64,000 nt of DNA from Rufibacter glacialis. GTDB lineage: Bacteria > Bacteroidota > Bacteroidia > Cytophagales > Hymenobacteraceae. Positions 1 to 64,000 of the stretch are shown here, piece by piece. The DNA lies in contig NZ_VKKZ01000021.1 of NCBI RefSeq assembly GCF_008271745.1, positions 310,001-374,000 of the forward strand, in the 5' to 3' direction. A program made the position numbers and the translations under genes. Within the stretch, counting starts at the first letter, position 1. Each line of letters starts with the position of its first letter. The notes below the pieces were generated by a model. That model did no database searches. It was given only the letters and a program-made list of their open reading frames with translations, and was not told where the DNA came from.

Positions 1-445
1 CGAACAGAACCTGGTAGAAACCTCTAAGCGCCTGCTGGGCCTGCCTTACCTGTGGGGCGGTACCTCGTTCAAAGGCGTGGATTGCAGCGGTTTCACCAAG
101 ACCGTGTATTTCATGAATGGCCTGGTGTTGCCGCGTGATGCCTCGCAACAGGTGCACGTGGGCGAACTGATTGATACCAAAGAAGGCTTCCAGAACCTGA
201 AACCCGGTGATCTGCTGTTCTTCGGCTCTCCGGCCAAAGACGGCAAGCCCGAGCGCGTGGTACACGTGGGCATGTGGATCGGCAACAATGAGTTCATCCA
301 TTCCGCGGGCCGCGTGCGCATCAACAGCATGGACCCCGCCGCCGCCAACCATGACGCGTCTGAGCTGAAACGGTTCCTGCGCGCCAAACGGGTTTCGCCT
401 CAGGCCACCCTTATAGACCTGCGCACGGCCTCGCTGTTCCAGTAG
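1..445 (+). CDS. NlpC/P60 (C40) family peptidase, 3' part
   Basis: The reading frame is already open at base 2, so the gene starts before the window and only the C-terminal catalytic domain is visible. It carries the core of the NlpC/P60 fold: YLWGGTS followed by VDCSGF with the nucleophile Cys, and later HVGMWIG with the catalytic His, then a FIHSAG strand. These enzymes are papain-like cysteine peptidases that cut D-Glu-diaminopimelate-type bonds in peptidoglycan, so an envelope location is expected, but the signal peptide lies outside the window. It sits ahead of other wall-acting genes and is closed by a strong hairpin terminator. The first downstream GTG at 77 lies inside the domain and is not a start. 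Confidence 0.9.
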   Translation, partial: EQNLVETSKRLLGLPYLWGGTSFKGVDCSGFTKTVYFMNGLVLPRDASQQVHVGELIDTKEGFQNLKPGDLLFFGSPAKDGKPERVVHVGMWIGNNEFIHSAGRVRINSMDPAAANHDASELKRFLRAKRVSPQATLIDLRTASLFQ

Positions 446-466
446 TTTTTTATTCGCCTCTTTTTC

Positions 467-517
467 CCGTTCTTACATAAGCCCCAGAAGGTCTGGGCGT
501 ATGTAAGAACGGTTTTT
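467..517 (+). terminator. Intrinsic terminator after the NlpC/P60 gene
   Basis: Perfect 12-bp stem (467-478 pairs with 501-512) with a 22-nt loop that can fold further, followed by five T residues. It ends 13 bases before the GH18 start codon. Confidence 0.8.
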
Positions 518-529
518 CATTTTCCCCCT

Positions 530-2026
530 ATGAGAAAACTTTACTCCCTCGCTTTTTTCCTGCTCTGTTCTCTCTTCTCCACGGTTGCAGCCCAGGCCCA
601 GTCAGTTCATGAAGAGGAAGCCAACCGCTACCGCAAGTATGATTTCAAGACAGATGCAGAATACGACCAGGTGTTCGGCCGCAACCCAAGGGCTCTGCGC
701 AAGGCGGCTGGCACGGCCAATGCCCAACGTGCTGCTCCCCTGGGCAAGAAAGTGTTTGGCTGGCACCCTTACTGGCAAGGCGAAACCTACCAGAACTATG
801 ATTTCAGTAACCTGCACACCATTGCGTACTTCTCTTATGAGGTAAACCCCAACACCGGCGGCTACAACACCATCAGAACCTGGAACACCACTGGCCTCAT
901 ACAGGCTGCCCACGCCGCTGGGGTAAAGGTGGTGCTGACCGTCACCAACTTCGGGGCGGCTAACAACGCGGCGGTTCTCAACAATGCCAGCCGACGCGAA
1001 ACCCTCATCTCCACTCTGATCAGCTTGGTGAAGGCCCGGGGGGCCGATGGCGTGAACATTGACTTTGAAACCGTAGCCAATGCGGAACGGGCGGCCCTCA
1101 CCAGCTTCATGAACACCTTAGCGGATCGGTTCCACGCCGAGGTGCCCGGCTCAAAGGTATCTATCGCGTTGCCCGCGCTTTTCAGCAACACCAACGCCTT
1201 TGATGTGGCGGGCATGACGCAGGTAGATGATTTCCTGATCATGGGGTACGACTACTGGTACGCGGGTTCTTCTTATGCCGGGCCGGTAGCTCCACTGGCT
1301 CCCAGCAGCTGGGCTTTCTGGGGCCCCACCCTTAACCTGACCAAGTCTGTCAATGACTACCTCACCAAGCTTCCGGCTTCCAAACTCCTGCTGGCTCTGC
1401 CTTATTATGGCCGCCGATGGGCCACCAGCACCAACGCCGTAGGAGCCACCGCCACTACCCAGAACAGCAATTCAGCCTCCATGTCGGTCACCTATTCGGC
1501 CGCCAAGACAGAACTGGCTACGTTCAACTACACCCGCCAATGGAACAATGAAGGCGCTGTGCCCTATTACATCTACCAGACGAACGGTCAGTGGTTCCAG
1601 ACGTTTTATGATGACGCGGAAAGCCTGGGCCTGAAGTATGACCTGATCAACACCGAAAGATTAGCCGGGGTAGGCATCTGGGCCTTGGGGTATGACAACA
1701 CGCCTGCTAACCCTGAACTGAACAACCTGCTCCGCACCAAATTCCCGCCTAACCCCCTTTCCTCCGCAGAGGAAACAACGCTGGCTTCTGGAACCCAGGC
1801 GTACCCGAACCCCGTGCAAAGAGGCCAGAAACTGTTTTTAGCCCCCGGCCTGTCCCGCAGCAACACCCATATCACCCTGCAAGACGCCCTCGGCAGAACC
1901 CGCACCACCGTATCTGTGTCCCCTGATGGTTCCCTGACCACCGCGACGTTGGCCCCTGGCCTGTACTTCCTCACGGTGAGTACCGCAAAAGGCACCATTA
2001 CCCAACGGGTGGTAATCACTGATTAG
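530..2026 (+). CDS. Secreted GH18 glycosidase with T9SS sorting domain
   Basis: 498 aa. Residues 1-24 form a Sec signal peptide (MRKLYS, a Leu/Phe-rich core, then AQAQ). A GH18 TIM barrel covers about 73-400. The active-site strand reads GADGVNIDFE: D173, D178 and acid E180 are present, while the second canonical Asp is Asn, as in YaaH/SpoVS-associated GH18 enzymes that act on peptidoglycan or chito-oligosaccharides. A linker leads to a type A T9SS C-terminal domain (AYPNPV near 423, GLYFLTV near 481) ending VVITD, so the enzyme should be exported through the type IX system to the surface or medium. Substrate-assisted cleavage of beta-1,4-GlcNAc linkages is expected from the family; whether the target is chitin or peptidoglycan cannot be decided. 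Convergent with the PBP4 gene. Confidence 0.88.
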   Translation: MRKLYSLAFFLLCSLFSTVAAQAQSVHEEEANRYRKYDFKTDAEYDQVFGRNPRALRKAAGTANAQRAAPLGKKVFGWHPYWQGETYQNYDFSNLHTIAYFSYEVNPNTGGYNTIRTWNTTGLIQAAHAAGVKVVLTVTNFGAANNAAVLNNASRRETLISTLISLVKARGADGVNIDFETVANAERAALTSFMNTLADRFHAEVPGSKVSIALPALFSNTNAFDVAGMTQVDDFLIMGYDYWYAGSSYAGPVAPLAPSSWAFWGPTLNLTKSVNDYLTKLPASKLLLALPYYGRRWATSTNAVGATATTQNSNSASMSVTYSAAKTELATFNYTRQWNNEGAVPYYIYQTNGQWFQTFYDDAESLGLKYDLINTERLAGVGIWALGYDNTPANPELNNLLRTKFPPNPLSSAEETTLASGTQAYPNPVQRGQKLFLAPGLSRSNTHITLQDALGRTRTTVSVSPDGSLTTATLAPGLYFLTVSTAKGTITQRVVITD

Positions 2027-2044
2027 CACGTTTGCTTCACGCAA

Positions 2045-2090
2045 AATCCCCCGGGCATTCTCCGATTGGAAGAAGGCCCGGGGGATTTTT
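2045..2090 (+). terminator. Intrinsic terminator after GH18 gene
   Basis: Perfect 12-bp G+C-rich stem (2045-2056 with 2076-2087) followed by a T run to 2090. The A run on the other side means it could also stop transcription arriving from the convergent gene. Confidence 0.85.
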
Positions 2091-2178
2091 GCGTAAAGCT
2101 GTTTCTACCTTTTTAGGGCTGTTTTCTGGAAATTCCCTTAAAACAGATGCTACAGGAGTTCAATCAAGCGCTATAGCA

Positions 2179-3552
2179 TCAATACTTCTCGTGCACCTCC
2201 GTCATGATCCGGACCATCTCATTGCGGATATCGCCGGAGGAGACTTTGTAGTTGTTGTTCATGAAACTGAACAGCAGCAATTTCCCGCTTTTGGTCTTAA
2301 TGTAGCCACTTTGGTTGTGCACGTGCGCCAAGGTACCGGATTTACCGAAGACGAAGGGAGGTTCGGCTTTGTAGATGCTCCGGAAGGTGCCGGGTCTACC
2401 GCCGGTGGCCATCAAGGGCAGCAACTGCGCCTCGGGGCGCTCCTGCTGTAGTTTTTGGAGCAGCGCGATGATGCTCCGGGGCGTGAACATATTCATGCTG
2501 GAAAGGCCTGAACCGTCTACCCACACCGGGGCATCAGGCAGATCACTCAGGTAATTCTTTACCACATGCTTGATGGCCCGCTCCACCGACAACGTGTCTG
2601 AGAGGGTGCCCGAGCACAAGGCCATGAGTTGTTCGGCAAACAGGTTGTCGCTCACCTGTAGCATGCGCTTATACACCGAGTCTGAAGGCAGGCCATAGAA
2701 AGTCTGGGAACCCTGGGGCAACGCCCGAGGCTTGAGCAAAGTCACTTTTTTCTTGAGGGTATCGGCGAGCAGCCGCACGGTCATCTCAGGGGAAGGAATG
2801 AAGGGTACTTCCACGGAGAAATCAGCGGAGGCGTGTTTGGGGAAATACGTTAGGTCATTGGTGCGCCAGGCCCGCACGAAGGTATCCCGGTGGGGGTAGC
2901 GGGCGGTATCGGTTTTAACGGTAGGCTTGAAGATGGCGGGGGTGGTGGTATACTTTTGGGCAACGCCGCCTTTGCGGGCGAATTTCACCACATTGCCATG
3001 AATGGGGAAAACGTTGCGCTCTGGCTGGTAGTAGTAGTTGTAGTCATCCCAGCCCCAGTTATTGGCGAAGGGTGTGCTGGTGAAAGGGGCCTCCAGGTAA
3101 TACAGCTTCTCTTTGCGGTTTTTGAGGAAGTCGTAGGCCAGGGAGTTCTTCAAGTCCATGTGGGTGAAGGTCGGGTCGCCCGTGCCCCAGAAAATAAGCG
3201 AGTCGCCGCGCACCACGTACTTGAGCGCCGGAATGGAGTCGCCCAGCATTTTAAGGCAAGCGTAGAAGGTGAAGAGCTTGGTGTTGGAGGCAGGCACAAA
3301 GTACTTGTCTACATTGTGTTCCACCACCATTTTGCCCAAGGCCGGGTCATACAGCGCAAAGCCCACAAACCGATTGGTGCTCAACTCTGAAGCCAGCACC
3401 TGCCGTTTTATTTCCTCAGGACCGTAGGGTGGCGGCGCGGGGGCCGGCGTAGAAACTACCGGGGCTGGCTTGGCGGTGCTACACCCTACCAGAAAGAACA
3501 GGAAAAGACAAGGAAGCAAGAGCCAACGGCGGCCCTTCAGTGTGGTTTGCAT
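2179..3552 (-). CDS. dacB: D-Ala-D-Ala carboxypeptidase/endopeptidase, PBP4 (peptidase S13), lipoprotein
   Basis: 457 aa. The N-terminus is a lipoprotein signal with lipobox LVGC (Cys24) followed by a Pro/Ala-rich linker. The penicillin-binding motifs are in order: SNTK (S89, K92), SDN in VSDNLFAEQL near residue 300, and KSG in FGKSGTL near 410. These define a low-molecular-mass class C PBP that trims or cleaves stem peptides of peptidoglycan. Length fits compact Bacteroidota PBP4 proteins. Cys24 lipidation would tether it to the periplasmic face of a membrane. The neighbours on both sides also act on the wall. The dacB symbol follows family, not proven orthology. Confidence 0.85.
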   Translation of the reverse strand: MQTTLKGRRWLLLPCLFLFFLVGCSTAKPAPVVSTPAPAPPPYGPEEIKRQVLASELSTNRFVGFALYDPALGKMVVEHNVDKYFVPASNTKLFTFYACLKMLGDSIPALKYVVRGDSLIFWGTGDPTFTHMDLKNSLAYDFLKNRKEKLYYLEAPFTSTPFANNWGWDDYNYYYQPERNVFPIHGNVVKFARKGGVAQKYTTTPAIFKPTVKTDTARYPHRDTFVRAWRTNDLTYFPKHASADFSVEVPFIPSPEMTVRLLADTLKKKVTLLKPRALPQGSQTFYGLPSDSVYKRMLQVSDNLFAEQLMALCSGTLSDTLSVERAIKHVVKNYLSDLPDAPVWVDGSGLSSMNMFTPRSIIALLQKLQQERPEAQLLPLMATGGRPGTFRSIYKAEPPFVFGKSGTLAHVHNQSGYIKTKSGKLLLFSFMNNNYKVSSGDIRNEMVRIMTEVHEKY

Positions 3553-3764
3553 AGTGTACAGGTTTGGAACCCGTAATTAGTCCAAGAATTTGACACCATC
3601 CAAAATTCCTCCGGAAAATTGCGGCTTCTCAGGCAGGTAGGCTTGTCAGAAGGTAATAATTTTTATTCCGTCTTCTGTTGAAAGACCGTGATGGTGGTGT
3701 GGATTCCAAAAACCGTTTTGCGCCTATTTCCCTTAAAACAGCCTCAAAACGCAACTCTGGAATT

Positions 3765-3942
3765 CCCTCTCCCCTGGGGAGAGGGCTAGGGTGAGGGGCA
3801 GCGGCGTTCCATGGAAACAGCATCAAGGCTGGAACCGCTTTGGACAGGTCGCGACCTGTCCGTACATCTGTTTTATAGGTACTGCTTTTCTAACTGGCGA
3901 CTTCTTCCCCCTCATCCTAGCCTTCTCCCTGGGGGAGAAGGA
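3765..3942. repeat. Compound inverted repeat, CCCTCTCC/GGGAGAGG type, copy 1
   Basis: Arm 1 (3765-3798) begins CCCTCTCCCCTGGGGAGAGG, then CTAGGGTGAGGGG. Arm 2 (3907-3942) is close to its reverse complement (CCCCTCATCCTAGCC, then TTCTCCCTGGGGGAGAAGG). Each arm also contains its own small palindrome. A second copy with the same layout lies at 29907-30019. Confidence 0.75.
3842..3861. repeat. 20-bp perfect palindrome
   Basis: GGACAGGTCGCGACCTGTCC is fully self-complementary with no loop. It lies between the two arms of the compound repeat. Only one copy was noticed in this window. Confidence 0.7.
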
Positions 3943-4208
3943 ACTGCGTTATTGGGTTTTGGACTCGGTTTCTGCAAAACACCCTTAAAACGTACTAGCA
4001 GGTGACTACGCGCAGACATCCGGCTTGGTCATCATCCACCTTCTTCTTCCAAGGGAGACGGACTACGGGCAACAACTACCGGCTGATCAACCGAACACTT
4101 TTCCGTTCTGCACCTGTTTTCAGAAAACGGCAGAAAAACGGGCGAAACTGCTACGATCTGTTTATTTTAACGGACCCAAAGACAGACCACCGTTTAATTT
4201 CCTGCCTT

Positions 4209-5264
4209 ATGCTATTCCGTACCCGCCGCCAGGTATTGGCTTCGCTTTCCGTGGCCACCGCTGCTCTTCCTTTTCTGGGTTTCACGTCGGTTCCTGCGGC
4301 GGAGAAAGTCCCTAAGATCCTTCTGCCGCCTCGTCTGAAGGCCGGTGACACAGTGGGCCTTATCTGTCCGGCCGGGGCGGCTTTCAGCCGGGAGGCGGTG
4401 CAGATCACCAAGGAGTCTATGGAGGCGCTGGGGCTGAAGGTAAAACTGGGCCAACACGTGTTTGACCGCTACGGGTATCTGGCGGGTACTGACCAGGCCC
4501 GCGCAGCGGACGTGAACGCCATGTTCGCCGATAAAACCGTGCAAGGGATCCTGGCCATTCATGGGGGCTGGGGCTGCGCCCGGTTGCTGCCCTTGCTGGA
4601 CTACAAGACCATCCAAAAGAACCCCAAGCCCCTCATCGGGTATTCAGACATTACGGCTTTGTTGCTGGCTATCACCGCTAAGACCGGCCTGGTGACGTTC
4701 CATGGTCCGGTGGGGTCAGCTACCTGGAACAAGTTTTCCGTTGATTCTTTCCGGCAGGTGCTATTTGAGGCCAGCCCCGTGTTGTTCCAGAACCCCAAGG
4801 AACTGGGCGACAACCTCACCCTCACCAAAGACCGCATTACCACCATCACCCCTGGTACCGCGCGCGGCAAACTGGTGGGCGGCAATCTCACCGTGCTTAC
4901 CGCCATCATCGGGTCTGACTACCTGCCCCACTGGAAAGACGCGATCCTTTTTCTGGAAGACACCAATGAAGCCGTGTACCGGGTAGACCGTATGCTCACG
5001 CAACTCAAGTTGGCCGGGGTGCTGGACCAGGTGAAGGGCGTGGTCTTTGGCAAATGCTCTGACTGTGAGCCTGGTAAAGGCGGCTACGGCTCACTCACCT
5101 TGGAAGAAGTACTGGAGCACCACCTGCAACCCTTGAAGGTTCCGGTGTACACCGGGGCCATGATTGGGCACATCACCCACAAGTTCACCGTGCCCGTGGG
5201 CGCTGAGGCTGAGATGGACGCCACCCAGGGCACCATCCGGTTGTTGGGCACTGCGGTGGCGTAG
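4209..5264 (+). CDS. LD-carboxypeptidase (peptidase S66)
   Basis: 351 aa from the ATG at 4209. The frame is open from 4002, but the extra 69 residues run through repeat DNA and the family start fits MLFRTRRQVLAS, a signal sequence with a twin-Arg-like RR. The S66 triad is visible: Ser in GYSDITALL, Glu in LFLED, and His in MIGHITHK, with the glycine-rich AIHGGWGCARLLP region before them. LdcA-type enzymes remove the terminal D-Ala from the L,D-bond of muropeptide tetrapeptides during recycling; the exported form here would act in the periplasm. It is followed at once by the NagZ fusion gene, which supports a role in wall turnover. Confidence 0.85.
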   Translation: MLFRTRRQVLASLSVATAALPFLGFTSVPAAEKVPKILLPPRLKAGDTVGLICPAGAAFSREAVQITKESMEALGLKVKLGQHVFDRYGYLAGTDQARAADVNAMFADKTVQGILAIHGGWGCARLLPLLDYKTIQKNPKPLIGYSDITALLLAITAKTGLVTFHGPVGSATWNKFSVDSFRQVLFEASPVLFQNPKELGDNLTLTKDRITTITPGTARGKLVGGNLTVLTAIIGSDYLPHWKDAILFLEDTNEAVYRVDRMLTQLKLAGVLDQVKGVVFGKCSDCEPGKGGYGSLTLEEVLEHHLQPLKVPVYTGAMIGHITHKFTVPVGAEAEMDATQGTIRLLGTAVA

Positions 5265-5358
5265 CACGGAACTTTGCTGCATTTTGGACCTGTTTTTGCT
5301 AAAATTGCAGTAATTTGCATGCTCAACCGCACCCACACCTTATATTTTGCCTGTTGTT

Positions 5359-8300
5359 TTGAAAAAACGTCGCTTTCTTTCCCTCGTACTCCTCTTTATC
5401 TTCTTGATTGGGTCTATCCCGATGCACGCGCAGACCCGGACCAGCAAGACCAAATCTGCCGCCAAGAAGACTGCTGCCAAAAAAGCCTCGGCCAAGAAAC
5501 CCGCCGCCCCGGCCTTCAACCCCAAAACCGACCCGCCTTTCATGGGCGCGAAGATGCAGTGGGTAGACTCGGTGTTCAAGACCTTGACCCCCGAAGAGCG
5601 CATTGCGCAGCTCATCATGATTCCGGTGTATTCCAACAAGAACCAGGCGCACGTTGACTCCATCAGTCGGTTGATCACCACCTACAAAGTGGGAGGCCTT
5701 ATCTTCTTCCAGGGCGGGCCGGTACGGCAGGCGCATATGACCAACCGCTACCAGAAAGAAAGCAAAGTGCCGCTCATGATCTCTATTGACGGGGAGTGGG
5801 GCCTGGCCATGCGCCTGGACAGCACCACCCGGTTCCCGTACCAGATGGCGCTGGGCGGCATTGAGAACGAGAAGCTGATTTATGACATGGGTGCTGAGAT
5901 TGCGCGCCAATGCCAACGCATGGGCATCCACGTGAACTTCGCGCCGGTGATTGACGTGAACAACAACGCCAACAACCCAGTGATCGGGTTCCGCTCCTTC
6001 GGCGAAGACAAATACAATGTGACCCGCAAAGCCATGGCCTACGTGAAGGGCATGCAAGACAACAAGGTACTGGCCAACGCCAAGCACTTCCCCGGCCACG
6101 GTGACACCAACGTAGACTCACACTACGGCCTGCCGGTGCTCCATTTCTCTAAGATGCGCCTTGATTCCGTGGAACTGTACCCGTTCCGGGAGCTGATGAA
6201 GAACGGTTTGGGCAGCCTCATGGTAGCCCACATGAACATTCCGGTGCTGGATAACACCAAAGACCTGGCCTCTACCCTTTCCAAGCCTATTGTCACCGAC
6301 CTGCTTAAAAAAGAGATGGGCTACAAAGGACTGGTATTCACCGATGCCCTCAACATGCAAGGCGTGGCCAAATTCTACGCCCCCGGTATTGTGGACGTGA
6401 AGGCTTTGCTGGCGGGCAATGACATGCTCCTGAACACCATGGACGTGAAAACTACCATTGAAGAAGTGAAGAAAGCCATTGCTAACAAAGAGATCACGCA
6501 GGCCGAGGTAGACCACCGGGTGCGCAAAGTGCTGGCGGCCAAACAATGGATGGGACTGGACAACTTCCAACCTATTGAGACCAAGAACCTGATCTCCGAC
6601 CTCAACAACCCTACCGCTGATCACATCAACCGCCAGTTGACGGAGGCATCGCTCACGCTGTTGCGCAACAAGAACCAGATCCTGCCCATCAAGACCCTGG
6701 ACACGCTGAAAATCGCGGCCCTGGCTTTGGGTACCAGCACCGAGACTGAGTTCCAGCGGAGCCTGGCCAAGTACGCGCAGGTAGACAATTTCTTCCTGCC
6801 TCCTACCAGCTCTATCGCGGATCTGCAGCAACTGAAAGAGAAGCTGAAAGACTACAACACCATTCTGGTGGGCGTGCACCGTCTGCAACTGAAGGCCTCC
6901 GGGAACAATACCTTTGGCATCACCGCCGAGATGAACTTGTTCCTGAAAGACCTGATCCGGTCTAAAACCACCGTGGTGAGCGTGTTTGGCAATGTGTACA
7001 GCCTCAACCGTTTTGAAGACATTGAGAAAGCCCACGGCGTGCTAGCTACTTATCAGGAGAACGAGTTGACCCAAGACGTAGCCGCCCAGATCATCTTTGG
7101 GGGAGTGGGTGCCAAAGGCAAGCTGCCGGTGAACGTGTCCAACTACTTCCGGATCAACGACGGCCTCAGAACCGAAGGCGGATTACGCCTGGCCTATACC
7201 CAGCCCGAGGCGGTGGGCCTTCGCTCTAAAGACCTGGCCGGTATTGACTCGCTGGTGAACGAAGCCATCAGGGCCAAAGCCACCCCGGGTGCCCAGGTGC
7301 TGGTAGCCAAGAACGGCAAAGTGATCTACTACAAGTCTTTTGGGTACCACACGTATGAGAACCAGACCCCGGTGAAGAACACCGATTTGTATGACCTGGC
7401 CTCGGTGACCAAAATCACCACCGCCTTGGCCGCTTACATGAAGCTGAATGGCGAAGGCAAATTTGACGTGGACAAGACCATGGGCGAGTACATTCCCATG
7501 ATGAAGGGCTCTAACAAAGAGAACCTTACCTACCGCAACATCCTCACCCACCAGGCCCGCCTGAAATCCTGGATTCCGTTCTGGAAAGAAGAGGTGAAGA
7601 AAAACGGCGAGCTGAAAGGCAGTGTTTTCAGCACTGATTCCTCGGCTAAATTCCCTACCCGGGTAGCGCAGAACCTGTTCATCCACAAGGGCTTTGAAGA
7701 GGACATCTACAAGCAGATCAAAGAGTCGCCGCTGAACGAGAAACCAGGTTACGTGTACAGCGACCTGTCTTTCATTTTGGCTCCGTTGGTAGTGAAACAC
7801 CTGACAGGTCAGGATTTTGAATCTTACCTGAAGAAGAACATCTACGGTCCGCTGGGCGCCTCAACGCTTACCTTTAACCCCTACAAGCACTACCCGCTTT
7901 CCCGTATTGTGCCTACGGAGTATGACTCGTTGTTCCGGAAGCAGTTGCTGCACGGCACAGTACATGATGAAGGCGCAGCCATGCTGGGCGGCATCAGCGG
8001 CCATGCCGGTCTGTTCGGGACCGCCAATGACGTAGCCAAGATGATGCAGCTCTACCTCAATGATGGTATTTACGCTGGCAAACGCTACATTGGCAGCAAT
8101 GTGGTGCGCACCTTCAGCAAATGCCAGTTCTGCCCAGACAACTACCGCGCCCTCGGGTTTGACCGTCCGTCTAAGCCCGGTACCGTTAACGGAAACGCGG
8201 CCGAGAGCGCCCCGGCAGAGAGCTTCGGGCATACGGGCTTCACCGGCATTTACAGCTGGGTTGACCCCGTGAACCAACTGGTCTACGTGTTCCTGTCTAA

Positions 8301-8436
8301 CCGCGTGCACCCTACCCGTGAGAGCTCCGTTCTAAGCAAACTGAACACCCGCACCAAGGTGATGCAGGTAGTCTATGACGCCATGGCCAAAGCCAAGAAC
8401 AACCCTACACCCGCTACTTCTACCACCGGCAGATAA
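5359..8436 (+). CDS. GH3 beta-N-acetylhexosaminidase (NagZ-like) fused to class C beta-lactamase-family serine hydrolase
   Basis: About 1025 aa from the TTG at 5359 (MKKRRFLSL signal peptide, then HAQ); a TTG at 5347 is the alternative, and a TATATTTTGC box at 5341-5350 overlaps it. A Lys/Ala-rich linker precedes a GH3 domain (about 60-400) with the NagZ signature KHFPGHGDTNVDSH near residue 242. A GH3 C-terminal-like region follows. From about 630 to the end there is a serine beta-lactamase/transpeptidase fold: SVTK (S682, K685), YSD (near 800) and HTG (near 958). NagZ removes GlcNAc from muropeptides; the second domain may act on the peptide part (inference). This fusion is known in Bacteroidota. 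Here it follows an LD-carboxypeptidase. Confidence 0.88.
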   Translation: MKKRRFLSLVLLFIFLIGSIPMHAQTRTSKTKSAAKKTAAKKASAKKPAAPAFNPKTDPPFMGAKMQWVDSVFKTLTPEERIAQLIMIPVYSNKNQAHVDSISRLITTYKVGGLIFFQGGPVRQAHMTNRYQKESKVPLMISIDGEWGLAMRLDSTTRFPYQMALGGIENEKLIYDMGAEIARQCQRMGIHVNFAPVIDVNNNANNPVIGFRSFGEDKYNVTRKAMAYVKGMQDNKVLANAKHFPGHGDTNVDSHYGLPVLHFSKMRLDSVELYPFRELMKNGLGSLMVAHMNIPVLDNTKDLASTLSKPIVTDLLKKEMGYKGLVFTDALNMQGVAKFYAPGIVDVKALLAGNDMLLNTMDVKTTIEEVKKAIANKEITQAEVDHRVRKVLAAKQWMGLDNFQPIETKNLISDLNNPTADHINRQLTEASLTLLRNKNQILPIKTLDTLKIAALALGTSTETEFQRSLAKYAQVDNFFLPPTSSIADLQQLKEKLKDYNTILVGVHRLQLKASGNNTFGITAEMNLFLKDLIRSKTTVVSVFGNVYSLNRFEDIEKAHGVLATYQENELTQDVAAQIIFGGVGAKGKLPVNVSNYFRINDGLRTEGGLRLAYTQPEAVGLRSKDLAGIDSLVNEAIRAKATPGAQVLVAKNGKVIYYKSFGYHTYENQTPVKNTDLYDLASVTKITTALAAYMKLNGEGKFDVDKTMGEYIPMMKGSNKENLTYRNILTHQARLKSWIPFWKEEVKKNGELKGSVFSTDSSAKFPTRVAQNLFIHKGFEEDIYKQIKESPLNEKPGYVYSDLSFILAPLVVKHLTGQDFESYLKKNIYGPLGASTLTFNPYKHYPLSRIVPTEYDSLFRKQLLHGTVHDEGAAMLGGISGHAGLFGTANDVAKMMQLYLNDGIYAGKRYIGSNVVRTFSKCQFCPDNYRALGFDRPSKPGTVNGNAAESAPAESFGHTGFTGIYSWVDPVNQLVYVFLSNRVHPTRESSVLSKLNTRTKVMQVVYDAMAKAKNNPTPATSTTGR

Positions 8437-8460
8437 TCGCCTGTTTTCAGAAAAGTAAGG

Positions 8461-8513
8461 CAGAATTGAAAACGCCCGCCCTGGTTCATCCGGGGCGGGC
8501 GTTTTCAATTCTG
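8461..8513 (+). terminator. Strong intrinsic terminator after the NagZ fusion gene
   Basis: A perfect 21-bp stem (8461-8481 with 8493-8513) and an 11-base loop, very G+C-rich at its tip and closed by an AAAACG/CGTTTT section. There is no long T run beyond the stem, but the TTTT lies within the 3' arm. Confidence 0.75.
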
Positions 8514-8622
8514 ATGCGTTAATAGCCTGTTTTCTTGAAAGAGGCCTGTTGATTAAGTTACATAGGGATAAATTATGTACTTTAAATAAGCATTATATTT
8601 AATATTAGCTAAATATTACCCA

Positions 8623-9414
8623 ATGACACTCCTTGACTTAGTGCTAAAAGTAAAAATAAACTTTAAAGAAGGGTATATCCAACCAACTAATGGAGGAGCA
8701 TTAAGGCATAACTTTGAAATCTCTCCCAAAGAGTTCTTAAGCTTTAGCAAACAAGATTTTAAAATTGATGATAAAAGAGGAAGGGTAAATGCTCTGTCAA
8801 ATGCAAAAAGAGCGATAGACTGTCAAATAGACAAAATTTTCTGGTGCTTTGGAATGGATCCAGCAAAGTATCCAGATGCTGTAAATCTTTTTATTAAAAG
8901 CTCAAATAACGTATCATCTAGAAAAGATATAAAACCACAGTTAATGTTTTTACAAGCTATGGGATTCGCTCCTGCTAGTATTATTGCAAATACAAGGAAC
9001 TTACGTCATAAATTAGAACATTACTATAAAGCCCCTTCATATGAACAGGTATCTGAAGCTATCGATTTAGCTGAGTTATTTATATCAGCTACAGACAGTA
9101 AACTAGTCAGATGGGATTATATCATCACAGATAATGAAAATCTAGAAAATGACGGAGTTAAGGTAAAATTTGATGCTGATAATTATCTATTCAAGATATA
9201 TGAATATCGTAAAAAAGGTGACAGCACCCTTAGTACAGATAGAGAAGAAGATATTACGTTCAAAAATAACCAGGTTGAGTTTTTTCATTTAATGAAAATA
9301 GCTACATCATTAGACTATGAAACAGACATACAAGAAGCTTTAGTTGACTTACTTGAATTCATAAAACACCCCATACCTAAACAACATATTAGAATTGGAA
9401 CTGAGCTGATGTAA
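8623..9414 (+). CDS. AT-rich orphan protein with HEPN-like motif
   Basis: 263 aa, no recognised family. The gene and its flanks (about 8540-9470) are strikingly AT-rich compared with everything around, with AT-ending codons, which points to recent acquisition. There is no signal peptide or membrane segment. The middle (about 55-155) looks helical and contains RNLRHKLEHYY: R128 and H133 give the Rx4H pattern of HEPN ribonuclease domains, preceded by a helix RAIDCQIDKIF. HEPN proteins often serve as toxins or abortive-infection effectors; that role is only a guess here. No antitoxin-like partner is encoded next to it. The remainder is acidic and helical without known motifs. Confidence 0.6.
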   Translation: MTLLDLVLKVKINFKEGYIQPTNGGALRHNFEISPKEFLSFSKQDFKIDDKRGRVNALSNAKRAIDCQIDKIFWCFGMDPAKYPDAVNLFIKSSNNVSSRKDIKPQLMFLQAMGFAPASIIANTRNLRHKLEHYYKAPSYEQVSEAIDLAELFISATDSKLVRWDYIITDNENLENDGVKVKFDADNYLFKIYEYRKKGDSTLSTDREEDITFKNNQVEFFHLMKIATSLDYETDIQEALVDLLEFIKHPIPKQHIRIGTELM

Positions 9415-9463
9415 CATGTTCATGCAGCTTCCCATAATTTATATCAGAAGTGAATTTCTTTGA

Positions 9464-10351
9464 TCAATTACTCAACGTCAGCTGAAAATGGGGCGTGGCC
9501 GAAGTTACGGCGTCACCTTCGCGCTGGTTCGTGCTGATCCATTTGCCCTGGTGGTAGATCCAGCCGTTGGGGCTCTTGTGGTCTGGTCCGTAGCTCCGGA
9601 TGCTGGGTTCATAGGAAACCCGGGCGGATCCTTCCTTCGCCCCGGTTTCAGGGTCTTCGGCCTCATGGCGGTTCTGCTTGAGAATGAGCCACTCAAAGGC
9701 AATGAAAAGTCCCTGCTCAGGGATCTGCAGGTCGTGCTGGCTAACATCCAGAGTGGTGGTGTTGATGCCTTTGCGGGCCAACCCCAGCAGGGGCGTGGAA
9801 AGCAGGCTTTGGTCGGGCTCGCCGTTTTTGCCTACGCGTAGGAGATGCAACTTGAAGGAAGCGTTCTTGAGGTTGCTCAACGTCACCAGTGAAACAGCGT
9901 CCAGGAAAGGGGTGGCGGCATAGCTGGGTTGGTACGGAATGTATTGGGCCACAATCCAGGGGGTGCCGTTGCTCCCGAAGGAATAGTGCGTGTTCCCGTC
10001 CAGCTTGTTCACCACCAGTTTGCTGCGCTTGGCACTTTTCTTCACCGTTACTTCCTTCAACGCCACTGCCGAGGGCGCTAGGCCTATCTTCAAAGTCCCA
10101 GCTGGAATAGTGACGCGGGTTTTCTCGTAGCCCAGGCAGGAAATGATCAGGGTTTTCCCAGTCAGGCCCGGTGCCGTGAAAGCGAACTCGCCTTTCTCTG
10201 AGGAAGTGGTGCCCAAGTTCTCATTCTCTACCCAGATATTGGCGAAGGCGACCGGTTTGTTGGTGGCTTTGTCTGTAATTACCCCTTTAACCTGGGCAAA
10301 GGCCCACCCAGCCAATATTTGGAAGATGAAAAGCAGGACCGTCTGTTTCAT
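9464..10351 (-). CDS. Exported CarboxypepD_reg-like domain protein
   Basis: 295 aa from the ATG at 10351, which opens a clear signal peptide (MKQTVLLFIFQILAGWAFAQ). An upstream in-frame start at 10411 would run through a hairpin and is rejected. Residues 21-105 form a carboxypeptidase regulatory-like/peptidase-associated beta-sandwich (VKGVITDKATNKPVAFANIWVEN, later LIISCLGYEKTRVTI), the module that also starts SusC-type receptors. The remaining 190 residues are unassigned and rich in beta-type sequence, with no TonB box or barrel, so this is probably a periplasmic or surface protein. A strong hairpin lies 25 bases upstream. Function unknown. Confidence 0.75.
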   Translation of the reverse strand: MKQTVLLFIFQILAGWAFAQVKGVITDKATNKPVAFANIWVENENLGTTSSEKGEFAFTAPGLTGKTLIISCLGYEKTRVTIPAGTLKIGLAPSAVALKEVTVKKSAKRSKLVVNKLDGNTHYSFGSNGTPWIVAQYIPYQPSYAATPFLDAVSLVTLSNLKNASFKLHLLRVGKNGEPDQSLLSTPLLGLARKGINTTTLDVSQHDLQIPEQGLFIAFEWLILKQNRHEAEDPETGAKEGSARVSYEPSIRSYGPDHKSPNGWIYHQGKWISTNQREGDAVTSATPHFQLTLSN

Positions 10352-10375
10352 GCCATGTGCGCTTGCGAAGGGTGA

Positions 10376-10417
10376 AGGGTTTTGGGGCAGCTTTTGCAAA
10401 AACTGCCCCAAAACCCT
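10376..10417. repeat. Long intergenic hairpin
   Basis: A 15-bp perfect stem (10376-10390 with 10403-10417) built from AGGGTTTTGGGGCAG and its complement, extended inward by TTTT/AAAA. It lies 25 bases before the minus-strand start codon at 10351 and 67 bases past the end of the DUF3616 gene. No T run follows, so a leader structure is as likely as a terminator. Confidence 0.7.
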
Positions 10418-10483
10418 GAGAGAGAAGTCTTTCCTGTAACGCCGGTGGCGGATGATTATGTATATGCAGTTAGCTATATATTC

Positions 10484-11593
10484 TTACTCGTCTTTGATCG
10501 AAAAGACATCGGCGGTAACAATGTTTTCCTCGGCCTTCCGGTCATCTGTGGGGCTGTCAAAGACCACCAGCAGATGCTCATTGTCAAAAATGCCCAAACC
10601 TTCGGCTTTGTCCCTGCCTGAGGTGGGGCCGCTGCCGTGGTGCACGTCAAATAGATGGTCTAGTTCTTTGCGGTGCACCATCTGCTCGCCTTTTCTGGAG
10701 TTAATCATGGCCTTGGGCCACCGGTAGACGGCGATTGTACCGTCCAGGTCCATGGTAGGGCCAGCCAGCACATACAGGTCATCGCCCTTGATGCGCAGTT
10801 CCCGTATGCCTTTGCCCATCAGGTGCAGGAAATGCTTTTTGTAGAGCAGGCCGTCACCGTTGGTCTTGAGTTGCAGGAACCCTTCTTCCTCGGCCTCTTC
10901 CAGCTCCAGTTCCAGCACCATGGCCCAGCCACGCAGCACGGGTCCGCGCAAACCCATAAAAATGCGGCCTTCCTGCATGTCCAATCCTTCAATGTCAAAC
11001 CCGTTGTCTTTGCCCGGAATGGGCAGGAAGTCTTTGAGGTGTGGGTCTTTCTTGATGGCGTGCATGAGCTGGTTGCCTTCGTGCGCCCCTATGAGTTGGG
11101 CGGCTTTCAGCGTTTTAGAGGGATCTTCCTGGCTTTTGCATTCTTTGGAGAGGGTGAATTCACCGGTGGCGATGTCCTGCACCAGCGGAATACGGGCCAG
11201 CAGATACCGGTTGGCCTCTGAAGCCACCTTGGCCAGGCGCTTGATCTGCTTGTCCACCGATTCCTCTTTGCGGGGCTTCTTGCGTTTGAGGCTATGCGAG
11301 CCCACCAGCCACAGATACCCGCCGCTAACGCCCATGCCTTCAATGTCTATCTCAGAATTCTTGCCGTCGGGCAGGTCTAGGTACTCCGTGAGGTCAAAGT
11401 GCACGTGCTCCCCAAAGGTGTGGTCACCGGTTTTCTTCAGGCGCTCCAGGGTGGTCTGTTCGTCGCAGCTGAGCCAGAGGTAGTCGCCGGTGCGCAGAAC
11501 GGTAGACAGGCCGTCGCGCACGTGCTTGCCGGTGGTTGTGATGCTGTGGGTGGGGTCAAAGTGCAGTTCAACCGTGAACGAAGGGCTTTTCAT
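10484..11593 (-). CDS. DUF3616 domain protein
   Basis: 369 aa from the ATG at 11593 (MKSPSFTVELHFDP); the frame opens at 11641 but those residues are not typical. The sequence has the DUF3616 layout: repeated beta strands with DIEGMGV (near 100), FDIEGLDMQEGRIFMGLRGPVLRGWA (middle) and KAEGLGIFDNEHLLVVFDSP (end), which suggests a beta-propeller. There is no signal peptide. The biochemical role of the family is unknown; its members resemble esterase-like phytase or strictosidine-synthase propellers. Monocistronic by spacing. Domain assignment is from memory of family motifs. Confidence 0.75.
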   Translation of the reverse strand: MKSPSFTVELHFDPTHSITTTGKHVRDGLSTVLRTGDYLWLSCDEQTTLERLKKTGDHTFGEHVHFDLTEYLDLPDGKNSEIDIEGMGVSGGYLWLVGSHSLKRKKPRKEESVDKQIKRLAKVASEANRYLLARIPLVQDIATGEFTLSKECKSQEDPSKTLKAAQLIGAHEGNQLMHAIKKDPHLKDFLPIPGKDNGFDIEGLDMQEGRIFMGLRGPVLRGWAMVLELELEEAEEEGFLQLKTNGDGLLYKKHFLHLMGKGIRELRIKGDDLYVLAGPTMDLDGTIAVYRWPKAMINSRKGEQMVHRKELDHLFDVHHGSGPTSGRDKAEGLGIFDNEHLLVVFDSPTDDRKAEENIVTADVFSIKDE

Positions 11594-11754
11594 AGGTCTT
11601 TTTATTCTAGGGAGTGAAAAGACAGGCTCCATGGCCTGCAAAGAAGTAGTTTACGAAGGTTTCCTGAAAAACAGCCCATAAACCCGCAAAGACCTTTTGA
11701 GATTCCGTGCTCTTTCTATCAAGAGTTCAGGTAACGGTACTCCTAGGAACAACC

Positions 11755-11782
11755 GTAGAGACAAGGCATGCCTTGTCTCTAC
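11755..11782. repeat. 28-bp perfect palindrome
   Basis: GTAGAGACAAGGCA (11755-11768) is followed directly by its exact complement to 11782. It sits in the 280-base gap upstream of the DUF3616 gene and looks like a dispersed palindromic repeat rather than a terminator, having no T run. Confidence 0.7.
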
Positions 11783-11822
11783 CCCTCACCGGCTATGCGT
11801 AGCAAGCACTTATCTTCACAAG

Positions 11823-11852
11823 AAAAGCCGCCCCTGTTTAGGAGCGGCTTTT
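11823..11852 (-). terminator. Intrinsic terminator of the lipoprotein gene
   Basis: 12-bp stem with one mismatch (11823-11834 with 11841-11852), AAAAGCCGC type, six-base loop. It lies 21 bases beyond the stop codon of the minus-strand gene. Confidence 0.8.
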
Positions 11853-11873
11853 ATGAAATAAGGCTGAAAACGA

Positions 11874-12758
11874 TTATTTCGCCAGGGTGATCTTGCGTTC
11901 CACCGTATTATACGGACCAGGAATCACTTGGCCGTTGTTGTCAATCAGTTCCAGCTTGAAGGTGTTTTCGCCCATGGGCAATCCTTCTACCAGGTACGGC
12001 AACCACTGGTCTAAGATGAACTCGTTGCCGTTGATGGTGGCGCGCACCTTGTTGCCGTCTTTGGCTAACTTAGTGTTCACCAGGTAGAAGTCCAGCATAA
12101 TTTTGCGGGTGTCAGCGCCTTTGTACTCGCCTTTGGGGCGGCTGTAGAAGAGGTGCTGGCCATTCTCGTCAAACTTCTTGGCGCTGTTGGTGGCGTTGCC
12201 CACGTTGATCACGCGCAGGTCATAGGCATCATCGTGCTTGATGCTTTCATGGTACGAGCGGGAAAGGAACGACAAAACCACGTGCTGGCCCGGCTTGATG
12301 GCTTTCTTGAACGATGGTTTGTAATGCGCGGTGTATGGCTCGTTGTCTACGATGTTGTGGATGTGCTGACCTTCTTTGGAGTTGGCGTGCTCATGGGAAC
12401 CGGCGTCTGAGGTCTGCTGGCTCAGTTGGTAGTTTTTCACCTCATAGGCGAACTGCACAGAGTCGCCGGTGACCTTGGCGTTCTTCTCCGGTTGTTTCAG
12501 GTCCAGGTCGGCATCCGGGAAATCCACGGAGTTGCTGTAGGAGTATATTTTGAGGCCCCCTTTCTCCATAGGCGTACCCATAGAACCCTGGTGCTGTACT
12601 CCGGCGGTATCATTGGCCATGCCAGAGTGATCCGCCATGGCGGTGGTGTCTGCTACCGGTGCATCTCCCTCAGCAGTAGTTTCAGCGCGTTTTCCGTCAC
12701 AGGCAGCGGTCAGAAGCATGGCTGCCACCGCTACAAAAGACAAGTGTTTCTTTTTCAT
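11874..12758 (-). CDS. Putative lipoprotein, His-rich middle, unknown function
   Basis: 294 aa. MKKKHLSFVAVAAMLLTAACDGK is a lipoprotein signal with the lipidated Cys at about residue 20. A low-complexity Asp/Ala/Thr/Met segment (about 25-65) links to a beta-rich domain. The middle has several His residues (SHEHANSKEGQHIHNIV, then HYKPSF and HVVLSFLSRSYHESIKHDD), and the C-terminal third resembles the beta-sandwich of periplasmic copper-handling or FixH-like proteins (inference). It is divergent from the 2OG-Fe(II) oxygenase gene, and a TATCTTTG -7 box lies 35 bases upstream. A metal-related role is possible but not shown. Confidence 0.7.
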   Translation of the reverse strand: MKKKHLSFVAVAAMLLTAACDGKRAETTAEGDAPVADTTAMADHSGMANDTAGVQHQGSMGTPMEKGGLKIYSYSNSVDFPDADLDLKQPEKNAKVTGDSVQFAYEVKNYQLSQQTSDAGSHEHANSKEGQHIHNIVDNEPYTAHYKPSFKKAIKPGQHVVLSFLSRSYHESIKHDDAYDLRVINVGNATNSAKKFDENGQHLFYSRPKGEYKGADTRKIMLDFYLVNTKLAKDGNKVRATINGNEFILDQWLPYLVEGLPMGENTFKLELIDNNGQVIPGPYNTVERKITLAK

Positions 12759-12792
12759 AGTATATGTTTTCGTATTAGTACGTAGAATGTTT

Positions 12793-12800
12793 CAAAGATA
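12793..12800 (-). promoter_or_regulatory. Putative -7 promoter box (TATCTTTG)
   Basis: On the minus strand this reads TATCTTTG, matching the Bacteroidota TAnnTTTG -7 element, 35 bases before the lipoprotein start codon. No convincing -33 TTTG was seen. Confidence 0.5.
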
Positions 12801-12860
12801 GAAATTTCGTAACTTGCCACGAATTCATAATGACTTTTAATCACACGTCAAGACAGGTTT

Positions 12861-13832
12861 ATGAGCGATAAATTATTGGAAGAAATCCCTTCTCTGGACT
12901 TAGCCGATTTCACCTCCGGCGACCCTGCACGCAAAGCCGCCTTTGTGAAGGCGATGGGCGATGCGCACCAGAATATTGGCTTTGTGGCGTTGAAGAACCA
13001 TGGCTTGAGTGATGACTTGACCGAGCGGCTGTACGCGGCCATCAAGAAGTTCTTCGCCCTGCCAGATGACGTAAAGCAGAAATACGAAATACCGGGGCTG
13101 GCGGGCCAACGCGGCTACGTGGGCAAAGGCAAGGAGCACGCCAAAGGCCGCAACACCGGTGACCTGAAAGAGTTCTACCACGTGGGCCAGGAAGTAACCG
13201 ACAACGACCCCATCAAAGAAGAATACCCAGATAACGTATGGCCAACAGAGGTTCCTGAGTTCCAGGAAGTCGCCTTAGAGGCCTACAAGCGCCTGGAAGC
13301 CGCCGGCAAGCAGGTTTTGAAAGCCCTGGCCATTTACCTGAACCTGCCTGAGGATTACTTTGACGCCAAGGTACATAACGGGAACAGCATCCTGCGGCCT
13401 ATCCATTACTTCCCTATTGAGAACCCAGACGCGGTTCCCGCTGATGCCGTACGCGCCGCCGAGCACGGTGACATCAACCTGATCACCTTGCTCATGGGCG
13501 CCTCTGCTGATGGCCTGCAGGTGCTTCGCCGCGATGGCAAGTGGATCCCTATCACGGCCCTGCCCGAGCAGGTGATCGTGAACGTGGGTGATATGTTGTC
13601 GCGCCACACCAACAACAAGCTAAAGTCTACCATCCACCGGGTGGTGAACCCGCCACGGGAGCTGATGAACACGTCCCGTTTCTCCATTCCGTTCTTCATG
13701 CACCCACGTTCTGAGATGGACCTGACCTGTCTGGAAGGCTGTATTGATGCCCAAAACCCGAAACAGTTCCCAGACATCACCGCCGGCGATTTCCTGAACG
13801 AGCGTCTGGTGGAACTGGGATTGAAAAAATAG
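12861..13832 (+). CDS. 2-oxoglutarate/Fe(II)-dependent oxygenase, isopenicillin N synthase family
   Basis: 323 aa. The N-terminal DIOX_N-like region (about 8-120: IPSLDLADF, then GFVALKNHGLS and RGYVGKGKEHAKG) leads to a jelly-roll oxygenase domain. The Fe ligands are visible as HGD in EHGDINLITLL and the distal His in STIHRVV, with the 2-oxoglutarate-binding RFSIPFF. The family couples O2 and usually 2-oxoglutarate to hydroxylation, desaturation or ring closure; the substrate is unknown. No signal peptide, so cytosolic. It stands alone, closed by a strong terminator. A TAACTTGC element at 12810-12817 could be its -7 box. Confidence 0.85.
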   Translation: MSDKLLEEIPSLDLADFTSGDPARKAAFVKAMGDAHQNIGFVALKNHGLSDDLTERLYAAIKKFFALPDDVKQKYEIPGLAGQRGYVGKGKEHAKGRNTGDLKEFYHVGQEVTDNDPIKEEYPDNVWPTEVPEFQEVALEAYKRLEAAGKQVLKALAIYLNLPEDYFDAKVHNGNSILRPIHYFPIENPDAVPADAVRAAEHGDINLITLLMGASADGLQVLRRDGKWIPITALPEQVIVNVGDMLSRHTNNKLKSTIHRVVNPPRELMNTSRFSIPFFMHPRSEMDLTCLEGCIDAQNPKQFPDITAGDFLNERLVELGLKK

Positions 13833-13849
13833 TTTGTTTTCAGACTTTC

Positions 13850-13881
13850 GGAAAGGAGCCTTTTGGGCTCCTTTCCTTTTT
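13850..13881 (+). terminator. Intrinsic terminator after oxygenase gene
   Basis: Perfect 11-bp stem (13850-13860 with 13866-13876; GGAAAGGAGCC and complement), a five-base loop and a following T run. Confidence 0.9.
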
Positions 13882-13931
13882 ACTTCCCTTTTAGAAAACA
13901 GGCCTAAAACCACATCCAACCCTCCGTTAAC

Positions 13932-15107
13932 TTGCGCCCTCGTAATTATCTCTTCCTGAAAGATGTAGGCTCCCTCTCGCTCACGGCGTTTGGCGGCCCC
14001 CAGGCGCATATTGCCATGATGCTGCGTCTGCTGGTAGAGAAACGGGGCTATATCAGTGAGAAGGAACTGCTGGAACTGAACGCGCTCTGCCAGATTCTGC
14101 CCGGGCCTTCCTCCACCCAAACCATTACCGCCATCGGGTTCAAGGTGGGCGGCCCCAATCTGGCGTACCTCACGCTCCTGGTCTGGATTGCCCCCGCCGC
14201 CCTGATCATGATTGCGGCGGCTTTGATTATCTCTTTCCTGGAAGGTAGAGGCGCGCCCTTGGGGTTCACGCGTTTCATTCAGCCCATGGCCGTGGGCTTT
14301 GTGGCCTTTGCCGCCTGGCGCATCAGCTCCAAAGTGGTGCACACCAAAGGTGGCATCGTGATCATGGTGATCTCGGCTATTTTGGCTTTCTTTTTCCGGT
14401 CGCCTTGGGTGTTCCCGGTGCTGCTGCTCATTGGCGGAAGCCTGACGGCCCTCCGGTTTCAGCAACAGCCTGTGCTGGAGAAAAAACCCATGAAGGTAGA
14501 ATGGGCTAATTTCCTGCTGTTTCTGGGGGTTCTCATTGCCGCAGCCTTACTAGGGCGGTTTACCCAACTGCGGGCGGTGCTGCTGTTTGAGAACTTCTAC
14601 CGGAACGGCAGCCTCATCTTCGGGGGTGGCCAGGTTTTGATCCCGGTGATGTACACCGAGTTCGTGGTATTCAAAGGCTACCTCAACTCCAAGGAATTCC
14701 TCTCTGGCTTTGCCTTGGTGCAGGCCTTGCCCGGCCCGGTGTTCTCTTTCTGCTCTTACATTGGCACCTTGGCCATGCGACCTTACGGGTGGGGTGGCCA
14801 GCTTCTGGGAGGCGTGGTTTCCACCATTGCCATCTTCCTGCCCGGCACCTTCCTTATCTTCTTCGTGATCCGGTTCTGGGAAGAACTCCGGAAGTACCGG
14901 GTCATCCAGGCCTCTCTGGAAGGAGTCAATGCCGTGGGCAGCGGTATGGTCTGCGCGGCGGCCATCATGCTCTACCACCCCATTGAGAATACGCCCTATA
15001 ACTTCGGGTTGGTGGTGCTCACCTTTGCGCTGCTGCAATGGACCAAGATCCCGGCCCCGGTCCTTATCCTAACCGGTTTGGTGGTAGGGCTGATCTTCCC
15101 TAATTAA
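13932..15107 (+). CDS. chrA: Chromate transporter family (CHR) membrane protein
   Basis: 391 aa, very hydrophobic, about 10-12 membrane spans. It has the two homologous CHR halves: LTAFGGPQAHIAMM with LNALCQILPGPSSTQ in the N-terminal half, and FGGGQVLIPVMYTEFV with GFALVQALPGPVFSF in the C-terminal half. CHR proteins export chromate or related oxyanions; many genomic members are annotated this way without a chromate test. The only start that keeps the first motif is the TTG at 13932, yet TAACTTGC at 13929-13936 looks like a -7 box, so the true start is uncertain. It follows the oxygenase terminator closely. Confidence 0.8.
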   Translation: MRPRNYLFLKDVGSLSLTAFGGPQAHIAMMLRLLVEKRGYISEKELLELNALCQILPGPSSTQTITAIGFKVGGPNLAYLTLLVWIAPAALIMIAAALIISFLEGRGAPLGFTRFIQPMAVGFVAFAAWRISSKVVHTKGGIVIMVISAILAFFFRSPWVFPVLLLIGGSLTALRFQQQPVLEKKPMKVEWANFLLFLGVLIAAALLGRFTQLRAVLLFENFYRNGSLIFGGGQVLIPVMYTEFVVFKGYLNSKEFLSGFALVQALPGPVFSFCSYIGTLAMRPYGWGGQLLGGVVSTIAIFLPGTFLIFFVIRFWEELRKYRVIQASLEGVNAVGSGMVCAAAIMLYHPIENTPYNFGLVVLTFALLQWTKIPAPVLILTGLVVGLIFPN

Positions 15108-15199
15108 GTTTGTTTTCAGCTCCATTTCTGAGAATGAGGGCAAAAACTGGTGTGAATTGAGAGAAAGCGCCCAAGTCCGAAGAGGAGTACCAGCAGAGC

Positions 15200-15438
15200 A
15201 ATGTAGCGTCGTAATACCATTACGACGTGTTTCCATGGAACAAGCAGCTTCCTTTAAAAAAGCAGCTTTCTTTCCAACAGACCAGCTTTCCAGGATAGAA
15301 ACATCTCTTTGGGAGAAACATTTTAAGCAGCCCTCCTCTATAAAAGACCCGCATTTAAACGCCCAGGTCAAGTTCTCACGTTCTTGGGGCCTTTCTGCTG
15401 CGTAGAACCACGCCGTAATGGTATTACGACGCTACATT
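15200..15438. repeat. MITE-like inverted-repeat element, 28-bp ends
   Basis: The left end (15200-15227) and right end (15411-15438) are inverted copies with one mismatch. Each end is built around its own palindrome CGTCGTAAT-ACC-ATTACGACG (15207-15227 on the left). The 183-base interior has no convincing ORF. The layout recalls a non-autonomous mobile element, but no target-site duplication was identified. Confidence 0.6.
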
Positions 15439-15473
15439 TTCGGCTCCTTTTCGTGTAAACCATCTGGAAACGG

Positions 15474-15508
15474 AAAGCCCTGTGCAGGCGAACCTTGCAC
15501 AGGGCTTT
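15474..15508. terminator. Bidirectional terminator between chrA and rfbA
   Basis: Perfect 13-bp stem (15474-15486 with 15496-15508; AAAGCCCTGTGCA and complement) with a nine-base loop. It lies 28 bases past the rfbA stop and downstream of convergent chrA. Confidence 0.85.
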
Positions 15509-15535
15509 GATGGATTCTAAACCGTTTCTGCTGGA

Positions 15536-16411
15536 TTACAAGCTTGCTTGCTCCTTTAAGACGCTTAACAGATAGTCACCGTAGCCGCTTTTGCGAAGGG
15601 GCTCTGCCACGCGCTGTAATTGCTCGGCGTTGATGAAGCCCATGCGGTAGGCCACTTCTTCAATGGAACCGATCTTCAGGCCTTGGCGCTCTTCAATCAC
15701 CTGTACAAACGTGGCGGCCTGCATCAAGGACTGGATGGTACCCGTGTCTAACCAGGCTGTTCCGCGGTCCAGGATGCCTACTTTCAGTTTACCTTGGCGC
15801 AGGTATTCCTTGTTCACATCGGTGATTTCGTACTCTCCACGTGGGCTGGGCTCCAGGTTCTTGGCGATCTCTACCACATCATTGTCATAGAAATAGAGGC
15901 CAGGAACCGCGTAGCTGGATTTAGGTTGCTTCGGCTTTTCCTCAATGGAAATGGCGTTCATGTGCGCATCAAACTCCACTACACCGTAACGCTCTGGGTC
16001 TTGCACGTGGTAAGCGTACACCACACCCCCTTCAGGATTATTGTTGGCCTGCAGGAGCTTGCTCATGCCGGAGCCGTAGAAGATGTTGTCGCCCAAGATC
16101 AGGGCCGCTTTGTCATTGCCAATGAAATCTGCGCCTAACACGAAGGCCTGGGCCAGACCGTTAGGAACTTCCTGCACCTGGTAGCTGAAATTACAGCCAA
16201 TCTGACTACCATCGCCCAACAAGCGCTCGAACATGGGCAGGTCGTGTGGGGTGGAGATAATCAGGATGTCTTTAATGCCGGCCAGCATGAGCGTAGACAG
16301 CGGGTAATAGATCATGGGCTTGTCATACACGGGCATCAACTGCTTGCTGACAGCGAGCGTGAGCGGGTGTAATCTGGTGCCTGAGCCTCCGGCTAGAACA
16401 ATTCCTTTCAT
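15536..16411 (-). CDS. rfbA: Glucose-1-phosphate thymidylyltransferase
   Basis: 291 aa from the ATG at 16411 ([18 protein letters not shown]), the universal start of the family; the longer frame to 16450 overlaps the upstream epimerase gene. The nucleotidyltransferase signature GGSGTRLHP and the substrate segments [29 protein letters not shown] and ISIEEKP are intact. It makes dTDP-glucose from dTTP and glucose-1-phosphate, feeding RfbB in the same operon. Last gene of the minus-strand sugar operon, four bases after the epimerase stop. RfbC and RfbD are not in the window, so the final dTDP sugar cannot be named. Confidence 0.95.
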
Positions 16412-16415
16412 GGTC

Positions 16416-17423
16416 TTATTTCTGGTTGTAGATAAAGTCTTGGTTATCACGGAACCAGGCCAAGGTTCTCTGCAGACCTTCCTGGATTCTGATTTGAGGG
16501 TTGTAGCCCAACAGGCGTTGCGCTTTGGAGATATCAGCTAAACTATCTCTGATGTCACCGGCGCGCTCAGGACCGTATTCGGCCTGGACGTCCACGCCGG
16601 CTTCTTCTTTCAGGATGTTGAACAGGTCGTTTAAAGAAGTACGGTCGCCTACCGCAATGTTGTAGACCTGGTTGATGGCCTCTGGGTTCTCTACCAACGC
16701 CGCACGGATGTTCGCTTCCACGCAGTTCTCCACGAAGGTGAAGTCACGGGTCTGCCCGCCGTCACCGTTCATTCTGGGACCGCGGTTGTTCAACACGGCA
16801 TCAACAAACAGGGGAATCACGGCCGCATAGGCGCCGTTCGGGTCCTGGCGCGGCCCGAAGATGTTAAAGTACCGTAGCCCGATAATTTCCATGCCATAGG
16901 TCTTGCCAAATACATCGGCATAGAGCTCATTGGCATATTTGGTCACGGCGTAAGGAGAAAGCGGCTTCCCGATCTTGTCTTCCACCTTGGGCAGAGACTT
17001 GCTGTCACCGTAGGTAGAGGAAGAGGCGGCATAGACAAAACGCTTCACGTTCTGCTCTTTGGCGGCCATGAGCATGTTCACGAAACCACCTACATTTACT
17101 TCATTGGAGGTAACCGGGTCTTTCACGCTTCTGGGCACAGAACCCAGCGCAGCCTGGTGCAGCACCACATCCATGCCTTCACAGGCTTTCATGCAGGCGT
17201 TCAGGTCCCGGATGTCCCCTTCCAGCACTTCCAGCCGGTCATTGTCCTGAAATGCCCGCAGGTTCTTGTGGAAGCCATTGGAATAGTCGTCCAGCACACG
17301 CACTTTCTTGGCGTTGTACTTCAGGAGGTATTCTACTAAGTTGGAGCCAATGAAACCCGCTCCGCCGGTTACTAAAAAGGAAGTCTGCTCTAAAGAGCCG
17401 TTATGGAATGGATGTTCGTACAC
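16416..17423 (-). CDS. NAD-dependent sugar epimerase, WbpP/TviC-like (UDP-GlcNAc 4-epimerase type)
   Basis: 335 aa SDR enzyme. The Rossmann motif [19 protein letters not shown] starts near residue 16. The catalytic set is present: Ser/Thr in AASSSTYGD and YxxxK in [25 protein letters not shown] is typical of the UDP-GlcNAc/UDP-GlcNAcA 4-epimerase branch (WbpP, TviC). It would interconvert gluco- and galacto-configured UDP-HexNAc or its uronic acid, matching the UDP-sugar dehydrogenase upstream. Substrate is inferred. It is separated from rfbB by 228 bases that carry a hairpin, and four bases separate it from rfbA. Confidence 0.85.
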
Positions 17424-17651
17424 GGGGTGATTAATTACGAATTAGGAATTAAGAATTAGGAAGGGTTTCAAGGCTACTTTGGGCAAAACAGCTCTTAAAC
17501 ACTGGTCTGCCTTTAGTTTCCCGCCCTACCCCCAGCCTGAATAAACCATCTGCGGAAGAGACTATTGGTTTGGCTGCAGGTGGTATAAGCAAGAAGTGCG
17601 TTTAAAAGCCATTTCTCTGGAAACAGCCTTCAAACGCACTTCTGTTTTTGG
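17424..17651. other. Intra-operon spacer with short repeats and a hairpin
   Basis: Contains a short direct repeat of GAATTAGG-type units (about 17436-17461) and, at 17592-17643, a hairpin with a perfect 12-bp outer stem (AGAAGTGCGTTT and complement) just beyond the rfbB stop. The hairpin could cut transcription between rfbB and the two distal genes. Confidence 0.6.
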
Positions 17652-18698
17652 TTAGCGGGTGTACTGCTCGTTATAGTACTCCTGGTAGCTACCGGAAGTC
17701 ACATTCTGCAGCCACTCTTCGTTTTGCAGGTACCACTCCACGGTTTTCTCCAGGCCTTCCTCAAAGGTGACAGACGGTTTCCAGCCCAGCTCATTCATGA
17801 TCTTGGAAGAATCAATGGCGTAACGCAAATCGTGCCCGGCGCGGTCAGTGACAAAAGTGATGAGTTTGCGAGAGGTACCTGGCTCACGGCCTAGTTTCTG
17901 GTCCATGATGTCGCAGAGCAGATGAATGAGGTCAATGTTGCGCCACTCGTTCACGCCCCCAATGTTGTAGGTATCGCCTTCTTTGCCTTTGTGGAACACA
18001 TCATCAATGGCACGGGCGTGGTCTAGCACGTACAGCCAGTCTCTGATGTTCTCTCCCTTGCCGTATACCGGCACCGGCTTGTTGTTCTTGATGTTGTTCA
18101 GCGCCAGCGGGATCAGCTTCTCAGGGAAGTGGTTAGGCCCGTAGTTGTTGGAGCAGTTGGAGATTTTCACCGGTAACCCATAAGTGTGGTAGTAGGCCCG
18201 CACGAAATGGTCTGAACTGGCTTTTGAGGCCGAATACGGAGACCGGGGATCATACTTGGTCTCTTCGGTGAACATGCCTTCCTCGCCCAGGGAACCGTAC
18301 ACCTCATCGGTAGATATGTGGTAGAAGATCTTGCCGGTGAAATCAGCTTTCCAGAGTTCTTTGGCGGCGTGCAGCAAATTGCAGGTACCGTTCACGTTGG
18401 TGCGCACAAAGGCCATGGGGTCTGTGATAGACCGGTCCACGTGTGACTCAGCGGCCAAGTGCATCACGGCATCAAACTGATGCTCCTGGAAAAGACCATT
18501 GATGTACTCCTGGTCGGTGATGTCACCTTTGATGAAGGTGTAGTTAGGCGCCTCTTCAATATCCGTCAGGTTCTGAAGGTTGCCCGCGTACGTGAGTTTA
18601 TCCAGATTGAATATTTGGTAGTTAGGGTACTTGTTGACAAACAACCGTACCACATGGGAACCAATGAAACCGGCTCCTCCGGTGATTAATACTTTCAT
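17652..18698 (-). CDS. rfbB: dTDP-glucose 4,6-dehydratase
   Basis: 348 aa extended SDR. The N-terminus [20 protein letters not shown] binds NAD. MHLAAESHVDRSI, the active-site segment STDEVYGSLG (Thr-Asp-Glu), YSASKASSDHFVRAYYHTYG and NCSNNYGP(N)HFPEKLIP are diagnostic of RfbB/RmlB. It turns dTDP-glucose into dTDP-4-keto-6-deoxyglucose. It lies 12 bases after galE in the same operon and is paired functionally with rfbA at the operon end. Confidence 0.95.
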   Translation of the reverse strand: MKVLITGGAGFIGSHVVRLFVNKYPNYQIFNLDKLTYAGNLQNLTDIEEAPNYTFIKGDITDQEYINGLFQEHQFDAVMHLAAESHVDRSITDPMAFVRTNVNGTCNLLHAAKELWKADFTGKIFYHISTDEVYGSLGEEGMFTEETKYDPRSPYSASKASSDHFVRAYYHTYGLPVKISNCSNNYGPNHFPEKLIPLALNNIKNNKPVPVYGKGENIRDWLYVLDHARAIDDVFHKGKEGDTYNIGGVNEWRNIDLIHLLCDIMDQKLGREPGTSRKLITFVTDRAGHDLRYAIDSSKIMNELGWKPSVTFEEGLEKTVEWYLQNEEWLQNVTSGSYQEYYNEQYTR

Positions 18699-18710
18699 TT
18701 TTTTTATCGA

Positions 18711-19730
18711 TTACTTCATCAATTGTTGTTGCCAAGCCCACGAGCTGCCCAAGCTGTCTTCTAACGACAGAGACGTCTTGAACCCGAGTTCCTGGGTAGC
18801 CTTGGTGACATCTGCGTAAATAGCAGGCACGTCTCCCGGGCGGCGGGGGCCTATTTTATAGTTGAACTTCTGGCCGGTGGCGTTTTCAAAGGCTTTGATC
18901 ACCTCCAGTACGCTGCTGCCTTGCCCGGTACCGATGTTGAAGACCTCATACGGCACAGGTTCAGCTTTCTCTAAGCGTTGGATGGCGGCCACGTGGGCTT
19001 TTGCCAGATCCACCACGTGCACGTAATCCCTGATATTGCTTCCGTCTGGCGTATCATAGTCCGTACCGAACACAGTCAGACTCTCCCGGATACCAGCGGC
19101 GGTCTGGGTTATGAACGGTATCAGATTGCTGGGAACCCCCAAGGGAAGTTCCCCAATCAAAGCAGATTCATGGGCCCCTACTGGGTTGAAGTAGCGCAAC
19201 GCGATGGACTTCACCGCATAGCTTCCGCTATTAGCAACATCCTGCAGAATTTCTTCGTCAATCTTCTTGGTGTTGCCATAAGGCGAGTTGGCTTTTTGCG
19301 TAGGGGTCTCCTCGGTGACCGGCAGTTTCTCTGGTACCCCGTACACGGTGCACGAGGAAGAGAAAACGAGTCGGTTAACTTTGCTGGCCTCCATCACCTG
19401 AAGCAGCGTGACCAAACCGGCCACGTTGTTATGGTAATATTTAAGCGGCTCTTTCACAGATTCTCCTACGGCTTTGTAAGCCGCAAAATGGATTACGCCC
19501 GCAATGTCACCTTCTTTGGAGAAAACATCCTGTAAAGCGGCGGCATCTGTGCAATCAATCTTGTAGCAGGGAATCTCTTTGCCCAGTATCTGGAAAATGC
19601 CCTGCAACACCCGCTCCTCTGAATTGCAGAAGTTGTCAACAATAATAGGGGTGTAACCCGCTTGCGCGAGCTCCACCACAGTATGGGAGCCAATATAGCC
19701 TGCTCCGCCGGTTACAAGAATTTTACTCAT
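18711..19730 (-). CDS. galE: UDP-glucose 4-epimerase
   Basis: 339 aa. MSKILVTGGAGYIGSHTVVEL is the GalE nucleotide-binding start. VIHFAAYKAVGESVKEPLKYY, FSSSCTVYGVPE with the catalytic Ser/Thr, SPYGNTKKIDEEIL with YxxxK, and ALRYFNPVGAH are all classic GalE. It interconverts UDP-glucose and UDP-galactose, supplying precursors for surface polysaccharide in this context. It sits 12 bases from both neighbours in the operon. Confidence 0.95.
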   Translation of the reverse strand: MSKILVTGGAGYIGSHTVVELAQAGYTPIIVDNFCNSEERVLQGIFQILGKEIPCYKIDCTDAAALQDVFSKEGDIAGVIHFAAYKAVGESVKEPLKYYHNNVAGLVTLLQVMEASKVNRLVFSSSCTVYGVPEKLPVTEETPTQKANSPYGNTKKIDEEILQDVANSGSYAVKSIALRYFNPVGAHESALIGELPLGVPSNLIPFITQTAAGIRESLTVFGTDYDTPDGSNIRDYVHVVDLAKAHVAAIQRLEKAEPVPYEVFNIGTGQGSSVLEVIKAFENATGQKFNYKIGPRRPGDVPAIYADVTKATQELGFKTSLSLEDSLGSSWAWQQQLMK

Positions 19731-19742
19731 GACAACAATAGG

Positions 19743-21032
19743 TTATAAGCTCCAGTACGGCAAGGTATTGATTTTCCCCCGATAAATCCCTTTTAAATCA
19801 ATCACGATAGGATTATCAGCGGAGATACTCTTGAAGAAGCTCTCATCATGGCCCAGATAATCTTTGTGGTTCACGGCTACCACCACGGCATCATAGTCGT
19901 TGCTGGGGTTCTCAGTCAGGGCGAAGCCATACTCATGCTCCAGGTCCTCTGAGGAGGCATATGGGTCTACCACGTCTACCTGTACCCCGAAGCTTTTCAG
20001 TTCATTCACCACATCAGCTACCTTGGAGTTACGGATGTCTTCCACGTTCTCTTTGAAGGTAGCTCCCATTACCAGAACTTTGGCTTTGGAGATCGCCTTG
20101 CCTTCTTTGATCATCATCTTGATGGCTTTGCTGGCCACATACGCGCCCATGCCGTCATTGATGGTACGGCCGCTTAGAATGATTTTGGAATCATAGCCCA
20201 ACGCTTTGGCTTTGTAAGTGAGGTAATATGGGTCAACACCAATGCAGTGACCGCCTACCAGACCCGGGAAGAATTTCAGGAAGTTCCACTTGGTACCCGA
20301 GGCCTCCAACACTTCATAGGTGTTGATGTTCATCCGGTCAAAGATGATGGAAAGCTCGTTCATCAAGGCGATGTTCACGTCGCGCTGGGTGTTCTCAATG
20401 ATTTTGGCGGCCTCGGCTACCTTAATAGAGGAAGCACGGTGCACGCCCGCCTGGATTACCAGTTCGTACACTTTAGCAATAATGTCCAATGACTCTTCAT
20501 CGCAGCCCGACACCACCTTGATGATCTTGGTAAGGGTATGCTCCTTGTCGCCGGGGTTGATGCGCTCAGGCGAATAGCCCACCTTGAAATCTTGGAGGAA
20601 GGTAAGGCCAGACTCGCGCTCCAGAACCGGAATACAGTCTTCCTCGGTACAGCCGGGGTACACCGTAGACTCATATACCACATAGTCGCCTTTCTTCAGG
20701 ACCTTCCCCACGGAGGAAGAGGCGCCAAGCAAAGGTTTCAGGTCTGGCAAGGCATAGGCATCAATAGGCGTTGGAACCGCCACAATGAAAAACCGGGCCT
20801 CTTTCAGCACTTCTAAATCATGGGTGAAGGTGATGTCACAGCCTTCAAACGCAGAGGCCTCCAGCTCACCGCTAGGGTCTACGTTGTTCTTCATCAACTC
20901 CACGCGCTGGGCGTTGATGTCAAACCCGATTACACTTATTTTTTTGGCGAACTCCAAGGCGATGGGAAGTCCTACATACCCTAATCCGATGACGGCCAGT
21001 TTGGCTTCTTTTTTGAGGAGTTGCTGGTACAC
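19743..21032 (-). CDS. Nucleotide sugar dehydrogenase (UDP-HexNAc 6-dehydrogenase type, WbpO/TviB-like)
   Basis: 429 aa. The NAD site KLAVIGLGYVGLPIALEFAKK is followed by the UDP-glucose/GDP-mannose dehydrogenase central helix and the catalytic strand PGLVGGHCIGVDPYYL, whose Cys is the nucleophile. VMGATFKENVEDIRNSK and DPYA mark the C-terminal UDP-binding domain. KYSPERINPGDKEH-type residues (GYSPERINPGD) are typical of the WbpO/TviB group, which oxidises UDP-GalNAc or UDP-GlcNAc to the uronic acid. Two bases separate it from the acyltransferase and ten from galE. Confidence 0.88.
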   Translation of the reverse strand: MYQQLLKKEAKLAVIGLGYVGLPIALEFAKKISVIGFDINAQRVELMKNNVDPSGELEASAFEGCDITFTHDLEVLKEARFFIVAVPTPIDAYALPDLKPLLGASSSVGKVLKKGDYVVYESTVYPGCTEEDCIPVLERESGLTFLQDFKVGYSPERINPGDKEHTLTKIIKVVSGCDEESLDIIAKVYELVIQAGVHRASSIKVAEAAKIIENTQRDVNIALMNELSIIFDRMNINTYEVLEASGTKWNFLKFFPGLVGGHCIGVDPYYLTYKAKALGYDSKIILSGRTINDGMGAYVASKAIKMMIKEGKAISKAKVLVMGATFKENVEDIRNSKVADVVNELKSFGVQVDVVDPYASSEDLEHEYGFALTENPSNDYDAVVVAVNHKDYLGHDESFFKSISADNPIVIDLKGIYRGKINTLPYWSL

Positions 21033-21034
21033 AG

Positions 21035-21634
21035 TTAATCTATTTGAATGGAAGATTTAGTTACTACATTGTTCTCTAGGCTGTATTTCTCCCCCGTTTC
21101 CGGGCAAACAGCCTCATTCTGATTGTTGAAAGCCAGTTTATGGCCTGCCTCGCTTACCCACCCGTGCTGTTTGGAGGGGTTGCCGTACACCAGCGCGAAG
21201 GGAGGCACGTCCTTTGTCACCACGGCCCCGGCGCCAATCAGGGCGTAGGCCCCAATGGTATGCCCGCAGACTACCGTGGCGTTGGCCCCAATACTGGCGC
21301 CTTTCTGCACTAAGGTCTTCAGGTACTCGCCTCGGCGGTTGATGGCACTTCTGGGGTTGAGCACGTTGGTGAACACCATGGAAGGTCCCAGGAAGACATC
21401 GTCTTCGCACACCACTCCTGTGTAAACCGACACATTATTCTGGATTTTGACATTTTCCCCTAAGATGACGCCGGACGAAATCACCACGTTCTGTCCAATG
21501 TTACAGCGTTTTCCTATCACACAGTCGGCCATGATATGCGAAAAATGCCATATTCTGGTACCCTCTCCAATCTGGCAACCGGGGTCTATAACAGCGGTTT
21601 CATGAGCGGTGTACGGGGGAACGGGTTGGGTCAT
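21035..21634 (-). CDS. Hexapeptide-repeat sugar N-acetyltransferase (WbpD-like)
   Basis: 199 aa, left-handed beta-helix built from hexapeptide repeats (about 15-155). Diagnostic stretches are GTRIWHFSHIM with the likely catalytic His, IGQNVVISSGVILGENVKIQNNVSVY split over several coils, FTNVLNPRSAINRRGEY and GAGAVVTKDVPPFALVYGNPSK. WbpD acetylates the 3-amino group of UDP-2,3-diamino-uronic acids. The oxidoreductase and aminotransferase steps (WbpB, WbpE) are not in this window. First gene of the operon, with a TACCTTTGC -7 box 73 bases upstream. Confidence 0.85.
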   Translation of the reverse strand: MTQPVPPYTAHETAVIDPGCQIGEGTRIWHFSHIMADCVIGKRCNIGQNVVISSGVILGENVKIQNNVSVYTGVVCEDDVFLGPSMVFTNVLNPRSAINRRGEYLKTLVQKGASIGANATVVCGHTIGAYALIGAGAVVTKDVPPFALVYGNPSKQHGWVSEAGHKLAFNNQNEAVCPETGEKYSLENNVVTKSSIQID

Positions 21635-21706
21635 GGGTACTCTATTGGTTCAAAGAGCCGAACTCTTTACGGAAAGCCTATCGCTTTGGATATTATTTTT
21701 TACGGG

Positions 21707-21715
21707 GCAAAGGTA
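21707..21715 (-). promoter_or_regulatory. Putative -7 promoter box of the nucleotide-sugar operon
   Basis: Reads TACCTTTGC on the minus strand, an exact TAnnTTTG match, 73 bases before the acyltransferase ATG. An AT-rich stretch lies just upstream of it. Confidence 0.6.
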
Positions 21716-21774
21716 GTGGTTTTTATAATATTTTCAGATAACATGGTTATTTCCATGCGTATAAGCAGGTCAAC

Positions 21775-22632
21775 TTATCTCCAGAGAGCCACCACCATTC
21801 TTTCTTTGCCCCGCAGGTCCTGGTGCGCCTCTACCTGCTGGTAGCCGGCCTGCTGCAACATATCTATGGTAGCCTGGGCAAACCGCTCATTGATCTCAAA
21901 GAACAGCCGTCCGCCGGGCTTGAGCAACTGCTGCGCCACCCCGGCAATGCGGCGGTAGAAGAGCAAGGGGTCTTCATTGGGAACAAACAGGGCTAAATGC
22001 GGCTCAAATGCCAGCACGTTCTGGCGCATCAGGTCTTTTTCCTCTTCCAGCACGTACGGCGGATTGCTTATCACAGCATCAAGGCTTTGGGACGCCACCG
22101 CCGGAACCTCCCGCAGGATATCCTGATGCAGCCAAGCTACCGGCTGCCCTAGCTTTTGAGCGTTTTCTTTGGCTATGGCCAAGGCCTCCAGTGACACGTC
22201 CAGACCCCACACTTGGGCACCTGGCAGTTCTGCCACCAGAGTGATGGGGATACACCCGCTGCCGGTGCCAATGTCCAGCAACCGTACCTGCGGCTGATCC
22301 TGATAAGTCCTGATCACCCGCTGCACCAACTCCTCAGTCTCCGGCCTGGGAATGAGAACGGCAGGTGTCACCCCAAACTCCCGCCCATAGAAAGAGGCCT
22401 CGCCCAGCACATACTGCAGGGGCTCCTGCCGCAAGAGCTGCTCCAGGTATTGGTGCACCTGGGCCTCTAGTTCCTCAGAAGCCTCTTCCCGACGGCGTTG
22501 CAGGAGCTCAAACCTCCCCACCCCTAGGGCATGCTCCAAAACCCATTCGGCCATGGTGTGGGCCTCGGGTTTTTCATACAGGGGTTCTAATTGTGCAGCA
22601 AGTTGCGCAAGCAGGGCTTCAACGGTAGGCAT
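21775..22632 (-). CDS. prmC: Peptide chain release factor N5-glutamine methyltransferase
   Basis: 285 aa from the ATG at 22632 (MPTVEALLAQL); the longer frame to 22665 adds residues read from a hairpin-like spacer. The N-terminal helical domain (about 1-80) precedes a class I SAM domain with LLDIGTGSGCIPITL and the catalytic NPPY in DAVISNPPYVLEEE. PFGREFGVTPAVLIPRPETEEL-type sequence before it (YGREFGV..LIPRPETE) is the PrmC signature. It methylates the GGQ glutamine of RF1/RF2. Divergent from ribD. Confidence 0.95.
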   Translation of the reverse strand: MPTVEALLAQLAAQLEPLYEKPEAHTMAEWVLEHALGVGRFELLQRRREEASEELEAQVHQYLEQLLRQEPLQYVLGEASFYGREFGVTPAVLIPRPETEELVQRVIRTYQDQPQVRLLDIGTGSGCIPITLVAELPGAQVWGLDVSLEALAIAKENAQKLGQPVAWLHQDILREVPAVASQSLDAVISNPPYVLEEEKDLMRQNVLAFEPHLALFVPNEDPLLFYRRIAGVAQQLLKPGGRLFFEINERFAQATIDMLQQAGYQQVEAHQDLRGKERMVVALWR

Positions 22633-22710
22633 AAACTCAGTTTTGGGCAATTTCTGAAAAAACACCCGATATTAGGGCAAGGAAAGCGAAGTGGTGCGTA
22701 AATACAGAGA

Positions 22711-23754
22711 ATGAATTCAGACAAGAAATACATGCGACGGGCCTTGGACCTTGCGGCGCTGGGTGCCGGGTGGGCACGCCCAAACCCGATGGTAGGTTGC
22801 GTGGTGGTGCACGAACACCGGATCATAGGCGAAGGCTGGCACCAGCAATACGGTGGTCCCCACGCCGAGGTAAACGCCATCAATAGCGTACAAGACAAAA
22901 GCCTGCTTCCTCAGAGCCGGGTATATGTCACCCTGGAGCCTTGCTCTCACTACGGGAAAACCCCGCCCTGCGCTGATTTCCTGCTCCAGCACGGTGTTCA
23001 GGATGTGGTGATCTGCAACACAGACCCTAACCCCCTAGTGGCCGGCAGAGGCATTCAGAAATTGGTAGACGCGGGCTGTAAGGTACATATTGGGGTACTG
23101 GAAGAGGAAGGCCAGGAGTTGAACCGCCGATTCTTCACGTTCCAGACCCAAAAACGCTCTTACCTGGTCTTGAAGTGGGCCCAATCAGCTGATGGGTTTA
23201 TTGCGCAGCCCAACTACCAGCCCTGCCAGATCTCTGGCCCCATTGCGAAGCAATTGGTACACAAGTGGCGCACCGAGGAACAGGCCATCTTGGTAGGCAC
23301 CCGCACGGCGCTCCATGACAACCCGCAGTTGAATGTACGCCACTGGCCCGGACCGCCTCCCTTGCGCCTGGCCATAGACAAGCAATTGCAGATACCACCT
23401 ACCCACCACCTGCTAGACGACAGCACCCCTACCCTGCTTTATACCCTCCAGAAAAAGGAAAGCACTACCCATACAGAATTTGTCACCCTTCCCGCAGAGG
23501 GCCTGCTGCTAGACCACCTGCTGGAGGACCTTTACCAACGCAATGTGCAGTCGGTTCTGGTAGAAGGGGGCACCGTGCTGCTGGAGGCGCTGCTGGAAAA
23601 AAACCTATGGGATGAAGTACGGATTTTCCAGAGCCCGGTAAAGCTGCACCAAGGCGTAAAAGCGCCCCACCTGCCCATCATGCCCTCTGCCACCCGCCAT
23701 CTATTGGGGGAAGACGAACTCACGGTTTACCGAAACACATCTCCTCTTCACTAG
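22711..23754 (+). CDS. ribD: Riboflavin biosynthesis deaminase/reductase
   Basis: 347 aa, two domains. The N-terminal CMP/dCMP deaminase-type Zn domain (about 1-145) has HAE in GGPHAEVNAI and PCSHYGKTPPCADFLL. The C-terminal reductase domain (about 150-345) begins YLVLKWAQSADGFIA and contains ILVGTRTALHDNPQLNVR and VEGGTVLLEALL. The protein performs two successive steps from the GTP cyclohydrolase II product toward the lumazine precursor. The start at 22711 fits the family. It is not followed by other rib genes here. Confidence 0.95.
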   Translation: MNSDKKYMRRALDLAALGAGWARPNPMVGCVVVHEHRIIGEGWHQQYGGPHAEVNAINSVQDKSLLPQSRVYVTLEPCSHYGKTPPCADFLLQHGVQDVVICNTDPNPLVAGRGIQKLVDAGCKVHIGVLEEEGQELNRRFFTFQTQKRSYLVLKWAQSADGFIAQPNYQPCQISGPIAKQLVHKWRTEEQAILVGTRTALHDNPQLNVRHWPGPPPLRLAIDKQLQIPPTHHLLDDSTPTLLYTLQKKESTTHTEFVTLPAEGLLLDHLLEDLYQRNVQSVLVEGGTVLLEALLEKNLWDEVRIFQSPVKLHQGVKAPHLPIMPSATRHLLGEDELTVYRNTSPLH

Positions 23755-23841
23755 AAGGCTTTTCCTGATTTAAGCCTATTTTGACAGAATCTGCCCCTAA
23801 ACCCCACCAGCAATCTCTCTGGTTGGTATACCCAAAGACAG

Positions 23842-23873
23842 TTGCTCCAGGAAACCTCTGGAGTTACCTTTGC
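23842..23873 (+). promoter_or_regulatory. Putative promoter of the fRMsr gene
   Basis: TTG at 23842-23844, 20 bases of spacer, then TACCTTTGC at 23865-23873. This agrees with the Bacteroidota -33 TTTG / -7 TAnnTTTG pattern. The start codon follows at 23946, implying a leader of roughly 65 bases. Confidence 0.65.
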
Positions 23874-23945
23874 CGTTCAAGAAAATAATGTGCTTCGTAG
23901 AAAAATAGCACATGAACACATTCCATAATTAGCACCTTACCCCTC

Positions 23946-24428
23946 ATGGCCGAAGACTTATTCATTGACAATAGCCTCTCCAAAGAAGAGAAATACAAGG
24001 CGCTTCTCCCCCAGATAGAAGCCCTGGTAGCCCCTGAAACAGACTTGATCGCTAACCTTTCCAACGTGATGGCAGCCCTGAAGCAGAGCTTCGACTTTTT
24101 CTGGGTGGGCGCTTACCTCACCAAAGAAGGCCAACTGGTGCTGGGACCGTTCCAGGGTCCGGTAGCCTGTACCCGCATCCCCTTCCACAAAGGGGTCTGC
24201 GGCGCCTGCTACACCCGTCGTGAGACCATCATCGTGCCAGACGTAGAGGCATTCCCTGGGCACATTGCCTGCAGCAGCGCCTCCAAATCCGAGATTGTGG
24301 TACCGGTGATCAAAGACGGGGAAGTCAAAATGGTGCTGGACGTGGACAGTGACCGCCTGGATGACTTTGACGAGATAGACCAGAAGTACCTGGAGCAGAT
24401 CATGGCCCTGGCGCAGAACTGGTTCTGA
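23946..24428 (+). CDS. msrC: Free methionine-(R)-sulfoxide reductase (GAF domain)
   Basis: 160 aa, a single GAF domain. The three cysteines needed by fRMsr are present with the Escherichia coli spacing: C75 (VACTRIP), C85 (GVCGACY) and C109 (HIACSSASKSE), with an additional C88. FFWVGAYL, GPFQGPVACTRIPF and VLDVDSD are also family-typical. It reduces free methionine-R-sulfoxide using a thioredoxin-type donor, in the cytosol. Convergent with psd, sharing a long bidirectional terminator. Confidence 0.9.
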   Translation: MAEDLFIDNSLSKEEKYKALLPQIEALVAPETDLIANLSNVMAALKQSFDFFWVGAYLTKEGQLVLGPFQGPVACTRIPFHKGVCGACYTRRETIIVPDVEAFPGHIACSSASKSEIVVPVIKDGEVKMVLDVDSDRLDDFDEIDQKYLEQIMALAQNWF

Positions 24429-24491
24429 GGTAGTATCACGTAGCAAGACTTAAAATTTCTGCTTCGGGGCCTATTTCCGTAAAACAGCTGT

Positions 24492-24536
24492 AAAACGAAG
24501 AAGCCTCATCTTATCCAGATGAGGCTTCTTCGTTTT
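24492..24536. terminator. Bidirectional terminator between msrC and psd
   Basis: A perfect 19-bp stem (24492-24510 with 24518-24536) with a seven-base loop, A-rich on the left and T-rich on the right. Its left CGAAG section can alternatively pair with CTTCG at 24462-24466. Confidence 0.9.
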
Positions 24537-24580
24537 ATAAACAATCTAAAATATCAAAAAGTCGTGCTACCTGATACCAA

Positions 24581-25267
24581 TTACCCAAAGAAAGAACCGG
24601 AACTGCTGGTTTTCAATTGCGCGATCACGGTCTGGCCGCCTTTGGTCTTCTGGCCCAACTGCACTTTCACCTCGGTGTCTACCGGCACGAAGATATCTAC
24701 CCGTGACCCGAACTTGATGAACCCGAACTCCTCGCCCTGATTCACCTCATCACCCTCGGTCACATACCACACAATGCGGCGGGCCATAGCCCCGGCAATC
24801 TGCCGGAATAATACCTGCGGACCAGCCAAAGACTCCACCACTACCGTGGTGCGCTCATTCTTGGTGCTGGATTTGGGGTGCCAGGCCACAAAGTAGTTTC
24901 CGGGGTGGTATTTGAAATACTTGACCACGCCAGACACCGGGTTACGCGTGATGTGCACGTTGATGGGCGACATGAAAATGGAGATCTGTTTCCTTACATC
25001 ATTGAAGTACTCCGGCTCTTCCACGTTTTCAATCACCACCACCTTACCATCGGCGGGCGCCACCACCAGGTCTTCATGCAAGAGCAGGTTGCGGTAAGGG
25101 CTACGGAAGAACTGCAGAATGAGCAGGAAAACTATAAAGGAGACGCCGGAGAAGATCCTATTGAAGGTGAGGTGCGCGCTGTTGAAGTAGTAAAGCATCA
25201 AGTTTACGACGAGCAATCCTAACAGGGTAAAAAACAGAATCTTTCTTCCTTCTTTGTGAATCTTCAT
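24581..25267 (-). CDS. psd: Phosphatidylserine decarboxylase, short (archaetidylserine-type) form
   Basis: 228 aa from the ATG at 25267 (MKIHKEGRKILFFTLL); a TATTTTTGC -7 box 24 bases upstream supports this start over 25294. Two N-terminal membrane segments (about 10-55) lead to the beta-rich decarboxylase. VVAPADGKVVVIE, SPINVHITRNPVSG and the self-cleavage site KFGSRVDIFVP (Ser becomes the pyruvoyl group) are present. It makes phosphatidylethanolamine from phosphatidylserine at the inner membrane. CdsA, which supplies CDP-diacylglycerol, is encoded 1.5 kb away. Confidence 0.9.
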   Translation of the reverse strand: MKIHKEGRKILFFTLLGLLVVNLMLYYFNSAHLTFNRIFSGVSFIVFLLILQFFRSPYRNLLLHEDLVVAPADGKVVVIENVEEPEYFNDVRKQISIFMSPINVHITRNPVSGVVKYFKYHPGNYFVAWHPKSSTKNERTTVVVESLAGPQVLFRQIAGAMARRIVWYVTEGDEVNQGEEFGFIKFGSRVDIFVPVDTEVKVQLGQKTKGGQTVIAQLKTSSSGSFFG

Positions 25268-25290
25268 TAGTGGCTTTTTGGGCTGATTAA

Positions 25291-25299
25291 GCAAAAATA
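25291..25299 (-). promoter_or_regulatory. Putative -7 promoter box of psd
   Basis: TATTTTTGC on the minus strand, 24 bases before the psd ATG, giving a very short leader. It sits directly next to the terminator of the upstream dehydrogenase gene. Confidence 0.55.
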
Positions 25300-25300
25300 T

Positions 25301-25341
25301 AAAAAAAACCGCCTCCTGTCTAAAAAAAAGACCGGAGGCGG
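25301..25341 (-). terminator. Terminator of the glutamate dehydrogenase gene
   Basis: 8-bp stem CCGCCTCC/GGAGGCGG (25309-25316 with 25334-25341), partly extended inward by GTCT/AGAC, and followed on the minus strand by eight T residues (25301-25308). Confidence 0.85.
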
Positions 25342-25382
25342 CAAGATTAGCTGTTTTAATCCCTTATTGGGAGTGGCCCTGC

Positions 25383-26690
25383 TTAGAAGCCGCCCCGGAA
25401 TTTATAGGTCTGCGCTACTTTGTCAATGGCCACAATGTAGGCGGCAATACGCATAGGCACGTTGTATTTCAGGGAAGTGGCGTACACTTTGTTGAATGCC
25501 TCGGTCATTATCCGGTCAGAGCGCTCGGTCACCATCTCCAGGCTCCACTTGTAGCCCAGGCGGTTCTGCACCCACTCAAAGTAAGAGACGGTCACGCCAC
25601 CTGAGTTGGCCAGGATATCCGGTACTACCATGATGCCTTTCTCGTTGATGATCTTATCGGCGTTGGCTGAGGTTGGGCCGTTGGCACCTTCCACAATCAG
25701 CTTGGCCTGGATCTGGTCCGCGTTGCGGGCGGTGATCACGTCTTCCACGGCAGCGGGTACCAGCAGGTCAACCGCCGAGGTAAGCAGCTCGTCATTGCTG
25801 ATGGGCTCTGCGCCGGCGTATCCTTCCAGACGGCCGTTGTGCGCGTTCTTGTATTCAATGGCGCCGGCAATGTCAATGCCGTTCGGGTTCCAGTAGGCGC
25901 CGCTCACGTCACTGATGCCCAGAATCTTCACCCCGCGCTCAGCCAGCAGCTTGGCCGTGGAGGAACCTACGTTCCCGAAGCCCTGCACAGCAGCGGTTGA
26001 TTGCGTAGGGTCCATGCCCAGCACTTCCATGGCGGCCATAGCCGATACCATCACGCCTCGGCCCGTGGCCTCTACCCGGCCCAAAGAGCCACCCAGTACC
26101 AGGGGCTTGCCGGTTACCACGGAGTTTACCGTCATACCTTTGGTTTTGGAGTACTCATCCATTAGCCACGCCATTTCGCGCGGACCGGTACCCATGTCAG
26201 GGGCCGGAATATCCTGGTCAGGACCGAACGTATCAATCAGAGCCACGGTATAAGCCCGGGTCAGACGCTCCAACTCACCGGCAGACATGGTAGAGGGATC
26301 GCAGATGATACCTCCTTTGGCACCTCCGTACGGAATATCCACTACGGCGCATTTCCAGGTCATCCAAGCGGCCAAGGCTTTTACCTCATCCAGGAAAACG
26401 CCTTTATCATAGCGGATCCCTCCCTTAGACGGACCCAGGATATTAGAGTGGATTACCCTGAAACCTTCAAACACCCGCACGCTGCCATCATCCATGGTCA
26501 CGGGAAGGTGCACGATCACCTGACGGGTGGGCGATTTCAAAACTTCATATGTCTCATCGTCCAGACCCAACGCCTCAGCTGCAATGTTGAAACGTGACAT
26601 CATTGACTCAAAGGGGTTCTCCTTGTCTTTGATGGGGGCTGGTTCTTTGTAAGCCATTTTGCCTTGAATTACTGCCTTATAAGCTGCCAT
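25383..26690 (-). CDS. Glu/Leu/Phe/Val dehydrogenase, glutamate dehydrogenase type
   Basis: 435 aa, length and motifs of hexameric NAD(P)-glutamate dehydrogenases. The dimerisation/substrate domain has GPSKGGIRYDKGV and the catalytic strand VVDIPYGGAKGGI (the Lys of GGAKGG activates water), followed by PAPDMGT. The Rossmann domain has VQGFGNVGSSTAKLL, and VEGANGPTSANADKII comes later. It interconverts glutamate and 2-oxoglutarate plus ammonium. A TAATTTTGC -7 box lies 39 bases upstream. A more distant paralogue is at 43811. Confidence 0.92.
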   Translation of the reverse strand: MAAYKAVIQGKMAYKEPAPIKDKENPFESMMSRFNIAAEALGLDDETYEVLKSPTRQVIVHLPVTMDDGSVRVFEGFRVIHSNILGPSKGGIRYDKGVFLDEVKALAAWMTWKCAVVDIPYGGAKGGIICDPSTMSAGELERLTRAYTVALIDTFGPDQDIPAPDMGTGPREMAWLMDEYSKTKGMTVNSVVTGKPLVLGGSLGRVEATGRGVMVSAMAAMEVLGMDPTQSTAAVQGFGNVGSSTAKLLAERGVKILGISDVSGAYWNPNGIDIAGAIEYKNAHNGRLEGYAGAEPISNDELLTSAVDLLVPAAVEDVITARNADQIQAKLIVEGANGPTSANADKIINEKGIMVVPDILANSGGVTVSYFEWVQNRLGYKWSLEMVTERSDRIMTEAFNKVYATSLKYNVPMRIAAYIVAIDKVAQTYKFRGGF

Positions 26691-26729
26691 AATTTTATAA
26701 TTTTAACAATCTGGGGATTCTGTTTAGCC

Positions 26730-26738
26730 GCAAAATTA
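26730..26738 (-). promoter_or_regulatory. Putative -7 promoter box of the glutamate dehydrogenase gene
   Basis: TAATTTTGC on the minus strand, 39 bases upstream of the ATG at 26690; exact TAnnTTTG match. Confidence 0.6.
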
Positions 26739-26790
26739 CCAAATTTATAACAGCAAACTAACGCAAGGTCGTTTTCTATGCATTAATCTT

Positions 26791-27621
26791 TCACTTCACC
26801 AGTTCCAGAAAGGCTACCAGAAACGGCACCACCAGAATAAGGCTATCAAACCTATCTAAAATGCCACCGTGGCCGGGAATCAAGGTACCGGAGTCTTTCA
26901 CATCCAGGCTTCGTTTGAGCATAGACTCCACCAGATCCCCCAGTACGCCAAACACAGACACCAGCAGGGCTACTCCCAGCCAATGCCACAGCGCTAAATC
27001 CTGGAAGAAAACCGACAAGAGCCAGGCCACTCCCAGAGACAAAAGCACGCCTCCTACCCAGCCTTCCCAGGTTTTGCCGGGCGAAATACGGGGAAATAAT
27101 TTATTTTTCCCAAAGGATTTGCCGGCGGCGTAAGCCCCCGTGTCAGAGGCCCAGATCAGGAACATGACCCCCAAAATGATCTGCCAGCTGTATCTGCCTG
27201 GCAGGAAAGCCAGTACGTGCAGCAGGGTAAAGGGAGCGGCAATGTAGAACACGCCTACCAGCGTGAGCGCCACATTGGTGAAAGGCTGTTCTTTTTTCCG
27301 GTAGAGCTCGGCCACCAGTGCCAGCAGCATGACGGGCGGCAGCACAAAAAGCCAGTCACTGGTTACTGTGCCCCGTTCCACGGCAAAGCCCAGCACGTAC
27401 AGCCCTATGCCCAGCAGCGCCCCAATGGCCCGGTTGGGTTGAAACCCTCTGGCAGAAAGCAGCCGGTAAAACTCCAGCAGGCCCAGTACGGTGAGCGCCA
27501 GAAACAGCAGGAAGAACGTCCACTCGCTCCAATAGATGCCGCCCACAAAAACGGCGCCGCCCAGCACCCCAGCCAAAAGGCGCAGCTGCAGGTTATTCAT
27601 TTGCTTTTTAGGTTTTTCCAT
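26791..27621 (-). CDS. cdsA: Phosphatidate cytidylyltransferase
   Basis: 276 aa integral membrane protein with about eight spans. The CdsA signature is in the C-terminal third: FPRISPGKTWEGWVGG, then GDLVESMLKRSLDVKDSG followed by PGHGGILDRFDSL. It makes CDP-diacylglycerol from phosphatidate and CTP, the branch point for phospholipids. Starts at 27621 and 27600 (MNNLQLRL) are both possible. The next gene upstream on the strand is a CPBP protease, 77 bases away. Confidence 0.93.
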   Translation of the reverse strand: MEKPKKQMNNLQLRLLAGVLGGAVFVGGIYWSEWTFFLLFLALTVLGLLEFYRLLSARGFQPNRAIGALLGIGLYVLGFAVERGTVTSDWLFVLPPVMLLALVAELYRKKEQPFTNVALTLVGVFYIAAPFTLLHVLAFLPGRYSWQIILGVMFLIWASDTGAYAAGKSFGKNKLFPRISPGKTWEGWVGGVLLSLGVAWLLSVFFQDLALWHWLGVALLVSVFGVLGDLVESMLKRSLDVKDSGTLIPGHGGILDRFDSLILVVPFLVAFLELVK

Positions 27622-27697
27622 GGATCAGGATAACTATACGCCACAACGGAAGGAAAGGCAACCTCGCGCTGTTTGAGGGGTGTTTTGAAGAAAGGGA

Positions 27698-28645
27698 TTA
27701 AAAACGGGGGGCTTCCTCTACCCGGGAAGAAGGCAATCGCCGGAAACCGGCATACAGGCTGTACAAAAGGGCTATGCTCAAGCCTAATGACACCAAAGAC
27801 ATGGTCCAGCTCTCAGGCTCGGTAGATTCTACGTTGATAGTCACCGCCTGCCGCTGCGCCAGGAACATCATGAGCACCATGAAGCCGTTGTTCATGAAAT
27901 GCCCAATGATGGGCACCCAGATATTGCCCGACCACCAGTACAGGTAGCCAAACAAGAGGCCCAGCATGATTCTGGGCACCACGCCATAGAACTGCATGTG
28001 AATGACCCCGAAGATGATGGCGGCGCCCCAAATGGCCAGGTGCGGGTTCTTCCACCAGCGCTCCAGTTCTTGCTGCACAATGCCCCTGAAGACCAACTCC
28101 TCGCCAATGGCCGGCAACACGGCAAACACCACCAGCCCCAGCAACAACTGCGGAACGGTATTTATCTTGGTCAATTCCAACGTCAGTTCGCGCAGGGCGT
28201 CTTCTTTGGCCCGGGCCCAGCGCTCAAATGCCTCTAGAAAGGCGGGGAAATCCACGTTGGCGTTCCAGTGTACCACCCAGGAGGCCGCCGGCATGATCAC
28301 CAGCAGCAGCACCGCGCTCCCCAGCAGCAGATAGAACGGCACGGTAGGCCGCGGCGAAAGGTAAAGCGCCGCCCCAGGAACATAGATCCGCAGAAAGGCC
28401 AGGGACGCCCCGGTAAACCCCACCAGGTGCACCACTCCCTGGAACAGCACCAGCGCGCTGCGGCTATCAGGGTAATCGGCGGGGCGGGCTAGCATGTTGG
28501 TGATCTCCATCAGGCCGTACCCGAAGACCACTTTCACCAGCAGCATGCCCAGGAAATTGCCAATGAACAGGCCCGCCACCACCAACCCGGTAAACAACAC
28601 AAGGGACTTAAACGGATGCAGACGGGGCGAGATGAAACCTTTCAT
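27698..28645 (-). CDS. CPBP family intramembrane glutamic endopeptidase (CAAX protease-like)
   Basis: 315 aa, about eight membrane spans. The three conserved CPBP/Abi motifs are present: EELVFRGIVQQEL (EExxxR), FGVIHMQFYG (His) and IIGHFMNNGFMV (HxxxN). The family contains Rce1-like proteases and bacteriocin-immunity proteins; the natural substrate is unknown. It likely forms a transcription unit with cdsA, 77 bases downstream, and diverges from dusB. Confidence 0.85.
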   Translation of the reverse strand: MKGFISPRLHPFKSLVLFTGLVVAGLFIGNFLGMLLVKVVFGYGLMEITNMLARPADYPDSRSALVLFQGVVHLVGFTGASLAFLRIYVPGAALYLSPRPTVPFYLLLGSAVLLLVIMPAASWVVHWNANVDFPAFLEAFERWARAKEDALRELTLELTKINTVPQLLLGLVVFAVLPAIGEELVFRGIVQQELERWWKNPHLAIWGAAIIFGVIHMQFYGVVPRIMLGLLFGYLYWWSGNIWVPIIGHFMNNGFMVLMMFLAQRQAVTINVESTEPESWTMSLVSLGLSIALLYSLYAGFRRLPSSRVEEAPRF

Positions 28646-28700
28646 ATAGGCGTTGTGGTTTTAATGGGTAAATTTACGCGAAATATTTAAACTCAATCAC

Positions 28701-29699
28701 GTGGTAAAAATCGGCAAGATAGAGCTTCCGGACTTCCCGCTGCTGCTGGCGCCTATGGAAGACGTCAGCGATCCGCCTTTCAGGGCAGTGTGCAAGGCCA
28801 ACGGCGCCGACTTGATGTATACGGAGTTCATCTCCTCAGAAGGGTTGATCAGAGACGCGGCCAAGAGCCGGCAGAAGCTGGATATCTTTGACTACGAGCA
28901 ACCCATTGGTATCCAGATCTTCGGCTCAGACATAGAGTCCATGCGCGAATCTGCCGTTATATCTGCGCAGGTAGGGCCAGACTTAATTGACATCAACTAC
29001 GGTTGCCCGGTGAAGAACGTGGCCTGCAAGGGTGCCGGAGCGGCTTTGCTGCGCGATATTCCTAAGATGGTGGCCATGACCTCGGCCATTGTCCAGGCGG
29101 TAGAGCCCTTCGGCTTGCCGGTGACGGTGAAGACCCGCCTGGGCTGGGACGAGTCTACCAAGAACGTAGAGGAAGTAGCCGAACGTCTGCAGGACATCGG
29201 CATCAAGGCCCTTACCGTGCACGGCCGCACCCGCGTGCAGATGTACAAAGGCGAAGCTGACTGGACTCTGATCCGGAAAATAAAGGAGAACCCGCGCATC
29301 CAGATCCCCATCTTCGGAAACGGCGACATTGACACACCTGAGAAAGCGGTGGCCTATAAAGAGGAGTTTGGGGTAGACGGCATCATGATTGGCCGCGCCT
29401 CTATTGGTTACCCCTGGATTTTCAGGGAGATCAAGCATTACATGCAAACCGGCGAGTTGCTGGCACCGCCTACCATTCAGGAACGCATTGATATGTGCAA
29501 AATGCACTTTGACAAAGGCTTGGAATGGAAAGGCCCGCGCCTGGGCATCTTTGAGATGCGCCGCCACTACGCCAACTATTTCAGAGGCTTGCCCAACGTG
29601 AAATCTTACCGCACCCGCCTGGTACAGACGGAGGACCCGGAGGAGATTTACGCGATCTTAGACGAGATTGCCAATTCCATGGAGTACGCGGAACTGTAG
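28701..29699 (+). CDS. dusB: tRNA-dihydrouridine synthase, DusB type
   Basis: 332 aa from a GTG start at 28701 (reads MVKIGKIELPDFPLLLAPM). FMN TIM barrel: APMEDVSDPPFR at the start, DINYGCPVKNVACKGAGAALL with the catalytic Cys, TVHGRTR, and the phosphate-binding FGNGDIDTPEKA and IMIGRASIGYPWIF. The short helical C-terminal domain is present. It reduces uridine to dihydrouridine in tRNA D-loops using NADPH and FMN. Ends in a wobble-compensated terminator. Confidence 0.93.
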   Translation: MVKIGKIELPDFPLLLAPMEDVSDPPFRAVCKANGADLMYTEFISSEGLIRDAAKSRQKLDIFDYEQPIGIQIFGSDIESMRESAVISAQVGPDLIDINYGCPVKNVACKGAGAALLRDIPKMVAMTSAIVQAVEPFGLPVTVKTRLGWDESTKNVEEVAERLQDIGIKALTVHGRTRVQMYKGEADWTLIRKIKENPRIQIPIFGNGDIDTPEKAVAYKEEFGVDGIMIGRASIGYPWIFREIKHYMQTGELLAPPTIQERIDMCKMHFDKGLEWKGPRLGIFEMRRHYANYFRGLPNVKSYRTRLVQTEDPEEIYAILDEIANSMEYAEL

Positions 29700-29723
29700 A
29701 GCCGTCTCCTTTTATTCATAGCC

Positions 29724-29772
29724 CGTTTTCTGCCTGTTTGCTGAACAACAGGTGGAAAACGCGCTTTTTTTT
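29724..29772 (+). terminator. Intrinsic terminator of dusB (hairpin-family member)
   Basis: A 15-bp stem (29724-29738 with 29747-29761) in which all positions pair, two of them only as G-U in RNA, followed by eight T residues. The core CGTTTTC and CCTGTT with complements matches the dispersed hairpin family. Confidence 0.85.
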
Positions 29773-29906
29773 GCGGGTCTATGAAGCCAGCCAGCGGTTT
29801 CCCAATTAACTGCCCAAACTTGAGCGTTTACAGGGCTTTTCCTATTGCTTAGAAAGAGGAGTCCGGGCCAAGATCAGAAGCAGGAAGGGCAAAGGAGGCT
29901 GGCATT

Positions 29907-30019
29907 CCCTCTCCCCCTGGGAGAGGGTTAGGGTTAGGGGCTGCGGGCGTTTAAGGCAAAGGCTTCTCCAGGCAGGAACCTTCCCCCCTCATCCTAGCCT
30001 TCTCCCTGGGGGAGAAGGA
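29907..30019. repeat. Compound inverted repeat, CCCTCTCC/GGGAGAGG type, copy 2
   Basis: Arm 1 (29907-29940) and arm 2 (29985-30019) match the arms at 3765-3798 and 3907-3942, in the same order and orientation, with a shorter, unrelated spacer. A CGTTTTG hairpin follows directly, as in copy 1. Confidence 0.75.
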
Positions 30020-30344
30020 ACCCCGGTATTGCGTTTTGAGCTTGGTTTACAGAAAGCAGCTTCAAAACGAAATACCTTTTGCCATGTGTATTCCCATGGA
30101 GGAGGGCAAAAGGGGGTGTTTATTTCCCACAGATGCACGCGATACGGAAGCCCCTGACCCAGACACTCGCAGGACCTGCGGACGCTGCGAGGTCGTGTGA
30201 GCCCTTAGGGTAGCGGCTCATTGGGTCTATTGCTGCTGCCTTCTTCTCTGTTTGCTTTTGAAGACTTGGGGTAACCTTTTGGGCAGCCCTTTCCGCTTTG
30301 CGGTTGATTTCTCTGAAACAGGCCAGAATCGTGTGGACATCTCT

Positions 30345-30353
30345 TATCTTTGC
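30345..30353 (+). promoter_or_regulatory. Putative -7 promoter box of the EamA gene
   Basis: TATCTTTGC, an exact TAnnTTTG match, 24 bases before the GTG at 30378. It lies within the longer open frame and therefore argues for the shorter protein. Confidence 0.6.
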
Positions 30354-30377
30354 CCTTCCAATTTTCGCGCTGCTGCT

Positions 30378-31292
30378 GTGTCTAGTCAACCTACTTCGCC
30401 TACCCTTTCCCCTACTGCCACTTCTACCCCGCCTTTGGCCTGGGTTATCTTGATTGGGCTGGCCTTGATCTGGGGCACGTCGTTCATTCTGATCAAGAAA
30501 GGGCTGGAAGTGTTCTCCTCAGATGAATTGGGCGCTATCCGGATTACCATTGCCATGCTGGCCCTGTTGCCCTTCGCATTGAAAGGCTTAAAGGCACCCA
30601 AACCCGGCCAGTGGAAATTCCTTGTATTAAGCGGGTTGATTGGCAACCTGATCCCGTCTTTTCTGTTTGCCTACGCAGAGACGCACCTGGCCAGCGGCCT
30701 GGCGGGCGTGTTGAATTCGCTCACCGCCTTGTTCACCCTGATCATTGGGGCCATCTTCTTCAGCCAGAAGATCACGCTCCTACGGGTGGTGGGCATCTTG
30801 ATAGGTATTGTTGGCACCGCGGTGCTCATCTTCTCGGGCAGCGCCCAGGAAACCTCCTCCAACTCGTTTTATGGCTTGTATGTGGTATTGGCGACGGTCT
30901 TGTACGGGGGCAGCCTGAACATCATCAAACACTGCCTGGCGGGTATCAAACCCTTGACTATGGCCAGCCTGGCACTTTTAACGGTGGGACCTTTCGCCTT
31001 TGTGTACCTCTGCACCACCGCGGCCTTTGATAAGTTGGCGGCCCAACCGGCGGCCTGGGAAGCCTTAGGCTATATCACATTATTGGCGGTCTTTAGCACA
31101 GCCATTGGGCTGGTGTTCTACAACAAGCTCATTCATATGACCAATACCTTGTTTGCCAGCACCTCTACCTACCTGATGCCCATTGTGGCCTTGGTTTGGG
31201 GCGTGGCCGACGGGGAAACCATTCACCTGGTGCACTACCTGGGCATGGCGATTATCCTGGGAGGGGTTTTGCTCGTGAACCGGGCGAAATAA
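30378..31292 (+). CDS. EamA/DMT family transporter (RhaT-like)
   Basis: 304 aa from the GTG at 30378 (MSSQPTSPT, then the first span PLAWVILIGLALIWGTSFILIKKGL). Ten membrane spans in two EamA repeats; the second repeat begins near NSFYGLYVVLATVLYGGSLNI. LIWGTSF and NSLTALFTLIIGAIFF-type sequences are typical of the drug/metabolite transporter superfamily. The substrate is unknown; many relatives export amino acids or metabolites. The frame extends upstream to 30252, but a promoter box lies inside that extension. Confidence 0.82.
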   Translation: MSSQPTSPTLSPTATSTPPLAWVILIGLALIWGTSFILIKKGLEVFSSDELGAIRITIAMLALLPFALKGLKAPKPGQWKFLVLSGLIGNLIPSFLFAYAETHLASGLAGVLNSLTALFTLIIGAIFFSQKITLLRVVGILIGIVGTAVLIFSGSAQETSSNSFYGLYVVLATVLYGGSLNIIKHCLAGIKPLTMASLALLTVGPFAFVYLCTTAAFDKLAAQPAAWEALGYITLLAVFSTAIGLVFYNKLIHMTNTLFASTSTYLMPIVALVWGVADGETIHLVHYLGMAIILGGVLLVNRAK

Positions 31293-31300
31293 AAGGGAAA

Positions 31301-31723
31301 CTACCGGTCGGCGCGGCTTTTCAGGAGCCAGGCGATGGCTTCCTGCTCAGATAGGAAAACTCCTAATTTGGCTGATGTGCCGAAGTTCTCCAGATATTCC
31401 AGGCCAATCCCTTCTCTGATGTGGGTATAATGGGTAGGGGTTACCAAATTCGCGAAGAAGCTTTGGCCACTTATTTCTTCCTCTACCTGCGGAAAGAACT
31501 GTTCCAGCATCCAGGCTTCGTCTTCAGGCGAGATTATACCACGGCTGCGCAGGTCAAACATCCAATAGGCGCTTTGCACTTCCTTGGCCAACTCCAGCGA
31601 TTGCCGGTACCCGTCGCGTAATTGAGCGGAATCTGGGCACAGCAGCCACCGCAGGAACAGAATATCCAAGTCTCTCCGGTAGGTTAAATGCAGCTTGCTT
31701 TCAAAAATCTCTCTCTCAACCAC
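31301..31723 (-). CDS. Conserved hypothetical protein, STAS/SpoIIAA-like fold suspected
   Basis: 140 aa, no signal peptide. Alternating strands and helices (LDILFLRWLL, then LRDGYRQSLELAKE, YWMFDLRSRGIISPEDEAWMLEQFFPQ) suggest a small alpha/beta domain like STAS or SpoIIAA-like proteins. Such proteins are frequent in Hymenobacteraceae, with no known role. The decayed gene at 54627-55041 is a relative (shared pattern: PS.ELR.....LEL, SR.M.VI.P.D). The final nine bases separate it from the convergent EamA gene. Confidence 0.6.
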   Translation of the reverse strand: MVEREIFESKLHLTYRRDLDILFLRWLLCPDSAQLRDGYRQSLELAKEVQSAYWMFDLRSRGIISPEDEAWMLEQFFPQVEEEISGQSFFANLVTPTHYTHIREGIGLEYLENFGTSAKLGVFLSEQEAIAWLLKSRADR

Positions 31724-31884
31724 GGCCTCAGCTTTTTCAGATACTTACCCAAGCCAAGGCATACCGCTGCCTGCTTGCTTAAAGTATAAGCAAGTTACCA
31801 CCCAAAGAGAAAAAAAGAAACTTTTTTGAAACCTTTTTAAAACCTCACCGTAGCCGCCGCTCTATGTTTAAGCTGTTATACTAT

Positions 31885-33630
31885 CTAGCTGGCTAGCGGC
31901 TTGGGTGCCAGTTTGCTGTGCTTGTAGCTGTACCCGAAGTAGATGCCCAAGCCTATCAACAACCAAATGGTGAAGAGCATCCAGTTGTTCACTCCCAACT
32001 GGGTCATGAGGTACAGGTTGGTCAGCAAACCCAGAACGGGCAGCAGAGACAACCTATGCCGGAAGGAAACCCAAGCCAACAGCACACTGGAAATCAGAAA
32101 TACAAGCATAGGAATCTGGTGCCGGAACTCTTCATACCCTCCGCTCCAGGCCACGGCACTCCAGAATTGGTCTATAGCCTCGCGGTTATACAGCATGACC
32201 AGCACACCCGCCACCACCAAAATCAAAGGCACCAGAAATTTCCCGTTCAGGTAAGGCACTTTGAAGCGGGCATCTGAGGTACCATGCGGGTCAATGAGAA
32301 GAATACCGCCGCACACCAAGGCAAAGGCGAACAAGGTCCCGATACTGGTAAGGTCTATCACCAGTTCCATGTTCAGCAGCAAGGCGGGCACGCCCACAAA
32401 AAAGCCGGTCACCAAGGTAGCGAAAGAGGGGGTTCTGAAGCGGGGATGCACTTTGGAGAAAACGGGCGGTAATAATCCGTCGCGGGACATGGCCATCCAG
32501 ATGCGGGGCTGACCAATCTGGAACACCAGCAGCACAGATGCCATGGCGAAAATAGCGCTTACCGCCACCACCCCGGCCAACCAGTCTACCCCTACTTTGG
32601 TGAAAACATACGCCAAAGGATCACCCACGGCCAGTTCTTTGTAAGACACCATGCCGGTAAGCACCAACGTGATGATCACGTACAGCACCGTACAGATAAT
32701 GAGCGCGTAGATCATGGCCCGCGGAAGATCACGTTGCGGGTTCTTGCATTCCTCGGCGGTGGTACTGATGGCGTCAAACCCTATATAGGCGAAAAACACC
32801 GCAGACACGCCTTTCAGCACGCCGCCCACGCCGTTAGGGGCGAAGGGGCTCCAGTTCTCAGGATTTATGTAGAAAATACCCACGGCAATCACCACCAACA
32901 CTACGGCCATCTTGAGCACCACCAACAGGTTAGAAGCGTTTTTGGATTCTTTGATCCCGATGTATACTAGGGTGGTGATCACGGCATTGATCATGAAGGC
33001 CGGCAAGTCTATCACCAGTTTCCCGCCCAGGAAGTCTGGGGCCGCCAGCCAGGTATTATAGGCCTCCAACTGCACCGGATCTGCCGCCGACAAAGGCTGT
33101 CCGGCCTGCAGCAGCGCCATGACCTCCCAATAGCCCTTATGCGCACTTTGCGTACCCATGGTAAGCCAGACCGGGATATCCAGCCCTATGCCGCTCATGA
33201 GCCCGGTGAAATAATCGCTCCAGGAGATAGCCACCACAATATTGCCCACGGTGTATTCCATGATCAGCGCCCAGCCAATGATCCAGGCGGCCAACTCCCC
33301 GAAGGACGTGTACGCATAGGTATACGCTGAGCCGCTGGCCGGAATAGTGGCCGCGAACTGCGCGTAGCACAGCGCTGAGAAGGCGCACGCGATGGCCGTG
33401 AACACAAACAGCATAGACACCGCCGGCCCGCCCTCATAACTGGCATTCCCGATGGTACTGAAGATACCAGCCCCAATGATGGCGGCAATGCCCAGAGAGG
33501 TAAGGTCTCTGACGGTTAAGTTACGCTCCAGCCCCTCGTCCACAGTACCGGGATGGGCAGCTACATCGGCGGGCGGGGTATGCAGTACAGAAGATAAACT
33601 TTTGCGACGGAAAAGGCTTTTCAGGCTCAC
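31885..33630 (-). CDS. Amino acid permease, cationic amino acid transporter-like (APC superfamily)
   Basis: 581 aa from the GTG at 33630 ([12 protein letters not shown]); the frame opens at 33711 but the added residues are untypical. About 13-14 membrane spans. The helix-1 substrate motif [19 protein letters not shown], the helix-3 stretch [22 protein letters not shown] and [29 protein letters not shown] are CAT/YfnA hallmarks. It probably imports amino acids. The C-terminal pair of spans is of the CAT_C type. Divergent from the four-Cys gene pair. Confidence 0.88.
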
Positions 33631-33722
33631 GTGGTAGATAGGGTGTAGAAATTGAGGGTAAAAGTTAAGGAAATATTCTGAAAGCCATGAGGTCTGTGTA
33701 TATTTAGACAAACCACTGCCTC

Positions 33723-34466
33723 ATGCCTAGCCATCGTCTCACCGTTTCTGTGCCCCAACCTTGCCAGGAGGATTGGAACGCTATGACACCTCAGAATCAG
33801 GGCCGTTTCTGCCAAAGTTGCCAGAAAACGGTGGTGGATTTTACGGCTATGCCTGATGCAGAGGTAGTGGAATGGCTGGCGAAAAACAAGAACACCAAAT
33901 GCGGCAGGTTTAGGAAGGATCAGATAGGGAAAGAGTTAACTGCGCCCATTTACAGCCCCAAGCGTTGGAACTGGCCAGCAGCAGTGTTAGGCCTAACCGC
34001 TTGGCTTAGCACTACCAGCGTTGTAGCGAAGCAAGTTTCTTCTCCCGTTTATAGCACCAACCAACGGCCCGCTTCTGAGAATAGGGGAAAGAGCATGAAG
34101 GAGCTTTCTGAAATATCTGTCAGCCTACTTGTTTTGAAAGGCACTGTGATAGATGCACAAAGCAAGGAAGCCATGCCAGGAACGACCATCCTTTTGAAAG
34201 GAACGTCCATTGCAGTTCCAGCTGACCAAAACGGTCATTTTGAATTGGCTGTACCTGCTTATCTGGTCAACAGAAAACAAAAAGTCATCTTCGCTTTTAT
34301 TGGGTATGAAATGAAAGAAGTAAAGCTCTCTAAGCTGCTTAAAAAGAATCACCCAAAGATTATCATGGCTTTAGACACCGCAGTTCTAGGAGGCATAGCC
34401 ATTCAGTTCAGCAAACCAATACCTGACCATGGCTTCTTGCAGAGAATAAAGCAACTGTTCTCTTGA
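33723..34466 (+). CDS. Four-Cys N-domain, membrane anchor, CarboxypepD_reg-like protein (copy 1)
   Basis: 247 aa. Residues 1-65 carry conserved Cys14, Cys30, Cys33 and Cys60 within PQPCQEDWNAMTPQNQGRFC, CQKTVVDFTAM and KCGRF, a zinc-ribbon-like arrangement (inference). One membrane segment follows (WNWPAAVLGLTAWLSTTSVVA, about 79-99). From about 135 there is a CarboxypepD_reg-like sandwich (LKGTVIDAQSKEAMPGTTILLKG, then VIFAFIGYEMKEVKL). So a cytosolic Cys domain is tied to a periplasmic sandwich. Function unknown. A paralogue starts 44 bases downstream. Confidence 0.75.
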   Translation: MPSHRLTVSVPQPCQEDWNAMTPQNQGRFCQSCQKTVVDFTAMPDAEVVEWLAKNKNTKCGRFRKDQIGKELTAPIYSPKRWNWPAAVLGLTAWLSTTSVVAKQVSSPVYSTNQRPASENRGKSMKELSEISVSLLVLKGTVIDAQSKEAMPGTTILLKGTSIAVPADQNGHFELAVPAYLVNRKQKVIFAFIGYEMKEVKLSKLLKKNHPKIIMALDTAVLGGIAIQFSKPIPDHGFLQRIKQLFS

Positions 34467-34510
34467 ATCGCCTTGGTCATACGCGCAGAAAATAGCCTAA
34501 AACAGAAGCC

Positions 34511-35224
34511 ATGCCAACTCGCCGCCTTTCCATCTCTATTTCACAGCCTTGCCACCAGGATTGGGCCTCCATGACGCCACAGAATCAAAGCCGTTTTTGC
34601 CAAAATTGCCAGAAACCAGTGGTGGACTTTACTGCTATGTCAGATGAGGAGGTAGTCAATAGGTTGGCAAAAGAACATACCTGCGGGCGCTTCAGGTCAA
34701 CCCAGTTAAACCGGGAGTTGACGGCTTTTCCTGTACCACAAAGAAAATGGGCGTGGCGGCCAGTTTTGCTAGGGCTGTTTGCTTGGTTCAGCTCTAAGGC
34801 AGCAGAAGCACAGACAGTAAAAAAAGGGGAGACCATCAAAGTAGCCTCCAACGCTTCTGTGCCTTCGGTTACTACCACTACTCAACCCGCGCCAATCTCT
34901 TTGAAGGGAATAGTGTTGGACTCAGCCACTCAAGCGCCAATCATTGGAGCCTCCATTCAGCTAGCCGGAACTTCCCTTACTACAATATCTAATATGCAGG
35001 GGCAGTTTGAGCTAACCATTCCGGCTTCCATGATGCAAGCAAAAGGTGGTACCCCACTAGTGATTTTCTCTTATATAGGAATGGTGTCTGAAAGAAAAAG
35101 ACTGGATGCTTTAGCCGCAAACCTTACAAATAAAATCCTTCTTCGGCCTGACCGAACTCCTAGAGAAACGGTAACCATCACCTTGGGCATGCCCACGCTC
35201 CAGCCAACCCCCACTAAGAACTGA
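34511..35224 (+). CDS. Four-Cys N-domain, membrane anchor, CarboxypepD_reg-like protein (copy 2)
   Basis: 237 aa paralogue of the preceding gene, same three-part layout. Cys14, Cys30, Cys33 and a fourth Cys near 58 (HTCGRF) are kept, with QPCHQDWASMTPQNQSRFC and KPVVDFTAMSDEEV. The membrane segment is WAWRPVLLGLFAWFSSKA, followed by AEAQ. The sandwich starts near 131 (LKGIVLDSATQAPIIGASIQLAG) and ends VIFSYIGMVSERKRL. Probably co-transcribed with copy 1. The N-domain is better conserved between the copies than the linker. Confidence 0.75.
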   Translation: MPTRRLSISISQPCHQDWASMTPQNQSRFCQNCQKPVVDFTAMSDEEVVNRLAKEHTCGRFRSTQLNRELTAFPVPQRKWAWRPVLLGLFAWFSSKAAEAQTVKKGETIKVASNASVPSVTTTTQPAPISLKGIVLDSATQAPIIGASIQLAGTSLTTISNMQGQFELTIPASMMQAKGGTPLVIFSYIGMVSERKRLDALAANLTNKILLRPDRTPRETVTITLGMPTLQPTPTKN

Positions 35225-35295
35225 TGAGCCAAGCCCGGAACCCCTTCCGCTAAACCTGTTTCAAGCCTCTATTCCAGAAAGCACGCCCAAAACCC

Positions 35296-36483
35296 TTACC
35301 GGTTCAACACCACTCTGAACGTAGTGCCCTTGCCTACCTCTGAAGACTTCACATACAGCCGGCCCTGGTGGTAATTCTCAATGATCCGTTTGGCCAGCGC
35401 CAGTCCTAGGCCCCAACCGCGCTTCTTGGTGGTATAACCCGGCACGAACACTTCCTCCTGCTTGGTCTTGGGAATTCCTTTGCCCGTGTCCTGAATGTCC
35501 AGGGCGATGGCGTCTTTGGTGCTTGACTTGACCAGACGCAACGTGATGCTGCCTTTGCCTTCCATGGCGTCTACGGCGTTTTTGCAGATGTTCTCAATCA
35601 CCCACTCAAACAGCGGAATATTGACTTTGGCCGTGGTCTCAGGCGGGAACTCAGATTCTATGGCGAACGCCACCTTGTTAGACACCCGGTTGCGCAGGTA
35701 GCCAATGGCATTCTCCACCACCCGTTGCAAGGGCTCGTCTTTGAGCACGGGCACTGAGCCGATGTTGGAGAACCGCTCCGTGATGATCTCCAGCCGGCGC
35801 ACGTCTTTGCCCAGTTCATCTATGATAGGCTCGTTCTCAAACTTTGGGCTGCCTTTCAGGTACTCGTACCAAGCCATGAGCGAAGAGAGCGGCGTGCCCA
35901 ACTGGTGGGCAGTCTCTTTGGCCAACCCCACCCATACCCGGTTCTGCTCGGCTTTGCGCGAGTAGCTGAAGGCGTAGTAGGCGATAATGGAAAGGCAGGC
36001 AATGACCGTGAGCTGCACGTAGGGGTAGTAGCGCAGCTGGGTGAGCAACTCAGAATCCTTGTAAAAGATGTAGTTTTTGAATTCCTGCTGGTAAGAGACC
36101 ACAATGGGCTTGTGCTGGGCCTTCATCTTCTCAATCTCCCGCTTTAAAAGCCTTTTTTTCCGGCTCTCTGAAATCTTTTCGGGGATATTAAGGTTCTTAT
36201 AAGCGATGACGTTCTCTTTCTCATCGGTCTGGATCACCGGCACGGAGCGGTTGGCGTCAATGATTTCCTCCTGAATAAACACCAGGTTGTCTGAGTCTAT
36301 TTCCGCGTTGATCATGTACTTGAGGCCCTTGGCATACAAGTCAATCAACTGCTGCTCGCGCTCAGAAAGCTTGGCTACCAGCAGGTTGGTGTAGATGACG
36401 GTAGCCGCGCCAATGACCAGGGCAATGGTCATGATGAGCAGCTTCAGCCTAGATTTCTTGGAATAAATGGAGGTTGGAATCAT
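35296..36483 (-). CDS. Membrane sensor histidine kinase
   Basis: 395 aa from the ATG at 36483. Two membrane segments (about 10-33 and 160-180) flank a periplasmic sensor loop without a recognised domain. The kinase core has the H box ETAHQLGTPLSSLMAWYEYL, N box WVIENICKNAVDAM, G1 box DIQDTGKGIP and G2 box KKRGWGLGLALAKRI. No HAMP domain is evident, and no response regulator lies next to it, so it is an orphan kinase in this window. Divergent from hemA. Confidence 0.88.
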   Translation of the reverse strand: MIPTSIYSKKSRLKLLIMTIALVIGAATVIYTNLLVAKLSEREQQLIDLYAKGLKYMINAEIDSDNLVFIQEEIIDANRSVPVIQTDEKENVIAYKNLNIPEKISESRKKRLLKREIEKMKAQHKPIVVSYQQEFKNYIFYKDSELLTQLRYYPYVQLTVIACLSIIAYYAFSYSRKAEQNRVWVGLAKETAHQLGTPLSSLMAWYEYLKGSPKFENEPIIDELGKDVRRLEIITERFSNIGSVPVLKDEPLQRVVENAIGYLRNRVSNKVAFAIESEFPPETTAKVNIPLFEWVIENICKNAVDAMEGKGSITLRLVKSSTKDAIALDIQDTGKGIPKTKQEEVFVPGYTTKKRGWGLGLALAKRIIENYHQGRLYVKSSEVGKGTTFRVVLNR

Positions 36484-36635
36484 GAACAAAAACAACGCTA
36501 GAAGAGATACGCCTGTCTTCGGATTGAGTTCTCTCTAAACGAAGATAGCAGAAGAAGCGTCTATGCGCCGCAATTTGTAATGAGTATAAATAAAAGAAAG
36601 ATCTAAAAGTAATTCATTCTTAAAAGATAGCGGCG

Positions 36636-36644
36636 TAATTTTGC
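36636..36644 (+). promoter_or_regulatory. Putative -7 promoter box of hemA
   Basis: TAATTTTGC, exact TAnnTTTG match, 21 bases before the hemA ATG, implying a short leader. Confidence 0.6.
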
Positions 36645-36665
36645 ATGCTATTTTAAAACTGCCGT

Positions 36666-37940
36666 ATGCTTCACAATTTCAGAGCCGTCAGTCTTTCTTA
36701 CAAAAAAGCTCCCTTAGACATAAGAGAGCTTATCGCCTTGGATGAGGGGTCGTGCCGACAGTTCCTGCAAACGCTCAAAAATTTCATTCAGGCAACTGAC
36801 ATTTTAGTGCTTTCCACATGCAACCGCACGGAGGTGTATTATACTTCTGATGATGACTACAGCCACGAGATCGTGAAGCTGCTAGGCATCAGCAAAGGCA
36901 TTGCTAACATTTCCCAGTACCTGGATTATTTCACCATCGTGAACGAGCACGCTGATGCCGTGCAGCACCTGTTCAACGTGGCCATGGGCCTTGATGCGCA
37001 GGTGGTGGGCGACATGCAGATCTCAAACCAGGTGAAACAAGCCTACCAGTGGAGCGTGGACAACGAGGCCGCCGGCCCGTTCCTGCACCGCCTGCTGCAC
37101 ACCATCTTCTTCACCAACAAGCGCGTAGTACAGGAGACCTCGTTCAGAGACGGAGCCGCCTCCACTTCTTACGCCGCCCTGGAACTGGTAGAAACCCTCA
37201 CCGCTGAGATCGCCAACCCCAACATATTGGTGGTAGGCCTGGGTGAGATTGGCGCTGATGTGTGCCGCCACCTTTCTGACTCCAACTTCCAGAACGTGAA
37301 GATCTCTAACCGCACCAAAGCCAAAGCCGAGATACTGGCCGAGGAGTGTGGCCTGGAGGTGGTGCCGTTTGAGAACCTGGTGGAAGCCATGAAGGCCGCC
37401 GATGTCATCATCTCCTCCGTAGCCCGCGACGAACCGTTCTTCACCAAAGAGATGGTGAGCCGCCTGAACGTGCTTACCTACAAGTTCTTCATTGACTTGA
37501 GCGTTCCGCGCAGCGTGGAGCCGCAGATTGAGCAGATCCCGGGCGTGTTGGTGTACAACATTGACGCCATCCAGAACAAAGCCTCTGAGGCCCTGCAACG
37601 CAGATTAGAGGCCGTTCCGCAGGTAAAGCAGATCATCAAAGAGTCCATTGCCGGATTTGAGGACTGGAGCAAGGAGATGAACGTGTCCCCTACCATCCAG
37701 AAACTGAAGAACGCCTTGGAGACCATCCGTCAGGAAGAGATGGCCCGCTACCTGAAGAAGCTTTCCCCGCAGGAAGCCAAGCACATGGATGACGTGACCA
37801 AGTCCATGATGCAGAAGATCATCAAGTTACCGGTGCTGCAATTGAAAGCCGCCTGCAAACGCGGCGAAGCCGAAACCCTGATTGACGTGCTCACAGATCT
37901 ATTTGACCTGGAGAAGCAGTCTTCTGAGGCGCACGCTTAG
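36666..37940 (+). CDS. hemA: Glutamyl-tRNA reductase
   Basis: 424 aa, full length. The catalytic Cys is in LVLSTCNRTEVYY (near residue 52). GLDAQVVGDMQISNQVKQAY corresponds to the GExQILGQVK region, and VVGLGEIGADVCRHL is the NADPH site with SNRTKAKAEILAEE after it. The C-terminal dimerisation helices are complete. It reduces glutamyl-tRNA to glutamate-1-semialdehyde, the first step of C5 heme synthesis. No other hem genes are adjacent. Confidence 0.95.
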   Translation: MLHNFRAVSLSYKKAPLDIRELIALDEGSCRQFLQTLKNFIQATDILVLSTCNRTEVYYTSDDDYSHEIVKLLGISKGIANISQYLDYFTIVNEHADAVQHLFNVAMGLDAQVVGDMQISNQVKQAYQWSVDNEAAGPFLHRLLHTIFFTNKRVVQETSFRDGAASTSYAALELVETLTAEIANPNILVVGLGEIGADVCRHLSDSNFQNVKISNRTKAKAEILAEECGLEVVPFENLVEAMKAADVIISSVARDEPFFTKEMVSRLNVLTYKFFIDLSVPRSVEPQIEQIPGVLVYNIDAIQNKASEALQRRLEAVPQVKQIIKESIAGFEDWSKEMNVSPTIQKLKNALETIRQEEMARYLKKLSPQEAKHMDDVTKSMMQKIIKLPVLQLKAACKRGEAETLIDVLTDLFDLEKQSSEAHA

Positions 37941-37970
37941 ACCCCATTTTCATAAAATCACCGTAAAAGC

Positions 37971-38002
37971 GGGACATTCCTCACAGAGTGTCCCTCTTTT
38001 TT
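37971..38002 (+). terminator. Weak terminator-like hairpin after hemA
   Basis: GGGACA (37971-37976) pairs with TGTCCC ahead of a CTTTTTT run. Short stem but good T tract, 30 bases past the hemA stop. Confidence 0.6.
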
Positions 38003-38079
38003 ATGCCTATGACAGATGTAGAGACTAGGTACCGCCTTGTCTCCCACGCATACCTGGTCCATGCTGGGATATACGATCA

Positions 38080-38151
38080 GCAGGGGCAATTCCTGGTGGT
38101 TGCCCTTTCCGTTCATCCCCGTGAAGGGCAACTACTAGGGATTGCCCCTGC
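38080..38151. repeat. Inverted repeat, 28-base arms (AGGGGCAA...TTGCCC type)
   Basis: Left arm 38080-38107 and right arm 38124-38151 are reverse complements with a few differences, around a 16-base loop. It lies in the 316-base gap between hemA and the NAGPA gene. A related single arm is found at 47424-47457. The short frame running through it (37988-38260) is not considered coding. Confidence 0.7.
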
Positions 38152-38256
38152 ATTTCAGGTCTCCTTTCTAAAATCAGACGGAAAACCAGCCCCACATAGA
38201 CGAAGGTTTTACGCCACTGTTACCCAAACCACAAGGTTAGTCTTTATATTGGCGCC

Positions 38257-39210
38257 ATGAAAAGATTGCTCCTCCCCTTTACTGCCCTCCTGGTCTCTTT
38301 TGCCGGTTTTGCTCAGGTGAAATGGACTCCCTCCGCGCAACATCAACAAGGCCTTCCGGCAACGGTGAAGGTATTCACCACGTCAGACTCCCTGGATGGC
38401 AAACCGTTTAAAGCCTATTATCTGGAAGCCGACCTGAAAGACCCTAAACTGGAGGTTCTTACCCAGGTAGGCAACGGCAAGCGGTACACGCCCCGGCAAT
38501 ACTATGAGCAGGAAACCGGCAACGTGCTGGCCACGGTCAACACTACGTTCTTCTCCTTCGCTGATAACCGCAACCTGAACCTGGTCATCAACAACGGCAA
38601 GGTACTGGCCCCGCAGGCATCGGTGCGCCGTAAGAACCCCAAGGGTACAGACACCCTCACCTTCCACCCCACTACCGGCGCCATCGGGTTCTTCCGGAAC
38701 CGCACCGCAGATGTGGCCTGGGCCTATAACGTGGGCAAGAAAAAGAAAACCATGGCCTTGGCTGCGCCCTACAACATCAACGCAGGGGAGCGCCCCGCCC
38801 CAGAGCCGTCTAAACGCACCGTGAAAGGCATGAAACGCTGGAAGCCCCAAGTGGCCGTGGGCGGCGGACCGGTGCTGGTGCAAGACGGCAAACCCCATAT
38901 CACCGCCGAAGAGGAGATGCGCGGCGGCGCTGGCTTTAGGGGGCTTAATCCGCGCACCGTCATGGGCTACACCCCAGATAATAAATTGATCATCCTCATG
39001 GTGGAAGGCCGCCACAAAGGCGTGGCCGAAGGTGCCACCTTGGACCAACTAGCCAAACTGATGGTGGACCTGGGCTGCCAGGAAGCCTTGAACATGGACG
39101 GCGGCGGCTCCAGTGCGCTCTACATCAAAGGCAAAGACACCATCAAACCCTCAGACAAAGAAGGCCAGCGGCCCGTACCGGCCGTGCTGGTATTGAAGTA
39201 TAAAGAGTAA
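38257..39210 (+). CDS. Exported phosphodiester glycosidase (NAGPA domain) protein
   Basis: 317 aa. Signal peptide MKRLLLPFTALLVSFAGFAQ. The rest is a NAGPA/DUF2233 domain: VLATVNTTFFSFADNRNLN (start), PQVAVGGGPVLVQDG (middle), RTVMGYTPDNKLIILMVEGR and the terminal NMDGGGSSALYI. The family was named after the enzyme uncovering mannose-6-phosphate in animals; bacterial members are secreted and may cleave phosphodiester-linked sugars in exopolymers. Substrate unknown. A TATATTGG box sits just upstream. Confidence 0.85.
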   Translation: MKRLLLPFTALLVSFAGFAQVKWTPSAQHQQGLPATVKVFTTSDSLDGKPFKAYYLEADLKDPKLEVLTQVGNGKRYTPRQYYEQETGNVLATVNTTFFSFADNRNLNLVINNGKVLAPQASVRRKNPKGTDTLTFHPTTGAIGFFRNRTADVAWAYNVGKKKKTMALAAPYNINAGERPAPEPSKRTVKGMKRWKPQVAVGGGPVLVQDGKPHITAEEEMRGGAGFRGLNPRTVMGYTPDNKLIILMVEGRHKGVAEGATLDQLAKLMVDLGCQEALNMDGGGSSALYIKGKDTIKPSDKEGQRPVPAVLVLKYKE

Positions 39211-39286
39211 AGAATATCGTTACTTGAAATCCTAAACCCGTTTACTGCATGATTTTCAGAAAACAAGCCAAAATGGGTATTGGCGT

Positions 39287-39973
39287 TTATAACAGCCGTT
39301 GTAAAAGGCTTTCACGGTAGCTGGGCGACACGGGAATGCATTTACCCCCTAACGTGACTTGGTGCCGCTCAATCTTTTCTATCTTGTCAATGGCCACCAG
39401 AAAGGATCTATGCACCTTCGCAAACTGCTCCTCCGGCAGTTTCTCCTGCGCCTCGGCCAAGGTCATACGGGTAAGCGTGCGGCGTTGGGGCTCATGGAAT
39501 GTGAGGTAGTTATCATCGGCCTCAATGTAGAGCAACCCCGTTAAATTGATCCGTTCCCAATCATAGCCCACTTTCACGAACAGATACTCAGGCGCGGGAT
39601 CCCCGGTAGTTGCTTCTGACTTCTGCTGCTGTTCCTGTGCCCTAGTGCAGGCTTGCAAGAACCGCGGGAAGGTGATCGGCTTCAGCAGATAGTCTGTGAC
39701 GGCCAAATCAAACCCATCCAGTGCGTACTCTGAGAAAGCGGTAGTGAAGATAATGCTGGTCTGCTTCCCTATCAGTTTTGCCACTTCTACCCCGGTGATG
39801 TCAGGCATCTTTATATCCAGGAAGATCAAGTCTATGGGGTGTTGTCGCAAATAGGCCAACGCTTCAGTGGCGCTCACGAAGGTGGCTTCTAATTGGAGAA
39901 ACGGAACCTTCTGGCCGTGGTCCTGCAGAATGGCCAAGGCAATGGGCTCGTCGTCTAGGGCAATACAACGCAT
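39287..39973 (-). CDS. LytTR response regulator
   Basis: 228 aa. Receiver domain (1-120): acidic pair D7/D8, phospho-acceptor D53 in LIFLDIKMPDITG, Thr in IFTTAFSEYALDGF and Lys in LLKPI. A LytTR DNA-binding domain (about 128-228) follows (FVKVGYDWERINLTGLLYIEADDNYLTFH, then FAKVHRSFLVAIDKIEKIE). It would be phosphorylated by the LytS-like kinase encoded two genes upstream in the same operon; targets are unknown. It is 20 bases after the TlpA gene. Confidence 0.92.
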   Translation of the reverse strand: MRCIALDDEPIALAILQDHGQKVPFLQLEATFVSATEALAYLRQHPIDLIFLDIKMPDITGVEVAKLIGKQTSIIFTTAFSEYALDGFDLAVTDYLLKPITFPRFLQACTRAQEQQQKSEATTGDPAPEYLFVKVGYDWERINLTGLLYIEADDNYLTFHEPQRRTLTRMTLAEAQEKLPEEQFAKVHRSFLVAIDKIEKIERHQVTLGGKCIPVSPSYRESLLQRLL

Positions 39974-39993
39974 GCGGATGGACGGCTAAAGGG

Positions 39994-41484
39994 TTATAGC
40001 AAAGATTCAATTTGCCTGTACAGAGCTTCTTTGGCCGAGGGCCGTTGGGCTTGGATGGTCACGACATTTCCGGTTTTGTCAATGAGCAGGTAAGATGGGA
40101 AGATCATTGTTCCGTTGGCTGCATAGAGTTTCTGAAAGTACTGTTCCAGCTTTTTGTTGCCCAACACGTGCCTACCTGTTAACCCATAGAATTTGATGGT
40201 TTCCTGCCACGTCTTCTGTGGGTTGACGCTGTGCTCAAAAGCAATATACACAAAATCAACAGGCTTGCCTCGGAAGCGTTCGTGTAAGGCTTTCGCGTGG
40301 GCGAACTCCTCGCGGCAGGGGCCGCACCAGCTTCCCCATAGGTCCACGTACACGACTTTACCCTGGTGCGCTGGCAGAATATCCTCCAACCGCTGAAGGG
40401 AGTCGGAATACTGGGTCAGTTGGATGCCTGCTTCGTTTCCTTCTTTCCGGCTCTGCCAGAAACGTTGCATCTGTTGCTCTATATGCTTTCGGTATTTACT
40501 GGCCGGAAAACGCGCCACAAAATCATCGTACGCCTCCTGCTGATAGGCTAACTCCCCAGCCAGTATGCCGTTGTTCAGGAAAGAAGCCAGCCCACTTTCC
40601 AGCGCAGGTCCGCTTAGCCCGTGTACCAGCGCCTTGTATTCCCAAAAGCGTTCGCCCTTTTCCTTTATTTCGGTTAAAGCCACTGCGAAAGGTTTCTGAA
40701 AGATTTCTTCCACCACCTTCGCAAACTCCGCTTTGGAAGCTGCCGACACCTCTAGAAAGCGCGGATAATAGGCTAGCAGCTCTTGATAGAAATAGCTGGG
40801 TACGGCAGCGGCGTTGGAAATGGGCTGGGCGGCATGGGCTTTCTGCAATGCCTGTCGCCATTCCTCTCGGCCAGAAGCCGACCGGCTGCGGCCGCCCCAC
40901 ACATTGTTCGCATAGGTGAGGCGCCATAGTTTCGCGACCGGGTAATACTGGATATCGGCCTGGGTCATTTGTATAAACGCTGGGGAAAATACGCGCTTGC
41001 GGTTAGCTAATTGGGTAGCGACCATCCGCTGGTTCTGGCCTATGGCCAATAAGATCTGGGCAGGCGCGGTCAAAGTGTCATTCCAGGTCTCCGGCCCCAA
41101 GCGGTACCGCGTGAGTCCCAACTCCTGCCGGAATTGGTTTTCCTTTCTGAGACTGCCGCCAAACTGGATGTCCGCAGGAAAGGTTTTCCAATCAATAGAG
41201 AGTTCCAGGCTTTTCCGGGGCTTGGCGTACAGGTACACCCTATGACCAGCGTAGTCTAGGAAAATGACTTGGGGCTTTTGTACGGGTAGCGTTACAGCGA
41301 ATTTACCTTGGGCATCTGGCTGCACCTCTTTGGAATTGGAAGCATGGAACCAAGCATCGAACGGCACGTTAACCGTTATTGCCGTTCCCGGACGGGCATT
41401 CTGAATTTGGCCTGAGAGCCGCAGTTGGGCTTGCGCCTGCCCAAAACAACAGCAGCAAGCCACTAGAAAGTAAAACAGTTTCAT
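39994..41484 (-). CDS. TlpA-type thioredoxin-fold protein with DUF4369-like N-terminus
   Basis: 496 aa. Signal peptide (MKLFYFLVACCCCFGQAQAQ, with a Cys cluster that might also serve as lipobox). The N-terminal beta-rich domain (about 20-110) resembles DUF4369; a helical middle follows. The C-terminal thioredoxin domain (about 350-496) has the redox motif WGSWCGPCREEF. It would act as a periplasmic thiol oxidoreductase. Unusually, it is encoded between a LytS-like kinase and its LytTR regulator, suggesting that the two-component pair either controls it or is informed by it. Confidence 0.85.
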   Translation of the reverse strand: MKLFYFLVACCCCFGQAQAQLRLSGQIQNARPGTAITVNVPFDAWFHASNSKEVQPDAQGKFAVTLPVQKPQVIFLDYAGHRVYLYAKPRKSLELSIDWKTFPADIQFGGSLRKENQFRQELGLTRYRLGPETWNDTLTAPAQILLAIGQNQRMVATQLANRKRVFSPAFIQMTQADIQYYPVAKLWRLTYANNVWGGRSRSASGREEWRQALQKAHAAQPISNAAAVPSYFYQELLAYYPRFLEVSAASKAEFAKVVEEIFQKPFAVALTEIKEKGERFWEYKALVHGLSGPALESGLASFLNNGILAGELAYQQEAYDDFVARFPASKYRKHIEQQMQRFWQSRKEGNEAGIQLTQYSDSLQRLEDILPAHQGKVVYVDLWGSWCGPCREEFAHAKALHERFRGKPVDFVYIAFEHSVNPQKTWQETIKFYGLTGRHVLGNKKLEQYFQKLYAANGTMIFPSYLLIDKTGNVVTIQAQRPSAKEALYRQIESLL

Positions 41485-41535
41485 GACACAGGACTTTAGG
41501 TAAGGAAGAAGGGCACCTTAAGAAAAGCAAAAGAG

Positions 41536-42597
41536 TTAACTGAGGTCCAGATGTAAGCTGACAGTGAACGTGCCGTTTTGGGAGATCTGTAACTGGTGAC
41601 GCCTTGGGTAGAGCAACTCCAGTCGTTTGCGCACGTGCGCGATACCGGCTCCGTGATCGGTTTGGCGTTCGGGAAGCAGTTGGTTTTCCACGAGTAGGTC
41701 CAGCTTCCGGCCTTTCACTTCCGCCCGCAGGCGCACAAAGCAATTCTGCTCCAGACTGATCCCGTACTTAAAGGCATTCTCCACAAACGGAATCAGCAAC
41801 AGCGGGGCAATGGAGGCTGGTTGCCCGTCATACATGATGTCTGTCTGTAGGCTCATGTTGGCCCGGTCCGGTAAACGGATGCGCTGCAACTGTAGGTATT
41901 CCTCCAGAAATCGGAGTTCATGGGAAACATCCGTGAAATTTTGCTGGGCTTCGGTGAGCACGTACCGCATTATGCCTGAGAGTTGGGCTACGCTCTGGGC
42001 CGTTTTCTCGGCTTTCTCCTGCAGGGCGGTGCCGTAAAGGTTATTGAGCGTGTTGAAGAAGAAATGAGGATTCAACTGGGCTTTGAGGGCGTCTAACTCG
42101 GCTTGGGTGTGCTGGCTTGAGGTTTCTACCTGCCTTAGTTTCTGGTTGAAGGCATAACGAACCAGCGCGTAAAAGAAAGAATAGGCCAACAGCAATAGAA
42201 AAGGCACGATAAATTGCATCGCATGTAACCGTAGGTTAAAGGAAATGCCCCCTTTCCACCACACAAACAACACTCCCAGCACTACCCCCAACGCCAGCAA
42301 TACGGAAGCTAGGATATACGCCCTTACACCTCTTCGTTTTAGAACCAGATGATAATTCACTTCTACCAGAAATGGGGTTATTACCAAGATGAATCCCCCG
42401 GAATCAAAGTTGGCGCTTAAGAACCTGTTCCAAGTTGTTAGAGGCGCACCCTCAGCCAGGAACAGAAAGTGTCCTTCTGTGGCTACCCGGTAGGCATACG
42501 CACCGGAATCATACAGATTGAATAAAAACCACACCAGAAAGCCATGAAGGAGGGCCTGTTGCCAAATTGAAAGACGGAGAAAGTTGTTGAGCTTCAT
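41536..42597 (-). CDS. LytS-like sensor histidine kinase (His_kinase/HATPase)
   Basis: About 353 aa from the ATG at 42597 (MKLNNFLRLSIWQQALL); a start at 42621 adds eight residues. Four membrane spans (about 10-155), then a coiled helix and the His-kinase box LKAQLNPHFFFNTLNNLYGTA with the phospho-accepting His. The HATPase part has LLLIPFVENAFKYGIS (N box) and a G box in DHGAGIAHVRKRLELLY. First gene of a three-gene operon with the TlpA and LytTR genes. The ligand is unknown. Confidence 0.9.
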   Translation of the reverse strand: MKLNNFLRLSIWQQALLHGFLVWFLFNLYDSGAYAYRVATEGHFLFLAEGAPLTTWNRFLSANFDSGGFILVITPFLVEVNYHLVLKRRGVRAYILASVLLALGVVLGVLFVWWKGGISFNLRLHAMQFIVPFLLLLAYSFFYALVRYAFNQKLRQVETSSQHTQAELDALKAQLNPHFFFNTLNNLYGTALQEKAEKTAQSVAQLSGIMRYVLTEAQQNFTDVSHELRFLEEYLQLQRIRLPDRANMSLQTDIMYDGQPASIAPLLLIPFVENAFKYGISLEQNCFVRLRAEVKGRKLDLLVENQLLPERQTDHGAGIAHVRKRLELLYPRRHQLQISQNGTFTVSLHLDLS

Positions 42598-42716
42598 TTG
42601 CTTTGAGGTTATCTGGTTCAAAGCAATCCAACTTTGGGCAGGTCTGCAACTAAATGGGGTGAAGCCCGGCAGGTCTGTGGCGAAATCTGCTTAGTAGAAT
42701 GCAAAGGGCAAAATAA

Positions 42717-42760
42717 AACCGTTTCTGGCCTACTTTCTAGAAAAAAGGCTGGAAACGGTT
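42717..42760 (-). terminator. Hairpin of the dispersed family, after the arsR-type gene
   Basis: AACCGTTTC (42717-42725) pairs with GAAACGGTT (42752-42760), with further inner pairing through TGGCC/GGCT. It lies 45 bases past the stop of the minus-strand regulator gene and ahead of the kinase operon. T residues follow only sparsely. Confidence 0.6.
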
Positions 42761-42804
42761 CCGGGGAATACTTACTTGATGGGGGAACTAGGCAAGCAGG
42801 AAAG

Positions 42805-43113
42805 TTACAGGTCTCCGCAACACTCCTCCAGGCAGTCTATCACATCAATCAGCTTGGGGATAGAAAGGGAATAATAGATTTTGGTGCCTACCTTGAAAGA
42901 CGAGAGAACCCCCTTGTCTTTCAGCGTGATCAGATGCTGAGAGGCAATAGCCTGCGGAAGATCCAGGTAATTATAGATCTCCGTCACAGTCATCTTATCT
43001 TCCTTACCCAGAAGATCCACTATGGCCAACCTTTTTGGGTGCGCCAACACTTTGAGCATAGACGCCGCCTTATCTATCTTCTTAGACTCCACTCTGGATA
43101 ATAAACTTTTCAT
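42805..43113 (-). CDS. ArsR/SmtB-family winged-helix regulator
   Basis: 102 aa. Winged helix with MLKVLAHPKRLAIVDLL (helix 1-2), MTVTEIYNYLDLPQAIASQHLITLKDKGVLSSFKVG (recognition helix and wing) and IYYSLSIPKL. The typical ELCVC metal site in the recognition region is absent, but the extreme C-terminus is CLEECCGDL, three Cys and two acidic residues that could bind metal or sense thiols (inference). No obvious target gene is adjacent; it is followed by the kinase operon. Confidence 0.85.
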   Translation of the reverse strand: MKSLLSRVESKKIDKAASMLKVLAHPKRLAIVDLLGKEDKMTVTEIYNYLDLPQAIASQHLITLKDKGVLSSFKVGTKIYYSLSIPKLIDVIDCLEECCGDL

Positions 43114-43810
43114 AAGGACACACTAAATCAGTACTACAAATAGACGCGCCAGCCGCGCCCTTAAACCCGCCCTACAACCCGGCTAGTTTCACACCTGAAC
43201 ATTACGTTACTTTAACGCATGGCGACTTTCCATGTTATAGGCATGACGTCCTGGCACTTCGCTATACGAGTTTACTTGGCTTATTGCAGATTTACGTATA
43301 AAGAAGATAATTGGATATATAAAATCCTTAATACTGAAACAGTTCCATATACAGATATAGTCAAAACCCATCAGGCAAGACCCTAGAAAAGCCAATTGGC
43401 CTTAAAAAATCTGCAATGGCCCTCTTCCAGGGCCTCTTTTCGCCTCTCCGGCAAAGGCCGCAGAAAGAAGTTCAGGAGCAAAAAAATTTGGGGAACACCT
43501 CCTCCCCTCCTTTGCTGGCTCCCTGGTTCCGCTTCTACAGCACGTTTGCCCTTTAAAAGGCACTGCAAAGGAGGTAACGTGCTCATGCCGGGCAAATTGC
43601 CCCCTGAAAACCGCCCCTTGTTAAAGTTGCTCATCCTTGCCGCAGTTACGCCCCAATACCTCGGGCTGCCACGCCCAGCTGTGCCGGGAAGCGCCAAAGC
43701 GGTTTAGGCCGGCCTTTTCCAGAATTACCCCTGAAACTTCTTTTCTCTTAAGAACAAACAACCGTTATCCTGTACCTTTGCCCCCATAACCCTAAAAACC
43801 TCTCCCCGCT
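43114..43810. other. Long intergenic region upstream of the second dehydrogenase gene
   Basis: Nearly 700 bases. The part 43200-43395 is AT-rich with nothing recognised. The part 43430-43700 is G+C-rich and open in frames on both strands (about 100 codons each), with no family resemblance and Pro/Arg-rich translations typical of chance ORFs. A structured RNA is possible. The TACCTTTGC box of the dehydrogenase gene lies at 43773-43781. Confidence 0.5.
43773..43781 (+). promoter_or_regulatory. Putative -7 promoter box of the second dehydrogenase gene
   Basis: TACCTTTGC, exact TAnnTTTG match, 29 bases before the ATG at 43811. Confidence 0.6.
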
Positions 43811-45037
43811 ATGAAAGACCTACTGACCAAGTTTGAGAACAAACGCCCTGAAATTGTTTTTGAGTGGAAAGATTCTGAAACCGAGGCCGAGGGCTGGGTA
43901 GTGATCAATTCCCTGCGGGGTGGGGCAGCCGGTGGCGGAACCCGCATGCGCAAAGGCCTTGACAAGCGTGAGGTAGAGTCTTTGGCCAAAACCATGGAGG
44001 TGAAATTCACCGTCTCGGGCCCCACCATCGGCGGCGCCAAGTCGGGGATCAACTTTGACCCAGCAGACCCGCGCAAGCAAGGCGTGCTGGAGCGCTGGTA
44101 CCGGGCGGTGTACCCGCTGCTCAAGAACTACTACGGCACCGGCGGCGACCTGAACGTAGACGAGATCCATGAGGTGATTCCCATCACCGAGGAATACGGT
44201 CTGTGGCACCCGCAGGAAGGCATTGTGAACGGACACTTCAAGGCTACGGAGCCGCAGAAGATCAACAAGCTGGGCCAGTTGCGCCAGGGCGTGAGCAAGG
44301 TGCTGGAAGATGTGCATTATTCTCCTTCCCTGGCCCGCAAGTACACCGTGGCCGACATGATCACCGGGTATGGCGTAGCCAAGGCCGTAGCCCATTACTA
44401 TGAACTGTGGGGCGGCGCCCTCCAGGGCAAGCGGGCCATTATCCAGGGCTGGGGCAACGTGGGCGCAGCCGCCGCCTACTACCTCTCTTCTGAAGGCGTG
44501 CAGATTGTGGGCATCATTGACCGCGCCGGCGGAGTGATCAAGGAAGAAGGCTTTTCTTTTGAAGAGATCACCGCCCTTTTCCTGAACCGGGTGGGCAATA
44601 CCTTAACCGCCGATCACCTGCTTTCTTTTGAGCAAGTAAACGCCCGCATCTGGGACCTTCCCTCCGAGATCTTTATTCCGGCGGCGGCCTCGCGGCTGGT
44701 CTCTACTGAACAGGTGGAGCGCATGCAGCAGCACGGTCTGGAGGTGATCTCTTGCGGCGCCAACGTGCCCTTCAAAGACCCGGAGATTTTCTTCGGGGCC
44801 ACCGGCGAGTTCGCCGACCAGCAGGTGTCTGTGGTACCGGACTTTGTGGCCAATTGCGGCATGGCCCGCGTTTTTGCTTACCTCATGGAGCAGGACGTGG
44901 AAATCACTGATGAAGCCATTTTCACAGATATTTCCCGCACCATCCGGCAGGCCCTGGAGAAAGCCCATGAGCGGAACCCCAAGAAAACGGAAATCGCCAA
45001 AACCTGCTTTGAGATTGCATTAAGCCAGCTATTGTAA
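43811..45037 (+). CDS. Glu/Leu/Phe/Val dehydrogenase family protein, divergent paralogue
   Basis: 408 aa. The family's dimerisation domain is recognisable (GGAAGGGTRMRKGLDKREVESLAKTM split across two motifs) with the catalytic strand GPTIGGAKSGINFDP carrying the Lys. The NAD domain has IIQGWGNVGAAAAYYL and IPAAASRLV. A central segment (GTGGDLNVDEIHEVIPITEEYG) differs clearly from the enzyme at 25383, so it is a separate subfamily and its amino-acid substrate may not be glutamate. It ends in a strong terminator. Confidence 0.85.
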   Translation: MKDLLTKFENKRPEIVFEWKDSETEAEGWVVINSLRGGAAGGGTRMRKGLDKREVESLAKTMEVKFTVSGPTIGGAKSGINFDPADPRKQGVLERWYRAVYPLLKNYYGTGGDLNVDEIHEVIPITEEYGLWHPQEGIVNGHFKATEPQKINKLGQLRQGVSKVLEDVHYSPSLARKYTVADMITGYGVAKAVAHYYELWGGALQGKRAIIQGWGNVGAAAAYYLSSEGVQIVGIIDRAGGVIKEEGFSFEEITALFLNRVGNTLTADHLLSFEQVNARIWDLPSEIFIPAAASRLVSTEQVERMQQHGLEVISCGANVPFKDPEIFFGATGEFADQQVSVVPDFVANCGMARVFAYLMEQDVEITDEAIFTDISRTIRQALEKAHERNPKKTEIAKTCFEIALSQLL

Positions 45038-45075
45038 TTTGCAAGGCATCAGCAGTCTTATTTTATCTAATACCA

Positions 45076-45130
45076 CCTGCCGTTTGAGAGGTCTTTTAAG
45101 AAAAAGGCCCCTCAAACGGCAGGCTTTTTT
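45076..45130 (+). terminator. Intrinsic terminator of the second dehydrogenase gene (hairpin-family member)
   Basis: Perfect 13-bp outer stem (45076-45088 with 45111-45123, CCTGCCGTTTGAG and complement) enclosing the inner family core, then seven T residues. Confidence 0.88.
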
Positions 45131-45779
45131 TGTGGCCTCACTTTAGTAGATCAGTGGTAGAGGAGAAGAATCCCTTTGGGAACTGGGTAATCAGGAAAGG
45201 AAAGGAATTACGCGGAAGGACAGAAACAACCATTCCTTGTATTCTTGTCCTTCTAGGTTTCCTTGTCTTCCTGATAGTACCTGGGCAACGAACGGTAATG
45301 GGGGCTTAGAAGAGCTTTTCTAGTTCGCCCACAAGATCCTTCCAGAATGACAGAAAAGGGAAATGGATGTATATAAAGATATAGTGTAACTTGTTTCCCA
45401 ATATACCGCCTTTGTTGGTGTTGTCACCAACAAACCAAAAGGAAGGAACCATTCCGCTTGTTGGTGACAACACCAACAAGGGCAAAAATGCAAAGTGTTA
45501 CCTGGTTGGTATAGTGTAACTGTTTGCCTATATAGTTGTCTTTCTGGTTAGGGCAGTAGCCTTGCGCGATCCTCTTTTTTTAAGGTGGTTTCCCAGAACT
45601 AGCCTGAAAATGTATTGGAGAGATTTCTCACCGCCGCTGGCGCACCAAGATCTTTCAGGCTGCTCTGGCGCTGGGCTTTCTGGATGCAGGAAAGCCTAAC
45701 TCCTTCACTTCTTTTCTAATTTGTCTTTTGTTGGCCTTGGGCTACTCAGGTACTGGACCGCCCATAGCGGCGATGGGCT
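45131..45779. other. Intergenic region with repeat array
   Basis: About 650 bases between convergent genes without a believable ORF. It holds an imperfect long hairpin (about 45187-45292, arms with ATCAGGAA and GAAGGACA) and the palindrome/direct-repeat structure at 45381-45533. Confidence 0.6.
45381..45533. repeat. Two mutually inverted palindromes bracketed by direct repeats
   Basis: Palindrome A (45411-45434) has arms TTTGTTGGTG and CACCAACAAA around TTGT. Palindrome B (45457-45480) has arms CTTGTTGGTG and CACCAACAAG around ACAA, so B is the reverse complement of A. Outside them lie direct repeats starting ATAGTGTAAC (45381 and 45511), alike over about 24 bases through a TGTTT and ATATA section. 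Confidence 0.8.
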
Positions 45780-46142
45780 TTAAATTTTCTTGAACCCGGC
45801 GGCCACTAATTTGGCTACATCCGGCTCCATTACCTTTACTTTGAAGGTACGGCCGGTGGGGCAATGACAGGCGGCGCACGTAATAAGGCCTTCCTCCACC
45901 GTTAAGGTGATTTCTGCCACCGTGAACCCTTGGTCTTGGACATACTTTTTCACACAAACCTTGGTGTCTGGGGTATTGTTGCAGTACCCCCAGGGGTTGT
46001 TTCCGCACTGGACCTCGGCGTAAGCCAGCCACTGCCCTTCAGAAAGAACGCCCTCTTCCGCGCCAGTGCCTGACACCTGGCAACCCCAAAGGTTGAGGAA
46101 CAGACCCCAGGCAAAAAGCTGCAATAAGGATTTTCGTTTCAT
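45780..46142 (-). CDS. Small Cys-rich lipoprotein, unknown function
   Basis: 120 aa. The signal has a lipobox-like LWGC (Cys21) after a hydrophobic core. The mature part contains seven more Cys: VQCGNNPWGYC, then VCVKKY and ITCAACHCPTGR. The central CxxCxC motif suggests a metal or disulfide site. The C-terminus (FKVKVMEPDVAKLVAAGFKKI) looks like the end of a small sandwich. No family recognised. Convergent with the dehydrogenase gene and divergent from mscS, so probably monocistronic. Confidence 0.7.
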   Translation of the reverse strand: MKRKSLLQLFAWGLFLNLWGCQVSGTGAEEGVLSEGQWLAYAEVQCGNNPWGYCNNTPDTKVCVKKYVQDQGFTVAEITLTVEEGLITCAACHCPTGRTFKVKVMEPDVAKLVAAGFKKI

Positions 46143-46215
46143 AGATTTGCCCTTTCATTTTAGTGAAAGACCCTTGCCCCGCCTTATTGGTTGCAAAGGG
46201 CATAAAGTTTAACAG

Positions 46216-47328
46216 ATGCAAGACCAGGTCATAGATATACTCCGTTTCACCTTTCTGGGGAACACTGTGCAGCAGTACCTTATCTTCATAGGGATCATGC
46301 TGAGCGGTTTCCTGTTCAAGACACTCGTTTCCAAGCTGTTTTCAGCTATTCTTTTTAAAGCCGTGGTGCAACGCTTCACCAAGGATGTCACCACAGAAGA
46401 GTTCAAGCGCCTGTTGGTGACGCCTTTTGAGGTGATCTCCTTTCTGGTGTTCTTTTACGTGGCTTTTGACCAATTGAACTATCCGCCGGAACTGGGACTA
46501 CCCGGCAAAGAGGAACTGGGGCTCAAGCGTATTCTGCAGCGTATTTACAGCATTTTCCTTATCTGCGCCCTTACCTGGGTAATCATGCGCCTGGTGGATT
46601 TCATAGGCATGATGTTCTCCAAGCGGGCAGCCAGAACCCTCTCTAAACTGGACGACCAGCTGGTGCCTTTCTTCGTGGATTTCTCCAAGGTGATCATCGT
46701 GATCATTGGCTTCTTCGTGATTCTGGGCACGGTGTTCAAGGTGAACGTGGCTGGTCTGGTAGCAGGCCTGGGCGTGGGCGGTCTGGCCATTGCCTTTGCC
46801 GCGAAGGAAAGCCTGGAGAACCTGCTGGCGTCCTTCACCATTTTCCTGGACCACCCCTTTGTGGTGGGCGACCTGGTGCAGGTGGGCGAGATTACCGGGA
46901 CCATTGAGAAAATCGGTTTCCGGAGCACCCGCATCAGAACGCTGGAGAAGAGCTACGTCACGCTGCCCAACAAAAGCATGATTGACAAACCCCTGGATAA
47001 CCTCACCCTGCGCACCTTCCGGCGGGTGAAGTTTGATATTTTCCTCACCCATAGCACCACCGCAGAGCAACTCCAAGCCATTGTAACTGACATCCAGGCC
47101 TTGATAGATGGGTATCCGCGCACAAACCAGGACGGCCGCATCCGTTTCATCAACATCGGTCCATATTCCAAAGACATCATGGTGCTGTACTTCATTGACT
47201 CCGTTGACTATGACATCTACATAGACGTGAAAGAGGAAATCAACTACCAGATTGTGGAAATCGTGAAAAAGCACGGCGCTGCGTTCGCTTTCCCTACGCA
47301 GACGGTTTACCTGAAACGGGAAGAGTAG
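46216..47328 (+). CDS. MscS-family mechanosensitive channel
   Basis: 370 aa. Four membrane segments (about 18-38, 78-100, 115-138 and 160-180); the last leads into the pore helix VAGLVAGLGVGGLAIAFAAKESLENLLASF, followed by the MscS beta domain (DHPFVVGDLVQVGEITGTIEKIGFRSTRIRTLE and PNKSMIDKPLDNLT in two parts) and the C-terminal alpha/beta domain. It gates under membrane tension and relieves hypo-osmotic shock. One helix pair longer than E. coli MscS. Monocistronic. Confidence 0.9.
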   Translation: MQDQVIDILRFTFLGNTVQQYLIFIGIMLSGFLFKTLVSKLFSAILFKAVVQRFTKDVTTEEFKRLLVTPFEVISFLVFFYVAFDQLNYPPELGLPGKEELGLKRILQRIYSIFLICALTWVIMRLVDFIGMMFSKRAARTLSKLDDQLVPFFVDFSKVIIVIIGFFVILGTVFKVNVAGLVAGLGVGGLAIAFAAKESLENLLASFTIFLDHPFVVGDLVQVGEITGTIEKIGFRSTRIRTLEKSYVTLPNKSMIDKPLDNLTLRTFRRVKFDIFLTHSTTAEQLQAIVTDIQALIDGYPRTNQDGRIRFINIGPYSKDIMVLYFIDSVDYDIYIDVKEEINYQIVEIVKKHGAAFAFPTQTVYLKREE

Positions 47329-47330
47329 TA

Positions 47331-47402
47331 GATTTGGAGATGTGGGGATGTGGAGATGTGGGGATGTGGAGATTTGGGGATGTGAAGGTTTGGAGATGTG
47401 AG
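47331..47402. repeat. Tandem GGATGTGGAGATGTGG-type minisatellite
   Basis: About four and a half imperfect 16-base units, each made of two 8-base halves (GGATGTGG, GAGATGTGG), directly after the mscS stop. Variants include GATTTGG and GGTTTGG. Confidence 0.8.
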
Positions 47403-47423
47403 GAGGAATAAATCAGAACTCAG

Positions 47424-47457
47424 GATCAGTAGGGACCATCCCTTGTGGTTGCCCTTG
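47424..47457. repeat. Single arm related to the inverted repeat at 38080
   Basis: Aligned with 38075-38107 it is identical at about 28 of 33 positions, beginning GATCAG and ending GTGGTTGCCCTT. The second arm is missing here. Confidence 0.6.
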
Positions 47458-47547
47458 TGCACGCTACCTCTATACAGGTTCGTGAAGAACACTTCAGCTT
47501 AAAGTCTTAAGGAAAGTTATTCCGGGCCTTGCCCGATGTAAAAGCAA

Positions 47548-47604
47548 AATCCCTGTTTGGGGCTTATTTTTGTGAAATAGGCCTCTAAACAGGGATTACT
47601 TTTT
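47548..47604. terminator. Bidirectional hairpin between mscS and the TerB gene
   Basis: 11-bp outer stem (47548-47558 with 47587-47597, AATCCCTGTTT and complement) enclosing GGCTTATTT/AAATAGGCC, then ACTTTTT. A member of the dispersed hairpin family between convergent genes. Confidence 0.8.
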
Positions 47605-47632
47605 AACGCGGATTTTTTACGCGGAGACTGGT

Positions 47633-48469
47633 TTACCAGCCGGAGCCTCTGCGGCCTCCGCCCAGGATACCGCCCAGCAGGCCACCCAGGCCACCGCCGC
47701 CCATTCCAGAACCGTAGCCGCCCCGGCCGCCCAAGCCACCCAGGATAGAAGCCATGGAGCCTAAGCCGCCCATGCGGCCCCCGCCGTACATGCCGCCTCG
47801 GCCGCCCATCATACCGCCGGCCATTCCGCCGCCTAAGAGACCGCCCAGCAATCCGCCTAAGCCTCCGCCCATGCCTCCTCCCATCATTCCGCCTCCGTAT
47901 CCGCCACGGCGGCGGTTCATCATGCCACTGATCACGATAGGGGCCAACACGCCTAGCATACCGGTCACCATGGCTGGCGAGATACCAGATTTCTTGAACA
48001 TATCCCCGAACCCGCTTTTGTTCAGGAACGACTGGGAGGTTGGGTCTTCGCCCTTCTCCTGCGCCTGGTTGGCCTTGTCTACAAACTGGTCCAGGATGCT
48101 GAACTGGTTCTGGTCAATGCCCAGGTAGTTGCTCACCTCGGCAATGCGCTTTTGTTCATCACTGGTATACTGGCCGTCAGATTTGGCGAAACTGATGATA
48201 TCAGTGATAAACGAGAACCGCAGGGGACTGCCTTTGAGAACGTCAAGGCACCGTTGCAGGCTTATCTGCGAGGGGTTCCTGGCAATAGAGATCACTTCCT
48301 GCTGGAGGTTCTCAGGCAGTTCTGCCGCTTCGCTGGTGAGTTGCAGAAACTGTATTTCGTCTTCAGACACATGCCCGTCTGCCGAGGCAATGGTCGCTAA
48401 TGCGCCCAAATAGGCTCCTTTTTCCTGATCAGAGTAATCTTTCAAAAGAGCGGTGGTTTCTTCAGCCAT
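47633..48469 (-). CDS. TerB-like domain protein with Gly/Met-rich tail
   Basis: 278 aa. Residues about 12-130 form a TerB-like helical domain (GAYLGALATIASADGHVSEDEIQFL and SFAKSDGQYTSDEQKRIAEVS, each with the acidic DGxxxxxE signature that binds metal in TerB). A hydrophobic segment (MVTGMLGVLAPIVISGMM, near 170) precedes a tail of roughly 90 residues made of GGGMMGGG, GGLLGG and GRGG repeats. The tail may be a flexible or self-associating region. TerB proteins occur in stress-response modules; no other ter genes are present. Confidence 0.75.
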   Translation of the reverse strand: MAEETTALLKDYSDQEKGAYLGALATIASADGHVSEDEIQFLQLTSEAAELPENLQQEVISIARNPSQISLQRCLDVLKGSPLRFSFITDIISFAKSDGQYTSDEQKRIAEVSNYLGIDQNQFSILDQFVDKANQAQEKGEDPTSQSFLNKSGFGDMFKKSGISPAMVTGMLGVLAPIVISGMMNRRRGGYGGGMMGGGMGGGLGGLLGGLLGGGMAGGMMGGRGGMYGGGRMGGLGSMASILGGLGGRGGYGSGMGGGGLGGLLGGILGGGRRGSGW

Positions 48470-48520
48470 AGTTTCAAGGGGTTGGTGTAGAATAACACAA
48501 ACGACACGGCTTAAAACGAG

Positions 48521-48566
48521 TTGGCGTTTAGGACTGGTTTTTCTGAAAACCGGCCCTAAACGCCAA
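48521..48566 (-). terminator. Hairpin of the dispersed family after the serine hydrolase gene
   Basis: 11-bp outer stem (48521-48531 with 48556-48566, TTGGCGTTTAG and complement) and inner GGTTTT/AAAACC. It lies 20 bases past the stop of the minus-strand serine hydrolase gene. Confidence 0.75.
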
Positions 48567-48586
48567 TGCAGTTCCCTTTCTGGTTC

Positions 48587-49762
48587 TTACTTCTTTACGG
48601 CCGCCAGAATACGCTTGAAGAACTCGTTCCCGTTGGTGCCGTGCCAGCGCCAGACCACCACCAGGTCATGCTCCGGGTCTACCCAGATAGTGTTGGACCC
48701 GGCCCCCAAGGCGGCAAAGCTGGTGGCAGGCGCGTCTGGCCACTGTTTTTTCTGGGTGTTCAGCCACCAGAGGTACCCGTAGTCAGGGCCGTGCGGACCG
48801 GGCGTGGTGGCTTTCTTCACCCATTCCTTGGAGACCAGTTGCTTGTTCTTCCACTTGCCTTGGCGAAGGTACAGATAGCCGAACCGGGCCTCGTCTCGGG
48901 TATTGATCCACAGGCCACCGCCCCAGCGGGTACCGCCGCTCACGCTGGGCAGCTGTTTGCCGTTCACGTCTACGTACGAGTTCTTGTAGGGCAGGTACTG
49001 CCACGTGTCTGAGGCACCGATGGGGTCCATGATCTGCTCTTTCAGGACCTGGGGCAAGGGCTTCTCCCAGAGGCGCAGCAGCGACAGGGAAAAACGGTTG
49101 ATGCGCACATCATTGTACTCATAGAAAGTACCGGGTTCTTTGAGTTCGCGGGGTTTACGCTCGCCGTTGCCAAATTCTTCCTTGCCCACAAAGGTGTGGC
49201 TCTTGCCGAAGAGTTCTCCCTCCCACTCACTGGTCTGCTGGGCATGGTGGTGCCAGGTCACCTTGCGGTTGTGTTCTGAGTCATAGCCGCCGTCTTTGAT
49301 GTAATGGGCCACCGGGTCATGGACGTCTTTGATCAGGCCTTTGTCCAGGGTCACGCCCAGAAGGGTAGATAGAAAGCTCTTCGCGATGCTGTAGGTAGGG
49401 TCGGCGCGTTTGGTATCGCCCCACTCGGCCACAATGTAGCCGTGCCGCAAGATGATGCCGTTGGTGCCCGCCCGGTCTTTAGGGATAGGCCCCAGCAGCT
49501 TCCCGAAGGTTTCTTCCTGGGTAGAGAAATCCTTCGGCATCTTGGTTTCCTGGGTCTGGGCGTATAAGACCGCCTGGGCCAGCAGTTCAGGATCCAGGCC
49601 CACTTGCTCTGGTTTTCTCACCTCCCATTTATCGCCTTTCTCTGGGTAATAAACCTTAGAATTGGCCTGGGTGGTTTGGGTGCTGGTGCCGGGGTTGTTC
49701 TGGCAGGCGAAAAGCCCGAGCCACAAGAGAAAAGGAAGGAGACGGCAAGGGATCTTTTTCAT
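48587..49762 (-). CDS. Beta-lactamase-family serine hydrolase, lipoprotein
   Basis: 391 aa. Lipoprotein signal (MKKIPCRLLPFLLWLGLFAC, lipidated Cys near 20). The class C fold has SxxK in TYSIAKSFLSTLLG (near 130) and the Tyr motif in YEYNDVRINRF, with a C-terminal DYGYLWWLNTQK strand standing for the HxG/KTG region. Such proteins are usually esterases or D-aminopeptidases rather than true beta-lactamases. Substrate unknown. Confidence 0.85.
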   Translation of the reverse strand: MKKIPCRLLPFLLWLGLFACQNNPGTSTQTTQANSKVYYPEKGDKWEVRKPEQVGLDPELLAQAVLYAQTQETKMPKDFSTQEETFGKLLGPIPKDRAGTNGIILRHGYIVAEWGDTKRADPTYSIAKSFLSTLLGVTLDKGLIKDVHDPVAHYIKDGGYDSEHNRKVTWHHHAQQTSEWEGELFGKSHTFVGKEEFGNGERKPRELKEPGTFYEYNDVRINRFSLSLLRLWEKPLPQVLKEQIMDPIGASDTWQYLPYKNSYVDVNGKQLPSVSGGTRWGGGLWINTRDEARFGYLYLRQGKWKNKQLVSKEWVKKATTPGPHGPDYGYLWWLNTQKKQWPDAPATSFAALGAGSNTIWVDPEHDLVVVWRWHGTNGNEFFKRILAAVKK

Positions 49763-49905
49763 GGATTAGGCAGATGCTAGGCGGTATACAATATAAGAAG
49801 GTTTGGGCAGTCCCCAGCAGAACAGACACTTTCTGCTTCTACGTGAAAAGCAGTTTTATCAGAAGAACAGGTGCTCAGAAGCAGGGCAACCGTCTGTCTT
49901 GAACC

Positions 49906-50415
49906 CTAACGGGTGATGGAGAACCGGTGTTCGTCCCAGATCTGGTCATTCTTGAAGATGGCTTTTTGAAAGACGCCCTCTTTGGTGTACCCATTCTTGG
50001 CCAGCACCCGCATAGAGGCTTCATTGTATTCAAAGATACCAGCGTGCAGGCGCATGAAGCCCAGCTGGTGCAGACCATACGCCGTGACAAGTTTAACGGC
50101 GGTGGTTCCAATGCCTTGGCCCCAGAACGGTTCGCCAATCCAGTACCCAATCTCAGCCGTCTTGCGGTAAACATCTGTTTGCCCTACCAACCCGATCACG
50201 CCACACAACTGCCCCTCATACGCTATAGCGAAGGTCATTTGCGGGTCTTCCTGCCCCGTCATCTGTATGAAGGCTTGGGCATCACGCACGGTATACGGGT
50301 GAGGCATCAGGTCCCGCAGGTTGTCCCAGATCTTTTTGTTGTTGGCTAAACTGGCCAGCGCTTCCTGGTCCTGGTCGGCCAACGGCCGAAGAATTATTTC
50401 CCCTTCCTGTAGCAT
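49906..50415 (-). CDS. GNAT-family acetyltransferase, RimJ/RimL type
   Basis: 169 aa. The GNAT fold starts with EIILRPLADQDQEALASLANN and contains the acetyl-CoA loop IGYWIGEPFWGQGIGTTAVKL (Q-x-x-G-x-G type), followed by RLHAGIFEYNEASMRVLAKNGYTKEG. This pattern is that of RimJ/RimL-like N-terminal or small-molecule acetyltransferases. Target unknown. The gene stands alone. Confidence 0.88.
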   Translation of the reverse strand: MLQEGEIILRPLADQDQEALASLANNKKIWDNLRDLMPHPYTVRDAQAFIQMTGQEDPQMTFAIAYEGQLCGVIGLVGQTDVYRKTAEIGYWIGEPFWGQGIGTTAVKLVTAYGLHQLGFMRLHAGIFEYNEASMRVLAKNGYTKEGVFQKAIFKNDQIWDEHRFSITR

Positions 50416-50618
50416 AGGTATTTCTTGAAAGGTGTAACCGAAGTCTGGGCGTTTAGCGCGTGTTTTCCGGAGAAAGGCAGAAAACTGCCGGGTAAAAGCG
50501 ACCCTGTTTCCTTTTTCCGGCCTTGTTTTTCAAAAGTCCAGCAAAACCGCGTCTGGTGCCGCAGCTTTGTTTTTAAGGCGTTACCTGAAAACCAGCAGTG
50601 AAACAACCAACCCGGTCT

Positions 50619-53138
50619 CTAGAACTCAAAGTACTTGGCCGCCGGCTTTACCTTTTTCTCTTCCGGCCTCTCTTCCGGTTTCTTTTTACCCTGGAAGATT
50701 TCCCTGATCTCCTTCTTCTCGCGTTTCAGGTCGGCGGCCACCTTTTGGCGGACCCGCTGCTGGTCATAGGCTACTTTGAAGTTACCTTCCTGGCCTTTGA
50801 CGGTCAGGAACAGGTTGGGGTTGTTTTCTGCTCCCGTGGCAATCACCCCAAAGCGTTCGTCTTTGTCGGGCCGGTGGTTTTTGAGCGGAAGGCGCACGCG
50901 GTAGTCCATCTGCTGGTCAAAGGTGTGCGTGCCCGAGACCGTGATGGTGGACAAGCGCCCGGCGTTGGACTTGATCTCCATCTCCGGGATGTAGACCGTA
51001 CGGTTCCGGATGTAGAAGTTGTTCTTTATCTCTGAGAACCGAAGATGGGCTAACTCCCCGCGTTTCACGAAAAGGCTGAGCTTTTGCATGGGCGCGAAGT
51101 TGAGCAGTTGCCCGTTCCGGAGGATGGTGTTGACCTCGGCCCGCACCAAGTCTGTGCGCGGCGACAGGTGGTGGTCAAAATAGGTCTCTGAGTTGATCTG
51201 CGCCGTCAACTCGCCGCGCAGGTGGCGCTGGGTGATAAACTGCTGCCCGAAATCCTCACACACATAAAACAGGCTGTCTACGTTGATGTTCTCCAGCGTG
51301 GCCACCGAGGTCACCTTGATCAGGGGCCGGCGGGCATCCATGCGCCCTTGCACCTTGAAACGCCCTCCTACGGCCTGTATCGCCAGGCCGGGCGTTGAGA
51401 TGACCTGGTCCTTCAACTGGACCTTCCCCTGCAGCTGGCGCCCCTTAAACCGACGGAACTGCACCCTCTTCACCGTGGTGTTCAGGTCAAGCTCCAGCCG
51501 CGCCGGCATGTTGAAGCCATACGCCTCTGCTTTCCCTCCCCTACCGGCCGCCGCACCTGAGCTTTTGCCCTCAGATGCCGCCAGTACCTGGTTCAGGTTC
51601 AGGAACCGCGAAGAGACATCGGCCTCTATTTTGAGCCGCTGCCCTCTAAAGAAAACCCAGGCCAACGCGTTCCGGAAAGAGCCCTTGACCTGCACATCGG
51701 TGCTACCGAACATCCCTTTCAAGTCTGTGATAGCGATATCATTGCCCCGCAACCGGAAGCTGCCGGTAAGACCCGTGAGCGGCAACGGGTGTTGCCGGAA
51801 CCGCAGGCTTACCTGCTGCAGCGAGGCAGTGCCCGCCGCCTTGACGCCAGAATGGTAAGGATTGGCCCGGAAAGCACGCAGGTTGCCCGCAAACGAGAAC
51901 TGCACCTGCGCCTGTCCACTCCCGCTTCTGAGGTGTTTTACCGGAAAAAGGCCTAAAACGTGGGCTACGTCTACCTGCGCCCTGGCCTGCAACCGCAGCG
52001 TAGGATCAGTAAAGTTTTGGTACACCACTTCGCCGCTGAATGGTTTGCCGTGGAGGCGGCCCTGAATCTTGCGCAACTCCAGCAGAGAGGTCTGACTGCT
52101 GCGTTGCGCCCCATTGGTGAAGCGGCCCTCTAAGGAAACCCGCTCTATCTTCTCTTTGAGCTCTGGGTGGTAGAAGGTAGCGCCGCGCGCACCGAAGGCA
52201 AAATCCAGGAACGGGCTCTTGCGTGAAGACACCTCGCCCTTTACCTTCCCTTTGAAGTAGACTTCGCCGTTGCTTCGGTACTGACCCCACTGCCGGGAAA
52301 TACGCGGCGGCAGCAAGGCCAGAATAGACTGCACATCTGTGTTCTTGCCGTTGACGTGCAGGTCTACCCGCGTTTTCTGGCTATAGGCAATCTGGCCGCC
52401 CACCTGGTACACGGCTTTGGCTATCTGCAGTTCTGAAGGCTCCAGGGCAATGGTCTTCTGCTGGGTGTCAATGCTGAGTTTGCTGGCCAGGGTAACCCGT
52501 TTCTCTTTCAGGTAGTCGTTCTGCCCTATGGCGAGGGTGTGGATGAAGGCATCTCCCTGGGCTTTTACCTGCAGCACCGGTCCCTCCAGGGCCAGGGCCG
52601 CGGTAAGCGCATGCGCCTGTACGCTGAACTTCTGCTGGCGAGGGGCATCTTGGTACACCACGTGCACGTTGCGCAAGCCTATGTGCTGCAAATCGAAATC
52701 CAGGGTCTCGTCCTGCACGGTGTCGGCGCTCTGGAAAAACCGGTAATTCACTTTCCCGTTCGGCAGCACCCTGGCGTACACCTCCCCCTCTTCCAGGTGC
52801 AGCTCCCTGATGCGGTAGCTGCGGCCCAACAGATCCCAGGGCCGGAACGAGGCATAGACCTTTTTCAGCTTGGCCAGAGGCACCGTGCTGCCGGGCACCG
52901 CCTCTGTCACTTCCACCTGCTGCAACCGGATGGCCACCTGCGGAAAATGCTCCCACCAGGTTACCTCTATCTTCTCCACCGTCACCTTGGTCTTGATGTG
53001 CTGGTTGGCCTCGGCTATAAAAAGCTGGATGATTTTATCCTGGTAAACCTGTAGCAAGCCCATGGCCAGGGCCACCATGAAAAAAAATCCGGCTACCGCG
53101 AAAAAAAAATACCGGACTAACTTTTTTCTACTTCCCAC
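50619..53138 (-). CDS. AsmA-family protein
   Basis: 839 aa. One N-terminal membrane anchor (YFFFAVAGFFFMVALAMGLL, about 9-28) followed by VYQDKIIQLFIAEANQHIKTKVTVEKIEVTWW-type sequence, here split over the AsmA start. The remainder is a long series of beta strands, with an AsmA-like C-terminal region around 550-790 and a Lys/Glu-rich cytosolic-looking tail (REKKEIREIFQGKKKPEERP). AsmA-like proteins form periplasmic bridges or modulate outer-membrane assembly and lipid traffic. Upstream of the tRNA on the opposite strand. Confidence 0.85.
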   Translation of the reverse strand: MGSRKKLVRYFFFAVAGFFFMVALAMGLLQVYQDKIIQLFIAEANQHIKTKVTVEKIEVTWWEHFPQVAIRLQQVEVTEAVPGSTVPLAKLKKVYASFRPWDLLGRSYRIRELHLEEGEVYARVLPNGKVNYRFFQSADTVQDETLDFDLQHIGLRNVHVVYQDAPRQQKFSVQAHALTAALALEGPVLQVKAQGDAFIHTLAIGQNDYLKEKRVTLASKLSIDTQQKTIALEPSELQIAKAVYQVGGQIAYSQKTRVDLHVNGKNTDVQSILALLPPRISRQWGQYRSNGEVYFKGKVKGEVSSRKSPFLDFAFGARGATFYHPELKEKIERVSLEGRFTNGAQRSSQTSLLELRKIQGRLHGKPFSGEVVYQNFTDPTLRLQARAQVDVAHVLGLFPVKHLRSGSGQAQVQFSFAGNLRAFRANPYHSGVKAAGTASLQQVSLRFRQHPLPLTGLTGSFRLRGNDIAITDLKGMFGSTDVQVKGSFRNALAWVFFRGQRLKIEADVSSRFLNLNQVLAASEGKSSGAAAGRGGKAEAYGFNMPARLELDLNTTVKRVQFRRFKGRQLQGKVQLKDQVISTPGLAIQAVGGRFKVQGRMDARRPLIKVTSVATLENINVDSLFYVCEDFGQQFITQRHLRGELTAQINSETYFDHHLSPRTDLVRAEVNTILRNGQLLNFAPMQKLSLFVKRGELAHLRFSEIKNNFYIRNRTVYIPEMEIKSNAGRLSTITVSGTHTFDQQMDYRVRLPLKNHRPDKDERFGVIATGAENNPNLFLTVKGQEGNFKVAYDQQRVRQKVAADLKREKKEIREIFQGKKKPEERPEEKKVKPAAKYFEF

Positions 53139-53238
53139 AAACTTTCTGATTTTCAGGCGTTAAATATACACCCCCTGGGGCAGGCCTCCAATGGTGAAAC
53201 GGTTTTGCAGAAAATTTAAGTATTTTTTCAAAACAGGA

Positions 53239-53270
53239 TTTGGTAGTTAAAAAAACAACCCCCATATTTG
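53239..53270 (+). promoter_or_regulatory. Putative tRNA-Val promoter
   Basis: TTTG at 53239-53242, a 22-base spacer and TATTTG at 53265-53270. The -7 box is one base shorter than TAnnTTTG. The tRNA starts about 36 bases after the expected start point. Confidence 0.6.
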
Positions 53271-53312
53271 CATCATCAAAACGGGGACAAAAGGTCACCA
53301 AAACAAAAAGAA

Positions 53313-53387
53313 GGGGTGTTAGCTCAGCTGGTTCAGAGCATCTGCCTTACAAGCAGAGGGTCGCTGGTTCGAATCCAGCACGCCCCA
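53313..53387 (+). tRNA. tRNA-Val (anticodon TAC)
   Basis: 75 bases. The acceptor stem GGGGTGT pairs with ACGCCCC; the D arm is GCTC...GAGC; the anticodon stem CTGCC/GGCAG type encloses TTACAA with anticodon TAC; the T arm contains GGTTCGAATCC. Discriminator A, and CCA is not encoded. Confidence 0.96.
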
Positions 53388-53391
53388 CTTC

Positions 53392-53423
53392 AAAAGCCTC
53401 ACCTACCCGGTGAGGCTTTTTTT
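53392..53423 (+). terminator. Terminator of tRNA-Val
   Basis: Perfect 12-bp stem AAAAGCCTCACC (53392-53403) with its complement (53409-53420), five-base loop, and a T run to 53423. Confidence 0.92.
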
Positions 53424-53534
53424 ATGCTCGTTCTTTTTCAAACACTCGATCCATCCTTCCCTGGAAACAGCCGCCTTATCTTCCAATAAGAGTACCGGGC
53501 ACCTTCCTTATTTTCCTGTGGCATTTAAGCTTAT

Positions 53535-53575
53535 AAAGCAGGAAGCCTGTTCTTGTTGAACAGGCTTCCTGCTTT
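53535..53575. terminator. Bidirectional 18-bp hairpin
   Basis: Perfect 18-bp stem (53535-53552 with 53558-53575) and loop TTGTT. It lies 18 bases past the stop of the small minus-strand ORF, between it and tRNA-Val. Confidence 0.8.
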
Positions 53576-53592
53576 GATTCATTTTCCTTCCT

Positions 53593-53817
53593 CTATTTTA
53601 CGTACTGCTCCTGCCCGGTCTTCCTGAGAAGGCCCAGGCCATGCAGGGTCTGTAGCAGGTTATCTATCTGTTGCAGGCGCTGCGGTTGCTGGGGTTTGGC
53701 CACGGGCTTGAACTGCTGGTACAAATCCTGGGCAGTGGCGGGGCGCTCCTGAGTAATTTTGCCAAAGACCTTGAGAAAACCCGGCTTGAGAATGAGAAGA
53801 CCGCCAGGATCCTGCAT
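53593..53817 (-). CDS. Small hypothetical protein or 3' gene remnant
   Basis: 74 aa from 53817. The sequence looks like a helical winged-helix end piece (ATAQDLYQQFKPVAKPQQPQRLQQ split, then IDNLLQTLHGLGLLRKTG). No family recognised. It has a strong terminator directly downstream, as a real gene end would, but no recognised N-terminal domain, so it may be what is left of a larger gene. Confidence 0.45.
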   Translation of the reverse strand: MQDPGGLLILKPGFLKVFGKITQERPATAQDLYQQFKPVAKPQQPQRLQQIDNLLQTLHGLGLLRKTGQEQYVK

Positions 53818-54173
53818 GCGGATAAGGCCTGGGAGCGGCCCAGCGGGCTGAAGTGGGGGTCGCTAGGGAAGACGGGACAGGGATAGAGAGCCGTAGCTTC
53901 TATAACAAGGCTGCGGCTACGGCCTGGCTCCTCTCATAGCCTGCCCCACCCAACCTCCGTTAAGGCAATACAGATGTTCTCTGATTTTTCAACCTTGTAC
54001 TCTAAAGAGACCGATAACCTTGTCCTGAAACCCATGGCAGAATGCGCCCCCTGTGAAACCAATCCTGGGTAAGGCCCGTCACCCATGTTGTTCGATGAAA
54101 ATAAGGCTGGCATACCAAGAGAAAAGCCCTTCGATGCCAGCTGTGTAGTCATTAGCGAGAGGCCCTTAAAGCC

Positions 54174-54377
54174 GTGGAAGAGAACCTAAATGCCAAAGCA
54201 GAGGCATTTAGGGAGAAGAGATGCAGAGAAGCAGTAGTCACCCCGCAGACCCCTTATAGGGTGATGGACGGAGGGAGAATCCTTGGATACCTCGATTCCT
54301 TCTACAAGGCCCAGCAGTACGGGCTGTGCAACCTGATAGGCCAAGGGTTCACCGGAGAGAAGTACGGGGACTTATAG
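54174..54377 (+). CDS. Possible small hypothetical protein
   Basis: 67 aa from a GTG (reads MEENLNAKAEAFREKRCREA). The composition is protein-like (VMDGGRILGYLDSFYKAQQYG), but no family is recognised and no promoter or terminator is evident. It may be a remnant. Confidence 0.3.
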   Translation: MEENLNAKAEAFREKRCREAVVTPQTPYRVMDGGRILGYLDSFYKAQQYGLCNLIGQGFTGEKYGDL

Positions 54378-54626
54378 TAGAATACGTAGACAATTGCTTA
54401 ACTAAAGTCAGATATAAGTATGAAACACAAACAAGGCTTTTGTTTGTGTGACTTTGTGTAAGGAGTCTAAGGTGAAGATGTTGGTAAAAGTCTCCCCTAG
54501 TATAAAAAGGCTTTTATCTGTGAAGGTAAAGGTGGTAGATTCCTGAATCTTGTAATTGGACGAAAAACATCTTCTTCCAAAAAGGCTATGCAAAATCGGA
54601 AGACCTGCCATCACCAAGCCTACAAA

Positions 54627-55041
54627 TAAGTTGACGAAAGGGAAGTCTACAAGATGGCCTACTACGATTCGGAATACGCCACCATGAAATACTTTGAGCG
54701 GGGAAAGCTCGTCTTCATCCAGTACCATGCCTTCACGCCGAGCGAGGAACTGCGGAAAATACTGGCAGCCGTGTTAGAGTTGGTATCCACGAAGGAGGTG
54801 GTGTTGGGGCTGGGGGGCAGCCGCAACATGAAGGTAATTCGGCCCGCCGACAGAGTTCCAGGAAGTAGAGTCCACTGGGAAGCAATTCCTTAATACCCTT
54901 GCCCGCCGAGCGCAGCTAGGAGGAGGTATGTTTAGCAGTTCATTTTACCCTCGAAAAACTGCAGGCTTTATATGTCTCGCCCGGAAAAGTCAAGTGGGAA
55001 CAATAACCACCTACCCAGTCCGACTCAGCCAATTCAAATGA
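54627..55041 (+). pseudogene. Decayed STAS-like hypothetical gene, frameshifted
   Basis: The frame reads VDEREVYKMAYYDSEYATMK from 54630, directly behind a TAA, with no start codon before the ATG at 54654. It continues KLVFIQYHAFTPSEELRKIL to SRNMKVIRPAD, matching the pattern of the protein at 31301-31723. Near 54850 a +1 shift moves the natural continuation (EFQEVESTGKQFLN) into another frame, which ends at 55041; the original frame stops at 54893. Loss of the start and the frameshift both indicate decay, but a sequencing error cannot be excluded. Confidence 0.5.
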
Positions 55042-55124
55042 CTTCTGCCACCACCGCTCCCTCATTACCAACCATGCATATTGGCTTCCCTCTCGTTGTT
55101 GAGGTTAAAAAGAATGTCATTTAT

Positions 55125-55607
55125 CTACTTACGACATGCAAGTAGTTGGATACGACGACTCATTTCTTCGCCAATCTCCAGCAAAGATTGCTTTTCATCT
55201 TCTGTAAAGTCATAAGGTACCGGTTTGGCAATCCCAAGGGTACCATAGAGTTCCCCATCCAGCAGCATGGGTACAGCAATAGACCCTTCTACTTTCGTTT
55301 CTTTTGCCGCAGGGCGGGCCACACCGGAGTCATCCTTCTGTAAGTTGCACATCTCTACAGCCAGTCTACGTTCTGCAGCTATTCCCGCCATACCTTTGCC
55401 TATTGGAATCTCAGTCATTTTAGGCAGTAAAAAGTCAGGTATGCCCTGGTGTGCCTGTAGTTTAAGAAGCTCAGATTCTTTATCCAAGGTATGGATAGTA
55501 CCTGTAGAACAGTCAAAAGCGGATATTATATCAGATAACAGCTGCTGCCAGTTAAGCTTAGAATCATCTTGCCGGAGAGTTGCCAGAATAGTAGAGGTGG
55601 TTGCCAT
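55125..55607 (-). CDS. GAF domain protein
   Basis: 160 aa, a single GAF domain covering nearly the entire length (LLSDIISAFDCSTGTIHTLDKESELLKLQAHQ start, IPIGKGMAGIAAERR, then GSIAVPMLLDGELYGTLGIAKPVPYDF). No output domain. The fRMsr cysteines are absent, so it is not a methionine sulfoxide reductase. It may sense a small ligand. It lies 53 bases beyond the eboF stop on the same strand and could be the last gene of that transcription unit. Confidence 0.8.
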   Translation of the reverse strand: MATTSTILATLRQDDSKLNWQQLLSDIISAFDCSTGTIHTLDKESELLKLQAHQGIPDFLLPKMTEIPIGKGMAGIAAERRLAVEMCNLQKDDSGVARPAAKETKVEGSIAVPMLLDGELYGTLGIAKPVPYDFTEDEKQSLLEIGEEMSRRIQLLACRK

Positions 55608-55660
55608 AAATTCTCTCTTTTTAATAATAGATACCTGATCGTCAATAAAAAAGTGGACTT

Positions 55661-57094
55661 CTATTTCTTCAACGGGCTTTCATGATACGTTGGACGGGAT
55701 TCCTGTTGTTGCTTTACAGCCAGATGGGCCAGGATAAGCTGAAATACCTCTGTGGCCTGTATATCCGCCGAAGGTACCAGTTCTTTCTTATTTGAAAGGA
55801 ATACGGGCCATTCTGCTGTCGAATCGGGGATACGCCCATGAGAGCCTTTTACCAAAGTGGCATCCAGTGGAATTATGTCCATTAGGGTTCTGAAGCCTAG
55901 CTTCTTTTTTAGCAACTTGCCCGCCACTAAGGGCAGCAGGAAGGTGATTTTCGGGTCGGCGAACATCTCCACTGGGTCATAGCCTGGTTTCTTATGGATT
56001 TCTACGGTGCGTGCGAAGTCAGGGGCTTTTTTGTCATCTAGCCAATAGTAGTAGGTAAACCAAGCTTCTTTGCCGGCTACCGCCACCAATTCCCCGCAGC
56101 GGTGGTGCCCCAGGCGGTATTTATCCCGTTCCCCGCCAGCCAATACCTCCTCCACGCCCGGGACCTGAGCAATAAGCTGTTTTATCTCCTCTATCCTGTC
56201 TTTGTCTTTTACATAAATATGGGCCACCTGATGGTCTGCTACGGCAAATGCCTCACTGGCACCTGCATCTAGTAGCTCAAGGCCACGCTCCTCACGAAGG
56301 GCAATAAGATTATGCGCCCGCAAGACCCTGTTCAGGTGTACAGGCTGGTTTACCTCAGAGATACCATACTCGGAAAGTACGACCACATTCGCCCTCCGCG
56401 ATTCATAGAAGGGTATCAAATCAGCTAAGACGGCATCTATCTCCTGCAGGTCAGTGGCTATGCGCGGATCTCCCGGCCCTAGGCGCTGCAAATTGTAATC
56501 CAAATGGGGAAGATAAATGAGCGTTAAGGTCGGGTCATATAATTCATCAGTTATCTTGGAGGCGTCCGCTATCCACTTGCTGGATTTGATAGATGTTTTA
56601 GGCCCCCAATAGTTGAAAAGAGGAAACATCCCCAGCCGCTCCTGCAGAGTGTCTCGCAGGCCGGCCGGATGGGTATAGCAGTCGGGGAGTTTCCGACCGT
56701 CTGCCAAGTACTGCGGCCTGGGGGTGAGGGTGTAATCGGCGGTAGAATACATGTTGTACCACCAGCCCATGTTGGCGCAGGTAAAGGACGGATCCGCCGC
56801 TTTCGCCGTTTCCCAGACTTTCGCGGCCTGTACCAGTTTGTTCGACTGCCGCCAAAATTTTACTTCGCACTCCTCCCGGAAGTACCAGCCGTTCCCCACG
56901 ATGCCATGCTCCTGAGGGGACTTTCCTGTCAGGTAGGTGGCCTGGGCGGTACAGGTCACCGCAGGGAAGACGGGCCGGATAGCAACCCCGTCAGCCTGCT
57001 TCGCCACCCAATCAGCCAGGAAGGGGGTATTTTTACCTATCAGGGACTGCGTGAGCCCCACTACGTTTAAGACTACCGTCTTTTCCATCCTCAT
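55661..57094 (-). CDS. eboF: EboF-like nucleotide pyrophosphatase/alkaline-phosphatase-fold protein
   Basis: 477 aa (ATG at 57094 or 57088). Alkaline-phosphatase superfamily: VLNVVGLTQSLI at the first metal site, the Thr nucleophile region AVTCTAQATYLTGKSPQEHGIVGNGW, later LPHLDYNLQRLGPGD and VVLSEYGISEV, and a C-terminal KGSHGRIPD metal site. It belongs to the nucleotide pyrophosphatase/phosphodiesterase branch. Sixth gene of the ebo cluster; in cyanobacteria and pseudomonads the cluster has been linked to transport or maturation of secondary metabolites. The 5' end overlaps eboE by about 60 bases out of frame. Confidence 0.88.
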   Translation of the reverse strand: MRMEKTVVLNVVGLTQSLIGKNTPFLADWVAKQADGVAIRPVFPAVTCTAQATYLTGKSPQEHGIVGNGWYFREECEVKFWRQSNKLVQAAKVWETAKAADPSFTCANMGWWYNMYSTADYTLTPRPQYLADGRKLPDCYTHPAGLRDTLQERLGMFPLFNYWGPKTSIKSSKWIADASKITDELYDPTLTLIYLPHLDYNLQRLGPGDPRIATDLQEIDAVLADLIPFYESRRANVVVLSEYGISEVNQPVHLNRVLRAHNLIALREERGLELLDAGASEAFAVADHQVAHIYVKDKDRIEEIKQLIAQVPGVEEVLAGGERDKYRLGHHRCGELVAVAGKEAWFTYYYWLDDKKAPDFARTVEIHKKPGYDPVEMFADPKITFLLPLVAGKLLKKKLGFRTLMDIIPLDATLVKGSHGRIPDSTAEWPVFLSNKKELVPSADIQATEVFQLILAHLAVKQQQESRPTYHESPLKK

Positions 57095-58307
57095 CTAGGT
57101 TAATGGTTTTCATGACCCACTCCAACTCTCGCCGGATGGATTGCGCTAAATCTACCTTTAGTCCTTCGGGCAGCACTTCCCACGTATAGGTCTCTACCTC
57201 CAGGTGGTTCGTGACCTGTCGGCTCCGGAGATAAGCCAATACCTGCACGATATCCTCCTGGGTCGATTGCAGCCCCTTGAAGGAATCCGTGAAAAGGGGT
57301 ATATGGAAATGTGTTCTCCATTCGATAGCGTCGCTCCCTGGAAGGGAATCCAAAGCAAGGCCCAGGTCGGGATAGTGGGTGAGGCTGCCAGCCGCGTCCC
57401 TGGCCACTACCTGGTGCAGGTACGTTGACTCGGCGAAAGGGGCAAGCATTTCCCGCAGTGTTGCCCTTCCGGTGCCATCGGCCGGAACTTGCGCCTTCAG
57501 GGCGGCGCTGAGCTGGATTTTCCCAATGCCTATCCCGGCTGCTGTTAGCTTGGCAAAAGCTTCTGCCGGCTGCTCATAGGCCAGCGCAAAGTGGCAGACA
57601 TCATAGCATAATTTCAGGTGCGTTAATACTGCCTCTTTTGCCTGTTGCTCATTTAATCCTCTGGATAAAACCAAATCTTCAACTCCTGCTGGAAGCAGCC
57701 AGTCATGGAAATACCTAATTACTTCCCCACTATTCTCAAGGAAACCGTCCGGTTCCGGTTCAATATCAATATGAATTAATTTGCCTGTTTCTTCTTTGAT
57801 TAGAAGCAACTCATTTACAAGGTCTATCAGGTGAGCGGTTGCACTACCTAATACGGCCTCTTTTTCCGAGGTGCCTGAATGCCAGGGCTTGTAGGACAGT
57901 GGGGAAGTAGAAATGCCTCCATCCACCCCTTCCGGCAGAAGCGCGGCCAGAATATGCGCCAGCCGTTTCGAATAATCTAACCGGGCAGAGGTTGTCCAGT
58001 CAGGTTTGTGCACCTCGTCCTTTACGACCTGGTTATGGAAACCTCCGAAGGGAAAGCCGTTCATGGTAAATATATAGAGGTCATTCTCCTGTAGCCAGGT
58101 ACGGAAAGCAGTCAAAGTACTATTTTCGGAAAGTTCCCGGCTGGCCAGGTCTGAAAGGCGCAGCCCTATGCCAAAAGGTTTGTCCGGGGATAACTCTTTT
58201 TTCAGCGCCGGCAAGTACCTCACCAAGCTATCAAACACATCCCCCCAGGCCTCACCCGGGTGGATGTTCGTGCAATAGGTTAAATGAAACCTGTCTTGAA
58301 GATGCAT
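57033..58307 (-). CDS. eboE: EboE-like TIM-barrel (xylose isomerase-like) protein
   Basis: 424 aa from the ATG at 58307 (a GTG lies just before). The opening LTYCTNIHPGEAWGDVFDSL is characteristic of EboE. FTMNGFPFGGFHNQVVKDEVHKPDW, HIDIEPEPDGFLEN and LCYDVCHFALAYEQP follow, with His and Glu residues placed as in metal-dependent sugar isomerase-type barrels. Reaction unknown. The C-terminus (DEDGKDGSLKRSGAHAVPDR) is encoded by bases that also encode the start of eboF. 21 bases after the eboD stop codon region on the same strand. Confidence 0.88.
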   Translation of the reverse strand: MHLQDRFHLTYCTNIHPGEAWGDVFDSLVRYLPALKKELSPDKPFGIGLRLSDLASRELSENSTLTAFRTWLQENDLYIFTMNGFPFGGFHNQVVKDEVHKPDWTTSARLDYSKRLAHILAALLPEGVDGGISTSPLSYKPWHSGTSEKEAVLGSATAHLIDLVNELLLIKEETGKLIHIDIEPEPDGFLENSGEVIRYFHDWLLPAGVEDLVLSRGLNEQQAKEAVLTHLKLCYDVCHFALAYEQPAEAFAKLTAAGIGIGKIQLSAALKAQVPADGTGRATLREMLAPFAESTYLHQVVARDAAGSLTHYPDLGLALDSLPGSDAIEWRTHFHIPLFTDSFKGLQSTQEDIVQVLAYLRSRQVTNHLEVETYTWEVLPEGLKVDLAQSIRRELEWVMKTINLDEDGKDGSLKRSGAHAVPDR

Positions 58308-58330
58308 CACTTGGAGTTAAAATGAAACGA

Positions 58331-59518
58331 TTACGCCGTCACACCAACTAGACTGGAAGGTTGCCACTTCCGTAACTGGTCCACAGCTTCAGCTATCAGC
58401 GTTTCATTCAGGTGATGGACTTCAACCCCAACGCCAATCTTCTGAAGCAGCATGATGGTTAACTGCCCACCCAGGTGCTCCCTGAATTCCTCCAGCCCCT
58501 GCAGTATATGCAGCTTTCCGGCCGACGTTTCCAGACTCTGGGAGAGCGCAGGGATATAGAGGTCAAAGCCCAGTTCGCACAGCAGGCTAAGGATGTCATT
58601 GCATTCCTTTTCACTGAGCATGCCCGCCAATTTGGAGTACATCACATCTAAGGCAATGCCTATAGCTACCGCCTCCCCGTGGCGCAGCTTATAATCTGTC
58701 ATCTGCTCGAGTTTATGTGCGGCCCAATGCCCGAAATCCAGCGGACGGGAAGAGCCGAATTCAAAAGGATCACCACCGCCTATATGCGCCACATGCATTT
58801 CTGCGCAGCGAAAAATCAGGTCTTGCATCGGTTCCATCTCCCGGGCAGCCAGTCTCCGTGCATTCTGCTTTATCTGGAAATAAAAGGAGGCATCTTTTAT
58901 AAGGGCCACTTTGACTGCTTCCGCTATTCCGCCGCGCCAGTCACGGTCTTCGAGCGTGAGTAAAAACCCGCTGTCGTTTAGCACGGCGAAAGGCGGCGCA
59001 AATGTTCCCAGGAAGTTCTTCTTGCCGAAGGCGTTCATGCTGTTTTTGACACCTACACCGGAGTCGTTCTGGGAAAGAACAGTGGTAGGCACTCTGATAA
59101 GGCGGATGCCCCGGTGTGCGGTGGCGGCGGCAAAACCAACCATATCCAGCACGGCCCCACCCCCTATGGCCACCACGTAAGAATGCCTGCACACCCCAAA
59201 ATCATTGATGGCCCCTAGGACCCGGCCCAAGAGGGCCGGGTCGTTCTTTGCGGCCTCCCCCCCCGGTACCAGTACAGGGGGATTCACAGCGGATATAGCA
59301 GCAGCATGATGTGCCGTATAGGCGGCGAGCTGCCCTACTAATTGTGGATGCGCTTGGGCCACCCCTTCATCCAGAACAACGAGCACCTTATGAGGCCCAG
59401 GGCTGTTTTGTCTCTTTATAAGGTCAACCAGCAATGGGTTATCCAGATGGAAGAGGCCTTCTGTAAAATACACTCCGTAGGTAAAGGGTACCTTAAATTC
59501 CTGTACAATTGATTTCAT
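58331..59518 (-). CDS. eboD: EboD-like 3-dehydroquinate synthase family enzyme
   Basis: 395 aa. The dehydroquinate-synthase fold is clear: NAD site VVAIGGGAVLDMVGFAAATAHRG, then IRVPTTVLSQNDSGVGVKNS, LRHGEAVAIGIALD and a Zn-ligand set including the His in GHWAAHKLEQ. The typical AroB lysine/arginine pattern is altered and the gene is in the ebo cluster, so it is placed with EboD, a sugar-phosphate cyclase-like protein of unknown product, rather than the shikimate enzyme. Thirty-five bases from eboC. Confidence 0.9.
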   Translation of the reverse strand: MKSIVQEFKVPFTYGVYFTEGLFHLDNPLLVDLIKRQNSPGPHKVLVVLDEGVAQAHPQLVGQLAAYTAHHAAAISAVNPPVLVPGGEAAKNDPALLGRVLGAINDFGVCRHSYVVAIGGGAVLDMVGFAAATAHRGIRLIRVPTTVLSQNDSGVGVKNSMNAFGKKNFLGTFAPPFAVLNDSGFLLTLEDRDWRGGIAEAVKVALIKDASFYFQIKQNARRLAAREMEPMQDLIFRCAEMHVAHIGGGDPFEFGSSRPLDFGHWAAHKLEQMTDYKLRHGEAVAIGIALDVMYSKLAGMLSEKECNDILSLLCELGFDLYIPALSQSLETSAGKLHILQGLEEFREHLGGQLTIMLLQKIGVGVEVHHLNETLIAEAVDQLRKWQPSSLVGVTA

Positions 59519-59553
59519 ATGGGAAAGGGAGATTAGATGCCGTTCCAGTTAGC

Positions 59554-60462
59554 TTAAGTTATGGCGAATTTTTTGGCAATGAAGCGTGAGACTGGAAGAA
59601 GGAGAAGCACCAAAATCCCGTATTGCCAGCCGGCAAACCCAGCTGCCATGCTGGCATTCATGGCAATCAATGCCAGTACACCCGCCTTAACTGCCTGCAT
59701 AACATAGGCAGGCTCTTTGGCTGGAATTGCTTTTAACAGTGGCGGGAATATGAGGTAGGCAAACAGCAACAGGAACGGCAAGCTGTATAACACGTTAAAC
59801 TGCGGCAGCAGGGCCAAGCTGATGATTCCCCCTATAACCACGCCATAAAGTAAAACGGCTCCCTTGAGAGCAAACTGGTTGCCTCCGTGCACTTCTCCAC
59901 GGCTTACCATGGTAATGGCGGAGATGTACACGACCGGAATCAAGGACAGATACCAGAATTGCTCTACAGCGGTTGGAATGGCACTGATGCCCAGAAGCAA
60001 GTTGCCCCCGCGGCAGGCGCCCATGTTCACAGGACCGAGAACGGGGTGGTGTTTCCCCTTCCAGTCATACAACAAGGCACAGGCGGCGATAGCACTGGCG
60101 ATAAATGCGCTTAGCACAGATACCTGCCCGGCAGCCAGAATCCCAAGCGCCAAGAGCAAAGTCCCTAGCATGGTAGCTCCCAAAACGGTGGCTTTCCCGC
60201 TTGGGATTGGCCTTTCAGGACGCTCTATCCGGTCAAGGTCAGCATCGAACACATCATTAAACACAACCCCACCCCCGTAAAGGCCTATAGTGGAGAGCAC
60301 CAGCCACAGGAGAGAGGCCAAGGCTATAGAGGGAAAGGAACTACTCTCCCAAACTGCAACCGTGACCAGCGCTCCAGAGGCGGCGAAACCCATCATAATG
60401 TCGGCTATGGCCGTCACGATATTGGCAGGACGCATTAGCCTGACATAGGCAAGGATTCCCAT
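59554..60462 (-). CDS. eboC: EboC-like UbiA prenyltransferase
   Basis: 302 aa, about nine membrane spans. UbiA superfamily motifs: the first Asp-rich loop NDVFDADLDRIERPERPIPSGK region (VVFNDVFDADLDRIERPERP) and a second polar loop after ALLYDWKGKHHPVLGPVNMG. These transfer a prenyl group from a prenyl diphosphate to an acceptor in the membrane. The acceptor is unknown. Its ATG overlaps the eboB stop by one base (TAATG), so the two are translationally coupled. Confidence 0.9.
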   Translation of the reverse strand: MGILAYVRLMRPANIVTAIADIMMGFAASGALVTVAVWESSSFPSIALASLLWLVLSTIGLYGGGVVFNDVFDADLDRIERPERPIPSGKATVLGATMLGTLLLALGILAAGQVSVLSAFIASAIAACALLYDWKGKHHPVLGPVNMGACRGGNLLLGISAIPTAVEQFWYLSLIPVVYISAITMVSRGEVHGGNQFALKGAVLLYGVVIGGIISLALLPQFNVLYSLPFLLLFAYLIFPPLLKAIPAKEPAYVMQAVKAGVLALIAMNASMAAGFAGWQYGILVLLLLPVSRFIAKKFAIT

Positions 60463-61403
60463 TACTGCACTATATTATCTTCCAACAGGTTCGTCGATAC
60501 TATTTCTCCGACCACAGGCGCCTGCCCGCCCCGTAGGATAGAGTTATCCGAGAATTTATCGCGCTGGTCTATGGTTACCTGTTTCAGCCAATCAGACTCT
60601 TTCATCTGGCCGCTCTGCCCAAAAGCATCTAAGGCATTCTGGTAGCACACCAGGCGGACATCTTCTTTTGAAATGCCTCTTTCCAACATTAGCAAAGCGG
60701 TCTTAGGCACCGATAGCGGATCACTTACCCCCCAGTCAGCAGAGCTGTTTACGATAATCCGTTCTGTGCCATACTGCTTCACAATCTCTACCATCCGCTC
60801 GTTCCCCATTTTGGAGTTAGGATAAATCGTGAATGCTGCCCAAAAGCCTCCGTCTAGGGTGTCTTTCACGGTTTCTTCATTGTTGTGATCCACTATTACC
60901 ATGTGGGGCTGAAGGCCATGCTCCAGGGCCACTTCAATGCTTTTTATGGTGCCCGCCTTCTTGTCGCGGTGCGGTGTGTGGATCTGCACCGGCAAGCTTA
61001 CCTCTTTGGCCAGGTCCAGTTGCAGCCGGTAATACTTGTCTTCGGCGGCCGTCTGGTCATCGTAGCCAATCTCGCCTACGCCAACCACGCCTTCCTTCAG
61101 GACGAACAATGGCAGAAGCTCCATTACCTGCTCCGCCAATGCTTCATTGTTCGCTTCCTTTGAGTTTAACCCTATGGTACAGTAATGTTTGATGCCAAAT
61201 TGGCTGGCCCTGAACCTTTCCCAGCCTAACAAGCTACTGAAATAGTCTTTAAAGGAGCCTACCTGGGTTCTCGGCTGACCCAGCCAGAAAGAAGGTTCTA
61301 TGATGGCCACAATGCCGGCATCGCGCATCCGGGCATAATCATCGGTGGTGCGGGAGGTCATATGTATGTGTGGGTCTATATACATCATGGTTTCGGGAGT
61401 CAT
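60462..61403 (-). CDS. eboB: EboB-like TatD-family metal hydrolase
   Basis: 313 aa. Amidohydrolase-type barrel: MYIDPHIHMTSRTTDDY with the HxH metal site, VVGVGEIGYDDQT with the bridging Glu, PVQIHTPHRDKK, HMVIVDHNNEETV and IIVNSSADWGVSDP with the terminal Asp. TatD-type hydrolase or nuclease fold; the actual substrate is unknown. It ends one base into eboC and starts 15 bases after eboA. Confidence 0.9.
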   Translation of the reverse strand: MTPETMMYIDPHIHMTSRTTDDYARMRDAGIVAIIEPSFWLGQPRTQVGSFKDYFSSLLGWERFRASQFGIKHYCTIGLNSKEANNEALAEQVMELLPLFVLKEGVVGVGEIGYDDQTAAEDKYYRLQLDLAKEVSLPVQIHTPHRDKKAGTIKSIEVALEHGLQPHMVIVDHNNEETVKDTLDGGFWAAFTIYPNSKMGNERMVEIVKQYGTERIIVNSSADWGVSDPLSVPKTALLMLERGISKEDVRLVCYQNALDAFGQSGQMKESDWLKQVTIDQRDKFSDNSILRGGQAPVVGEIVSTNLLEDNIVQ

Positions 61404-61417
61404 GGTTTAAGTAATGG

Positions 61418-62317
61418 TTAGATTGCCGTGAGTGATTTCTTGCCGATGTAATCCCAGCTAAGCTCGCCTGTTTCTATTCTTTTTTTCAGGGAAGGGCGCG
61501 CTTCCAGCAACTCTTTCGCCTTCACAAAACTGCCTTGTGAACAAGCCAGAGCCGCCGCTTCCTGTTGAAGGGGATCTGGGTGGGAGAATAACTTTTTGAT
61601 GTCACCTAAGAGAGACTCGTTTATATAAGGTCCTACAAGCCTCCAAAGCTCAGGAGTTACCAGCCGGTTCGCGGCCCACCGCTCATGGGCGTAATCCGAC
61701 AGGATACGGGCAAGCGTGGGATTGCTGCATTTTTCCAAGCCATAGATGCGGTACAATGGCTTTCCAGTAAACACCGTCTTCAGCACCATCTGGTTCCAGG
61801 CCCCCTCCTCCAAGTAATCGGCCGGATACGGGTTATCCAGGGCGATGGCATCGAATACGGTACCCATGTTGGTTCTGACTCCTTCTGCCGCCCTGAGCCT
61901 GAACGCCTCCGGATAGGGCAGCAAGGGCAAGCTGGCATATAAGGCCACCAGCTCGCCCATCTCCGCGGTACTGAACAGCTGATCTGTTTTGGTTAGAAAG
62001 GTGCCTTCGTCCCGGGATGGGGTGGCGAGCAGAAGGAGAGTACGGGCGGTCTGGGCCAAGGTCCAGTTGGAGGGGTCAAAGCCAGGGCGAAGGGCTTCGG
62101 CCTTTTCCAACTCAGCCTTCTCCGGGTGCAATAAGCCCCTGCCCGTAAAGCGGGGTGCAGCACTAAAGGCAAGGAATAGTTCCTTTGGGGAGTCGGCCTC
62201 ACTTACCTTCTGTATCTTCTCCCCTAGCCAGCCGACCGCTTCCGGTGAGGCCTCCTTTTCATACAGGACAGAAATAAAACCAATGAGTTTCTCTATATCC
62301 GCTTGCTGCATATTCAT
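61418..62317 (-). CDS. eboA: EboA-like protein
   Basis: 299 aa, all-helical by appearance, no signal peptide or membrane span. The opening EKLIGFISVLYEKEASPEAVGWLGEKI, RTLLLLATPSRDEGTFL and MVLKTVFTGKPLYRIYGLEKCSNPTLARILSDYAHERWAANR (in parts) match the EboA family, which has no known activity. First gene of the cluster. A TATATTTCAT box on the minus strand (62361-62370) is a weak promoter candidate. Confidence 0.85.
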   Translation of the reverse strand: MNMQQADIEKLIGFISVLYEKEASPEAVGWLGEKIQKVSEADSPKELFLAFSAAPRFTGRGLLHPEKAELEKAEALRPGFDPSNWTLAQTARTLLLLATPSRDEGTFLTKTDQLFSTAEMGELVALYASLPLLPYPEAFRLRAAEGVRTNMGTVFDAIALDNPYPADYLEEGAWNQMVLKTVFTGKPLYRIYGLEKCSNPTLARILSDYAHERWAANRLVTPELWRLVGPYINESLLGDIKKLFSHPDPLQQEAAALACSQGSFVKAKELLEARPSLKKRIETGELSWDYIGKKSLTAI

Positions 62318-62658
62318 AGGGAATCAGATTTAAGGTTACCTCAGTTCCGAAGGGATGACAATGAAATATAGGGTATCCTAATTTACCAGGCCGCTTTGTG
62401 CGCATACGGGCTAAGGTGCTCCGAGTTGGCTGCTCCTTCTTACCTGGTCTTGAGCCGTTTAAACGGAAGGCCGACCGCCAGAGCAGGCACGGAAAAGGCG
62501 ATAAGAAAGGTAGTCCGCCCCTGATTCCGAAGTCTTTTCTACATGTCCTACTTCCAGGCACATACAGGTCTCTTCGTTGTCTGCCTTTTCCTTGGGATTG
62601 CAGGGAGACGGATTCCCCTGCACGCAGTGGTAAAGGGGAATCCAGGGCATATATCCCG
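62318..62658. other. Intergenic region upstream of eboA
   Basis: 341 bases. Holds a weak minus-strand -7 candidate (62361-62370) and a hairpin with a 9-bp perfect stem GATTCCCCT/AGGGGAATC (62611-62619 with 62634-62642) beyond the sugar dehydrogenase stop. Otherwise nothing recognised. Confidence 0.5.
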
Positions 62659-64000
62659 CTACTTTTTAGGTTTCTGAACCCTTGGTGGCAAAGCTGAGAG
62701 GTCCGCTGGAGGCCCGGAGCCGGCTACCCCGGTTTTACTGATCCGCCAAATCACCCCTGTACCGGGTATTGGCAACGGGAAAGGCCCTGCCGCGGCCACA
62801 TCGCCATGGATTACCCCTATGTCCACCACATAGAGAGCCTGTCCGTCGGAGGAGAATTTCGCCTCTACCGGGTGCCTTGGGCCGGCGGTGGAGACATGCT
62901 CAAAACCTTCGGGGCCCGGGGCCCCGTTGCTCAGGAACGGGGCTGCTTCCTTTGTCGCTGGGTCTATCCGCACCACCACATATCCGGTAGCGGGGTGCGG
63001 ATCCCCTGTGATGGGAGTGGCTGAGCCGAACTCTGCCAGGAACATATGTCCTCTGTAGCCAAATGTATTATTGGTGCTGAAGTCGAATTTTGTGGAAGCC
63101 GCATTCTCGGGACGCGTGAGCCATGGTTTCTCGACAGGGGGGTGTTCGGCCATCAAAAACTTAAGTTTTGGCCCCCGCGCCGAGCGGAACTGCGGGTCAG
63201 TTACCGGGATACCGCTAGAGTAATCGGGGTAACCATACCAGCCATCCTGGCGAATCTGGTAGATGTTGTCTTTGGCGTTGGCAATGGGACGGCTGCCTCT
63301 TTCATCATAGCCGTTGTCTGTCACATACAGCTGGCCGTCCGGCCCCCACATCACCCCGAAGGGGTTACGCAGTCCCCAAGCATATACTTCCAGCCCTGAC
63401 CCGTCAGCATTCATTCTCATGATGGTCCCACTCGCTTTCACTTGTCCCTTTACAGTGCGCCTGTGCTCGCCAAAGGGCTGGAAGCCCCGGGTGCGGACCA
63501 GCAGGGAGGTCTCCCTGTTCCGGTTAAAGATACTGGTGACGGCATACGTTACATTACTCCCCAGGCTGAGCAGGTTACCCTGGCGGGCCAGGACATTGCT
63601 GGGCTGCGGGGTCAGGAAGCTTTCGCGGCTCAGTTTGATGTCTTTGGCCGGAATGTCATAGACATCCGGCCAAAGCAGAAGCCATATATAGGGATAGGCG
63701 TTATCCAATCCCACCACCCCTGAGTTGGAAGCTACGCCCTGCCCGAAATAGATCTTGCCATCGGGTCCCACTGTCATCTGGTTGTTGAAGTGGTCCCCGT
63801 AACTCGGGAGGCCCGTGACCAGGTCTTTTACGACGCCATCGCTTCCCACCGTGGAGATTTTTCCCCGGTGGGAAACATACAGTGAACCCCTATTCCAGAG
63901 AATATCAGTAATTGGGCCCAGAAAGCCGTCAGCAAACAGGTTCATCTTCCCTTCTGGGGTGATTTGAAAGACCCGGGCCGGCGCAAACGGGTCCCCATAC
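62659..64000 (-). CDS. PQQ-type sugar dehydrogenase (GSDH/sorbosone dehydrogenase-like), 3' part
   Basis: The frame is open to the window edge (YGDPFAPARVFQITPEGK precedes the Met at 63945), so the N-terminus lies outside. A six-bladed beta-propeller of the glucose/sorbosone dehydrogenase type is visible: VGPDGKIYFGQG, VYAWGLRNPFGVMWGPDGQLYVTDNG, NIYQIRQDGWYGYPDY and VAAAGPF near the end. Such proteins are periplasmic and use PQQ to oxidise sugars or related alcohols; many relatives have no tested substrate. It lies upstream of eboA on the same strand, 341 bases away, so a functional link is open. Confidence 0.85.
   Translation of the reverse strand, partial: YGDPFAPARVFQITPEGKMNLFADGFLGPITDILWNRGSLYVSHRGKISTVGSDGVVKDLVTGLPSYGDHFNNQMTVGPDGKIYFGQGVASNSGVVGLDNAYPYIWLLLWPDVYDIPAKDIKLSRESFLTPQPSNVLARQGNLLSLGSNVTYAVTSIFNRNRETSLLVRTRGFQPFGEHRRTVKGQVKASGTIMRMNADGSGLEVYAWGLRNPFGVMWGPDGQLYVTDNGYDERGSRPIANAKDNIYQIRQDGWYGYPDYSSGIPVTDPQFRSARGPKLKFLMAEHPPVEKPWLTRPENAASTKFDFSTNNTFGYRGHMFLAEFGSATPITGDPHPATGYVVVRIDPATKEAAPFLSNGAPGPEGFEHVSTAGPRHPVEAKFSSDGQALYVVDIGVIHGDVAAAGPFPLPIPGTGVIWRISKTGVAGSGPPADLSALPPRVQKPKK

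Follow-up and report, generated by a model that had tools for sequence, protein, structure and literature searches.

The gaps between Rufibacter genes carry a fixed-length, imperfect 38-bp dyad, CGTTT-N28-AAACG, which marks the 3' ends of transcription units, is vertically inherited within the genus and changes its spelling in concert between species. We give roughly even odds to the reading that this Rufibacter-specific dyad is recognised, as double-stranded DNA with two 19-bp half-sites, by a candidate lineage-specific protein.

Form, number and range of the unit

The window analysed here is a stretch of 64,000 nucleotides from Rufibacter glacialis, in which an initial annotation had described a dispersed hairpin family with a constant core and outer arms that differ between copies. 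The family is real and larger than described: all 12 places listed hold a 38-bp unit, and 10 of them overlap a match to a pooled weight matrix (score ≥ 14). In a set of 15 regions this matrix had no hits once the sequence was reversed, nor in any of three shuffles made of each region. Species-adapted matrices, which gave 306 hits against 11 in reversed sequence, are needed to recover the remaining two, 2099-2150 and 13891-13912; both lie at gene ends that carry the unit in orthologues. The fixed length was found here and was absent from the annotation. In the window, CGTTT and AAACG form eight pairs with spans of 28-55 bases, seven of them exactly 38 and one 31, and the exact 38-base pattern matches 7 times against 0.08 expected. 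The pooled matrix gave nine further units, starting at 3955, 10378, 11835, 15111, 17464, 30294, 35257, 50568 and 51923. The units of the window are listed below, with a strand where one is assigned and with the fraction of compared species that carry the unit at the orthologous end; genes are those of a home-made hexamer caller, whose starts are approximate and which possibly missed small genes.

2109-2146: degraded unit at the 3' end of gene 2179-3399 (-); species matrix 27.5, below the pooled cut-off; in orthologues 20-67 nt from the stop in 6/8 species
3714-3751: unit in a divergent gap, adjoining CCCTCTCCC palindromes; pooled score 41.6, exact pattern
3955-3992: unit within a 91-nt repeat common to 29984-30074; pooled matrix
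10378-10415: unit with GG...CC ends, 68 nt past gene 10484-11593 (-); 10/13 species
11835-11872: unit 1 nt past the stop of 11874-12758 (-); 7/13 species
13874-13911: degraded unit about 41 nt past gene 12861-13832 (+); species matrix 23.6, below the pooled cut-off; in orthologues at 40-45 nt in 9/13 species
15111-15148: unit 3 nt past the 13932-15107 (+) stop; 9/13 species have it at 2-5 nt
17464-17501: weak unit, pooled score 15.9
17592-17643, minus: terminator-class unit for 17652-18698 (-), at 17599-17636 and with 7-bp arms; 12/13 species
24460-24497: convergent gap, the unit lying next to an ordinary terminator hairpin (24491-24537); 11/14 species
29724-29761, plus: unit and then a T8 run, downstream of 28701-29699 (+); 13/15 species
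30025-30076: unit 30032-30069 with mismatched arms, within the 91-nt repeat; exact pattern
30294-30331: weak unit, pooled score 18.6
35257-35294: unit 1 nt past the stop of 35296-36483 (-); at 1-4 nt in 13/15 species
39239-39276: unit downstream of 38365-39210 (+), in a convergent gap
42717-42760, minus: unit (42720-42757; 3-bp arms) lying 47 nt past 42805-43092 (-); 13/15 species; core and flanks strongly alike in the 8 species compared
45076-45123, plus: terminator-class unit (45081-45118; 5-bp arms, T7) downstream of 43811-45037 (+); 10/15 species, pooled matrix
47548-47597, minus: unit 47554-47591, downstream of 47633-48469 (-), its 6-bp arms reading AATCCC/GGGATT here and AACCCC/GGGGTT in Rufibacter genome G006
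48521-48566, minus: unit 48525-48562 with 4-bp arms, after 48587-49726 (-); 11/13 species
50568-50605: unit 13 nt past the stop of 50619-53078 (-); 10/10 species
51923-51960: match in a coding region, possibly by chance; pooled matrix

Across the 5.32-Mb genome 146 exact copies were counted against 8 of the reversed pattern. The lineage specificity proposed in the annotation was borne out as well, since all 16 Rufibacter genomes examined hold 89-1214 exact copies each whereas 104 genomes of five sister genera display no real excess of the exact 38-mer. A 14-base skeleton of the unit is found at 186-1561 places per Rufibacter genome (reversed pattern, 0-2). The density is 297 units per Mb in the window and 200-550 per Mb across the Rufibacter samples, being biased upward in genome G000, where stretches were chosen around known exact copies; by extrapolation from these samples a genome would hold, very roughly, 1000-3000 dyad sites. 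Two smaller contigs taken for secondary replicons are unit-poor, with 45 per Mb against 465 for C2 of G051 (whole contig) and 10 against 200 for C2 of G006 (first 100 kb), while the small contigs C3 of G006 and C6 of G042 (7.5 kb each) hold two units each.

Information per position in G000 is very unequal, from 0.06 to 1.90 bits, which is unlike the neutral decay of a repeat. The base adjoining the unit holds 0.16-0.73 bits and three further bases in G051 hold 0.25-0.68; these outer bases extend the dyad and are not a tag. At the centre, 54/77 copies of G022 and 73/95 of G051 carry a TG or CA step, but this is not a rule of the genus (50/184 in G000, 7/55 in G012), and the orientation of the step relative to the gene shows no clear preference (17 CA to 12 TG in G022; 22 TG to 17 CA in G051).

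No description of the 38-bp unit was found in the literature searched. Rfam at gathering scores reports only a tRNA in the window, the unit matching no described RNA family, and the 38-base G022 consensus had no match in phage and plasmid collections, a weak test with so short a query. Samples of Pontibacter, Adhaeribacter, Hymenobacter and Algoriphagus held no comparable fixed-spacing dyad by a coarse test, which also misses the unit in G006; all were drawn from around a single orthologous locus, and the pairs that ranked highest in them were either A-tracts or sequence shared locally.

Placement at gene ends and inheritance in place

The location at gene 3' ends, which the annotation had pointed out, is clear from gaps of 20-100 bp: 37 of the 65 convergent ones have the unit, as do 30 of the 216 tandem ones, whereas none of the 36 divergent ones does. 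The distance to the nearest stop codon peaks at 0-10 nt, and in five species 30-56% of the gene ends with at least 60 bp of room carry a unit. Among divergent gaps longer than 150 bp, 60 of 169 hold units, not all of which are explained; genes missed by the hexamer caller may account for part of those in large divergent gaps.

The same ends carry the unit between species, although some vary (for instance 7/13 or 4/15). Co-presence at 36 orthologous ends in 15 species reaches 1000 against 702.8 (sd 16.6) in shuffles, in a tally where one unit in a convergent gap may count for two ends and where the agreement comes partly from gene ends without room. When only ends with at least 60 bp of room are kept and units are counted once, co-presence is 718 against 546.4 (sd 19.5), a value reached by none of 1000 shuffles.

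The spelling, in contrast, shifts at these fixed places. Positions 13-14 read CA or CG in 207/240 half-sites of G051 compared to 28/1222 in 12 other species. The change is found in 29/30 G051 half-sites at ends common to at least three other species and, over all orthologous ends, in 32/34 against 4/348 in the other 14 species. G051 groups with G022 and G017, both without this change. The concerted change could have a cause other than a protein.

Arms, pairing and T-runs

The annotation had held that the outer arms pair within each copy. This is true of most of its clear examples and not of the family in general, as uninterrupted arms of at least 4 bp are present in 107 of 731 sampled copies, about one in seven. 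Its idea of a terminator design likewise fits the armed copies but is not supported for the family as a whole, since arms are lacking in 610 of the 715 copies scored for pairing. Near a stop codon, 30/55 armed copies on the sense and 7/55 on the antisense side have a T-run, counted as at least 5 T among the 8 bases that follow the stem; by the same count armless copies show a slight sense excess (36/228 and 14/228). The cores of armed copies pair on average at 13.5-16.1 of 17 positions by species and, in support of the annotation, examples at orthologous ends show arms rewritten with pairing kept. Arms occur in 46/224 copies near a 3' end against 11/195 elsewhere, and exceed shuffled flanks strongly in G000, G022, G017 and G012; G051, whose flanks are themselves conserved, shows no such excess (11 against 8.4 expected). 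By context, arms are seen in 3/78 copies of divergent, 43/197 of convergent and 59/402 of tandem gaps; quasipalindrome extension as their sole origin, which would predict arms in all contexts, was rejected on the divergent count. The armed copies are probably sites built into an intrinsic terminator by arms and a sense T-run.

Armless cores pair about as well as shuffled halves in most of 12 species, the two halves varying almost independently. G000 is the clear exception, its pairing exceeding that of shuffled halves at z 4.4; the excess is slight in G012 (2.2), G037 (2.0) and G045 (2.0), and pairing falls below shuffled halves in G022 (z -2.9) and G051 (z -2.8). Covariation is seen at position 7 in G000, G012 and G051, at position 1 in G000 and G012, and at position 6 in G000. 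Given this covariation and the armless pairing of G000, hairpin formation is not irrelevant. However, several conserved ends keep a unit that in most species hardly pairs (7-12 of 17). It follows from this and from the mostly armless copies that what is conserved is the dyad sequence, to which a terminator hairpin is added in a minority, in agreement with the earlier view of a core conserved beyond what termination needs.

These data bear on two explanations in which the unit acts as RNA. Were the whole unit a genus-specific intrinsic-terminator hairpin, its core kept by a protein or by polymerase preference, the sense T-runs, well-paired cores, rewritten arms and 3'-end bias of the armed class would follow. 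We nevertheless regard this as unlikely, though the least so of the alternatives, since so few copies are armed, the armless ones mostly lack a T-run and in most species any clear selected pairing, poorly pairing units are conserved, and ordinary terminators are not depleted. Indeed, a strict home-made finder places ordinary terminators at 15-25% of ends in five Rufibacter species over an antisense background of 6-13%, the corresponding values for four groups of relatives being 7-17% and 3-14%; replacement of ordinary terminators by the unit was hence rejected, as was loss of Rho as the reason for a special terminator, Rho being present in 16/16 genomes. A transcript stem-loop that protects or processes the mRNA, perhaps with an RNA-binding protein, is somewhat less probable still. 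It agrees with the frequent location within 10 nt of stop codons, the covarying positions in some species and the armless pairing of G000, but sense-strand mismatches are about as often G-U (277) as A-C (264), the centre has no clear orientation relative to the gene and armless pairing is near shuffled in most species. The near-independence of armless halves, the similar G-U and A-C counts and the unbiased centre all favour a reading at the DNA level.

A candidate binding protein, mobility and uptake

Intergenic palindromes in hundreds to thousands of copies, biased to 3' ends and convergent gaps, are also typical of REP/BIME elements and their transposase RAYT (TnpA-REP). A REP-like repeat spread in this way and later decayed would account for the copy number, palindromy and position of the unit, for Y1-transposase matches in 15/16 Rufibacter genomes, for the few units carried within larger repeats and for 38-mers lying about 50-205 nt from three (L099, L106 and L108) of the RAYT genes whose flanks were inspected. 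Of 14 RAYT genes examined, 12 were placed and the flanks of nine inspected, and beside the gene these mostly hold other palindromic repeats. Neither does the 38-mer consistently flank 30 Y1-transposase loci; G017 has 851 exact copies but no Y1-transposase match, and 38 of 46 sister-genus genomes have transposase matches yet no 38-mer excess. REP/RAYT elements bear at one end a tetranucleotide, GTAG or CGTC, that stays unpaired (PMC3733652). The Rufibacter unit shows no such tag: in the 7 nt beyond the ends of 731 units, GTAG turns up for 13 units, GGAG for 17 and CGTC for 12, where about 22 are expected for each. Mobility is in our view very improbable, the fixed 38-bp dyad being kept at the same ends in up to 13/15 species, often at near-constant distance, and respelled in concert. 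About as improbable, and if anything a shade more so, is homogenisation in place, by gene conversion or repeated overwriting from a mobile source and without a binding protein. It would explain concerted change at fixed positions, and copies are more alike than column shuffles in G051 (34.38 against 32.92, sd 0.11) and slightly in G022 (34.51 against 34.07, sd 0.09), but almost no excess is seen in G000 (28.02 against 27.83, sd 0.09), and 38 bp is short for homologous recombination. DNA-uptake sequences (DUS/USS) for natural transformation, paired as in the terminators of Neisseria or Haemophilus, also form lineage dialects and inverted pairs at gene ends, which the species dialects of the unit resemble. 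Such a role is disfavoured as the most improbable of all. Uptake sequences also lie as single copies throughout genes, while the Rufibacter dyad is confined to unit ends, and the samples of G022 (200 kb) and G051 (220 kb) had no strong half-site outside a 38-mer (92/92 and 115/115 within units), with a cut-off that 60% of true half-sites exceed.

We return to the candidate protein, which would bind the two 19-bp half-sites of the dyad as double-stranded DNA. The inferred job of the site is to insulate, or help to end, transcription between neighbouring units, and about one site in seven would have been built into an intrinsic terminator by arms and a sense T-run. A spelling change may arise when the preference of the protein shifts and selection or drive brings the sites along. 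The armed minority resembles intrinsic (rho-independent) terminators, with a hairpin and sense T-run downstream of genes, but differs from them in sharing an apical dyad with a majority that has neither arms nor T-run. If bound by a protein at unit ends, the site would act much like the eukaryotic roadblock terminators of TTF-I or Reb1, a hypothetical analogy.

The usual view is that hairpins or Rho set the ends of bacterial genes. Rufibacter may, as we propose tentatively and at less than even odds, have its own sequence-specific DNA-binding protein on very roughly 1000-3000 sites per genome at transcription-unit ends, which would end or insulate transcription there. Protein and sites would have co-evolved into the species dialects, a change in the preference of the protein having rewritten more than 1000 sites in place on the G051 branch. 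A long sequence-specific dyad, spread across a whole genus and kept in place while its spelling shifts genome-wide, would be a natural experiment in the joint change of a factor and at least 1000 sites, and may lead to a termination or insulation factor of Bacteroidota that is as yet undescribed.

Definition and placement of the 38-bp unit

Twelve places from the initial annotation, which had proposed a dispersed hairpin family with variable arms, were read and folded. A scan of the window for CGTTT...AAACG pairs with 18-45 bases between them gave eight, of which seven span exactly 38 bases, and the fixed pattern CGTTT-N28-AAACG matches seven times for 0.08 expected. In the whole 5.32-Mb genome (G000), 146 palindromic places carry this pattern compared to 8 for the pattern read backwards. 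Given the constant span and the genome count, the unit is a fixed-length dyad, composed of two 19-bp half-sites, rather than a loose hairpin family. The descriptive facts given here and below are firm. Among papers listed by an open-access library on Rufibacter repeats, Bacteroidetes palindromes, RAYT, uptake sequences within terminators, concerted evolution and BIME, none describes the 38-bp unit in its listing.

The placement of the unit relative to genes was examined in 2.0 Mb from 13 species containing 731 units, found in convergent gaps (197), tandem gaps (402), divergent gaps (78), inside called genes (33) and at stretch ends (21). Among gaps of 20-100 bp, a unit is held by 37/65 convergent, 30/216 tandem and 0/36 divergent ones, while divergent gaps contain it mainly when longer than 150 bp (60/169). 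Furthermore, units lie most often 0-10 nt from the nearest stop codon. From the gap types together with the stop distances, the unit is a mark of transcription-unit ends.

Inheritance, range and spelling among Rufibacter species

The unit is vertically inherited. For the window genes, orthologues were located in 14 further Rufibacter species; at 36 gene ends, a unit no more than 120 nt away was scored as present, and presence was shuffled within species. Co-presence was 1000 compared to 702.8 (sd 16.6) in shuffles, part of this raw agreement being owed to gene ends without room; restricting the count to ends with at least 60 bp of room, and counting no unit twice, gave 718 compared to 546.4 (sd 19.5), and 0/1000 shuffles reached 718. 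Some gene ends carry the unit in nearly all species (13/15, 12/13 and 10/10), others are mixed (7/13 and 4/15), and three with room in 15 species carry it in none. The distance from unit to stop is often kept: one gene has 2-5 nt in nine species, another has 1-4 nt in thirteen, and a third has -9, with the stop codon inside the unit, in 10/11 species. At other genes it drifts by tens of bases. Flanks at shared orthologous ends are 40% identical between species versus 28% for unrelated ends.

Across 120 genomes of the family, CGTTT-N28-AAACG has 89-1214 copies in each of the 16 Rufibacter genomes, versus 0-24 copies per genome in 104 genomes of five other genera, where only 2/104 exceed their own reversed control (24 vs 21; 13 vs 5). 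Another skeleton, with 14 fixed bases but not the outer C/G, occurs at 186-1561 places in the 16 Rufibacter genomes (reversed control 0-2). A pooled weight matrix gives 283-550 matches per Mb over 15 syntenic regions and none with reversed or shuffled copies. It also gives no match in 994 kb from other Bacteroidota, sampled throughout around one orthologous locus. Within genomes, contig C2 of G051 holds 45 units per Mb versus 465 in chromosomal samples, and the first 100 kb of contig C2 of G006 hold 10 versus 200; we take these smaller, unit-poor contigs for secondary replicons. Two 7.5-kb contigs hold two units apiece.

The spelling of the unit changes in concert. With no unit counted twice, positions 13-14 at orthologous ends read CA or CG in 32/34 half-sites of the species G051, compared to 4/348 in the other 14 species, in each of which GT is commonest. 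Where at least three other species share the end, G051 has CA or CG in 29/30. Over all sampled units the figures are 207/240 in G051 and 28/1222 in 12 other species. In a 31-gene tree G051 clusters with G022 and G017, and since both of these keep the common spelling, the simplest reading places the change on the branch leading to G051. Other species marks are T at position 7 in G022 (94%) and G017 (92%), and A6, G7 and T18 in G048. Nearest-neighbour identity of copies compared to column shuffling is 28.02 versus 27.83 in G000 and 34.51 versus 34.07 in G022; copies within a species are thus nearly independent draws, in contrast to G051 (34.38 versus 32.92). Single copies with the G051 spelling were seen in G000 and G022 (G000:C1:455180-455215, in locus L028, and a unit in L096, a RAYT-gene flank), possibly from horizontal transfer.

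Neighbouring repeats and RAYT-type genes

Other repeats of the window are the following.

3757-3804, 3907-3997, 29899-29946 and 29984-30074: 91-nt repeat (81% identical) that joins CCCTCTCCC palindromes to the 38-mer
45255-45370: repeat of about 90 bp (CAAGATCCTTCCAGAATGACAG...), dozens of matches listed across the genus
45406-45486: 35-nt inverted repeat (TTGTTGGTG...CACCAACAA), many matches genus-wide
47330-47404: 8-bp purine-rich tandem (AGATGTGG), directly after an MscS-type gene

Each CCCTCTCCC cluster is bracketed by one pair of 38-mers. In genome G063 a palindrome of the TTGTTGGTG...CACCAACAA type occupies the spot where most other species carry the 38-mer, and the AGATGTGG tandem is found at the same place in several relatives and, in several Rufibacter genomes, at other places too.

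Y1-transposase matches, of RAYT type and some of IS200 type, are present in 15/16 Rufibacter genomes and 38/46 genomes of sister genera. At nine RAYT loci whose flanks were inspected, mostly other palindromes adjoin the genes, and at three of them the 38-mer also lies within about 50-205 nt. Distinct palindromic families (GTAAGTTTATAAACTTAC with CCCACAAGTTACGC...; GGGGATTTGCAAATCCCC) adjoin the transposase genes in flanks L087, L091, L095, L096, L099, L101 and L106, and it is perhaps these that are the REPs proper to the RAYTs. PMC6006769, on TnpA-REP proteins, describes atypical structures next to the Bacteroidetes subclass 2.6. Unlike most REPs, classed by GTAG or CGTC tags in PMC3733652, the 38-mer shows no such tag.

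Terminator hairpin or DNA dyad

The initial annotation had suggested a lineage-specific terminator. Arms, i.e. flanks pairing over at least 4 bp from the unit edge, are borne by 105/715 copies in 12 species, with cores paired on average at 13.5-16.1 of 17 positions. In tandem gaps, at most 100 nt from the stop, arm-bearing copies show at least five T in the 8 bases past the stem in 30/55 cases in the sense direction versus 7/55 in the other. Moreover, arms at orthologous ends are rewritten with pairing kept, for instance AATCCC/GGGATT in G000 and AACCCC/GGGGTT in G006. Since these copies combine sense T-runs with rewritten paired arms, the terminator proposal fits about one copy in seven. Armless copies at the same distance have such T-runs in 36/228 versus 14/228 cases. 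Beyond 100 nt the counts are 11/119 and 7/119. Some copies instead adjoin a terminator hairpin of the ordinary kind. At 24460-24537 of the window, for example, eight species retain this hairpin, and in six of them the unit beside it has 8-10 of 17 positions paired.

The 610 armless copies pair about as well as shuffled halves do (in 11/12 species z lies between -2.9 and 2.2, in G000 it is 4.4), and sense-strand mismatches are about equally G-U (277) and A-C (264). The central step is TG or CA in 54/77 copies of G022, 73/95 of G051 and 29/52 of G017, without clear preference relative to the gene, and is not the rule in G000 (50/184) or G012 (7/55). As armless pairing resembles shuffling, G-U about equals A-C and the central step lacks a clear gene orientation, the unit looks like a dyad DNA site with two half-sites. 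Covariation at positions 1, 6 and 7 in G000, and at part of this set in G012 and G051, speaks against it. A protein may bind the 38-bp unit, which would have a role at transcription ends.
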